From the NCBI GenBank assembly GCA_019310245.1, contig JAFDER010000005.1, positions 1-34,539 on the forward strand: a stretch of DNA of 34,539 nt. Direction: 5' to 3'. A model generated the notes under the pieces. That model saw nothing but the letters and a program-made list of their open reading frames with translations. It made no database searches and had not been told where the DNA came from. This document shows, piece after piece, positions 1-34,539 of the stretch. Position 1 is the stretch's first letter; the number at the start of each line of letters is the position of its first letter. Source of the DNA: Deltaproteobacteria bacterium (lineage in GTDB: Bacteria > Myxococcota_A > Polyangia > DRWM01). The translations under genes were made by a program, and so were the position numbers.

Positions 1-1738
1 ACTCCTCGCGCTCGGACGGCTTGGTCCTGGCCGCCGCCTGCGCCTTGAAGCTCTGCGCTGTCTGGTGGTGCTTGAGGGCGGTCTGGATGAGCGCGTACTC
101 GGCGGCGTCGCTCACCTTCATGACGGTCTGCGGGTGGTCCTTGTTGATCTTCGCCCACTCCGAGTCGGGGCCGTACTCGGAGAGCTTGGCGATCATCGCG
201 ATCTTGCTCTCCTCGTCCTTCTCCCGGTCGTAGGCCTCGATGATCTTCTGCACCACCTCGGGGGCCTCGAGGGCGTTGGCCCACTCCGGACGCTCGAGGT
301 AGGCCTTGTAGACCTCGATCGCCATGGCGTTGTTGTTGTCGTCGAGGTACGTGGCGCCGAGCTGGAGGTACACCTCGCTCAGCCAGGGCGCCTCCTGGTC
401 GACGTACTTGGAGGTCCTCAGGCGGGTCAGGCCGTCCACGGAGTCGTCGATGTTGTCGTTGTCCCAGTCGGACTCCCAGAAGCTCAGCGCGATGTACTGG
501 ACCGCCTCGGGCCTGAGCTCGGACCCGCTCTTGCCTGTCTCGGCGGCCTTGCGATCCGAGAACTCGACCAGGTACGCGAACCGCTTGATGGCCTCGGGGT
601 AGTCGCCGTTGCGCCAGTAGCTCCACGCGAGCTTGTACAGCGCCAGGTCGTAGTAGAGCGACTCCTCGTCCTTCGTCGCTTCCGTGTAGGCGCTGATCGC
701 GTTGGCGAGCCCGTCCTTCGAGTAGTCGAAGTCGAAGTGGTACTCGCCGATCCTCAGCCAGGTCTCGATGTAGAAGCGCGTGTCCTCCTTGACGGGCTTG
801 CACGTGGCGTACCTGTCCGTCTTCGCGGCGCCGAACAGGACCTCGGTCTCGACCTCCCCTGCGCTCGACACGGTGGCGAGTCCCTCGGAGGGGTGGTCCC
901 CGGGCTCCTCCACCTCGGCGTAGTCGGTCAGCCCGCGGCCCGGGACGTATTGCTCGTTGTTGCCGCACACGAGGCCCAGCCAGGCGTAGAGCGCGGCGTC
1001 GAACTCGCCCATCTCGTTGTAGCAGTAGCCCAGCAGGTAGTAGACGCCGTCGGTGTTGCGGTAGTCCGGGTACCTGTCGAGTAGCTTCACGTAGAGATCG
1101 ATGGTCTGGGAGTAGTCCCGGTTCGGCTCGATGGGCTCCTCGGCGAGCTTCTTCTCCTGGTACAGGGCGTACTGCTCGTTGTAGACGTCCATCGCCTGGT
1201 CGTACTCGACGTACGACTGCTCGTAGTAGAGCTCCGAGAGGCGGAACATGGCGTCGGGCGAGTACGTGGGGTTCACCGGGTACTTGGCGAGAAACACCTC
1301 GAAGTACTCGATCGCACTCAGCCGGGCCTCGTCCTCGAGCCGCTCCTCTTCCCTGATCTGCTCCCCGAACTCCTTCTCGATCTGGATCTTCCTCTTGCCG
1401 TACTCGACCTTGATGATGTTGGCGATGACGCGCTTGAACTCGTTGGCTGTCTGCAGGTAGATCTCGTAGTCCTCCTTGAGGGACTCGAGGATCTTCTCCT
1501 CCCCGGGCGTGGGGGCGTTGCTCACGCCGAACGTGATCCCGATGTCCGGGGGGCCCGCTGCGGGCTCCTCGGCCGAAGGCATGGCCACCGGTCCTCCCTC
1601 CGCGGCGCCGTCGGGAGGCGCGGTCTCGCCTTCCGGCGCTCCGGGCTCCTCCTCCTGCGCCGACGGGGCGGACGGTCCGAAGGTCAGGACCAGGACCGCC
1701 GCCGCGGCGAGGAAGGTGTGTGTGAGGGTCCTTCGCAT
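1..1738 (-). CDS. Exported TPR-repeat protein, C-terminus cut by window edge
   Basis: The reading frame is open from an ATG at 1738-1736 to the left edge, so about 579 residues are visible and the stop lies outside. The first 26 or so residues are a signal peptide (basic start, Ala/Leu/Val core, cleavage plausible after Ser-Ala before a Gln-Glu-rich stretch). An acidic/Pro linker follows, then from about residue 90 onward several TPR-like helical pairs; phrases such as YFEVFLAKYP, LYVKLLDRYPDYRN and AIKRFAYLVEFSD are typical TPR helix endings. No catalytic motif is seen. It is last in a four-gene minus-strand operon, 34 bp after the 781-aa TPR/coiled-coil gene. Role is probably a periplasmic or outer-membrane scaffold; this is inference from architecture. 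Related TPR proteins occur in myxobacterial envelope and gliding gene sets, but no specific orthologue is claimed. Confidence 0.85.
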   Translation of the reverse strand, partial: MRRTLTHTFLAAAAVLVLTFGPSAPSAQEEEPGAPEGETAPPDGAAEGGPVAMPSAEEPAAGPPDIGITFGVSNAPTPGEEKILESLKEDYEIYLQTANEFKRVIANIIKVEYGKRKIQIEKEFGEQIREEERLEDEARLSAIEYFEVFLAKYPVNPTYSPDAMFRLSELYYEQSYVEYDQAMDVYNEQYALYQEKKLAEEPIEPNRDYSQTIDLYVKLLDRYPDYRNTDGVYYLLGYCYNEMGEFDAALYAWLGLVCGNNEQYVPGRGLTDYAEVEEPGDHPSEGLATVSSAGEVETEVLFGAAKTDRYATCKPVKEDTRFYIETWLRIGEYHFDFDYSKDGLANAISAYTEATKDEESLYYDLALYKLAWSYWRNGDYPEAIKRFAYLVEFSDRKAAETGKSGSELRPEAVQYIALSFWESDWDNDNIDDSVDGLTRLRTSKYVDQEAPWLSEVYLQLGATYLDDNNNAMAIEVYKAYLERPEWANALEAPEVVQKIIEAYDREKDEESKIAMIAKLSEYGPDSEWAKINKDHPQTVMKVSDAAEYALIQTALKHHQTAQSFKAQAAARTKPSEREE

Positions 1739-1772
1739 GGCACTGCTCCACAAACAGCCGCGGCTGTCGCTA

Positions 1773-4118
1773 CTACTCCTCCAGCTCACCGGAGTCGTTC
1801 TCCTGCTCGATCTCCTTGAGGATCTCGCTGAACTCGTCGTCGAGCATCTGCAGCTTGTCGAGGCGCTCCGACGTGAGGTACTGCACGCGGTGGCGGTGCT
1901 CCTCCTTGCGGCTCCACGCAACGTCGATGATGCCCACGTCGGCCTTCAGGATGAGATCGCCGAACTTGTCCTTGACCTCGAGGAAGTTCATGAGGGCGAT
2001 GTCGCCGATCACCTCCTGGGCCTCGTCGTCGAGGCCGACGAGCTGCGTGTCGTAGCCCCCGAGCTTGACGGCCTCCTTGTCCAGCTCGGCCATCAGCTCC
2101 TGGGTCTTCTTCAGCGCCATGGTCTCCACCTTGGCGTTGAAGGAGGCGATGCCCGACTTCACCTTGCCGATCTGCGCGTACACCGCCTCGAGCTTGCTCA
2201 TCGTGGAGCCCGAGACCCCGTACTTGACGAGCAGGGCGTGCTGCTCCTTGACGAGCTGCTCGTACTGGGCGCGCACGATCTCGTCCGTCTTGTCGTTCAC
2301 GTCGCCCACGCCGATCTTGACCTTGCCCAGCTCGATGAGCTTCTTGATGGCATCGATCTCGACGCGGTACTCCTGGATCGCGAGCTTCTGGTTCGCCAGC
2401 TCCGTCTTGACCGCGGGCAGGTCGAGCGGGACCACGCCTGTCGCCAGCACCCCCTCGATGTACAGCTCCGTGGCCACGATCTTCGCCTGGAGCTGATCCA
2501 CCTTGCGCTCCTGGATGATGAGCACGCGCGAGAGCTCCTTGTAGTCCTCCTCGATCTCGTCCTCGCGGGCATCCATCTGGTCCGGAGACACGGGGAGCTT
2601 CGAGAGCATGCCATCGAGCTCGGCCCTCTGCGCCTTGAGCTCCGAGTACTCGGACAGCGCCGCGGCGGGCAGGAGCGCCTCCTCCACGACTCCGAGCTCC
2701 TTCTTGAGCTGGATGAGGCGGTTCTCGATCTGCGTGGCGCGGCTCTTGCCGCTCTTGAGCAGGGGGAAGGCGTTGACCTTCGTCTCGCCGTCGAGAACCA
2801 CGTGCATCTTGTCGATGATGAGCTTGTTGTCGTCGAGCACCTGCCCGCACAGCGTCAGGTCCTCGAGCACCTGCACGCCGCGATCGGTCACCGGGTTGGC
2901 GGAGATCCACTTGAGGGCCAGCGGGGGGAGGAACGTGCTCGTGTCGAACAGGTCCATGTTCGCGGCCACCATCTCGTGGAAGTAGGCCTCGGGATCGTCG
3001 TGCTTGGCGAACATCGCGTCCAGCTCGTCCTTCACCGGCCCGAACTGCTTGCCCACGTCCTTGAAGACCTTGAGCGCGGCGTCGAACTCTCCGTTGCGCA
3101 GGAGCAGGTTCCCGCGCAGGAGCTTGGCCTCGGGGATGAGAATGGAGTCCGGGTTCGAGATGGACAGCACCTCGAGGGAGCGCTCGGCCTTGGTGGCGTC
3201 CTCCATCTTGATGTAGACCCAGGCCACCTCGAAGAGGGCCTTGTCGAACATCTCCGAGGTCTTGGGGATGGACTCGTAGACCTCGGCCGCCCTCTCGAGC
3301 TGATCCGTCTCGTAGTACACGCGGCCCAGGTTGAGCTTGGCGAGGTCCCGGATCCGCCGCTCCCTGGGGGTCGACGCCTCGAAGCCGGTGATCTCGTCGA
3401 ACAGCCCGGCAGCGCTCTGGAAGTCCTTCTTGAGCGTGTAGACGACGCCCATGAAGAAGCGGCTCTGCGCGTAGTGCTCGTCGTCCGGCCCCACCTTCTG
3501 GAAGCTGGACAGGGACGCGTCCAGGTCCTCCCTGAAGTAGAAGTACTTGCCCTTGACGTAGTTGATCACCGCGTCCGCCGCGGTGGATCCGCTGCCCGAC
3601 AGCGTGGTGAAGTACTTCTCCACGCCCTCGTAGTCCTCGAGCCTCATCGAGATCTCGAGGAGCCTCGCGAGCGAGGGCTGCTCGTACTTCTGGAACGAGT
3701 ACTCGCCGGCGTGCTCGAGCACCTCCATGTACCGGGTCCTGGCGCCGTAGAAGTCCTTGGCGTTGAACATGGACTCGGCGAGCATGAACAGCGCGTTGGG
3801 GAAGGCCGGGTGATCCGCGTAGCCGTCCACGAGCTCGAGGAAGATGACCGCGGAGCGCTGGAAGTCGCCGAGCCGGAAGTACAGCTCTCCGTCCGTGACC
3901 TTCTTCTCGACGCTCACGCTCGCGGCGAGGGACTCGGCCTTGAGGTAGCTCGTGGCAAGGCCGGCAACCTCGACCTTCAGCGATGCGACCTCCTCGGATA
4001 TCTCCTTCAGGCTCCTCGCGCCCGCGGCCCCGGGACTCAGGCCGACGAGGGCGGCACTTCCCGCGGCCAGGAGGATGGCGACCGCCATCTTCGCGCAGGT
4101 GGGGGTTGGCTTCGTCAT
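1773..4118 (-). CDS. Exported TPR and coiled-coil protein (781 aa)
   Basis: A signal peptide covers about residues 1-35 (MTKPTPTCAKMAVAILLAAG, then Ala/Gly-rich). A short helical segment follows, then TPR-like pairs over about residues 75-400 (for example ELYFRLGDFQRSAVIFLELVDGY, broken here at the helix turn, and NALFMLAESMFNAKDF). From about residue 430 to 690 it is highly charged and helical with heptad-like spacing, predicted as long coiled coil (IENRLIQLKKELGVVEEALL; ERKVDQLQAKIVATELYI). The C-terminus is acidic. The gene starts 10 bp after the stop of the preceding paralogue gene, so it is in the same operon. The architecture suggests a periplasmic structural or tethering protein working with its co-transcribed neighbours. 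No enzyme motif was found. Confidence 0.85.
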   Translation of the reverse strand: MTKPTPTCAKMAVAILLAAGSAALVGLSPGAAGARSLKEISEEVASLKVEVAGLATSYLKAESLAASVSVEKKVTDGELYFRLGDFQRSAVIFLELVDGYADHPAFPNALFMLAESMFNAKDFYGARTRYMEVLEHAGEYSFQKYEQPSLARLLEISMRLEDYEGVEKYFTTLSGSGSTAADAVINYVKGKYFYFREDLDASLSSFQKVGPDDEHYAQSRFFMGVVYTLKKDFQSAAGLFDEITGFEASTPRERRIRDLAKLNLGRVYYETDQLERAAEVYESIPKTSEMFDKALFEVAWVYIKMEDATKAERSLEVLSISNPDSILIPEAKLLRGNLLLRNGEFDAALKVFKDVGKQFGPVKDELDAMFAKHDDPEAYFHEMVAANMDLFDTSTFLPPLALKWISANPVTDRGVQVLEDLTLCGQVLDDNKLIIDKMHVVLDGETKVNAFPLLKSGKSRATQIENRLIQLKKELGVVEEALLPAAALSEYSELKAQRAELDGMLSKLPVSPDQMDAREDEIEEDYKELSRVLIIQERKVDQLQAKIVATELYIEGVLATGVVPLDLPAVKTELANQKLAIQEYRVEIDAIKKLIELGKVKIGVGDVNDKTDEIVRAQYEQLVKEQHALLVKYGVSGSTMSKLEAVYAQIGKVKSGIASFNAKVETMALKKTQELMAELDKEAVKLGGYDTQLVGLDDEAQEVIGDIALMNFLEVKDKFGDLILKADVGIIDVAWSRKEEHRHRVQYLTSERLDKLQMLDDEFSEILKEIEQENDSGELEE

Positions 4119-4128
4119 GGCTCGTCCG

Positions 4129-4854
4129 TCACTCGCCCAGCGCCGTGACCGATTCGATGTACTTGAGGGCGGGGCGCTCGTCGAGAGGCGTCGAGATCCC
4201 GCCCTTCTCGAAGCTCACCACGATGAGCTTCTTCGACTTGCCCGCATCCACGCTGAAGGCATGCGAGCTTCGCACCTTGAACTTGTACTTGTTGAGATAG
4301 GCGAAGAACCCGTACCCGAAGCCCTTGTACTCGAGGTGCACGCTGAGCGTGTGCTCGCCGGGCAGGAGCGCCCCGTTGAAGATCTGGATCTTCTTCTTCT
4401 TCTTGCACTTGATGCCCTTCTCGCTCGTCTTGTTGTAGATGGGCGCACCGTCGAGGACGAAGACCGCCTTCGTCAGGCGGTAGGAGCTGCCCATCTGGTT
4501 GTTGTAGAACATCTGCGCCTGGGCTCCGGCGCCCGCCGGCCCGGAGAGGACCTTCTCGGCGAGCAGGCTGAGGCGCGCCTTGGAACGGAAGATCTGCTCC
4601 TTGAGCTGGTTGATCTTCTGCTCGAGGTCCCTGAGCTTGACGGAGTACGAGCCGGCCTTCTTCTTGAGCGCGAGTTCGGTATCGAAGTCCAGCTTCGGAG
4701 CCGGTTCGCCGACCTCCCCCACTTCCTCGCCGGGCCCGGCCTCGATGCCCTCAGCCCCGGCCGGAGGGTCGGCTTCGGGCTCCTGAGCCCCTGCCCCACC
4801 CGCCGCGAGAAGCAGCGCGATGAGGATGTAATGTCTCGTTCTTGCCTTCGTCAT
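4129..4854 (-). CDS. Small exported protein, paralogue of the upstream gene (241 aa)
   Basis: The start chosen is the ATG at 4854-4852, preceded by AGAGGT; an in-frame GTG at 4869 is the alternative and would add five residues. A signal peptide is followed by an acidic/Pro linker, then a short coiled coil (LRDLEQKINQLKEQIFRSKA) and a beta-rich C-terminal domain containing LDGAPIYNK, LLPGEHTLSVHLEYKGFGYG and FEKGGISTPLDERPALKY. The gene upstream has the same architecture and matching motifs (VNLDGAPIFKK, ILPGEHTLSVLLVYRGAGYG, YEKGDEDTKMENRPAVKY), so the two are tandem duplicates. From memory, similar myxobacterial proteins often carry an automatic label of dihydrolipoamide acetyltransferase; no lipoyl or catalytic domain is visible here, so that name should not be used. 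Likely a periplasmic partner of the TPR proteins in the operon (inference). Confidence 0.85.
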   Translation of the reverse strand: MTKARTRHYILIALLLAAGGAGAQEPEADPPAGAEGIEAGPGEEVGEVGEPAPKLDFDTELALKKKAGSYSVKLRDLEQKINQLKEQIFRSKARLSLLAEKVLSGPAGAGAQAQMFYNNQMGSSYRLTKAVFVLDGAPIYNKTSEKGIKCKKKKKIQIFNGALLPGEHTLSVHLEYKGFGYGFFAYLNKYKFKVRSSHAFSVDAGKSKKLIVVSFEKGGISTPLDERPALKYIESVTALGE

Positions 4855-4903
4855 TTCTCGACCTCTCACAGCGGCGAGTGGCGCCTCTTCAGGGTTCCCG
4901 GCG

Positions 4904-5614
4904 TCAGTCGACGGCGATCTTCTCCTCGACGTACTTCACGGCCGGGCGATTCTCCATCTTGGTGTCCTCGTCACCCTTCTCGTAGCCCACGACACTGAGC
5001 TTGACCCCCTTGCCTTCCTTGACCTTGAACTTGTGGCTGCTGCGAACCTTGAACCTGTAGCCCTTGAGGTAGGAGAAGATGCCATACCCGGCGCCCCGGT
5101 AGACGAGCAGCACGCTCAGCGTGTGCTCGCCTGGCAGGATGGCTCCGTTGAACACCTCCATCTCGCCGCTCTCGAGCAGCCCGTCGTCGTCGATCTTCTT
5201 GAAGATGGGCGCCCCGTCGAGGTTCACGACGGTCTGGATGAGCACGAACGAGCCGCTCATCTTGTTCTCGAGCGCGAGGATCGCCTTGGCGCCCTTCGTC
5301 TCCGAGATGTTCAGGACGATTTCGACCACGTCGTCCATGCGCTGCTGGGACTGCTTGATCTTCTTCTGGAGCGCCTTGATCTTCTTGATGATGTCCGGGA
5401 TCTTGTACTGGCTCTTGTCCACGACCGGGGCGGCAGCAGCCACCTCTTCGGCGGGTGGCTCCTCAGCGGCAGGGGCCTCGGCCGGCGCCGGCGCCTCCTC
5501 CTCGGATGCGCCCTCGACCACGGCCGGAGGCTCGTCCTGCGCCAGGACCCGTGCGGGAAGGCAGACCGCAATGCAGATGGCGGCCACGAGGACCATCAAC
5601 GATCTTTTAGTCAT
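4904..5614 (-). CDS. Small exported protein, first gene of the TPR operon (236 aa)
   Basis: The ATG at 5614-5612 has a strong ribosome-binding site (GAGGGGGA about 6 nt upstream). The signal peptide ends around ARVLAQ, followed by a Glu/Pro/Ala linker (residues about 27-65), a coiled coil (IKKIKALQKKIKQSQQRM) and a beta-rich domain. The domain includes FVLIQTVVNLDGAPIFKK, the PGEHTLSV strand, YGIFSYLKGYRFKVRSSHKF and a C-terminal YEKGDEDTK...RPAVKY. It is a tandem paralogue of the next gene, which starts about 50 bp downstream. A TTGACA-type promoter lies 42-70 bp upstream. The repeated phrase about a growing and scaled loop (PGEHTLSV) is a feature of beta-sandwich or PEGA-like folds, but no confident family name is given. 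Confidence 0.87.
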   Translation of the reverse strand: MTKRSLMVLVAAICIAVCLPARVLAQDEPPAVVEGASEEEAPAPAEAPAAEEPPAEEVAAAAPVVDKSQYKIPDIIKKIKALQKKIKQSQQRMDDVVEIVLNISETKGAKAILALENKMSGSFVLIQTVVNLDGAPIFKKIDDDGLLESGEMEVFNGAILPGEHTLSVLLVYRGAGYGIFSYLKGYRFKVRSSHKFKVKEGKGVKLSVVGYEKGDEDTKMENRPAVKYVEEKIAVD

Positions 5615-5655
5615 GTCGATCCCCCTCTTGTTCAGGGCTTCTTGAGGGACTACAA

Positions 5656-5684
5656 TTCTTATGCTGAATCAAAAACACTGTCAA
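5656..5684 (-). promoter_or_regulatory. Promoter of the four-gene TPR operon
   Basis: On the minus strand a perfect -35 TTGACA (5684-5679) is followed by 17 nt and a weaker -10 TAAGAA (5661-5656). The start site would fall near 5649, giving a leader of about 35 nt with a good ribosome-binding site. The AT-rich patch is unusual in this GC-rich region, which supports the call. Confidence 0.6.
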
Positions 5685-5699
5685 CAAGTTAGACTCCAC

Positions 5700-6018
5700 G
5701 TCTCTATCACGATCTTCAGAACTCCGTAAGGCCCCCGCGTGCGCACCGGCACGACTGCTCCACGGCGGCCCTCAGACCCGCACCCGGAGGCCCCCGTGGC
5801 CCGGATCCGACAGCGCACCGCCCGAAATCCTCATCATTATCGAGACCATCCACGCCCAGATCTTTTTACCGGGGCGGCGCGTTCGATCCAGTATGGCCGG
5901 CGTGCAAAGAAACAGCGGCCACGGAGGTCTGGATGAGATCACCGTTTCATCGTAGGATGGGCATCCGGTCGAGGCCCATGACGGGGCTCGCGGCAGGCAA
6001 TGCGGGAGCATCGACCAC
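5700..6018. other. Intergenic stretch between operon and sigma factor
   Basis: About 320 bp lie between the promoter of the minus-strand operon and the ECF sigma gene. Short open frames exist on both strands (around 5739-5936 and 5772-6011) but they lack family features and convincing starts. The sigma-gene promoter must lie here; a recognisable sigma70-type pair or ECF-type GGAAC box was not found. Nothing else is identified. Confidence 0.5.
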
Positions 6019-6612
6019 TTGGGATCCCCCCGTACGGATAACGAACTCTTCTCCCTCTACCTCGAAGGCGACGCCGAGGCGTTCAGGGAGCTATTCCGCC
6101 GGCACGCCAGGGGACTGTTCAATTTCGCCTACAGGATGCTGCGCAACGCGGCGCTGGCCGAGGAGGTCGCCCAGGAGGCCTTCACCCGCGTGGTGCGCAA
6201 GCCGCCCGACCTCAGCCGGGGCACGAAGTTCTCGACCTACCTCTACTCGGTGGGACGGAACCTGTGCATCGACGAGCTCAGGAAGCGGCGCGTCCGGCGC
6301 CACGACCCGCTCGACGCCAGGCGCGGAGCGGACGGCGAGGGACGGACCCTTGCCGAGAGACTGGCGGCGGACGGACCGGGAACGGATGCGGATGCCATGA
6401 ACCGGGAGCTGAGAGAGAGGATCGACGACGCCCTCGGGAGGCTACCCGCCGAGCAGAGGGAGGTCTTCACCCTGCGCGAGTTCGCGGACCTTCCCTTCGC
6501 GGAGGTGGCGCAGGCCATCGGATGCTCCGAGAACACCGCCAAGAGCAGGATGCGCTACGCCCTCGAGAAGCTGCGTGTCCTGCTCGTCGATCTTGATCCG
6601 GAGGCTCCATGA
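6019..6612 (+). CDS. ECF-family RNA polymerase sigma factor
   Basis: This 197-aa protein has the two domains of extracytoplasmic-function sigma factors. Sigma2 spans about residues 20-92 (FRELFRRHARGLFNFAYRML, EEVAQEAFTRV, FSTYLYSVGRNLCIDELRKR). Sigma4 spans about 140-190 (LPAEQREVFTLREFADLPFAEVA, then the helix-turn-helix GCSENTAKSRMRYALEKLR). The start is TTG at 6019 with GGGAG (6004-6008) upstream; an in-frame TAG at 5953 and no intervening ATG or GTG make TTG the only usable start seen. Its stop overlaps the ATG of the next gene by four bases (ATGA), so the pair is translationally coupled. It directs core RNA polymerase to stress- or envelope-related promoters; targets cannot be read from this window. 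Confidence 0.95.
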   Translation: MGSPRTDNELFSLYLEGDAEAFRELFRRHARGLFNFAYRMLRNAALAEEVAQEAFTRVVRKPPDLSRGTKFSTYLYSVGRNLCIDELRKRRVRRHDPLDARRGADGEGRTLAERLAADGPGTDADAMNRELRERIDDALGRLPAEQREVFTLREFADLPFAEVAQAIGCSENTAKSRMRYALEKLRVLLVDLDPEAP

Positions 6613-8237
6613 AGCGGGACGAGTCACGGTGCGAACCCATCCGCGACCTTCTCGCCGAGCTCATCTACGGCGAGCTCGACGAGCCGTCCGAGCGCGACGT
6701 GCGCCGACACATCGAGGACTGCCCGGCGTGCAGGAAGGAGCTGGCCGACCTCGAGCGGATCCGTGCGGTCATGCGCTCCACGCCGGAGCTCGAGCTGCCG
6801 GCCGGGCTCGAGGCACGCGTCATGAGCGAGGCCAGGCAGGCGCTCCCGGCCGGAGAGACCGCGGAGCCCGGGAGCGAGCCCTCCGGGCTGCGGGCCCTGC
6901 TGTCGCGACTGTTCGCGCCTCCCGCCCTCAGGCCCGCACTGGCCGCCGCCCTGACGGTCCTTCTCATCGCCGGGATCGCCTGGCTGCTGTCCGAGCGGCG
7001 CGGGAGCGTGGTCGAGCGCCACCTGGAGAAGAAGACCGCCGAGCCGGTGCCGTCCTTCGAGGCCCCGGCCGCACCACCCGAGGAGCCCCTCGAGGAGAAA
7101 CGCACCACCGCACCGCCTCCCTACCCCACGCCGGCGGCGGAGACGACCGCATCCATGCAGGTGGACGAGCCCACCGCATCGGAGCAGCCCGGGGACGGGA
7201 TCAAGCACGACAAGTCGCCGCTGCGCTTCGAGGCAGAGGCGAAGGACTCGTCAGGGCTCCACGACCTCCTGGCGAGCACGGCCACCGGCAAGACGAAGGC
7301 GGGCGGGGATGCCCCGTCGCCGGCCGAGAAGCCCGTGGAGAAGAAGCTCGCGGAGATCGCCGCGGACGAGGACGTCGGCATGTCGTTCGGCAGCGTCAAG
7401 GGCGGCGCAAAGCCGACCAGCGCTGCGAACACGGGAGGGGATCTGGACCTCTCGGCCGGGGAGGCCCCAACGGGCACGCTCGGCGGATACGCCTCAACGT
7501 CCGTGACCAAGGTGCCGGCCAAGGAGCCCGCCGCGGTGGACACGGCGGCAGCCAAGAGCGCGCCGAAGCCCGCGTCGCCCTCCGCCGCGCCGACGCCCGC
7601 AATGCCCTCGCCCGGCGCCGCCCCGCCGTCGCCCACCTACATGCAGCCCGCCGCCGACATGGAGGACGACGAGGCGATCGAGGCCGAGGAGATGAAACCG
7701 TCGAAGGGCGCGGGCACATCCGGCAAGAAGAGCTGGAAGGATAAGTGGGCCGACTACAAGGCGAAGAAGAAGGCCGAGAAGAAGGCGAAAAAAACGAAGA
7801 AGTCGAAGAAGAAGGGCAAGATGGCAGAGTCCGTCCCGGCCGCGGCGGCGCAGGGGCCAGCGGACGTGGACGAGACCCAGGATCCCTTCGACGCCGCGAT
7901 GAGCAAGAAGAAGAAAAAGGACTACCCGGGCTGCATCTCCATCCTCTCGTCCCTGAAGAAGTCGCCCTCCTCAACCACGACAAGCCCCGCGAAGGTGCAC
8001 CACCAGCTCGCCTCGTGCACGGCCTCCTCGGGCGACGCGAAGAAGGCGCTCGTGCTCTACGAGAACCTGCTCGCCAAGCATCCGAGCTACGCGAGAAGGC
8101 ACCAGGCCATGATGGAGGCCGCGGAGCTGTACGCGAAGCTCGGGGACAAGAAGGGGGCACGCGCCCTGCTCGAGAAGCTGCTCGACGTTCCCAAGTACGA
8201 GAAGAAGGCGAAGAAGAAGCTCGAGAAGCTCAAGTGA
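6609..8237 (+). CDS. Transmembrane zinc-finger anti-sigma factor with long Lys-rich and TPR-like tail (542 aa)
   Basis: The N-terminal cytoplasmic part carries a zinc anti-sigma motif: Cys8, then His34-x3-Cys38-x2-Cys41 (HIEDCPAC). One membrane helix follows at about residues 108-127 (LAAALTVLLIAGIAWLL). The remaining 400 or so residues would be outside the cytoplasm. They comprise a Pro/Ala/Glu-rich low-complexity stretch, a very lysine-rich block (about 385-405), and a C-terminal helical region (about 430-540) with TPR-like pairs (KALVLYENLLAKHPSY, LYAKLGDKKGARALLEKLL). Overlap with the sigma gene supports a sigma/anti-sigma pair. The tail is far longer than the family needs and may be a sensor or envelope-binding part. 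Its last eight bases overlap the convergent acyltransferase gene. Confidence 0.9.
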   Translation: MKRDESRCEPIRDLLAELIYGELDEPSERDVRRHIEDCPACRKELADLERIRAVMRSTPELELPAGLEARVMSEARQALPAGETAEPGSEPSGLRALLSRLFAPPALRPALAAALTVLLIAGIAWLLSERRGSVVERHLEKKTAEPVPSFEAPAAPPEEPLEEKRTTAPPPYPTPAAETTASMQVDEPTASEQPGDGIKHDKSPLRFEAEAKDSSGLHDLLASTATGKTKAGGDAPSPAEKPVEKKLAEIAADEDVGMSFGSVKGGAKPTSAANTGGDLDLSAGEAPTGTLGGYASTSVTKVPAKEPAAVDTAAAKSAPKPASPSAAPTPAMPSPGAAPPSPTYMQPAADMEDDEAIEAEEMKPSKGAGTSGKKSWKDKWADYKAKKKAEKKAKKTKKSKKKGKMAESVPAAAAQGPADVDETQDPFDAAMSKKKKKDYPGCISILSSLKKSPSSTTTSPAKVHHQLASCTASSGDAKKALVLYENLLAKHPSYARRHQAMMEAAELYAKLGDKKGARALLEKLLDVPKYEKKAKKKLEKLK

Positions 8238-9144
8238 CCCGTCGCTTCCACCTCTCGTGCATCCAGACCCACTGATCGGGAAAGGCCCTCACGGCACGCT
8301 CCACGTGGCCGTTGATCACCTCGAGCGCACCGTCGAGATCCATCCCCTGCGGCAGGGACACGCGTTCGATCTCGATGCACAGCCGGCCTCCCCGCATCTC
8401 GTGGCAGGAGCCGAAGACCACGCCGCCCCGGTGCCTCAGCGCCAGCCTCGCGGGCGCCTCGATGGTGGGCGCCGGGCGGCCGAGGAAGTCGACGCTCCTC
8501 GAGGGCAGGCTGGTGGACTGATCGACGAACAGGCCCACGATGCGGCCCCGCGAGAGCGCGCCGAGCAGCCGGCGCGGGAGCTCGGGATCGTCCCTGACGA
8601 TGACGTCCACGCCGGCCCGGCGCCGGAGCCAGGCCGTCAGGTCCGTGATGCCGGGATGATAGGACGAACGGCCCACCGCGGAGACGGGCATGCCCCTGGC
8701 CGCGAGCGACCATGCCATGAGCTCCCAGTGGCCGAGGTGTCCGGTGAGGTACAGGACGCCGCGTCGCCTTCCGAGCGCCTCGGCGAGCACGCTCGCCGAG
8801 CGCCCGGGGAGCACCACCCGGTCCAGGATGCGATCGTGCCTGTCCACGTACGCGCACAGCTCTCCGGCCCACCGTCCGAGGTTGACGAACACCTGCCGGG
8901 TCGTGTCGCGCACCCGCCTGCGCTTGAGGCTCTCGGGGTCCCCGGGCAGGCCGAGGACCTCGTCGTAGCGGTCGAGGAGCTGGCGGGAGACCCTCCGGCG
9001 ATCGCTGCCGAGAAGCGCGTAGCCGGCCAGTCCCAGTGCAGCGCCGGCGAGCCGCGCGGCCCGCGGGGGAAGGGGCATTGCCAGGGACACCAGGGCCTCG
9101 AAGAGGAGGTGCAGGGCGTCGTTCTTGAGGCTCGTTCGCTGCAT
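8230..9144 (-). CDS. LpxL/HtrB-family lysophospholipid acyltransferase (lipid A biosynthesis)
   Basis: The 304-aa protein matches the lipid A secondary acyltransferase family in length and motifs. The catalytic H-x4-E is His136-LGHW-Glu141 within LTGHLGHWELMAW. Further family blocks are VGRSSYHPGI, GRIVGLFVDQS and the ending FPDQWVWMHERWKRR. An N-terminal hydrophobic helix (about residues 10-45) would anchor it on the inner face of the cytoplasmic membrane. It would transfer a fatty acyl chain from acyl-ACP to a lipid A precursor; the exact acceptor and chain are not deducible, so lpxL or lpxM is not assigned. The start at ATG 9144 has only a weak ribosome-binding site. The gene is divergent from rplU and convergent (8-bp overlap) with the anti-sigma gene. 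Confidence 0.9.
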   Translation of the reverse strand: MQRTSLKNDALHLLFEALVSLAMPLPPRAARLAGAALGLAGYALLGSDRRRVSRQLLDRYDEVLGLPGDPESLKRRRVRDTTRQVFVNLGRWAGELCAYVDRHDRILDRVVLPGRSASVLAEALGRRRGVLYLTGHLGHWELMAWSLAARGMPVSAVGRSSYHPGITDLTAWLRRRAGVDVIVRDDPELPRRLLGALSRGRIVGLFVDQSTSLPSRSVDFLGRPAPTIEAPARLALRHRGGVVFGSCHEMRGGRLCIEIERVSLPQGMDLDGALEVINGHVERAVRAFPDQWVWMHERWKRRVT

Positions 9145-9157
9145 CGAGGGTTCGCTC

Positions 9158-9186
9158 TTGCCTGCGCAGGATCAATTGTGTATATA
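9158..9186 (+). promoter_or_regulatory. Promoter of rplU-rpmA
   Basis: TTGCCT (9158-9163), exactly 17 nt, then TATATA (9181-9186), preceded by TG (GTGTATATAT), which also resembles an extended -10. The start site would be near 9193, leaving about 28 nt before rplU. Confidence 0.6.
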
Positions 9187-9206
9187 TCTGTGCTCCCCGA
9201 AAGCAA
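9179..9206 (-). promoter_or_regulatory. Candidate promoter of the acyltransferase gene
   Basis: On the minus strand TTGCTT (9206-9201), 16 nt, then TATACA (9184-9179). It shares the TATATATA patch with the divergent rplU promoter, so the two polymerase sites overlap. Confidence 0.4.
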
Positions 9207-9220
9207 GGAATACGGTCATC

Positions 9221-9532
9221 ATGTACGCGATAATCGAGACCGGCGGCAAGCAGTACAGGGTCGAGAAGGGCATGCAGATCCACATCGAGAAGCTGCCCGG
9301 CGAACCGGGGGACAAGCACGTCTTCGAGCGCGTGCTCCTCGTCGGAGACGAGAAGGACACGCGCATCGGCACGCCGATAGTGAAGGGGGCCGAGGTCTCG
9401 GCCAAGATCCTCGATCAGGGCAAGGCGCCGAAGGTGCTGGTCTTCAAGATGAAGCGCCGCAAGAAGTACAGGGTGAAGCGGGGACACAGGCAGATGATGA
9501 CGTTCGTCGAGATCACCGGCATCAAGGGGTGA
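9221..9532 (+). CDS. rplU: 50S ribosomal protein L21
   Basis: At 103 aa this is the standard L21 length. The start [17 protein letters not shown], the central VLLVGDEKD...IGTPIV and the basic [18 protein letters not shown] followed by TFVEITGI are diagnostic for L21. The ATG at 9221 was chosen over an upstream in-frame GTG (9125) because L21 conservation begins exactly here and AAGGAA lies 11 nt upstream. L21 sits in the large ribosomal subunit and binds 23S rRNA. It is followed 4 bp later by rpmA, the usual pairing. The next usual partner obgE is absent here. Confidence 0.98.
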
Positions 9533-9536
9533 AACG

Positions 9537-9791
9537 ATGGCCCATAAAAAAGGTCAGGGAAGCTCTCGCAACGGAAGGGACTCGCCCGGTCAGAGAAGAG
9601 GAGTCAAGCGCTTCGGCGGCCAGATCGTCAGGGCCGGCAACATCCTCGTCCGCCAGCTGGGCACCCGCATCCATCCCGGTCGCAACGTGGGCATGGGCCG
9701 GGACTACACGCTCTTCGCGCTGATAGACGGGACCGTCCACTACGAGACGATCCGCAAGCGCAAATACGCCCGCATCGATCCCCCCATGTAA
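9537..9791 (+). CDS. rpmA: 50S ribosomal protein L27
   Basis: At 84 aa, this has the full L27 signature: [20 protein letters not shown] at the N-terminus, then [20 protein letters not shown] and [20 protein letters not shown]. The N-terminal tail reaches the peptidyl-transferase centre and stabilises tRNA; there is no Firmicutes-type cleavable extension. The ribosome-binding site AAGGGGTG overlaps the end of rplU, so the two are co-translated. Downstream there is no obgE; instead a 126-nt RNA-like hairpin starts 61 nt after the stop codon. Confidence 0.98.
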
Positions 9792-9852
9792 TCCCGTCCG
9801 CTCTCACGATCCTTTAAAAGCAACTCGAATCGCCTTTTCGCCCTGGTTCACC

Positions 9853-9978
9853 TTTCCGCGAACGAGATGCAAGCCAGGCAAGGAAGCGACGAGGCTCGCG
9901 AGGGAGCGTACTCCGGGTACGCGACCGAGCGAGCAGAGGAAGCTGACGCCGCATGGCGCAGCATATCGTTCGCGGAAA
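9853..9978 (+). ncRNA. Long rod-like RNA element with repeated tandem G-A pairs, 3' of rpmA
   Basis: A 13-bp perfect outer stem (9853-9865 with 9966-9978) is followed by ATGC/GCAT (9867-9870 with 9961-9964). Further inside are GGC/GCC (9877-9879 with 9948-9950), CGA-type pairs near 9886/9943, GCTCGC/GCGAGC (9894-9899 with 9929-9934) and a terminal GCGTAC/GTACGC hairpin (9906-9911 with 9917-9922) with a 5-nt loop. Between these helices, tandem GA/AG steps occur at 9883-9884/9945-9946, 9888-9889/9939-9940, 9892-9893/9935-9936, 9900-9901/9927-9928 and 9904-9905/9923-9924. Such pairs are stable only in RNA of the plus strand, which would be the 3' end of the rplU-rpmA transcript. No U-tract follows, so it is not an ordinary terminator. 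Similar GTAC-hairpin intergenic elements are known to me in other proteobacteria, from memory only. Function unknown. Confidence 0.5.
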
Positions 9979-10027
9979 AAAAAAGGCTCGGCGAGTGAGG
10001 TTGGGGGGGGACCTACTCATCCGAGCC
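9976..10027 (-). terminator. Intrinsic terminator of the outer-membrane barrel gene
   Basis: On the minus strand GGCTCGG (10027-10021) pairs with CCGAGCC (9991-9985), with further inner pairs ACTC/GAGT and ACCT/AGGT around a C-rich loop, followed immediately by nine Ts (9984-9976). It lies about 205 nt after the stop of the minus-strand barrel gene. On the plus strand the same hairpin lacks a T-run. Confidence 0.7.
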
Positions 10028-10161
10028 AGTGCCATTCAGTCTCAAGAAGCGTGCCAGGCGGCCCGGGCAGGGCCGACGCGGACAGGATCGGGGCAACCCC
10101 CCGAAAAAGCGCAGCGATCCGGCCTCGCAGCCTCCACACGGGAAGATGACGCAACGGGCCA

Positions 10162-10208
10162 ACCTTTCACTCCTGAAAGGTGGGAGCGTGGAAGCGTTCA
10201 ACGTTGAA
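10162..10208. repeat. Two adjacent small palindromes in the barrel-gene 3' region
   Basis: ACCTTTCA (10162-10169) pairs with TGAAAGGT (10174-10181) around a 4-nt loop. The 12-bp palindrome TTCAACGTTGAA is at 10197-10208. Both sit just downstream of the stop of the minus-strand barrel gene. The word TGAAAGG is shared. Could be RNA hairpins or protein-binding sites; no T-run follows. Confidence 0.4.
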
Positions 10209-10232
10209 AGGCCACGGAGGATTCCGGGCGGA

Positions 10233-11180
10233 TCAGAACGCGAAGTACTTGACCGACAGGACGAGGCGCAGGTCCCTGAGATGGTCGAACCCCTCGTTGA
10301 CCTCGTAGCTGAAGCCCGCCTCGAGGGCGCCCTTCTTCCCCACGTAGCCCGCACCCGCATGGATCGAGTGCGAGCCCGTCAGATCGCTCCAGGCGTACCC
10401 GGTGCGCAGGGGCCAGTGATCGGCGATGAACGCCTCGGCGCCGATCATGTACCGCGGCCACACCTTCTCGTCGCTGTCCAGGAGCTTCCTGCCGCTCCAG
10501 AAGTCGAGAAGGACGTCGAACGAGACCTGGAAGATGGACACCTGGGCGTAGATGCTCAAGCCCAGCATGATCGGCGCCAGGGGGGACTTGATGTGCGTGA
10601 GGTTGTAGCCCACGACGGCGATGCCGAGGTGGTTCCTGATGATGCGGATCGTCAGCCCCGCATCCAGCGAGAAGTGGCTCAGGTCCCTCCCGTAGGGATT
10701 GAGATCGGCATCCGGCTCGAGCTCGTCCGGACGGGGCGTGTCGATCTCGGCCCGCTTGTAGTGAAGGCTCATGCCGAGGCTCAGCTGCGGGATGATGGCG
10801 TAGGCGAGCCCGAGGAAGAGGTTGTGGAGCTGCAGCTCGCTCGACTGCTTGCCCTCGCCCACGAACTTGAAGAAGTAGCCGAGCCCCATCCCGAGCCGCG
10901 ACGTGATCGAGTCCACGACGCTCGCCCCGACCATGTGCATGTCGTACTTGTCGTCGAAGATGTAGGAGCTCTCGACGTGATAGGACTTGCTCATGGCGAT
11001 GCCGGCCGGATTCATGTACAGGGCGGAGGTGGCGAAGGCGCTCGCCCTCAGGGCCCCTCCCATGCCGAGCGAGCGGGCGTCCATGAGCTCGAAGTCAGTG
11101 GCATGGGCGGGGCGGGCCACGGCGAGGAGCGAGGCCGCAGCGAGCGCGACCGCCACCAGCATCTTCCGGTCCGCCAACAC
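10233..11180 (-). CDS. Outer-membrane beta-barrel protein with NPAG motif (315 aa)
   Basis: The start chosen is GTG at 11180, with AGGAAGGAG 9 nt upstream; ATG at 11162 is an alternative. The frame extends further upstream to 11378 but that part is antisense to tRNA-Ser and is rejected. A signal peptide ends near ARPAHA. The mature N-terminus MDARSLGMGGALRA...ALYMNPAGIA is the typical opening of PorV/FadL-like outer-membrane barrels. It is followed by alternating amphipathic strands with aromatic ends (VESSYIF, RLGMGLGYFFKF, LHNLFLGLAYAI, LSVKYFAF), with a terminal Phe as expected for Bam-dependent insertion. Role could be hydrophobic substrate transport or a secretion accessory; not resolvable from sequence. 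It stands alone with its own terminator. Confidence 0.8.
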   Translation of the reverse strand: MLADRKMLVAVALAAASLLAVARPAHATDFELMDARSLGMGGALRASAFATSALYMNPAGIAMSKSYHVESSYIFDDKYDMHMVGASVVDSITSRLGMGLGYFFKFVGEGKQSSELQLHNLFLGLAYAIIPQLSLGMSLHYKRAEIDTPRPDELEPDADLNPYGRDLSHFSLDAGLTIRIIRNHLGIAVVGYNLTHIKSPLAPIMLGLSIYAQVSIFQVSFDVLLDFWSGRKLLDSDEKVWPRYMIGAEAFIADHWPLRTGYAWSDLTGSHSIHAGAGYVGKKGALEAGFSYEVNEGFDHLRDLRLVLSVKYFAF

Positions 11181-11263
11181 GCGAATGCACTCCTTCCTCG
11201 TCACTGTATAACGGAAGCGCGTGACGGGGATCCAATATTCCGACGGCCACGGGGCGGTTTCCC

Positions 11264-11291
11264 TTGAAATGGAAGCGTGGATGTCTATCAT
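11264..11291 (+). promoter_or_regulatory. Promoter of tRNA-Ser
   Basis: TTGAAA (11264-11269), 16 nt, then TATCAT (11286-11291). The expected start site is within one or two bases of the tRNA 5' end at 11299. Confidence 0.6.
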
Positions 11292-11298
11292 CGGCCCT

Positions 11299-11386
11299 GG
11301 AGAGATGGCCGAGCGGTTGAAGGCGCCAGACTCGAAATCTGGTGTGCGCCCTGTGCGTACCGTGGGTTCGAATCCCACTCTCTCCG
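11299..11386 (+). tRNA. tRNA-Ser (anticodon CGA)
   Basis: The acceptor stem GGAGAGA (11299-11305) pairs with TCTCTCC (11379-11385), with discriminator G at 11386. The anticodon stem CCAGA/TCTGG encloses the loop CTCGAAA, giving anticodon CGA for codon UCG. The T arm carries GGTTCGAATCC, and a long variable arm (class II) is present, as required for serine. The CCA end is not encoded. The gene is convergent with the lipoprotein gene, whose stop codon is only 7 bp away. Confidence 0.95.
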
Positions 11387-11393
11387 CCCGGGC

Positions 11394-13445
11394 CTAGGAA
11401 GGCGGGCCGCCCTCGATGACGGGCGGCACCATGAAGTAGACCTCCCGGGTGTCGAGAACCGTGATGGAGTCGCCTATCACCTCGACGTAGGCGATGAAGA
11501 CCTGGGGCTCGTCCGTGGCCGGAACGGTCATGTTGCGCTCGGGGTAGATGTCGAAGCAGACCGTGGTGCCGGGAAGGACGTCGACGAAGAGGTCGGGGTA
11601 GGTGTCGCCGTCCGTGTCCGCGGCCGTGAGTCCTCCCACGCAGACCATGGAGGGATCGGTGGGATCCGCCACGCCGCCCACCGTGTTGGGCACGATGCGG
11701 TCGATGAACACCGTGGCGTCCACGCCATCCGTGTCGTCGTCGCGGCCCACGGCGGAGATGTCCATGGGAACGTTGTGGGCCAGGGTATCGATGGCGTCCA
11801 CCACCTCGGTGCCGAGGCCCGTCCCGCTCGAGCTGATGCCAAAGACGAGCGGCGTGCCCGTGATGTCCACGGCACCCGTATCCGTCGCGATGGAGGTGCA
11901 GTGGCCGGTGACGTCGCCGTAGCCCGGGCTCCAGATCCCGATCACCTTGGCGTGGATGGCGTTGAGCGCCGTGACCGCCTCGACGTAGGTGGGGGGCGTG
12001 GGCGAGATGCCCGAGTAGGCGTCGAACCCGCCCGGGCCGTTGTGGAATGTGGCATCCGTGATGAGCACGATGATGGGCACGGCGCCCGAGCGAAAGCACG
12101 GGTAGCCCATCTCGCCGGACACGCAGGCCGTGGTCCCCGCAAGGTACGATCCGAGCCCCAGCCCCGTGGCCGTGGCCCACAGGGCCGGCACGTCGCTCTC
12201 GGAACCGTCGGCCCCGTAGTGTGTGCCGAGGGCGTTGACCGCGGCCTGGGCGTCGCCGGGCACCGACGTCATGCGCTGGTTGAGCTGGAAGACCACGTCG
12301 CCCGAACCGGCGCTGCCGTAAGGCGAGACGGGGTAGTCGTCGAACCGGCCCACGCCGAACCAGACGTCCGGGATGAGCGTGGCCACGCTCGGGATGATCG
12401 TGGACGAGAGGCTGCTCCTGAGGTTCGCGATCTCGCCTCCCATGCTCCCGGTCGTGTCCATCACGAAGAACACGTCCGCCATCTGGATGTCGGTGGAGAA
12501 GACGAGCGTGTCCATCGACGGGTCGGGATCCTCGTCGAAGGGAACGAGGAAGTAGAAGTTGCCCTCGGAGAGGGGGTTCGAGTCGGCGTCGAGCGGATCC
12601 GTCCCGGCACCGACCTCGATGAGGTCGGGGGCCCCGTCGCCGTCCGAGTCCTCGTTGTACGGGTCGAGCCCGTTCTCGAACTCCCACCTGTCGCCCAGCC
12701 CGTCGTTGTCGGAGTCCAGGTCGCGGAAGTCGGGCGTTCCGTCGCCGTCCGTGTCGCGCGGCCAGGTGGAGATGTCCTCGTCCCCGGCCTCGGTGGCATC
12801 CGGGATCCCGTCACCGTCCGTGTCCAGGTCGTGGCGGTCGACGATGAGGTCGCCGTCCACGTCCGACTCGGCGGGACGCTCCTGCTGGTCCGAGATGTTG
12901 TCGTTGTCCGAGTCCAGGTCCATGTAGTCGGGGACGCCGTCGCCGTCGAAGTCCACGGGCGCGGAGGGGTCCCCGCCGATCTCCGTGCGGTCGTCGATGC
13001 TGTCACCATCGTTGTCAAGATCCGCGAAGTCGTGCACGCCGTCACCGTCCGTGTCCGCCCATCCCTCGGACACGTCCAGGATGCCGTTGCCATCGCTGTC
13101 CTGGTCGCGGAAGTCGGGCGTCCCGTCCCCGTCGGCGTCGCGCGGAGGGCTCCACGTGTCCGTGTCCCCGGCCTCGATGGAATCGGGAATCGTGTCGCCG
13201 TCCGAATCGCTGTCCTCGAAGTCCGGAGTCCCGTCCCCGTCGGTGTCGGTGCCCTCCATCCTGCCCTCGTCGTCGTCCGCGATCGTGTCGCCATCCGCGT
13301 CGGGGCGGGGCATCAACGAATCGGTCGACGTGTCGAGCCCCTCGGTGAACCCGTCATGGAGCGTGAACGGCGATTTCGTCCCACCGCACGCGATGAGGGT
13401 GACGGCCAAGAGCGCGAGGGTGCAGTGAACTGCTCGATGTGACAT
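11394..13445 (-). CDS. Lipoprotein with thrombospondin type-3 repeats and a von Willebrand A domain (683 aa)
   Basis: The signal peptide ends in a lipobox (LIAC, Cys20), so it is anchored as a lipoprotein, probably in the outer membrane. Residues about 46-290 are a run of calcium-binding Asp-rich repeats of the thrombospondin type-3 kind (DADGDG-x-PD and DLDSDNDG spacing, ten or more copies). A VWA domain begins near residue 323 with the metal-site motif DTTGS (Asp330 to Ser334) and includes LITDATFH further on. The C-terminal region (about 560-683) is beta-rich. VWA domains bind protein ligands through a divalent metal, so a role in surface adhesion or recognition is likely (inference). The ribosome-binding site AGGAAGGA precedes the ATG at 13445. 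The 3' end abuts tRNA-Ser on the opposite strand. Confidence 0.9.
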
Positions 13446-13496
13446 GGGTGACGTTCCTTCCTCGAACTCGGGTTAACGAGATCGATGTCCTCTCAA

Positions 13497-13524
13497 ATAA
13501 TACAGTAGATCGAAACGGCTTCAA
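13497..13524 (-). promoter_or_regulatory. Promoter of the VWA lipoprotein gene
   Basis: On the minus strand TTGAAG (13524-13519) overlaps the nadD stop codon; after 16 nt comes TATTAT (13502-13497, five of six consensus bases). The leader to the ATG at 13445 would be about 45 nt. Confidence 0.55.
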
Positions 13525-14087
13525 GGTTGAAGGGACGCGTAGATCCCGTGTTCCTCGATGTACTCGAGGACGGAGGCGGGCACGAGTTCGGCGGGCCTGC
13601 GCCCCGAGGCGAGCAGTCTCCTGACCTCGGTGGAGCTGATCGGAGCCGGAGCCGGCAGAGAGGCAGGGTGGGCCCCGTAGCCCGCGCGCGCCACGTGAAT
13701 GGGCTCGGCCAGGGCTGCGATCTCATCGAACCCGTGCCAGCGGTCGCGCTCCAGGAGGATGTCCGCACCGATGACCATCCTCAGCCGAACTCCCTCGTTC
13801 TCCCGGGCCAGCGCCTCGAGCATGTCGATCGTCCGTCCCGACAGATCGAGCCTGCCCTCGATGTCCGAGGCCTCGATGCCGGCGCCCGCCTCATCGGCGA
13901 GCAGACGGCACATCGCCAGCCGGTGCTCGAAGGGCGCCGCGGCCTTGCCAAGGGGGTGGCGGATGCACGGCACGAGGAGCACGCGGCAGCAGTCCGACCT
14001 CTCGAGGACGAGCCGGGACACGGCAAGGTGTGCTGCGTGGGGGGGATCGAATGTGCCGCCAAGGACGGCGATCACATCCCCCGTCAC
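13521..14087 (-). CDS. nadD: Nicotinate-nucleotide adenylyltransferase
   Basis: The 188-aa protein has the nucleotidyltransferase signature GGTFDPPHAAH (residues 10-20, including the HxxH-type His17 and His20), the GAD motif at 108-110 and the closing ISSTEVR motif (150-156). These place it in NadD, which makes deamido-NAD from nicotinate mononucleotide and ATP in NAD synthesis. The start is GTG at 14087, directly adjacent to the stop of the giant TPR gene and preceded by GGTGAGGAG. A second in-frame GTG four codons later would also give a normal NadD N-terminus. It is the last gene of the minus-strand unit that begins with the two giant TPR genes. Confidence 0.95.
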   Translation of the reverse strand: MTGDVIAVLGGTFDPPHAAHLAVSRLVLERSDCCRVLLVPCIRHPLGKAAAPFEHRLAMCRLLADEAGAGIEASDIEGRLDLSGRTIDMLEALARENEGVRLRMVIGADILLERDRWHGFDEIAALAEPIHVARAGYGAHPASLPAPAPISSTEVRRLLASGRRPAELVPASVLEYIEEHGIYASLQP

Positions 14088-17000
14088 CTACTCCTCACCG
14101 GGCAGGCATCGGGAGAACCGGCCCGACATGATGAACTCCACGAGTCTCGCCAGGGCGGGCGACTCCCGCAGGGCCTTCGCGGCCGCGTAGTCCGTGGCAA
14201 AAGGCTCGTCCATCGAGGAGACCTGCCAGACGAACTGCAGGGCGCCGGGGATGTCGCCGCACGCGAGCAGTGCCGCCGCGTCAGCGTACCCCGTGACGTC
14301 CGCGTAAAGGTTCGCGACGTCGATGAGCTGGTCTCCCGAGCACTCGAGCGCCGGCCCCAGGAGCTCCTCCCTGGCCTTGCGCGGGAAGTTCTTGCGCAGC
14401 GAGGTGGACAGCGCCGCGGTCTCGTCGGCCGAGACTCCCGAGACGAAGTACGAGGGCTCGAACTGCTGAACGAGCGCGACCCAGAGCGCCGGCAGGCTCG
14501 CCTCGGTCATGCTCACGAAGGGCACGAGGCCGGAGGCGGAGAGCCGTGAGCCCCAGGCGAACACGAAGCGCTTCTGTGCCTCGTCGAGCGACCTGTAGAG
14601 AGGCTCGCCGACCACGAGGAGGGGGGGGTTGTCGGACAGCACCGTCAGGCAGTTCGGGATGAGGTCCGTGGCGTGCACCTGGAGGGGCTTGATGCCGAAG
14701 TGGCGAGCGGCCTCCTCGACGAGCTTCGTGTCCGAGGAGAACCGCTTGGAGAGCCTCGTCGCACGGGAGATGCCGTACTGCTTCGAGTCGTAGCCCACGC
14801 TCTTGAGGATCACCTCGCGGAGCCTGGCCACGAGGACGCGGAAGCTCGGAGTGAAGGACTTGGGAGCGAGGTGGTCCTCGAGCCCGGGTTCATTCAGCCA
14901 GGATCCGGCGGACCACGTGATGCGGCCTCCTGCATCCTCGTAGGGCACCTGCTCCGTCGGGTGCAGGTCGAACAGCCCCTCGAGCAGGGTGCCGGCGATG
15001 CGAATGTCCTTGTCCACGCCGCTCTCCCGGGCGATCTGGAACACGGTGTGGTAGAGCGCGATGTTGCCCGGGTCCGACTTCGCGAAGACCTTCAGGTCTC
15101 CAAGCGACCTCTCGAGATGGAAAGACAGGGCGCGCTGGTCTCCCTGCTGCCTGTACAGGCGCACGAGCGAGACGACCGGCTCCGGCAGCCCGGGCACGAG
15201 CTTTCGCGCCATCTCGAACGTCTGCTCGGCGCGCCTCAGATCGCCGCCGCCGGTCTGCCACAACCGCCCCGCGACCACGAGCCACCGGGCCTTCTCCTCG
15301 TCTTCCTCGGAATCGTTGTACAGGAACTCGGCCATCTTCAGGCCCTTCTCCCAGGCGCCGGTCTTCTCGTACAGGGCGACGAGCTGCCGCGCGACGTCCA
15401 GATCCTGTTCGCCCGTCGCGAGCACCTTCTCGAAGCAGACGATCGCGCGCTCATCGTTCGGCACGTGGTCCACGTACATGCCGCCGAGCTTGCGGAACAC
15501 GTCCACGCTCTCCTCGTCGGTCATGGGAAGCATGGCCCGTTCCTGAAGGCTGCTGACGGCCTCCTCCCAGAGCCCGGTGCGCATGCAGAGGCCTGCCAGG
15601 TTCGAGAGGCTCATCGCATCCTCGGGTTGATCGGCGAGCACGCGCCTGAGCGACGCGATGGCCTCCTCCTGCCTGCCAGCCTGCTCGTAGACGCCCGCCA
15701 GGTCCCTGAGCAACTCGTGCCGGTCCTCCGCGCTCTCGACGGCGAGGATCCGCTCCTCGATCAGCGTGGCGACGCGGTCCCACTCTCCGAGCGAGCTGAA
15801 GTGATCCCGGAGGGTCCCGAAGCCGCGCGAGTCGGAGGGATCGAGCGACACGGCCTGCTCGAAGCACTGAACGGCCCAGCCTCCCTCCTTGAGCCTGTCA
15901 CGGTAGATCGTCCCGGCCCTGAGGAAATCCTCCACGCCGAAGGCGAGCTGCTTCGTCAGCGAGGCGGCCTGCCTGGCGAAGGCCGCAGCAGTGGCCCAGT
16001 CCTCGCGGGTGGTGGCCAGCTGCTCGACGAGAAGGGCCGCGATGGGGTTGGTCGGGAGCTTCTCCTGGGCCTCGCGGGCAAGGGACAGGGCGCGCTCCGG
16101 GTCCTTCTCGAAGAACATGAGCGCAAGGATCCACATGATGCCGCCCTGCTCGCGGTCCCCTTCCATGGCCCCTGCCATCTCGGAGAGGACCGACATGAGC
16201 ATCTCGCGGTCACCGGTCCTGCGCGCCTGGGCATCGGCCACGAGCAGGAGCGGCAGATCCTGGGCACGCGCCTCGAGCACGTCGCGCACGAGTGCATCGG
16301 CGTGAGGCCGGAGCGACTCGTCTCCTCGGCCCAGCGAGCGGACGGCCAGCCACGCGAACGCCGACGACTCGTCGCTGCCGGCCAGCTGTCTCGCCATGGC
16401 CTCGAGCGGCGCGGCAACCTCGTCCAGCCTGCCACGGGCAAGCAGCTCGGAGTACAGGAAGCGCAGGCAGAAGAGGCTGCCCACGTTCGGGATCTCGCGC
16501 AGGGACTCGGCCTCGGCCATCGCCATCGACGTCTCGCCCTTGAGGAAACCGTCGACGAAGACCATGCGCGAGAGGATTGGCTCCGAGTGCTCCCCCTCCG
16601 GAAGCCTCTTCATCGCGGCGATGAGAAGACCGGCCGCGTCGTCCCATCTGCCGGACAGCCAGGACGTGGCCTCGAGCAGGCCGTCCGCGGCAGCCTTCCA
16701 GCCGGATCCGGTGATCCTGTCGAGGGCAGAAGAGGTCTTGTGCGGGTCCGCGGCCGCCCAGCGGCGGGCCGCGTCGAACCACCAGCGATCCGCAGCCTCC
16801 CCCTCGAGACCGGAGGCGATCCGCTCGGTGGACTCGGCCGCAAGGGCCGGGAAGCCCTCGAGGCTGGCGATGAACAGGGGCAGGAACGTGTCGTCGCCCG
16901 ACGCTTCGAGATGCGACCTGAGATCCTGCTCCCCGAGCGACGAGCCAGCGCCGAGGCTCAGCAGGGCGACACGTTCGCCCTGGATGCGGCCCGACGCGCC

Positions 17001-18974
17001 ACCCGCCGATTCCACCCAGGCCTCCAGCTCGCGGCCGTACTCCTCGACGCGGCCGGCGGCGAGCAGCTCGCGCCTCAGCGCGGCGAACGCCAGCATGTGC
17101 GACGGCTCTTCCTCGAGGATGCCCCTCAAGAGGGCGATCCGCTCTCCCGGATCCTCGACGGTCCCCTCCCTGAGCGCGACGAACGCGGCCGGCGCCGCAG
17201 CGAGCCCTGCCTCGTCCGCAAGGTCCGTCTCGCCCTCCCGGAGCGCCGCACGCGTGAGCTCCACGGCCTGCTGCATCTCCTGGTCCTCGTTCCTGGAGAC
17301 GCGTGCTACCAGCAGCGCGGCCGCGAGATCGTTCTCCGCCAGGGCGAGGAGCTTGAGGATGACGGGCCAGAGGATCGCCTCGCCGCCTTTCCTGTCGAAC
17401 ACACGGTCGAGAACCCTCACCGCCTCCTCGGCTCGACCCTCCTCGAGCAGGGACAGGCCGACCTCAGTCACGAGCCAGTCGGTGCCGGGCCTCCCGATCG
17501 CCTCGTCGATCATGGCATGGAGCATCGAGGACCGCTCGGCCGCGTCGGCGCGCGAGAGCCTCAGGAAAAGGTCGAGGCTGACGGCATCCAGATCCGGGGC
17601 CTGCTCGAGCACGCCCTTGAGCGTGTCCACCGCACCGGCGTCATCCATCGCCGAGGCGCGGCGCCACGCCAGCACGGCGGCAAGCCTCCCAACGGGAAGG
17701 AGGGACTCGAGATCTCCGAGCGCGGAGTCGAGCGCGGGTCCGTCATCGAGAGAAGCGAGCAGCTGGAGCACCCTCTCGGGGATCCCCGCCGGCAGGGGTG
17801 CGAGCAGGCTCCGGGCCTCTTCCGGCCGCGCGAGCACCATGATCTCGAGCGCCGCCCTGAGAAACCCGTGGCCGCGCGCGAGCGGCAGCGCGGGGTCAAG
17901 CCCCGGCAGGTCGGAGATCCTGTCGGCCTCGGCCCACGCGCGATCCGCGGCATGGCGGCGCCACAGGGCGCAGATGGCCGCCTCCTCGTTGTCTCGCGCA
18001 TCGAGGGCCGCGGAATAGGCCGTGGCGGCCGCATCGCCGTCTCCAGAAACCTCTGCGAGCAGACCTGCCGCGGACTGCAGGGAGGAGACGAACAGCCCGT
18101 CCTGGGCGCTGGAGGCCACGGCCCGAGCCGCACGCGACGCCCCGCCCGCGTCGGCCTCGAGAAGCGAGGCCGAGAGCTTCACGAGGTCCGCGTACACGTC
18201 TCCGCTGCCCGGACCGATCCTGGAGAGACCTTCCGCGGCCTGCTTCTGATCGTCCAGTCTCCAGCCGCGAATCTCGAGATCGAGGCTCTCGAGCCGGTCG
18301 CGCACCACGGCATCCTGCGCGAGGGCCTTCTCCTCATCCAGGAGCTGACGGGCGGAATCCATGTCGCCGCTGGCCAGATGGCACCTGCGCAGTCCCTGGA
18401 TGGCGGGAAGGCAGCCGGGATCGAGCTCGTGCGCCGAGGTCAGGAGCTTGAGCGCCTCCTCGGCCTGGCCAAGCCTCACCTCGCAGATGCGGCCGGCCTC
18501 GGCGAGCAGCCGCGCGGCAAGGGACGGATCCTCCATCTCGCGCGCATCCTCGACCATCTGTCCGGCGCACCCCGACCACTGCTCCCGGGTCCAGAGCGCC
18601 TCGTCATCGAAGAAGCCGTCATCGCTCCCGAACGCGTCCTCGTCGAACTCCGCTCCGGACTCGATGACCACGTCATCGTCATCGTCGGAGGCATCCACCT
18701 CGACGCCGATGTCCTCCTCCGCAGGCAGCCCCTCGTAGACGTCCAGGTCCTCGTCATCGAAGTCCTCGATGACGAAGTCCTCGTCGTCCCCAACCTCGAT
18801 CTCGGTCTCGGGCAGATCGTCCCAGAGGCCCTCGTCGGCCTCGCCGTACTCGATCTCAACATCGTCCGACGAAGGGGCGCCTGCATCCACCACGGCGTCA
18901 CCGAGCTCCTGCTCGAGCAGGTCGCCGGAAACGTCGGAGGGTCCGCCCTTCACGATGTCGTCGTCGTGCTTCAA
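14088..18974 (-). CDS. Giant TPR protein with acidic N-terminus and degenerate M48-like C-terminal domain (1628 aa)
   Basis: No signal peptide, so probably cytoplasmic. Residues about 1-127 are extremely Asp/Glu-rich and low-complexity. From about 130 to 1350 the protein is a long array of TPR-like helical pairs; clear ones include AGVYEQAGRQEEAIASLRRVL and AIVCFEKVLATGEQDLDVAR. The last 250 residues differ. A hydrophobic strand and helix (NPPLLVVGEPLYRSLDEAQK, then RFVFAWGSRLSA near 1466) matches the layout of M48 peptidases, but the HExxH position is lost; YADAAALLACGDIPGALQFV (near 1561) would be the equivalent of the M48 AD-helix. The same tail occurs in the next gene upstream and in the TPR gene at the right edge. 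It follows the 1560-aa gene by 16 bp and abuts nadD. Likely a scaffold; function unknown. Confidence 0.85.
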   Translation of the reverse strand: MKHDDDIVKGGPSDVSGDLLEQELGDAVVDAGAPSSDDVEIEYGEADEGLWDDLPETEIEVGDDEDFVIEDFDDEDLDVYEGLPAEEDIGVEVDASDDDDDVVIESGAEFDEDAFGSDDGFFDDEALWTREQWSGCAGQMVEDAREMEDPSLAARLLAEAGRICEVRLGQAEEALKLLTSAHELDPGCLPAIQGLRRCHLASGDMDSARQLLDEEKALAQDAVVRDRLESLDLEIRGWRLDDQKQAAEGLSRIGPGSGDVYADLVKLSASLLEADAGGASRAARAVASSAQDGLFVSSLQSAAGLLAEVSGDGDAAATAYSAALDARDNEEAAICALWRRHAADRAWAEADRISDLPGLDPALPLARGHGFLRAALEIMVLARPEEARSLLAPLPAGIPERVLQLLASLDDGPALDSALGDLESLLPVGRLAAVLAWRRASAMDDAGAVDTLKGVLEQAPDLDAVSLDLFLRLSRADAAERSSMLHAMIDEAIGRPGTDWLVTEVGLSLLEEGRAEEAVRVLDRVFDRKGGEAILWPVILKLLALAENDLAAALLVARVSRNEDQEMQQAVELTRAALREGETDLADEAGLAAAPAAFVALREGTVEDPGERIALLRGILEEEPSHMLAFAALRRELLAAGRVEEYGRELEAWVESAGGASGRIQGERVALLSLGAGSSLGEQDLRSHLEASGDDTFLPLFIASLEGFPALAAESTERIASGLEGEAADRWWFDAARRWAAADPHKTSSALDRITGSGWKAAADGLLEATSWLSGRWDDAAGLLIAAMKRLPEGEHSEPILSRMVFVDGFLKGETSMAMAEAESLREIPNVGSLFCLRFLYSELLARGRLDEVAAPLEAMARQLAGSDESSAFAWLAVRSLGRGDESLRPHADALVRDVLEARAQDLPLLLVADAQARRTGDREMLMSVLSEMAGAMEGDREQGGIMWILALMFFEKDPERALSLAREAQEKLPTNPIAALLVEQLATTREDWATAAAFARQAASLTKQLAFGVEDFLRAGTIYRDRLKEGGWAVQCFEQAVSLDPSDSRGFGTLRDHFSSLGEWDRVATLIEERILAVESAEDRHELLRDLAGVYEQAGRQEEAIASLRRVLADQPEDAMSLSNLAGLCMRTGLWEEAVSSLQERAMLPMTDEESVDVFRKLGGMYVDHVPNDERAIVCFEKVLATGEQDLDVARQLVALYEKTGAWEKGLKMAEFLYNDSEEDEEKARWLVVAGRLWQTGGGDLRRAEQTFEMARKLVPGLPEPVVSLVRLYRQQGDQRALSFHLERSLGDLKVFAKSDPGNIALYHTVFQIARESGVDKDIRIAGTLLEGLFDLHPTEQVPYEDAGGRITWSAGSWLNEPGLEDHLAPKSFTPSFRVLVARLREVILKSVGYDSKQYGISRATRLSKRFSSDTKLVEEAARHFGIKPLQVHATDLIPNCLTVLSDNPPLLVVGEPLYRSLDEAQKRFVFAWGSRLSASGLVPFVSMTEASLPALWVALVQQFEPSYFVSGVSADETAALSTSLRKNFPRKAREELLGPALECSGDQLIDVANLYADVTGYADAAALLACGDIPGALQFVWQVSSMDEPFATDYAAAKALRESPALARLVEFIMSGRFSRCLPGEE

Positions 18975-18990
18975 GATCTCCCTTCCCGGT

Positions 18991-21900
18991 TCATCCGTCC
19001 AGTCCCAGGAGCTTTCTCAGCCTCGCAAAGCGCGAGGACAGCGCGAACTTCAATCCCTCCCTGAGGTGCGACTCCGCCTCGAAGAACTCCCGCGCATCTG
19101 CCATGTCGCCGTGTGGCCCGTCCTGTGCCAGCATGCCGGGCACCGAGGCCGACAGGAGGACCCCTGCCCTGAACGTTCCGACCCTCAGGCTGCGGAGGCC
19201 CTCCGTGATGGCAGCGGCGTCCGCGGCGGGAGCCACCTCGTGCAGGCTCGCAAGCCTCGACAGGGACCCGGAGTTCAGGACCTTGCCCAGCCTCTCCGCC
19301 AGCTCCTGCGTTCCAGGGGCGGGCTCGAGCATCGAGCCGTCCACGCCGGAGGCCATGATTCCCGCCTTGACGATCTCGGCGGCCCGATCTTCATCGAGCA
19401 TGGCGAGTACCGGGGCACGCAGGGACAGGTAGCCCAGGATCATGCCCACCCTGAAGAGCACGCCGTCGGGAACCGGGTGCGCGAGAGAACCGTCGACCAC
19501 GAGGGTGGCCGGGCCGACGAGCCTCACGCCCTCCTCGATTCCGGCGGCCTTCTCGAGCACCAGCTCGGGCACCCTGAACGCCTCGCCCCATCCCAGGATC
19601 TGCCTCGCGAGGGGCAGCTGGGGATCGAGGGGCTCGACATCGACGCGCGCGGGCAGCAGGCCGTCCGCCTCCAGCAGCTCGAGGCCGCCGCCCTCGCACA
19701 CGTTCGTCAGCACACCGGCCACGAGCGACCCCGGTAAGTCCGTCCCGAGAAGCTCCGCCAGCTCATCCTCGGACAGGGAGCCCTGCGGGATCTGCGGCAC
19801 CATGGGGGCCATGGAGGTCCTGGCCGGCGTGCGGGCCTCACCCTCGTCCGGGCTCCGGAGAAGCCCGAGGATCGTGTCGTAGTAGCGGGCCGCGCTCGCG
19901 TCCTTGAGCAGCCTGCTGGCCTTGACGAGGAACGTCAGGGCGTCGACCTGCAGGGGGTCTTCCTCGAGCATGGAATGCACGTTCTGCACGAACGGCCTCA
20001 GCTCCTCGGCGGACAGCCCCGGCGCACCGACCGAGGCGTTCCAGCGCATGAGCGCCTCATAGGCCACCGGATTCTCCGTGAGGATCTGTGCGTAGACCTT
20101 TGCGGCCTCATCGGGCTGCTTGGCGTAGCGCAGGAAGATCTCCGCCTTCTTGATCAGGAGCGCCTGCCGCTTGGCCTGGTCGTCGACGCCATCCGCAAGC
20201 TCCTGCTGCAGCGAGGCCGCCTCGTCCCAGGCCTCGAGCCGGAGCGCCAGGCGCATGGTCTTGTTGACGATGTTCTCGTCGGCCTCTCCCTGTCGCACGA
20301 GCTGCAGACAGTAACCGAGGCCTCGCCTGAGATCCTTCATCTTGGCAAGGCTCACGCTGATGCACTTGTGCAGGACCGCGACGCGGGCCGAGTGATCGTC
20401 CGTGTACTCGAGAAGCTGATCCGCGGCATCGAGGGCCTGATCGAACCTCTCGACCTGCAGCAGGAGGTCGAGCTTCATCTTCCACGCCGTGACCTTGTGG
20501 GGCTGCACGATCAGGAGATCGTCCAGCGCGAGGAGGGCTCCGTCGAAGTCCTTGGTCTTGCGCTTCAGATCGGCGAGCTTGAGCTGCAGGGCCTCGATCT
20601 CATCGAGTTCCATGGTGGATGCCACCCGCCTCTCGATGACGTCGATGACTCCCTGCATGTCGCCGCGCAGCTCCATGGCGCGCAGCAGGCCAGTGAACGA
20701 GCGAGGATCCGCCGGATCGAGCTCGGCCGCCTGCTGGTAGCACGAGGCCGCCTTCTCTGCGGCCGCCTGATCCTTGGAGTAGAGCTCGGCCGCCTTGACG
20801 AGCATCCTCACCTTGCGCTTCAGATCCGCGGCAAGGCCTGCGCGGGCCTCCATCGCCCGAGCCAGGGCCGCGCTGTCCTCGAGGCCCGGAGCCAGCCGCA
20901 GCACGCCCTCGATGGCAGCGGGATCCATGGGATCGGTATCCAGCGCCTCGACGAAGGCTCCGAGCGCGGCCTGGCTCTGTCCGGCCGACTCGGCGAGCTC
21001 CGCGAGCTCCGCGAAGGTCCGCGCCCGGTGCGCGGAGCCGGTCAGAGCGCGTGCCTCCTCGAGCGCTGCCGCGATTCCCGATTCCGTGAGGTCCATGGGG
21101 CCGTTGAGCACTGCCGTGGCAACGGCCGGTGAGAGGTTCGAGGGATCCGGAGCAGGGAGCCTGTCGTCCTCGTCCTGCTCGGGCCTCGACATGCCGTCAA
21201 GGAGTCCCAGCTGGATCTGGTGGTGCGCGATGATTCCCTTGATCCGGGGATCGCCGAACCAGAGGGCGAGCCTCCCGAGATCGCTCACGTACTCCTGGAG
21301 GTCACTGCTGGCCCGTGCAGCAGCCAGGCGCACGAGGAGGCTGACGGGATCGCCTCCGCGCACGCCGAGGATCTGCGTCGCCAGACCCGCAGCGGCCTCG
21401 GGATCTCCGTCGAGGACGAGGCACAGGAGCATGCGCACCCTGCGCCAAGCCACCTCGTAGGCAGAGTCCCCGACGTCGCCGGACAAAAGCACGTCGAGCG
21501 CGGGGGCGACGTCCTGCCAGCGGTCCGCCATCGGCCCGAGGAAGAGCATCGCAAAGAGAGCCTCGGCCCCCTCGGGATCGTCGGCCACGGCGGCCTCGAC
21601 GCTCTGCATCGCACCTGCGGTGTCCCCCTCCTCGAACAGCTTCCTCAGCCCGACCATGATGCGCAGGGAGGCCCGCGCCTCACCGGGCTCGAGCTCCTCG
21701 GAGAGCTCGCCGAGGACCTCGAGAATGCGCGCCGGTTCGCCCGCGCGCAGCGACAGATTCAACCGCGTGGCCGAGTCCAGTCCGAAGGCGGGGTCGAGCA
21801 GGGCCGAGGCCAGCCTGGCGGACGCCTCGTCACCGGGCTCCCCTCCCATGGCGAGCGAGGCGGCGGCACCGGCGATGTGCGGCTCGAGCCCGGGCGATCC

Positions 21901-23673
21901 GGCCTCGATCACCGACGCGAGCCAGCGGACGGCCCCCTGCGCCGTCTCGGGCCGCGAGGCCAGACGGAGCATCCGGTGGACGTCGAACGGACCGGGCGAC
22001 TGCGCGGGCACGACGTCCCGTCCCGGCTCTGAGCCGCACACGAACGCCACGTCGCCATCGAGACCTGGAACCTCGGCTCCGGTCCCGCGCACGTGCGTGA
22101 GCAACGCCCGCACCCACGGCTCCGCGCTCTCGCCGCGGCCCCAGACGAGGAGCTTCGTCGCACCGGCGAGTGCGGCGAACATCTGGGCTGCACCGAAGTC
22201 CACTCCGGGTGCGCCCATGATCTCGGCGAGTTCGTCCGATCCCGGACGCTCGAACGCATGGAGCCTGATCAGGTCCACGAGGGCGGCATCCGCCCTCGGT
22301 CCACCCTGGGCGGTCCACGCGCTCAGGGCTTTCTGCCGCAGGAAGCTGTTGCCGCTCGTGCGCGCGGCCGCGTAGGCGAGATCGGCGAGACCGCCTTCCA
22401 GCGTCTCGATCTCGGCCAGGCTGCGCGCAACGGCCTCCACGTCCTCGCCCGTCGACCAGCGCGATTCGAGGTTGATGAACGTGCTGAGCAGATCGGTCGG
22501 ATCCGCGGAGTCGTCCCCGCTGCCCTCGCCGCCGAGCGATTCGAGCGCATCGAGGACGCGCGAGTCGAATCCAAGGCCGCGAATCTGGCCGATGAGACCT
22601 TTGACATCATCGAACCGCCCTCCTGCCAGAGCGGCGCGCGCCCTGTTCCAGAGGTTCCACGCCGCGTCGACCTCACCGTCCGTGGATGCGGTCGCCTCGA
22701 GGTACCGCTCCAGATCCTCGATGCGACCGGCCGCCATGTAGTGGTCGACGGCGATCCCGTCCAGGCCGGAATGCAGGATGACACCGGGATCCAGGGCGTC
22801 GAGAATCGTGTTCATCCTCTCGACGACGTCGCTCTCCCTCGTGATGGAGGGATCTCCGCCGCCCAGCTGCCAGGCCAGCGCGGCAAGAAGGGCCGCGGCC
22901 TGCGGTGCATCGCCCGGGGAGGCGAGGATGAAGCGACTCGAGAGAGCATCCTCGGATGCCGACTCGACGCCGACGAGCCTGCGCGCCTCGGACAGGACCA
23001 TCCGGATCGTGCGTGCTCGATCACCCGTGGCAAGCCCCAGCCTCACGGTCTCGCTGAACCTGGGAAAGACATCGGCAGGATCGTCATGGACCTCGTCGAG
23101 CAGATGCCAGACGCGGTCCACCTCGCCCTGCTCGACGAAATGACGTGCCAGCTCGAGCCTGACCTGCGAGCCGACGAGAGGCTGGACCGTCGCGTCCTTC
23201 CACCGCTCGAGCACCGTGAGTCGAGCCTCGGGATCGTCCCGCGTGAAGTGCTCCCATTCCTCGAGGACGAGGGCCAGCACGCGCTCGGGATGGCTCTCGC
23301 GGACCTTCTCGAGAAGTCCCAGGCGATCGAGCCCCTCGACAGGCGAGGCCTCGAGCGACTCCGCGAGGAACAGCGACAGCAGGCTGGCCATCCTGCCTTC
23401 CGCCTTGTCCAGCGCGACATGGTAGAGCCTGGTAAGCCTCTGGTGGCTCGACGCGCCGAGCAGGATCGAGCCCGCCGCGAGCACGGGAAGCTGGAAGTCG
23501 TCCTCGAGCTTCAGCGACAGCAGGTACTGCCGCATGGCCTCGGCGTTCTCACCGCCCAGGAACTCGAGGATCTGTCCCGCCTGGTACAGCAGGACGGACC
23601 TCATCTCGTCGGGATAGTCACCGCTCAGGACTTCCTTGAGCAAGCGATCACGAATGGAGGTGACGTCAACCAC
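18991..23673 (-). CDS. Giant TPR protein, paralogue with the same C-terminal domain (1560 aa)
   Basis: The start is GTG at 23673 with a modest AGGT upstream. There is no signal peptide or acidic leader. Helical repeats fill about residues 10-1300; clear TPR units lie around 940-1290 (ALGAFVEALDTDPMDPAAIE, ASCYQQAAELDPADPRSFTG, GALLALDDLLIVQPHKVTAW). The C-terminal domain (about 1330-1560) has GPATLVVDGSLAHPVPDGVL, a helix FRVGMILGYLSLRAPVLAML where an M48 active-site helix would be, and FRAGVLLSASVPGMLAQ near 1505. These match the tails of the 1628-aa gene and of the TPR gene at the right edge, and no zinc ligands remain. First gene of the TPR-TPR-nadD unit and divergent from the cyclic-nucleotide-binding protein. 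Function not known; a large assembly platform is plausible (inference). Confidence 0.85.
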   Translation of the reverse strand: MVDVTSIRDRLLKEVLSGDYPDEMRSVLLYQAGQILEFLGGENAEAMRQYLLSLKLEDDFQLPVLAAGSILLGASSHQRLTRLYHVALDKAEGRMASLLSLFLAESLEASPVEGLDRLGLLEKVRESHPERVLALVLEEWEHFTRDDPEARLTVLERWKDATVQPLVGSQVRLELARHFVEQGEVDRVWHLLDEVHDDPADVFPRFSETVRLGLATGDRARTIRMVLSEARRLVGVESASEDALSSRFILASPGDAPQAAALLAALAWQLGGGDPSITRESDVVERMNTILDALDPGVILHSGLDGIAVDHYMAAGRIEDLERYLEATASTDGEVDAAWNLWNRARAALAGGRFDDVKGLIGQIRGLGFDSRVLDALESLGGEGSGDDSADPTDLLSTFINLESRWSTGEDVEAVARSLAEIETLEGGLADLAYAAARTSGNSFLRQKALSAWTAQGGPRADAALVDLIRLHAFERPGSDELAEIMGAPGVDFGAAQMFAALAGATKLLVWGRGESAEPWVRALLTHVRGTGAEVPGLDGDVAFVCGSEPGRDVVPAQSPGPFDVHRMLRLASRPETAQGAVRWLASVIEAGSPGLEPHIAGAAASLAMGGEPGDEASARLASALLDPAFGLDSATRLNLSLRAGEPARILEVLGELSEELEPGEARASLRIMVGLRKLFEEGDTAGAMQSVEAAVADDPEGAEALFAMLFLGPMADRWQDVAPALDVLLSGDVGDSAYEVAWRRVRMLLCLVLDGDPEAAAGLATQILGVRGGDPVSLLVRLAAARASSDLQEYVSDLGRLALWFGDPRIKGIIAHHQIQLGLLDGMSRPEQDEDDRLPAPDPSNLSPAVATAVLNGPMDLTESGIAAALEEARALTGSAHRARTFAELAELAESAGQSQAALGAFVEALDTDPMDPAAIEGVLRLAPGLEDSAALARAMEARAGLAADLKRKVRMLVKAAELYSKDQAAAEKAASCYQQAAELDPADPRSFTGLLRAMELRGDMQGVIDVIERRVASTMELDEIEALQLKLADLKRKTKDFDGALLALDDLLIVQPHKVTAWKMKLDLLLQVERFDQALDAADQLLEYTDDHSARVAVLHKCISVSLAKMKDLRRGLGYCLQLVRQGEADENIVNKTMRLALRLEAWDEAASLQQELADGVDDQAKRQALLIKKAEIFLRYAKQPDEAAKVYAQILTENPVAYEALMRWNASVGAPGLSAEELRPFVQNVHSMLEEDPLQVDALTFLVKASRLLKDASAARYYDTILGLLRSPDEGEARTPARTSMAPMVPQIPQGSLSEDELAELLGTDLPGSLVAGVLTNVCEGGGLELLEADGLLPARVDVEPLDPQLPLARQILGWGEAFRVPELVLEKAAGIEEGVRLVGPATLVVDGSLAHPVPDGVLFRVGMILGYLSLRAPVLAMLDEDRAAEIVKAGIMASGVDGSMLEPAPGTQELAERLGKVLNSGSLSRLASLHEVAPAADAAAITEGLRSLRVGTFRAGVLLSASVPGMLAQDGPHGDMADAREFFEAESHLREGLKFALSSRFARLRKLLGLDG

Positions 23674-23707
23674 GCTAGACCTACAAAATACCTCGAAAAG
23701 TGAACCA

Positions 23708-23736
23708 ATACTTGTTTACTCGGATGACTTTGTCAA
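23708..23736 (-). promoter_or_regulatory. Promoter of the giant TPR genes
   Basis: On the minus strand a perfect TTGACA (23736-23731), 17 nt, then a weak AAGTAT (23713-23708). The start site would lie about 30 nt before the GTG at 23673. Confidence 0.5.
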
Positions 23737-23790
23737 CTCTCGCCGTGTCGAATCGAGAGTATCGCCCGCGCACGTCTTGTACATGGAATG

Positions 23791-23819
23791 TTGACCCGAA
23801 CTCCCGAACAGAATACAAA
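23791..23819 (+). promoter_or_regulatory. Promoter of the cyclic-nucleotide-domain gene
   Basis: TTGACC (23791-23796), 17 nt, then TACAAA (23814-23819). Transcription would begin near 23826, which rules out the upstream in-frame start at 23700 and leaves a very short leader before the ATG at 23832. Confidence 0.55.
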
Positions 23820-23831
23820 CATGGACTGGAC

Positions 23832-25166
23832 ATGACACGGACAATGAAGGACATCCTCGGCCTTGCCGGGGAATTCAAGGCGAAGCGGGAATGGGTCAGG
23901 GCGCTGAAGATCTACCGCCTCGTCCTCGAGGCGGTGCCTCAGGACTACGAGACCCGTCTGAACATCGGGGATGCCCTCATGGCGATGGGGGAGGAGGAGC
24001 TGGCCCGAAAGGTCTGGCATGAGACGTTCCGCTACGACATGCGGATGGGGCAGCCCGTCCAGGCCATCGTGGCGGCCAAGCGGCTCATGGCCCAGGATCG
24101 GGTGCACGAGGCGTTGCTCAAGGAGCTCGCTGCCTTCTACCACGCGGAGTCCGAGCACGTGGGCAGAACGTCCAGGCTCGCGCCCGTCGACCTGGAGGTC
24201 CCGGTCAGGGACGACGTCGACACCGATTACGCCATCGAGCCCGGTGCTCTGGCACGTCAATCCGCAGAGCTCGTCCTGTCCATCGGCCAGCAGGCCAGCT
24301 TCCCGCAAAAGGTCCCGCCGCTTCCCATCCTGTCGGACCTGCCGCCGGACCTGTTCTGCGAGCTGCTCGCAACCGTGGACCTGCGCAGGCTCGACCCGGG
24401 CGTGGCGTTCCTCAAGGAAGGGGAGAACGCAGAGACGTTCTACATGCTCGCCAGGGGCAAGGTCCGCATCTTCAAGTCCGATCCCATGGGTCGACGCGTG
24501 GAGCTGGCCCAGCTCGGCGAGGGGTCCATCCTCGGGGAGATGGCGCTGCTGACGGCTTCCCCGAGGACGGCCAGCGTCGAGACGATCGAGGACTCGGACC
24601 TGCTCGAGTTCTCGAAGGCGGATCTGACCCGGATCAGCGAGGAGTCGATCCTGGTCGAGGCGGCGCTCGACAGGTTCACGCGTGAGAGGCTCGTCTCGAA
24701 CCTGCTCGCCACGAACCCGCTCTTCGCACCGTTCGATCGCAAGCAGCGCTACGAGCTCCTGAGCAGGTTCACCGTGCACGAGGTGGTGCCCAGCACGCTG
24801 CTCGTCAAGCAGGGAAGCCGCGGCCAGGGCCTGTTCATCATCCTCTACGGCGAGGTCGACGTCACGAAGCTCGACGGCGACGAGGAGGTCCTGCTGGCCA
24901 CCCTGAAGGCGGGGGACGTCTTCGGCGAGATCTCGCTCATCAAGGATCAGCCGACCACGGCAACGGTCAAGTCCGTGCGTCACTCGACCATGCTCTTCCT
25001 TCCGAGGGAGTACTTCACGAGCCTGGTCACGGCCATCCCCGAGCTCCGCGAGTACTTCGACAACCTGAGCGAGCAGCGACTCACCCAGACCGCGAAGGCG
25101 CTCGAGGAGGCCCAGTACCTCGAGAGCGTGGACATCGTCTTCGACGACGAGCGCATCATGATCTGA
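23832..25166 (+). CDS. TPR protein with two cyclic-nucleotide-binding domains (444 aa)
   Basis: The start is ATG at 23832 (or ATG 23844, four codons later). The N-terminal 80 residues are TPR-like (EWVRALKIYRLVLEAVPQDY, LNIGDALMAMGEEELARKVW). A first cyclic-nucleotide-binding domain covers about 165-265, with the phosphate-binding cassette GEMALLTASPRTASV carrying the conserved Glu and Arg. A second domain covers about 297-400, with GEISLIKDQPTTATV in which the Arg is replaced by Thr, so ligand binding there is doubtful. There is no helix-turn-helix, so it is not a CRP-type regulator, and no kinase or other output domain is visible. Divergent from the giant TPR genes with facing promoters, suggesting a linked role in signalling to the TPR scaffold (inference). 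Confidence 0.9.
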   Translation: MTRTMKDILGLAGEFKAKREWVRALKIYRLVLEAVPQDYETRLNIGDALMAMGEEELARKVWHETFRYDMRMGQPVQAIVAAKRLMAQDRVHEALLKELAAFYHAESEHVGRTSRLAPVDLEVPVRDDVDTDYAIEPGALARQSAELVLSIGQQASFPQKVPPLPILSDLPPDLFCELLATVDLRRLDPGVAFLKEGENAETFYMLARGKVRIFKSDPMGRRVELAQLGEGSILGEMALLTASPRTASVETIEDSDLLEFSKADLTRISEESILVEAALDRFTRERLVSNLLATNPLFAPFDRKQRYELLSRFTVHEVVPSTLLVKQGSRGQGLFIILYGEVDVTKLDGDEEVLLATLKAGDVFGEISLIKDQPTTATVKSVRHSTMLFLPREYFTSLVTAIPELREYFDNLSEQRLTQTAKALEEAQYLESVDIVFDDERIMI

Positions 25167-25167
25167 C

Positions 25168-25185
25168 TGTGGCAATCTTGCCACA
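25168..25185 (+). repeat. Perfect hairpin just after the cyclic-nucleotide-domain gene
   Basis: TGTGGCAA (25168-25175) pairs with TTGCCACA (25178-25185), starting two bases after the stop codon. No T-run follows, so it is at best a pausing or RNA-stability hairpin, or an operator-like palindrome. Confidence 0.45.
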
Positions 25186-25330
25186 CCTATGTCCGCCGCG
25201 CCACACTCCCGCCCGTGCCGAGGTCCGGAATCGTCCCGGCCCGCCATGCGCAACACCCCGATTTCACGAATGATAACCTGATCTGCGACGGCCCATTCAC
25301 GGCGTGGCATCATGCTTGCTTAATCTTCCG

Positions 25331-25421
25331 GAACATTCGTGGGTACGACGCAGTTCGTTACCCCTACTCTCCTCCCGAAAAGAGCTCCCGCGGTCCACCC
25401 CCCCGCTGGGGCTTTTTTTTT
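25331..25421 (+). ncRNA. Candidate small RNA with anti-Shine-Dalgarno-like loop
   Basis: A weak promoter (TTCACG 25296-25301, 17 nt, CTTAAT 25319-25324) would start a transcript near 25331. It contains a hairpin (GGGTACGA 25341-25348 with TCG/TACCC 25355-25363, one bulge), an unpaired CTCCTCCC (25369-25376) complementary to ribosome-binding sites, and ends in a strong intrinsic terminator. The rest of the 25190-25330 stretch shows no gene. Alternatively this is simply the 3' untranslated end of the preceding gene. Confidence 0.3.
25383..25421 (+). terminator. Intrinsic terminator before rpoZ
   Basis: AGC(T)CCC-GCGG (25383-25393) pairs with CCGC-(T)-GGGGCT (25403-25413), followed by an unbroken run of nine Ts (25413-25421). 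It ends the transcript coming from the cyclic-nucleotide-domain gene or from a small RNA, 29 nt before the rpoZ -35 box. Confidence 0.8.
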
Positions 25422-25449
25422 GTGGGGAGGCCGATGGACGGGCCCCATC

Positions 25450-25479
25450 TTGACAGCCGGGGCGACCACGGCCTATATT
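25450..25479 (+). promoter_or_regulatory. Promoter of rpoZ
   Basis: A perfect TTGACA (25450-25455), 18 nt, then TATATT (25474-25479, five of six consensus bases). It is one of the closest sigma70-type matches in the window. Confidence 0.75.
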
Positions 25480-25525
25480 CCGGCACCAGTGAGGAGCCCC
25501 CGCGGCGCCCACTAAGGAGGTCGGC

Positions 25526-25759
25526 ATGGCACGAGTGACCATCGAGGACTGCCTGGAGATGGTGGACAATCGCTTTGCCCTCGTCATCCTCGCCGCGAAG
25601 CGCACGCGCCAGCTCCTCAACGGAGCGACGCCACTCGTGGACGGCAAGAACAAGCCGGCCGTCATGGCACTCAGGGAGGTGGCCGACGGCCGCATCCAGT
25701 CGGCCCAGGACGTGCGCGAGCTCCTCGACGAGGACATCGGCAAGGACATCGGCAAGTAA
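25526..25759 (+). CDS. rpoZ: RNA polymerase omega subunit
   Basis: The 77-aa protein starts [20 protein letters not shown] and continues [10 protein letters not shown], which is the conserved omega core that wraps the beta-prime C-terminus and helps RNA polymerase assembly. The acidic end ([12 protein letters not shown]) is common in omega. The ribosome-binding site AAGGAGG lies at 25514-25520, ideally spaced. It is a single-gene unit here: upstream is a terminator, downstream a convergent lipoprotein gene. The usual companions gmk and spoT are not adjacent. Confidence 0.96.
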
Positions 25760-25923
25760 GTCCTCCTCGGTTCGCACCACTCGGCAACCTGTGAGCAGCT
25801 GGAAACGTCCACGGCGGGGGGACGCTTCGGCCGCCGGTGGAACTCCTGAACCTGTCGTTGACTGACAGGTGAGAAAGCTGTCTCCCCCGAGCATCATTAC
25901 GCCCGTGCATCAGGGTGCGAGGT

Positions 25924-26994
25924 TCACGGGGGAGTGCAGCGGGCGGCCAGCCCGAGATCCGTGCAGGGGCCGAGCCCGTAGTCAGCGCACGAGAGCGTCG
26001 TCACGTAGTTGTCGAGACAGAACGTGACGGCCTCGCCGTCGCACGACTCGTCGAGATCCGTGCCGAGGAGGGGCTGGGCGTCGCACTCGTCGCCCGAGGG
26101 CACGCAGCCCGCCTCGCCCCCCCGATCGCCGCACGTCCAGCGCTCCACAACGGCGTTGCAGTCGATGTCCGCCGCGCTGCCGCCGATGCAGCCGACGACG
26201 CGATCGCCCGAGCACCTGCGGGGATCCGACGTCTCCGTGCACGAGGCCCCGCCGCCGGCGCACCGTCCCGGCTCACCTTCTTCCTGCACGCAGTGAAGGC
26301 CCGCCGCGTCGCACTGAGCGAGCGTGATGACCCCGGTCTCGCACACGACGAGGACGTCTGCGTGGCAGTCGGGCCGGAACGTGGACGCATCGCACGTGCC
26401 GAGTCCGCAGACCGCGGTGTCATCGGCATCGATGAAGCACTCCATGCCGAGGTTGTCGCAGTCCACGACGAGATCCTTGCCGCTGAAACGCGAGCACTGA
26501 CGGATGAGGGTCCCATCGCACCTGTCGGGCGTGACGAGCGGCTCGCACGTCGACGGCTCCTCGCCCGCCGTCAGGCAGTCCTGGATCGAGGCGCAGTCCA
26601 GATCGGCCGCACCGACGCACTGCGCGATCCAGCCGAGCACGAGGCCGACCTCCCTGCCGTGGACGCTGGCGTAGCTGACGGTGCACGTGCCGAGCTGGCC
26701 GGTGTGCGTGGTGTTGCACGCCCGCGTGCGCATGCACGAGACGATGTGCTCCTGCTTCGTGAAGGGCGGGAGCTCCGGGACCTCTCCCTCGTACCACGTC
26801 CACTCGGTGGAGACGTCCTCCAGGTCGGCGTCCTCGTCCGCGACGTCCTCCACCCCGTCCAGGACCGCTCCATCGACGTCCGCATCGAGCCACGCGTCGC
26901 CGTCGTCAGGCTCGCCCGCGTCTCCGGGGACGCTGTCGTGCCCCGAGCAGGCCGCAACGAGCAGCAGCAGGGGCGTGAGACGAGCCAGAGGCAT
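25924..26994 (-). CDS. Cys-rich lipoprotein with four repeated modules (356 aa)
   Basis: The start is ATG at 26994; no clear ribosome-binding site is visible, and a longer frame upstream overlaps the aminotransferase gene and is rejected. The signal peptide ends in a lipobox (LVAAC, Cys16). An Asp/Glu-rich linker (about 17-65) follows, with a region that carries CMRTRACNTTHTGQLGTC. Four Cys-rich modules of about 45 residues then repeat the pattern C-x-G-x5-C ... DC-x3-G-x2-C ... C (beginning RCDGTLIRQC, DCHADVLVVC, RCSGDRVVGC and SCDGEAVTFC). The cysteines would form disulfides outside the cytoplasm. Such proteins are common and mostly uncharacterised on myxobacterial surfaces. Follows the aminotransferase gene by 44 bp and may be co-transcribed. 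No function is assigned. Confidence 0.82.
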   Translation of the reverse strand: MPLARLTPLLLLVAACSGHDSVPGDAGEPDDGDAWLDADVDGAVLDGVEDVADEDADLEDVSTEWTWYEGEVPELPPFTKQEHIVSCMRTRACNTTHTGQLGTCTVSYASVHGREVGLVLGWIAQCVGAADLDCASIQDCLTAGEEPSTCEPLVTPDRCDGTLIRQCSRFSGKDLVVDCDNLGMECFIDADDTAVCGLGTCDASTFRPDCHADVLVVCETGVITLAQCDAAGLHCVQEEGEPGRCAGGGASCTETSDPRRCSGDRVVGCIGGSAADIDCNAVVERWTCGDRGGEAGCVPSGDECDAQPLLGTDLDESCDGEAVTFCLDNYVTTLSCADYGLGPCTDLGLAARCTPP

Positions 26995-27038
26995 CGGAAC
27001 AAAGACTACTGCATGAGCGGCGTCTTGCCCAGCACGCC

Positions 27039-28244
27039 TCAGCGGCCCCGTCCGAAGGCCTCGAGGCCCGCCTCGAAGGCGCGCATCGCCTTCTCGAGAT
27101 CCGTCGTGTTGAGCACGTAGGCGATCCGGACCTCGTCGCGGCCGGCACCCGCCGTGGCGTAGAACCCGGCGGCCGGCGCCACCATCACCGTCTCTCTGTC
27201 CAGCTCGAACCCGTCGAGCAGGAACACGGCGAACTGCTCGGCGTCCTCGACGGGCAGCTTCGCCACCGTGTAGAACGCTCCGCGTGGCTTCTGGCAGATC
27301 ACGCCCGGCATGGACGCTAGCGCGTCGCATGTCAGGTCGCGGCGCTTGACGTACTCCTCCCGAACGCCCTCGAAGTAGGAGTCCGGAACCGACATGGCGG
27401 CCGTTGCCGCGATCTGGTCGACCGTGGGCGGACAGAGCCGCGCCTGTCCGAACTTCAGCACGGTCGCCATGAGCTCCTCGTTACGGCTGACGATGCAGCC
27501 GACCCTCGCACCGCAGGCGGAGTACTGCTTCGAGATGGAGTCAACGAGCACGGCCCTGTCCGTGACGGCCGGGAGATCGAGCACGCTGACGTGCTCGACG
27601 CCGTCGTAGACGAACTCGCGGTACACCTCGTCGGCGATCAGGAACAGGCCGTGATCGGCGGCCAGCCCCTCGAGCATCGACATCTCCTCGCGCGTGTAGA
27701 CGGCCCCCGTGGGATTGCCGGGGTTGCAGAACAGAATGGCTCTCGTGCGAGCGGTGATGCGCTCCTCGAAGCGCTCGCGCGCCGGCAGGGCGAACCCGTC
27801 CTCGGCACGGGTGGCGACGGGAACGATGGTGACGCCGCTCATCACGGCGAACCCGTTGTAGTTGGCGTAGAATGGCTCGGGAACGATGATCTCGTCTCCC
27901 ACACCCGCAACGGCCTGGAAGACGAAGGCGAGCGCCTCGCTCCCCCCCGTCGTCACGAGGATCTGGGAGGGATCGACGTCCAGACCGACGCGTCCGTAGT
28001 AGCCGGCCAGCGCCTTCACGTACGTGACGAGGCCCCCGGAGGGACCGTACTCGATCACCTTGCGGTCAAGGGTCCTGTACGCCTCTATCATCGCCGGAGG
28101 CGTCTCGATGTCCGGCTGTCCGATGTTGAGGTGGTAGACGTGGACGCCACGGGCCTTCGCCGCATCGGCATATGGAACGAGCTTCCGGATCGGCGAGGCC
28201 GGCATGAGCCTTCCCCGATCCGACAGAGTCACGGCATTGGCCAT
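27039..28244 (-). CDS. PLP-dependent class I/II aminotransferase (aspartate aminotransferase-like)
   Basis: The start ATG at 28244 has AGAGGAG 6 nt upstream; the ATG at 28265 lies inside the encoded CCA of tRNA-Leu and is rejected. The 401-aa protein has the full fold-type I set: YGPSGG (66-71), TTGGSEA (98-104), NPGNPTG (174-180), DEVY (205-208) and the PLP lysine Lys239 in SISKQYSACGARVG. It transfers an amino group between an amino acid and a 2-oxo acid; the SACGARVG form is seen in aspartate-type enzymes, but substrate cannot be fixed from sequence. The gene begins 20 nt after tRNA-Leu on the same strand, leaving no room for its own promoter, so it is probably transcribed with that tRNA. 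Confidence 0.92.
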   Translation of the reverse strand: MANAVTLSDRGRLMPASPIRKLVPYADAAKARGVHVYHLNIGQPDIETPPAMIEAYRTLDRKVIEYGPSGGLVTYVKALAGYYGRVGLDVDPSQILVTTGGSEALAFVFQAVAGVGDEIIVPEPFYANYNGFAVMSGVTIVPVATRAEDGFALPARERFEERITARTRAILFCNPGNPTGAVYTREEMSMLEGLAADHGLFLIADEVYREFVYDGVEHVSVLDLPAVTDRAVLVDSISKQYSACGARVGCIVSRNEELMATVLKFGQARLCPPTVDQIAATAAMSVPDSYFEGVREEYVKRRDLTCDALASMPGVICQKPRGAFYTVAKLPVEDAEQFAVFLLDGFELDRETVMVAPAAGFYATAGAGRDEVRIAYVLNTTDLEKAMRAFEAGLEAFGRGR

Positions 28245-28264
28245 GGCGGCTCCTCTCGTGAGCA

Positions 28265-28352
28265 TGGTGCGAGGAGGGGGACTTGAACCCCCATGGAGAA
28301 AAACTCCACTAGGCCCTCAACCTAGCGCGTCTACCAGTTCCGCCATCCTCGC
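28265..28352 (-). tRNA. tRNA-Leu (anticodon GAG), CCA encoded
   Basis: Read on the minus strand, GCGAGGA (28352-28346) pairs with TCCTCGC (28275-28269), then discriminator A and an encoded CCA (28267-28265). The anticodon stem CTAGG/CCTAG encloses TTGAGGG, giving anticodon GAG for CUC and CUU codons. A D-arm with TGGTAGACGC and a T-arm with GGTTCAAGTCC are present, and the long variable arm fits class II leucine tRNA. The aminotransferase ATG follows 20 nt after the CCA. Confidence 0.95.
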
Positions 28353-28361
28353 CCTGGACTG

Positions 28362-28390
28362 TTTATCAGCCGCTTTGACGACCAAGTCAA
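28362..28390 (-). promoter_or_regulatory. Promoter of tRNA-Leu and aminotransferase
   Basis: On the minus strand TTGACT (28390-28385), 17 nt, then GATAAA (28367-28362). The start site falls three or so bases before the tRNA 5' end. Confidence 0.6.
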
Positions 28391-28437
28391 GTACGGCGGC
28401 GCCGGCAAGTTGACAAGCGGTCCGAGAAGGTTCATGT

Positions 28438-28995
28438 GTGGAGCCGATGCTGGAAAAACTCAAGAAGGTCAAGCCGTTCTGGTGGTTTGTCGCCTTCTTC
28501 GTCGCCGTCAACATCCTCTGGATCGGGCCGGCGATCCTCGGTGGAGGCACGCTGAAGAAGGGATCGGTGGCGCCGGCCTTCTCCCTGCCGCTCATCCCGG
28601 ACTCCTCTGAGCGCCTCTCCCTCGAGAGCCTGCGTGGCAGCACCGTGCTCCTCGTTTTCTGGGCCACGTGGTGCGATGCCTGCCTGGCCGAGATCCCCGT
28701 GGTCATCGATCTCTCGAATCGCTACGGAGACCGGGGCCTCGTCGTCGTGGGCATGAACCTGGAGCCGGAGAACCGCCCGGGCGTCGGACGGTTCCTCTCG
28801 ACCAGCTCCATCCCCTACAGGAATGTGACCGTCGACGGACAGACCGCCGCGGCGTACAGGGTCGGCGTCCTGCCGGCGATCGTCCTCATCGATCGCGCGG
28901 GAACCGTGTACAAGGGGTTCACGGGACGCACGAGCGGGTTCCGTCTCGCCCGTGCCGTCGAGCGCTGCCTCGATCTCGAACTCCCCGAGGGTTAG
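28438..28995 (+). CDS. Membrane-anchored TlpA/ResA-like thioredoxin (185 aa)
   Basis: The start is GTG at 28438 with AAGG 6 nt upstream, or ATG at 28447. One N-terminal membrane helix (residues about 13-35) anchors the domain outside the cytoplasm. The thioredoxin fold follows: FWATWCDAC with active-site Cys79 and Cys82, and the cis-proline at GVLPA (Pro146). The WCDAC sequence differs from the common WCxPC: the residue before the second Cys is Ala rather than Pro, which usually changes redox potential. Such proteins reduce disulfides, for example in cytochrome maturation or oxidised exported proteins. Many Cys-rich exported proteins are encoded nearby. Convergent with the Yip1-like gene, with a 4-bp overlap. 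Confidence 0.93.
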   Translation: MEPMLEKLKKVKPFWWFVAFFVAVNILWIGPAILGGGTLKKGSVAPAFSLPLIPDSSERLSLESLRGSTVLLVFWATWCDACLAEIPVVIDLSNRYGDRGLVVVGMNLEPENRPGVGRFLSTSSIPYRNVTVDGQTAAAYRVGVLPAIVLIDRAGTVYKGFTGRTSGFRLARAVERCLDLELPEG

Positions 28996-29558
28996 CCGAC
29001 CAGGACGAACTCCACGGCGCGCAGGACCGAGGAGACGAGAACGAGCACGGCCATCGATGCCGCGAACGCCTTGATGCGCACGTGCGCGGGAACGCCGACC
29101 GCCGCGTCGAGAGCGTGGTAATAAAGATACCCCGTGTACACGGCTCCCATGAGGAACCAGAGGAAACCGAGCACCGGAACCGGGACGAAGGCCAGGACAG
29201 ATGACATCCACAGGCCCGCCGAGGAGTACAGTGCCGCCACCTCGCCCATGGCCGGGCGCACGGCCCCGACCCTCCGGGCCATGAATCCCGAGGCCGCCGC
29301 GAAGGAGGCAACCGTTGCCCCGTCGACGACGAGCCTGCTCGCGACGGCGAGGGCCACGCTGTTCTCACCCGCCACCAGGAGCGCCCCGGCCAGGCTGAAG
29401 ACGAGCGACACCGCGAGCCCGATGACCGTGAAGGGCAGGACCGCCTCGCCGAGCGAGGGCCTCTCCGCGACGATGAGGTTCCACTCGTCCTCCGGGCCGA
29501 TCACCAGATGCAGGTAGCGCCTGAGCGCGTCGACGAGCGGCTGCAGTACCATCGGCAC
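28992..29558 (-). CDS. Yip1-like integral membrane protein (188 aa)
   Basis: The protein has an N-terminal amphipathic region (LRRYLHLVIGPEDEWNLIVAE) followed by about five membrane helices, a layout typical of the Yip1 family (five helices, N-terminal PxxxWxxI-like segment). Visible helices include VLPFTVIGLAVSLVFSLAGA, LGFLWFLMGAVYTGYLYYHA and FAASMAVLVLVSSVLRAV. The start is GTG at 29558 (AGGA nearby) or ATG at 29552. Bacterial Yip1 proteins have no established role. Its last four bases overlap the TlpA-like gene on the other strand. Confidence 0.75.
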   Translation of the reverse strand: MPMVLQPLVDALRRYLHLVIGPEDEWNLIVAERPSLGEAVLPFTVIGLAVSLVFSLAGALLVAGENSVALAVASRLVVDGATVASFAAASGFMARRVGAVRPAMGEVAALYSSAGLWMSSVLAFVPVPVLGFLWFLMGAVYTGYLYYHALDAAVGVPAHVRIKAFAASMAVLVLVSSVLRAVEFVLVG

Positions 29559-29658
29559 GAGATCCTAGCCCCACCACCGGTGCGGGTCAATCCTCCATAA
29601 CGTGCGGAATCCGCTTTCAAATCGTCGTGAGGCCGACCCGTATCGCACGCCGCCCGGG

Positions 29659-29686
29659 TTGACTCTCGCGGCCGTTCCCATACAAT
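29659..29686 (+). promoter_or_regulatory. Promoter of the cdnL operon
   Basis: TTGACT (29659-29664), 16 nt, then TACAAT (29681-29686, five of six consensus bases). The leader of about 90 nt before cdnL contains a GC-rich patch (CCCCCGGGGGG near 29706-29716). Confidence 0.65.
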
Positions 29687-29784
29687 ACATGAAACGCAGT
29701 TTTCGCCCCCGGGGGGTCCCTGGATAGATGTCCATCAAGGGGGATGATCGAGCGAACCGCTGCTGAGACTCGAGGTGGCGACGG

Positions 29785-30315
29785 ATGCGAGGGGTCTACA
29801 CCATGGAGGGAATGTTCAACCTAGGAGACAACGTTGTCTGCCCAGCCCACGGCGTCGGCGAGATCGTGAGCATCGAGCGGATCAACATCTCTGGACAGGA
29901 ACAGGAGTTCTACATCATCTCCATCCAGGAGAGCGGGATGCGCGTCTTCGTGCCAACCCAGGGCACGGACACACTCGGCCTGAGGAACGTGATCTCCGAG
30001 ACCGAGGCGCGCAAGGTCTTCCGCATCCTGCGATCCAAGGAGGTGGCAGTCAACGACCGGCCCTGGAGCAAGCGCTGCAAGCGATACTCGCAGATGCTCA
30101 AAACCGGCTCTCCGTTCGACGTGGCCCAAGTTCTGCGCGATCTACTTCGACTCAAGGGAGGCAAGGAGCTCAGCTTCGCGGAGCGGCGGCTCCTGAACAC
30201 GGCACGCACACTCCTCGTCAAAGAACTCGCCCTCGCGCGTTCCACCACCGAGACCCGCATCGCACAGCAGATCGACCGCATCTTCCGGATCAAGCCGACC
30301 AGGGCCACTGCCTGA
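29785..30315 (+). CDS. CdnL/CarD-family RNA polymerase-binding regulator (176 aa)
   Basis: The N-terminal Tudor-like domain is seen in FNLGDNVVCPAHGVGEIVSI and the EFYIISIQESGMRVFVPTQG strand pair, which in this family binds the RNA polymerase beta subunit. A C-terminal helical domain (about 85-170) contains PWSKRCKRYSQMLKTGSPFD, VAQVLRDLLRLKGGKELSFA and ERRLLNTARTLLVKELALA, and would contact promoter DNA. The size and layout are those of CdnL, not of the larger myxobacterial CarD with an HMGA tail. ATG 29785 or ATG 29803 could be the start; both have a purine-rich site. The stop lies at the ribosome-binding site of the next gene (AAGGAGG), making an operon. CdnL stabilises open complexes at stable-RNA and housekeeping promoters. 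Confidence 0.93.
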   Translation: MRGVYTMEGMFNLGDNVVCPAHGVGEIVSIERINISGQEQEFYIISIQESGMRVFVPTQGTDTLGLRNVISETEARKVFRILRSKEVAVNDRPWSKRCKRYSQMLKTGSPFDVAQVLRDLLRLKGGKELSFAERRLLNTARTLLVKELALARSTTETRIAQQIDRIFRIKPTRATA

Positions 30316-30326
30316 AGGAGGCCGTG

Positions 30327-30947
30327 GTGAGACAGCACGCGTTTCTTCGCGCTCCGGTCCGTACCGCGATCCCGGCCATCGTCACCGCACTGGTGCTGAC
30401 GGCGACCACGCCGGCGGATTCGACCATCTTGCTCAAGATGAGCCTGGAGAGGATGGCCCAGGACGCCGTGATGGTGGTGCAGGGGCACGTGGCATGGGAC
30501 TACTCGGTCCGTCCGGATCCCACGGAGCCCATCTTCACGTACTCCGGACTCGAGGTCAGCGGATGCGTGGCGGGCGAGTGTCCGGAGACCGTCATCCTGA
30601 AGCACGAGGGAGGCACGGTGGGCGAGTTGACGATCTTCATCCCGGGCATGCCGAAATTCACCCCGGGCGACGAGGTCCTGCTGTTCCTCGAACCCGATCC
30701 CAACGGCGAGAAGGACGCGTTCTACACCGTGGGCATGGTCCAGGGCTACTTCAAGATCGTCACGGACCCCCAGAGCGGCGTGAAGACGGCCCTCCAGCAG
30801 CTCTTCGGCGTCACGCTCGCCTCACCGGGCGGGGACGGCGTGATCGCACCGGTCAAGAGTCCGGGACCCCTCGAGGCGAACCTGCAGGATCTCGCCAAGA
30901 GGATCCGCGAGGCCTGGAAGAGCAAGAAGAAGGAAGGTGGCAAGTGA
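30327..30947 (+). CDS. Exported protein of unknown function, partner of the protease gene (206 aa)
   Basis: The start is GTG at 30327 (or GTG 30324), with a perfect AAGGAGG at 30315-30321. A signal peptide covers about residues 1-32. The mature part contains LERMAQDAVMVVQGHVAWDY, then IFTYSGLEVSGCVAGECPET, LTIFIPGMPKFTPGDEVLLF and VGMVQGYFKIVTDPQSG. This pattern (exported all-beta domain with a GMPxFxPGDEVLLFL core) recurs, from memory, next to matrixin-like proteases in myxobacteria, but no named family is claimed. The C-terminus is Lys-rich. Its stop overlaps the next start by four bases (GTGA), so it is coupled to the metalloprotease and may be its inhibitor, chaperone or cofactor; this is inference. 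Confidence 0.85.
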   Translation: MRQHAFLRAPVRTAIPAIVTALVLTATTPADSTILLKMSLERMAQDAVMVVQGHVAWDYSVRPDPTEPIFTYSGLEVSGCVAGECPETVILKHEGGTVGELTIFIPGMPKFTPGDEVLLFLEPDPNGEKDAFYTVGMVQGYFKIVTDPQSGVKTALQQLFGVTLASPGGDGVIAPVKSPGPLEANLQDLAKRIREAWKSKKKEGGK

Positions 30948-33055
30948 GGCGCACGACGCACGCCATCCTCCTCGCCCTCGCGATCGCGATCATCCCGGCC
31001 TCGGCCATGGCGTGGATCTCGATGGACGGCAACTCGTCTCCGCCGCACACGGTGTGGTCGGCGGTGCCGGTCTCCTGGGGCATGCACCAGGACGGCAGCC
31101 TGGACCTCGGGGCCGATGCCAGCGAGACCGTCCTGCTCGACTCGTTCGCCTCATGGTCCGAGCCCACGTGCACATCCTGGGCCACGACGTACACCGGCAG
31201 GACGGGCAGCCGCCCCAACGGAGGCGACGGGCAGAACATCCAGGGCTGGGTGGAGGTTGGATGGCGCTACGGCTCGGGCGCCATCGGCGTGTGCTCCGTC
31301 TCCTTCTGGGGCGGAGGCACCATCGGCGAGGCGGACATCGCGTACAACGGCGTCAACTTCACCTGGAACCTGACGGGCGGTGGCGGATCGGCCGTCGACA
31401 CGCAGTCCATCGCGACCCACGAGCAGGGACACTTCCTCGGGCTGGGGGACCTCTACGGCTCGTCGTGCACCGGGGACCCGACCATGTGCGGCGTGTACTC
31501 GGGCGGCACGGGCGCCCGGACCCTCGCCTCGGACGACATCAACGGCGTGTGCGCCCTCTACCCCTCGGGCACCGGAGGCTGCGTCACGGACGACGACTGC
31601 TCCGCTGGACACCACTGCGAGGACGGCGTGTGCGTGCCCGACGCGGTGGCAGGCGAGCCGTGCGATCCGTGCACGGAGCACGAGCAGTGCGGCGGAACGG
31701 ACGACCTGTGCCTGGGAGGATTCCCCGACGGAGGCATGTACTGCGGAGGCGAGTGCAGCGTGCCCGCGGACTGCCCCGCCGGCTTCGACTGCATCGAGAT
31801 CGGCGGCGCGCCCGTCAACCAGTGCGTCCCGTCGGACTTCGACTGCTCCTCGATCACGCCCGAGTGCGAGACGGACGACGACTGTCCGGACGGCGAGATC
31901 TGCGACGGCGGCCGGTGCGTCGAAGCGACCCCCGACTGCGTCACGGACGACGACTGCCCGGTCGGAGAGGTCTGCCGCGACGGCGAGTGCATCCCGGACC
32001 CGTCGCCTCACCTGCCGTGGTGCTCCGAGTGCACGGGCCACGACGAGTGCGGCGGCGCGGACGACCTGTGCCTCGGTGGTTTCATCGACGGCACGTCGCG
32101 CTGCGGCATCTCCTGCGACAGCGTGGGCGGAAACTGCGGCGAGGGCAACACGTGCTACGGCTTCGACGACCTGCCCGACCAGTGCATCCCGTCGTCCATG
32201 GACTGCTCGCCTGACTGCACCACGGACGGGGACTGCCCGCCCGGCCAGCACTGCGTGGACGGCCACTGCACGAACGTCTGCGACCCGAACGATCCCACGT
32301 CCTGCCCCGACGGCTGGTACTGCCGGTTCACGTCGTGCGCGACGGGCGTGTGCGAGCCCGCTCCCGACGGCCCGGGAACAAAGGCCATCGGCGCGCGCTG
32401 CGCGACCGATCTCGAGTGCGACAGCCTGAGATGCCAGCCCATGATCGACGGATCGTACTGCGCGATCTCGTGCGACTACATACTGGGCGGCGGCGCCTGT
32501 CCGAGCCCCACGGCATGCCAGCCGCTCGAGAGGGGCCTGTGCGGTGTCTGCTCCTGCTCGCGAGGCAAGCTGGGCGACCCGTGCCTCTCGAACAGCCAGT
32601 GCCAGAACGGCGAGTGCACGCTGGTGGGCGGGATGAACCTGTGCACCATCGACTGCACCGGAACCGGCGTCGGCTGCCCGCACAACTTCACGTGCACGCC
32701 GCAGGGCGACGGTTCCACCTCCGTCTGCATCCCCGACGGGACGGCGGTCGGCGGGCCGTGCGAGGCGGACGACGAATGTGCCGGCCGGCTGTGCATCGAG
32801 AGGGGACCCTCGATGGTCTGCTCGCGCACCTGCGGCGGCGAGGACGCTCGGGACTGTTCGTGCCCCGCGGGCCACGCGTGCACGGAGGTGGCCGACGGCG
32901 TCAACGCCTGCGTGCTCTCGAGCCTCATCATGGTCTCCGGATGCGGCTGCACGCTGGCCGGGGCTGGAGGAAAGGGCGGAGAACTTGCGCTCCTGATCGC
33001 TTTGATCCTGGGGGGTTACGGCATCTCCCGCCGGCGCCGTAAAAACACGTCTTGA
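30944..33055 (+). CDS. Secreted matrixin-like metalloprotease with Cys-rich repeats and MYXO-CTERM tail (703 aa)
   Basis: The start is GTG at 30944, overlapping the upstream stop, with AAGGAAGG in front. The signal peptide ends around ASAMA. The protease domain (about 24-207) carries the zinc site His159-Glu160-x2-His163-x2-Gly-x2-Asp169 (HEQGHFLGLGD), followed by TMCGVYSGG (Met-turn) and RTLASDDINGVCALYP. In usual matrixins the third ligand is His; here it is Asp. Residues about 213-640 are Cys-rich: four short modules of C-x5-C-x5-C-x4-C (for example CVTDDDCSAGHHCEDGVC) and two related longer modules starting near CTEHEQCGG and CTGHDECGG. The end has a Cys-Gly-Cys pair, a membrane helix (LALLIALILGGYG) and an Arg-rich tail (SRRRRK), the MYXO-CTERM sorting signal for surface attachment. 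Confidence 0.92.
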   Translation: MRRTTHAILLALAIAIIPASAMAWISMDGNSSPPHTVWSAVPVSWGMHQDGSLDLGADASETVLLDSFASWSEPTCTSWATTYTGRTGSRPNGGDGQNIQGWVEVGWRYGSGAIGVCSVSFWGGGTIGEADIAYNGVNFTWNLTGGGGSAVDTQSIATHEQGHFLGLGDLYGSSCTGDPTMCGVYSGGTGARTLASDDINGVCALYPSGTGGCVTDDDCSAGHHCEDGVCVPDAVAGEPCDPCTEHEQCGGTDDLCLGGFPDGGMYCGGECSVPADCPAGFDCIEIGGAPVNQCVPSDFDCSSITPECETDDDCPDGEICDGGRCVEATPDCVTDDDCPVGEVCRDGECIPDPSPHLPWCSECTGHDECGGADDLCLGGFIDGTSRCGISCDSVGGNCGEGNTCYGFDDLPDQCIPSSMDCSPDCTTDGDCPPGQHCVDGHCTNVCDPNDPTSCPDGWYCRFTSCATGVCEPAPDGPGTKAIGARCATDLECDSLRCQPMIDGSYCAISCDYILGGGACPSPTACQPLERGLCGVCSCSRGKLGDPCLSNSQCQNGECTLVGGMNLCTIDCTGTGVGCPHNFTCTPQGDGSTSVCIPDGTAVGGPCEADDECAGRLCIERGPSMVCSRTCGGEDARDCSCPAGHACTEVADGVNACVLSSLIMVSGCGCTLAGAGGKGGELALLIALILGGYGISRRRRKNTS

Positions 33056-33080
33056 TCAAACGTCGATAATAAACGATAAG
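33052..33080 (+). promoter_or_regulatory. Promoter of the PC4-like gene
   Basis: TTGATC (33052-33057), which overlaps the protease stop codon, 17 nt, then GATAAG (33075-33080). The region is unusually AT-rich for this window. The box sits inside the palindrome TTGATCAA. Confidence 0.5.
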
Positions 33081-33148
33081 TATTGATCGCGAGATCGAGC
33101 CAGTTCGGCTCTATCCGACCACGAAAAGAGGGATCCCAGGAGGCAATC

Positions 33149-33397
33149 ATGGCCGAGGACAAGGTTGTCCACAGCTTCAAGCGCACGCCGACCGAGGAGG
33201 TCAGGGCAACGGTTCGGGAGTACCGGGGCCGCACGTACATCGATCTCCGAATCTACTACATGGACAACTCAGGTGAGTGGAGGCCCACTCGAAAGGGCAT
33301 CGCGCTGAGCACCGAGTTCCTCACCGACCTTCGCACCTGCGTGAACAAGTTCGACGAGGAGCTCAAGGCACTGGAGCAGGCCGAAGGGGACGACTAG
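33149..33397 (+). CDS. PC4/p15-like single-stranded DNA-binding protein (82 aa)
   Basis: The ATG at 33149 has AGGAGG six bases upstream; an in-frame upstream ORF start (33083) is rejected because it has no such site. After a short charged N-terminus, EEVRATVREYRGRTYIDLRI, YYMDNSGEWRPTRKGIALST and EFLTDLRTCVNKF form the four-strand-plus-helix PC4 fold (transcriptional coactivator p15 family, also bacterial YdbC). These dimers bind single-stranded DNA, and in bacteria may act in transcription or DNA repair. It forms its own transcription unit after the protease gene. Basic residues in the strands and Trp/Tyr in the YYMDNSGEW loop fit nucleic-acid contact. Confidence 0.88.
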   Translation: MAEDKVVHSFKRTPTEEVRATVREYRGRTYIDLRIYYMDNSGEWRPTRKGIALSTEFLTDLRTCVNKFDEELKALEQAEGDD

Positions 33398-33445
33398 GAG
33401 CGCCGGGTCCGACCTCCCTCCCTTTCGACCACAGCTGCAAGGGCG

Positions 33446-34539
33446 TCACTCGGTTTCTATCGCCATCCCAAGCTTCTGCCGCAGGACGAAGTAGTCCTCG
33501 CTCACGGAGAAGAGGTTCATCTCCGTGAGTCGGTCCTTGGCGGGGGTGACCCAGGAGTCGACCGTGAGGCTCTTGACCGCCTTCGAGGCCACCTTCATCT
33601 CGCTGCACAGGAGCAGTCCGGCACGGTCCGCCGTGTGATCCACGGCCGCGGCCCACTGCTTGAGGTCGATGCCGCCCGTCGCTGACTCCAGGAAGGTCTG
33701 CACGCGGTTGGTGAGGAGCTCGATGTCGCTCGAACCGAGACCCTTCTTCAGGATGCCCACGGCATCGACCACCTTGCCCTTGAACTCTGCTGGCACCGGG
33801 AAGCTGGGAATCACGGCGCTGATCGACGCCAGGATCCACGTGCTCAGGGCCGTGCCCGTCTGGAGGAACACGCGGAGCTGGAAGCCGGGAAGATAGTAGG
33901 CCATGTGACGGGCCGCCAGGAAGGCCAGCTCCTGTGCGTCCTCTTCCTCGAGCGCAGCTCCTCCCACGGCGATGGCCGGCGGCCACGTGGGTACGAACAC
34001 GAGCCCCAGGCCCTTGTCCTCGTTCATGAGGTAGAAGTCCGGGACCTCCAGACCGAGCACGCCGGCGGCATAGTGCGTGGTGCGGGGCAGGAGCTCGTGG
34101 GTGCCTTCCGGATCGACCTTGTTCTCGTCGTTGAGGTTCTCGGCCACCGCGCTCTTGCCCTTTGCCTTGAGCACGGCCGGCTCGATGACGCGGAAGATCC
34201 CCGTGATCTTGTCGTCCAGCGCCGGGTGGAAGAGATAGCGGTTCCACATGTCCTCGCTGACACGGTCGAAGGCGGCGGCAGGCTCGTCGGACGCGTACGC
34301 CTCGTAGAGCTCCATCTCCTCGTCGTCGGCCATGTTCAGCGAGTGGAGCGTGTCGGCAAGGCACCAGGCCTCGTCGTACTTCGCCTTCTTGCGGTAGATC
34401 CGGCACAGGCTGCGGTACGAGTCCGTCCTGAACGGGTTGACCTGCAGGATCTCCCGGTTCAGCCTGATGGCCTTCTCGCTGTACTTCAGGTCGTCACCGT
34501 AGAGGTCCGCCATCACCTCCTGCCAGTTGCGCTGGGTCG
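33446..34539 (-). CDS. Large TPR protein, N-terminus cut by window edge, with degenerate M48-like domain
   Basis: The frame runs to the right edge without a stop (residues TQRNWQE precede the first in-frame GTG at 34516), so the true start lies outside. The visible N-terminal part has TPR helices (KYSEKAIRLNREILQVNPFR, SLCRIYRKKAKYDEAWCLAD). The C-terminal 250 residues contain VFVPTWPPAIAVGGAALEEE, a helix DAQELAFLAARHMAYYLPGF where an M48 peptidase would have HExxH, and VDHTADRAGLLLCSEMKVAS where M48 proteins have their Glu-x-x-Ala-Asp helix. Both sets of zinc ligands are incomplete. The same tail is found at the ends of the two giant TPR proteins at 14088-23673. Convergent with the PC4-like gene (48 bp apart). 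Function unknown. Confidence 0.85.
   Translation of the reverse strand, partial: TQRNWQEVMADLYGDDLKYSEKAIRLNREILQVNPFRTDSYRSLCRIYRKKAKYDEAWCLADTLHSLNMADDEEMELYEAYASDEPAAAFDRVSEDMWNRYLFHPALDDKITGIFRVIEPAVLKAKGKSAVAENLNDENKVDPEGTHELLPRTTHYAAGVLGLEVPDFYLMNEDKGLGLVFVPTWPPAIAVGGAALEEEDAQELAFLAARHMAYYLPGFQLRVFLQTGTALSTWILASISAVIPSFPVPAEFKGKVVDAVGILKKGLGSSDIELLTNRVQTFLESATGGIDLKQWAAAVDHTADRAGLLLCSEMKVASKAVKSLTVDSWVTPAKDRLTEMNLFSVSEDYFVLRQKLGMAIETE

Follow-up and report, generated by a model that had tools for sequence, protein, structure and literature searches.

ERIC repeats have been known since 1990–91 and are the basis of ERIC-PCR typing. They have, to our knowledge, no known mobiliser, and functional data on them are only partial. 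Published work assigns ERIC to Enterobacteriaceae and Vibrionaceae (PMC10969869, PMC2267715) and reports TA duplications at its insertions (PMC2759123, which also prints the 127-nt sequence of an E. coli ERIC). In Yersinia, as cited in PMC2229807, ERIC makes the transcript upstream of it less stable, in a way that depends on its orientation. Among the open-licence papers searched, we found no report of relatives of ERIC in other phyla.

The locus described here lies in a window of 34,539 nucleotides, which opens a contig of a deltaproteobacterial draft genome (4.58 Mb, 70% complete). A 126-nt palindrome separates the rplU-rpmA operon from a convergent gene and is very probably an ERIC-like (IRU/RU-1-type) non-autonomous mobile element. 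Its parts and neighbours are as follows.

9221–9532, plus strand: rplU, ribosomal protein L21 (Pfam PF00829, E = 2.6e-38)
9537–9791, plus strand: rpmA, ribosomal protein L27, upstream of the element (Pfam PF01016, E = 1.7e-37)
9853–9978, plus strand (the GA strand): whole ERIC-like element, 126 nt, a single rod (fold z-score, same-genome copies, covariance-model matches)
9853–9865, plus strand: 5' outer arm, pairing perfectly with 9966–9978
9879–9949, plus strand: conserved core of 71 positions, CAAGG to ACGC, the basis of models R1 and R2 (R2 E = 1.3e-18)
9880–9884, plus strand: 5' half of the distal joint (AAGGA), facing 9945–9950; counterpart of AAGG/AACGC in E. coli ERIC
9900–9928, plus strand: apical hairpin with two tandem GA/GA steps (GAGGGAGCGTACTCCGGGTACGCGACCGA)
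9945–9950, plus strand: 3' half of the distal joint (GACGCC), facing 9880–9884
9966–9978, plus strand: 3' outer arm, pairing with 9853–9865
9976–10027, minus strand: intrinsic terminator of the convergent outer-membrane gene, abutting the element (hairpin of −23.8 kcal/mol, z = −4.8, then U9)
10233–11378, minus strand: convergent gene, weakly like outer-membrane beta-barrel proteins (Pfam OMP_b-brl, E = 5e-5, under the curated cut-off)

The element starts 61 nt past rpmA on the same strand. A pattern scan, whose loop limit is below 9 nt, listed nothing terminator-like from 9791 up to the element; the same scan missed the minus-strand terminator at 9976–10027 because its 9-nt loop exceeds that limit. 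The run of nine A at the element's 3' edge is the U-tract of that terminator. The true start of the convergent reading frame may lie downstream of the annotated one, and near this gene a minus-strand frame at 11394–13445 is predicted to encode a large protein with many DxDGDG-type repeats.

The 126-nt rod with a 13-bp outer stem, read originally from the letters alone, proved real. The plus strand of 9853–9978 folds at −71.3 kcal/mol, against −43.1 ± 3.5 in 200 dinucleotide shuffles, none of which matched it (z = −8.1), and direct reading of the outer stem confirmed 13 perfect pairs (computed arms, 18 nt at 94%). Five internal steps do carry G-A pairs as described, but only three are exact GA/GA (9883–9884 with 9945–9946, 9900–9901 with 9927–9928 and 9904–9905 with 9923–9924). 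The other two are variants, GA/GAA (9888–9889) and GAG/AGA (9891–9893), and spacings of 3, 1, 6 and 2 bp fit only loosely the "regular intervals" that had been claimed. The GTAC-type tip is there too, in a stem of 9906–9912 with 9916–9922 that holds GTAC...GTAC. It was also right that this is no normal terminator: on sequence reading no U-tract follows the hairpin on either strand, and the terminator scan of the element was empty. The suggested comparison with Rfam (release 15) gave no family, neither above the gathering threshold nor in a permissive search. Strong folding, at z = −5.7 in each case, is also seen in the minus strand and in single-stranded DNA, so the fold alone cannot tell which molecule matters. 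Tandem G-A pairs form in DNA as well as in RNA.

A DNA search of the same genome turned up another three clear copies, located on contigs C662, C517 and C571, at 79–84% identity. The outer stem of the C662 and C517 copies differs from that of the window (TTCTGC...GCAGAA) but pairs with itself, and each of these two copies adjoins a TAG stop codon, read on the non-GA strand, beside unrelated genes. Three of the four clear copies lie between genes; both this and the stop codons were read by eye, without a gene finder. Two covariance models were used, R1 of the 71-nt core and R2 from 105 sequences (alignment A3), most of them collected by an exact tip pattern; E-values from these models are rough. 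R1 added a weak fifth copy on contig C35 (3e-4). Among 144 genomes of the window's class, 34 matched R1 at E ≤ 1e-3 and 39 matched R2 at E ≤ 1e-4, and four genomes of the same order had zero R2 matches. The covariance-model search that had been proposed thus turned up further copies both at home and in related genomes.

The original prediction mentioned similar elements from other proteobacteria, which was correct but too narrow. In even samples, at E ≤ 1e-4, R2 matched 9 of 99 Bacteroidota genomes, 13 of 143 from Gammaproteobacteria, the class to which a Lysobacterales genome belongs, and, for the phylum that includes a Clostridia genome, 10 of 150; the many sampled genomes without a match serve as a control for false positives. 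The exact tip pattern, GGAGCGTAC-N3-7-GTACGTGACCGAG, occurs among the matches listed in Clostridia, Porphyromonas, Bacteroidales, Lysobacterales, Sporosarcina, Verrucomicrobia, Sandaracinaceae and others, host names that in many cases come from draft metagenome bins and may include foreign contigs. Nearly all of the pattern-found copies printed out folded into the same interrupted rod. Copy number by R2 ran from 1 to at least 150 per genome in 18 tip-pattern genomes. Such a patchy spread with a few heavily loaded genomes is as expected of mobile DNA, and the dispersed copies bear out "mobile palindromic repeat", one of three guesses first offered. Plasmid and phage collections held no DNA similar to the window element.

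Several unusual forms were seen along the way. In one Clostridia and one Bacteroidales genome, three to five elements stand in tandem at spacings of about 125–140 bp (L279:8-451, L352:1322-1771, L360:1425-1906, L277:11005-11380). At L268:7092-7203 an extra hairpin is inserted in the apical loop, the remaining core being intact. The core of L029 (genome G140) and L050 (genome G113) is shortened to some 50 nt while the outer arms are very long, and these short-core forms have several near-identical copies per genome. A looser tip pattern matched 52 IMG/VR viral contigs (L174–L225), candidate kin of the core family.

What the copies share is the core. In alignment A3, both sides change in some sequences at 19 of 20 pairs, and double-change cells number 286, whereas shuffling the partners leaves 91 and sliding them leaves no more than 59; this pattern is the compensatory change, with G-A steps kept, that the original prediction had asked to see. 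The GA/GA step beside the tip stem is present in 98/105, 32/38 and 86/107 copies of three sets, although in the first it is partly imposed by the search pattern, as is tip conservation in A3 generally, most of whose sequences were gathered by the exact tip pattern. The 22 specified bases of that pattern are identical across phyla. The distal joint, some 20 nt beyond the pattern, is nevertheless common to the relatives, and 97 of 104 sequences retain its G-C pair.

The arms behave differently. Left and right 40-nt flanks pair with each other at a median of 24–27 pairs, versus 8–12 after right flanks are swapped between copies. Swapping within a genome, in five genomes, lowered the pairing from 27 to 21, 23 to 18, 26.5 to 21, 23 to 14 and 25.5 to 23. 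Since pairing drops even within one genome, each copy has arms fitted to one another. Self-fitted arms of this kind could arise without selection by template switching at palindromes, a process that can also make paired changes in inverted repeats, so covariation alone is no proof of selection on an RNA. Template switching should, however, erase the G-A steps; their persistence suggests that they are kept by selection. An origin of the arms from the target site was considered and is unlikely in the Clostridia genome G152, where arms vary and the sequence outside is shared. Three Porphyromonas loci (L290, L295, L303) differ from the others among L287–L306 in having different outer arms around the usual core. 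The window element thus belongs to a dispersed family whose folded core, made up of a tandem G-A tip and an AAGG/AACGC joint, is conserved, and whose self-complementary arms are copy-specific.

The core of E. coli ERIC is the same core. Read as its reverse complement, ERIC runs from AA/GCA through one pair, GC/AA, three pairs, further steps and GA/GA to a tip stem of GCTTAC/GTAAGT, an order of loops and stems that is also that of the window rod. R1 matches an ERIC locus at 3.6e-6 (0.8 kb searched), and R2 matches two E. coli ERICs, at 1.2e-5 and 2.6e-5, with no other match in 52 kb. Neither model was trained on E. coli or other known ERICs; the R2 set includes some gammaproteobacterial (Lysobacterales) relatives. 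Aligned directly, the window element and ERIC score above 1000 of 1000 shuffles (z = 4.6), a modest similarity by sequence only. A bridge between the two forms is locus L385 (genome G374, Gammaproteobacteria sample), a 127-bp element starting TATACCC and ending GGGTATT, in which this end and ERIC-type arms (z = 12.2 to ERIC) are joined to a window-type GTAC tip (GGGAGTGTAC...GTACATGACCGA). An ERIC-type core in distant phyla appears to go beyond the literature searched, in which ERIC belongs to Enterobacteriaceae and Vibrionaceae.

Other lineages carry other ends. In two Porphyromonas genomes most copies end GAGA[A/C]TGTTGCAC...GTGCAACAGTCTC, terminal repeats that match those of ISPg4, of the IS5 family (Table 2 of PMC4596501). 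An exact target duplication of at least 4 bp, mostly 5, flanks 17 of 23 of these copies, compared with 7% in shuffled pairs. When the same gene was compared between the two genomes, the element stood beside it in both, with differing surroundings. One core with differing ends and duplications suggests a module carried by different transposition systems.

Siting was surveyed in four moderate-GC genomes; high-GC genomes were left out because spurious long ORFs make gene calls unreliable there. Only 10 of 86 element sites (12%) fell inside long ORFs, compared with 74% of random positions. Between co-directional neighbours, the GA strand was antisense to both genes at 31 sites and sense at 4 (p = 3.5e-6), a count that rests on simple ORF calls and in which the direction of replication is not separated from that of transcription. 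Pattern-found loci show a similar lean (24 to 8; without Porphyromonas and one loaded genome, 14 to 5). Sites between convergent genes numbered 24 and between divergent genes 10, with enrichment near 3' ends. The window copy, at a convergent site with its GA strand sense to rpmA, has an arrangement that is common. The original choice of the plus strand as the functional RNA is not supported, given the antisense excess, the folding of minus-strand RNA and single-stranded DNA, and the ability of DNA to form G-A pairs.

We picture the arms as transposition ends that would be served in trans by whichever transposase a lineage supplies. The core would be a separate module, retained because its folded shape, as RNA or single-stranded DNA, is needed, perhaps for recognition by a factor or for rendering insertions next to genes harmless. 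At the window locus the element would be transcribed with the rplU-rpmA 3' end, because the opposite gene's terminator sits just before it, and by analogy with Yersinia ERIC it might affect the stability or 3'-end processing of rpmA mRNA. On this host effect and on the role of the core we are tentative, and less sure than on the element's identity.

The enrichment near 3' ends and the excess of convergent over divergent sites would also fit an ERIC-like element that has been domesticated as a bidirectional terminator or 3'-end stabiliser, its mobility historical and its hairpin marking the ends of transcripts. The stop codons adjoining the C662 and C517 copies, and arms with A-runs and T-runs in some families (G157, for example), point the same way. 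U-tracts are, however, missing from the arms of most families, and the window copy has none on its GA strand and has a separate terminator at its side. Domestication is possible, if on the doubtful side; it is compatible with a mobile palindrome, the sole difference being the reason for the copy's retention.

The core might instead work purely at the level of single-stranded DNA, folding into a hairpin that a transposase or recombinase recognises, and RNA would then play no part. The significant DNA fold, an orientation bias that disfavours GA-strand RNA, and conservation of the core across elements with different ends are all consistent with this. Against it, the ends and 5-bp duplications in Porphyromonas point to an ordinary IS5-type enzyme working on terminal repeats, and ERIC has its reported TA duplications (PMC2759123); we regard a DNA-only role as unlikely.

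Far less probable is a cis-acting structured RNA of the rplU-rpmA operon, a 3'-UTR stability element or ribosomal-protein regulator with the GA strand functional. Its closeness to rpmA on the same strand, with no terminator listed before it, and the better fold of the GA strand (z of −8.1 versus −5.7) are what such an RNA would show, but other copies stand beside unrelated genes, the GA strand is mostly antisense in other genomes, and the four same-order genomes lack an R2 match. A single-copy cis-RNA of rpmA was rejected on the dispersed copies. Independent convergence, in which long hairpins of many bacteria came to share GTAC tips by chance, starts from the ease with which self-complementary GTAC arises and is the most improbable reading, given 22 specified bases exact across phyla, a shared distal joint outside the search pattern, and E. 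coli ERIC found by a model that never saw it.

With the element read as a mobile ERIC-like palindrome, the range of its core takes in Bacteroidales, Clostridia, Verrucomicrobia and Sandaracinaceae-type genomes; arms are copy-specific, and in one lineage the ends are of IS type. The chances seem to us evenly balanced that ERIC is just one branch, the enterobacterial one, of a pan-bacterial superfamily whose single tandem-G-A core moves among unrelated terminal repeats and transposases. If so, the core would be the unit of inheritance, and either a factor conserved from phylum to phylum would read it or it would make insertions beside genes tolerable. Its wide distribution offers a comparative handle on which part of ERIC is needed, on what moves it and on its one-orientation siting at gene ends, and may bear on the amplification by ERIC primers from unrelated bacteria. 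No Rfam family covers the ERIC-like core.

Among other described repeats, REP, BIME and REPIN elements are likewise dispersed intergenic palindromes. REPs are 20–40 bp, many with GTAG or CGTC tags (PMC3733652); both tags are absent from the plus strand of 9853–9978. The multicopy, partly palindromic intergenic families of Geobacter are alike by description, and from the accounts in PMC2700814 and PMC2996986 they may be relatives of the window family. IS5-type MITEs of Porphyromonas (MITEPgRS/MITE464, ISPg4) resemble our Porphyromonas relatives in ISPg4-like ends (GAGA[A/C]TGTTGCA...TGCAACAGTCTC) and 5-bp duplications, a likeness judged via the ISPg4 ends; the window copy has other arms.

Set against ERIC itself, the window element differs in its ends (TTTCCGCG/CGCGGAAA versus TATACCC/GGGTATA), its tip stem (GCGTAC versus GCTTAC), a second tandem GA step, and sister copies far outside Enterobacteriaceae and Vibrionaceae. 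No target duplication, including one of the ERIC-type TA, was seen on reading the sequence beside the window copy. Because the strict ERIC ends and TA duplication are absent, we call the element ERIC-like and not ERIC. ERIC (IRU, RU-1) is an imperfect palindrome of about 127 bp forming one long hairpin, and the window element is a single rod of 126 nt. ERICs are dispersed and mainly intergenic (PMC2759123, PMC2229807), and the window family has four clear copies in a 70%-complete genome. Both have a distal joint, AA/GCC, one pair and GA/GA in the window and AA/GCA, one pair and GC/AA in ERIC. The ERIC tip, GGAGCnTAC...GTAnGTGAC with its GA/GA step, has its counterpart in the window's GGAGCGTAC...GTACGCGACC, one base off.

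Follow-up and report, generated by a model that had tools for sequence, protein, structure and literature searches.

The window analysed here, a stretch of 34,539 nucleotides, is an entire contig (C592) of a 70%-complete genome that comprises 4.58 Mb in 679 contigs, and three genes on its minus strand encode the large proteins that we call P0001, P0002 and P0003. P0002 (1560 aa; 18991..23673, minus strand) and P0001 (1628 aa; 14088..18974, minus strand) are adjacent, with 16 bases between them, and form the first and second gene, respectively, of a conserved tandem pair. Directly downstream of P0001 lies a nadD-like gene (13521..14087, minus strand), likewise found downstream in the loci L074, L076, L077 and L080. 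A gene divergent to the pair (23700-25163, plus strand) encodes a 488-aa protein with a TPR-like N-terminus and cyclic-nucleotide-binding domains. P0003 (33446..34537, minus strand) is cut by the contig end, so that only its last 363 aa fall inside the window. The 55 bp that close the window also open contig C409 (locus L003), where the frame is continuous, and the full-length protein, joined by this 55-bp overlap alone, would reach ~1778 aa with its start (MNPLFETLK) on C409. A PC4 domain (transcriptional coactivator p15) is present in a small protein encoded convergently to P0003 (33083-33394, plus strand).

The long N-terminal part of these proteins is built of TPR repeats, as befits TPR scaffolds. 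Pfam recognised TPRs in P0001 (TPR_19, 1.4e-13; TPR_2, 3.1e-11) and, more weakly, in P0002, where TPR_11 was at its cut-off, and it gave nothing else convincing for either protein. The 363-aa fragment of P0003 had no Pfam match, TPR included; the part of P0003 encoded on C409, on the other hand, resembles the repeats of P0002. A hydropathy scan showed neither a signal peptide nor a convincing membrane segment in P0001, P0002 or P0003.

A preliminary description of this DNA had proposed that the three proteins end in the same kind of domain, with the appearance of an inactive M48 peptidase, on the basis of three short motifs: a strand, a helix at the place of HExxH and a further helix with an A-D or R-A-G signature. 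Single-sequence BLASTP among the three C-terminal domains detected no similarity, and for this reason relatives were gathered from Myxococcota genomes and family profiles were built. Of 141 genomes, 71 had P0003-type ends and 32 had P0001-type ends, while a sequence search of the same 141 genomes with the C-terminus of P0002 alone returned only its own genome; relatives of P0002 were taken by synteny, each being the gene that immediately precedes a P0001-type gene in another genome. Profile-profile comparisons revealed that the three C-termini are one homologous domain of ~290 aa, since the P0003 family matched the P0001 family at 99.2% (E 1.5e-19), and the P0002 family matched those of P0001 and P0003 at 99.7% (E 5.4e-26) and 99.6% (E 4.4e-25), respectively. 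The single sequence of P0002 gave weak matches to the profiles of the other two families. With a combined profile (A5), in which each of the three proteins is itself one row, the domain was delimited at 14109..14963 (minus strand) in P0001 (E 3.2e-63), at 18997..19848 (minus strand) in P0002 (E 1.6e-36), which is the most diverged copy, and at 33458..34330 (minus strand) in P0003 (E 1.6e-86). The three motif triplets of the preliminary description lie in register in these alignments, and the shared domain is indeed found where it had been placed. AlphaFold models of the domain in P0003 (pLDDT 93.4, pTM 0.91) and P0002 (pLDDT 85.0, pTM 0.86) have an identical order of elements: a helix, three short strands, the helix at the HExxH place, further helices, the long helix at the Glu place and closing helices. 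A difference of folds, which had been named beforehand as an outcome against the idea, was thus not observed between these two models.

The relationship with M48 metallopeptidases was addressed with 26 genuine M48 domains gathered from related genomes with PF01435, and with a myxobacterial M48 subgroup (including L135, L128 and L137) in which the Glu helix reads AELTADRAGLL. The profile of the P0003 family matched this subgroup in hhalign at 96.7% (E 3.6e-10), and that of the P0001 family reached E 1.3e-5 against the subgroup and 3.1e-6 against all 26 M48 domains, whereas column-shuffled and reversed versions of the subgroup stayed at E values from 0.06 to 0.7. The P0002 family compared directly with M48 was not convincing (E 0.007), and its link to M48 therefore runs via the P0001 and P0003 families. 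A profile of all classes recovered the M48 domains of L135 (51 bits, E 1.8e-16), L128 (48 bits) and L137 (40 bits), with E values calculated for small test sets, and each of these matches came in two blocks, the first one covering the strands and the HExxH helix and the second one the Glu helix. In the reverse search, the profile of the M48 subgroup found 103 of 171 distinct copies of the domain at E <= 0.01, the best reversed control being at 0.31 (again for small test sets). In this register, RHxxY of the domain falls under HExxH of the enzymes, and the D of VDLTADRAGLL under the E of AELTADRAGLL. M48 enzymes of the subgroup and the domain thus have in common the order of blocks (helix, strands, HExxH-type helix and Glu-type helix) as well as a Glu-type helix of the form (E/D)-x-T-A-D-R-A-G-L-L. 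The domain differs from M48 in its extra C-terminal helices, in its place, which in every copy seen is the end of a longer protein, and in lacking any match to PF01435, which was absent from P0001, P0002 and P0003 and from 27 members of the P0003 family.

Structural comparisons were less informative. Foldseek against the PDB gave no match at E <= 1e-3 for the P0003 or the P0002 model, all E values being above 0.09, and the fold may consequently have drifted far from M48. The top ranks below threshold were nevertheless rich in zincins for P0003 (MATCAP, ZMPSTE24, Ste24, jannalysin, selecase and BlaR1) and included M32 carboxypeptidases, the M48 protein 3c37 and BepA for P0002. A helical domain unrelated to M48, with similar short motifs arisen by chance, would account for these poor E values and for the absence of Pfam and PDB sequence matches, but we consider it very improbable in the face of M48 profile matches in two separate conserved blocks with the right order, of controls that fail, and of weak fold matches dominated by zincins in P0003 and including M32 enzymes, 3c37 and BepA in P0002. 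Altogether, descent of the domain from an M48 metallopeptidase is well supported by the sequence profiles, and it is compatible with, though unproven by, the predicted structures, so that of the M48 relation initially suggested the sequence half has been strengthened while the structural half remains weak.

A detailed view of the former active site, obtained from an alignment of the 171 distinct copies, shows that HExxH is not present at the aligned columns in any of them (0/171), both histidines and the catalytic E having been lost from the site in all 171. The first H has become R in 119 of the 171, the E has become H in 74 and the second H has become Y in 95. In 23 copies the third ligand E persists, and in 97 a D replaces it; the D four residues after it persists in 104, and 167 of 171 copies retain the R of ADRAG. 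An ancestor with TPRs and an intact HExxH was sought among the 171 copies and none appeared; the one HExxH string encountered, in L105, lies outside the aligned site. For the proteins of the window, the profile-profile alignments place FVFAWGSRLSA (14535..14567, minus strand) of P0001 and FRVGMILGYLS (19423..19455, minus strand) of P0002 in the helix at the HExxH place, and YADAAALLACGD (14253..14288, minus strand) and FRAGVLLSASVP (19138..19173, minus strand), respectively, in the helix of the third zinc ligand. The corresponding helices of P0003 are LAFLAARHMAYY (33893..33928, minus strand), with RHMAY on HExxH, and DHTADRAGLLLCSE (33599..33640, minus strand), with D on the ligand E and an almost invariant R. 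The zinc-ligand histidines are accordingly missing in all three proteins, as first noticed; for the third ligand the right helix had been pointed out, although the residue at the ligand position in VDHTADRAG of P0003 is the D (D300) and not the T. From the lost zinc site we infer a domain that is probably catalytically dead and zinc-free.

The motifs found at the former site differ among subfamilies. In the class comprising P0003 and the GltI-type proteins (see below) the new residues show a conservation of their own (R/K in 102, H in 74, Y in 93 and D/E in 117 of 121 copies), which hints at a remodelled pocket instead of plain decay. Such conservation is also what would be expected if the domain were still an enzyme with a new chemistry, the RHxxY...D set having taken over from the zinc site, yet this set is absent as a conserved feature from the P0001 and P0002 classes and we know of no catalytic precedent for it, which makes this the most improbable of the explanations considered here. 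Across all classes, the most conserved features are the R of DRAG and a motif of the tail, S-x-x-Y-x-x-x-R; the strongest conservation is thus seen in the DRAG helix and the C-terminal tail and not in the edge strand, a point against the docking cap discussed below.

The domain invariably occupies the extreme C-terminus: in the copies listed, 0-15 residues separate its end from the stop, and in no copy do more than 30 residues follow it. The combined profile found it in at least 162 of 284 Myxococcota genomes, and in at least 114 of the 193 of good quality, including every listed genome of the class or order of the window, usually in several copies. Counts per genome among the 162 carriers go from 1 to 9 and are lower bounds, since about eight candidates were scored per genome; the 70%-complete genome of the window has six copies, three of them inside the window. 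These per-genome counts bear out the early impression of an expanded family of pseudopeptidases behind TPRs. In a narrower scan of contigs, the best 80 records were all from Myxococcota or from a 'delta proteobacterium'. The neighbours of the ~1800-aa P0003 type, taken from 80 loci, offered no clear functional link, the conserved ones being mainly genes on the opposite strand present in at most one quarter of the loci. A different architecture occurs in L103 (1470-5018, minus strand), where a response regulator and DUF4388 are joined to TPRs and the pseudo-M48 domain in a protein of 1183 aa, which could be a signalling version.

The tandem of P0002-type and P0001-type genes is kept, with both domains recognised, in 14 of 19 fetched loci, three further loci having an adjacent frame of 1482-1483 aa at the same place, and in several loci nadD follows downstream. 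The conservation of this row of genes (P0002-type, P0001-type and nadD) in other Myxococcota suggests a complex of two scaffolds. One could then imagine the domain as a means of self-association by which scaffolds pair, for instance P0001 with P0002 or GltI with itself, as the conserved neighbours both bear it and the genomes contain several paralogues; GltI and the P0003 type, however, stand alone, and we regard this explanation as rather improbable.

The largest carriers of the domain point to the gliding machinery of myxobacteria. Among the matches listed, 65 genomes have both a carrier longer than 3000 aa and a gene of the gltG family (NF033760), and in 56 of these the two share a contig and lie no more than 22 kb apart; in L227 gltC-, gltE- and gltG-like genes precede the giant gene that bears the domain. 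None of the GltG matches was above the curated NCBIfam cut-off, and the name GltI is thus assigned by synteny and size. In Myxococcus xanthus, whose own GltI was outside our set of sequences, the giant TPR protein of the cluster is GltI/AgmK (MXAN_4863, 4132 aa), for which the published table gives only TPRs (PMC3169522), and GltI has been described as an intracellular scaffold linking the AglQ motor to MreB (PMC13104615). By synteny and size, our results show that the domain caps GltI-type proteins, that is, TPR proteins of more than 3000 aa beside gltG, which share this C-terminal domain in 56 genomes. The proteins of the window (1560, 1628 and ~1778 aa) are shorter paralogues and not GltI, and the window yielded no gltG-type gene. 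Contigs C35 and C288 are among those of this genome with listed gltG-like genes, and the presence of at least two such genes suggests that the genome probably has more than one Glt-type machine. On the minus strand of the window (1776-5614) there is also a 781-aa TPR protein with a weak GltC-like match (60 bits versus a cut-off of 450), adjoining two small proteins with signal-peptide-like N-termini, which may represent a periplasmic Glt/Nfs-like set.

As to what the domain does, we think that P0001, P0002 and P0003 are, with fair probability, cytoplasmic TPR scaffolds ending in a dead, M48-derived docking cap. A docking cap in the cytoplasm is the likeliest role given the lack of signal peptides and membrane segments, and protein binding or scaffolding, one half of the function originally guessed, is the best inference at present. 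The other half, a module for cell-surface signals, is not borne out, as signal peptides and convincing membrane segments are missing from all three proteins and GltI has been reported to be a scaffold inside the cell (PMC13104615). In such a scaffold, the TPR superhelix would span distance, and the dead peptidase that terminates it would close the superhelix and hold a partner protein, possibly via the remnant of the M48 substrate groove and the edge strand, plus the family-specific helical tail with S-x-x-Y-x-x-x-R. Partners would differ among paralogues: GltI would act in the gliding machine, the P0002-P0001 tandem would form a single two-scaffold complex, and the ~1800-aa P0003 type would work elsewhere. 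A comparable arrangement is known in BepA (YfgC) of Escherichia coli, which combines an M48-type domain and TPRs as the proteins of the window do, and whose edge strand binds the client LptD and is needed both for promotion of assembly and for proteolysis (PMC8423444). BepA, however, is active and periplasmic and has its TPRs behind the peptidase, whereas the domain of the window is dead, probably cytoplasmic and placed after the TPRs.

A simpler role would be that of a bare structural end-cap, shielding the last TPR helices from solvent and aggregation with no specific binding. The domain is always last and directly behind the repeats, the motifs of its former site vary between subfamilies, and a purely structural cap would look similar. 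Against this stand its size of ~290 aa, when the usual capping helices of TPRs are much smaller, the tail motif kept in all classes, and the residues that each subfamily conserves at the former site (R/K in 102, H in 74 and Y in 93 of the 121 copies of the P0003/GltI class), so that we hold a mere end-cap to be unlikely, if less so than self-association.

In a broader and more tentative reading of the docking cap, to which we give slightly less than even chances, an M48 peptidase would have lost its site, become fixed on giant TPR scaffolds and multiplied into phylum-wide docking modules with remodelled sites (RHxxY...D in the GltI class), GltI attaching to its partner via a dead protease. Other inactive homologues of metallopeptidases have likewise lost the catalytic site and presumably act by binding or, often, by scaffolding complexes (PMC11266112), according to a review without any mention of M48. 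Searches for the domain in Pfam, NCBIfam and PDB sequences gave nothing meaningful, and in the literature consulted we found no paper on it or on M48 pseudopeptidases with TPRs in myxobacteria. The domain would be a pseudopeptidase from a clan outside that review, with a lineage-wide tie to giant scaffolds, and an extensive example, across the phylum, of an M48 peptidase that has become a non-enzymatic module, whereas the review names none from M48. A defined and testable domain is thereby assigned to GltI, which is very large and among the poorly understood parts of the gliding machine, and also to several further giant TPR proteins per genome that were previously seen as repeats only.

Two other regions of the window deserve a mention. 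A 683-aa protein (11397-13445, minus strand), possibly a surface protein, has an N-terminus like that of lipoproteins and contains Asp-rich DxDGD repeats as well as a VWA-like part. At 6019-8234 (plus strand) an ECF sigma factor precedes what is probably an anti-sigma protein, which has a long linker rich in Lys and ends in a TPR-like part.
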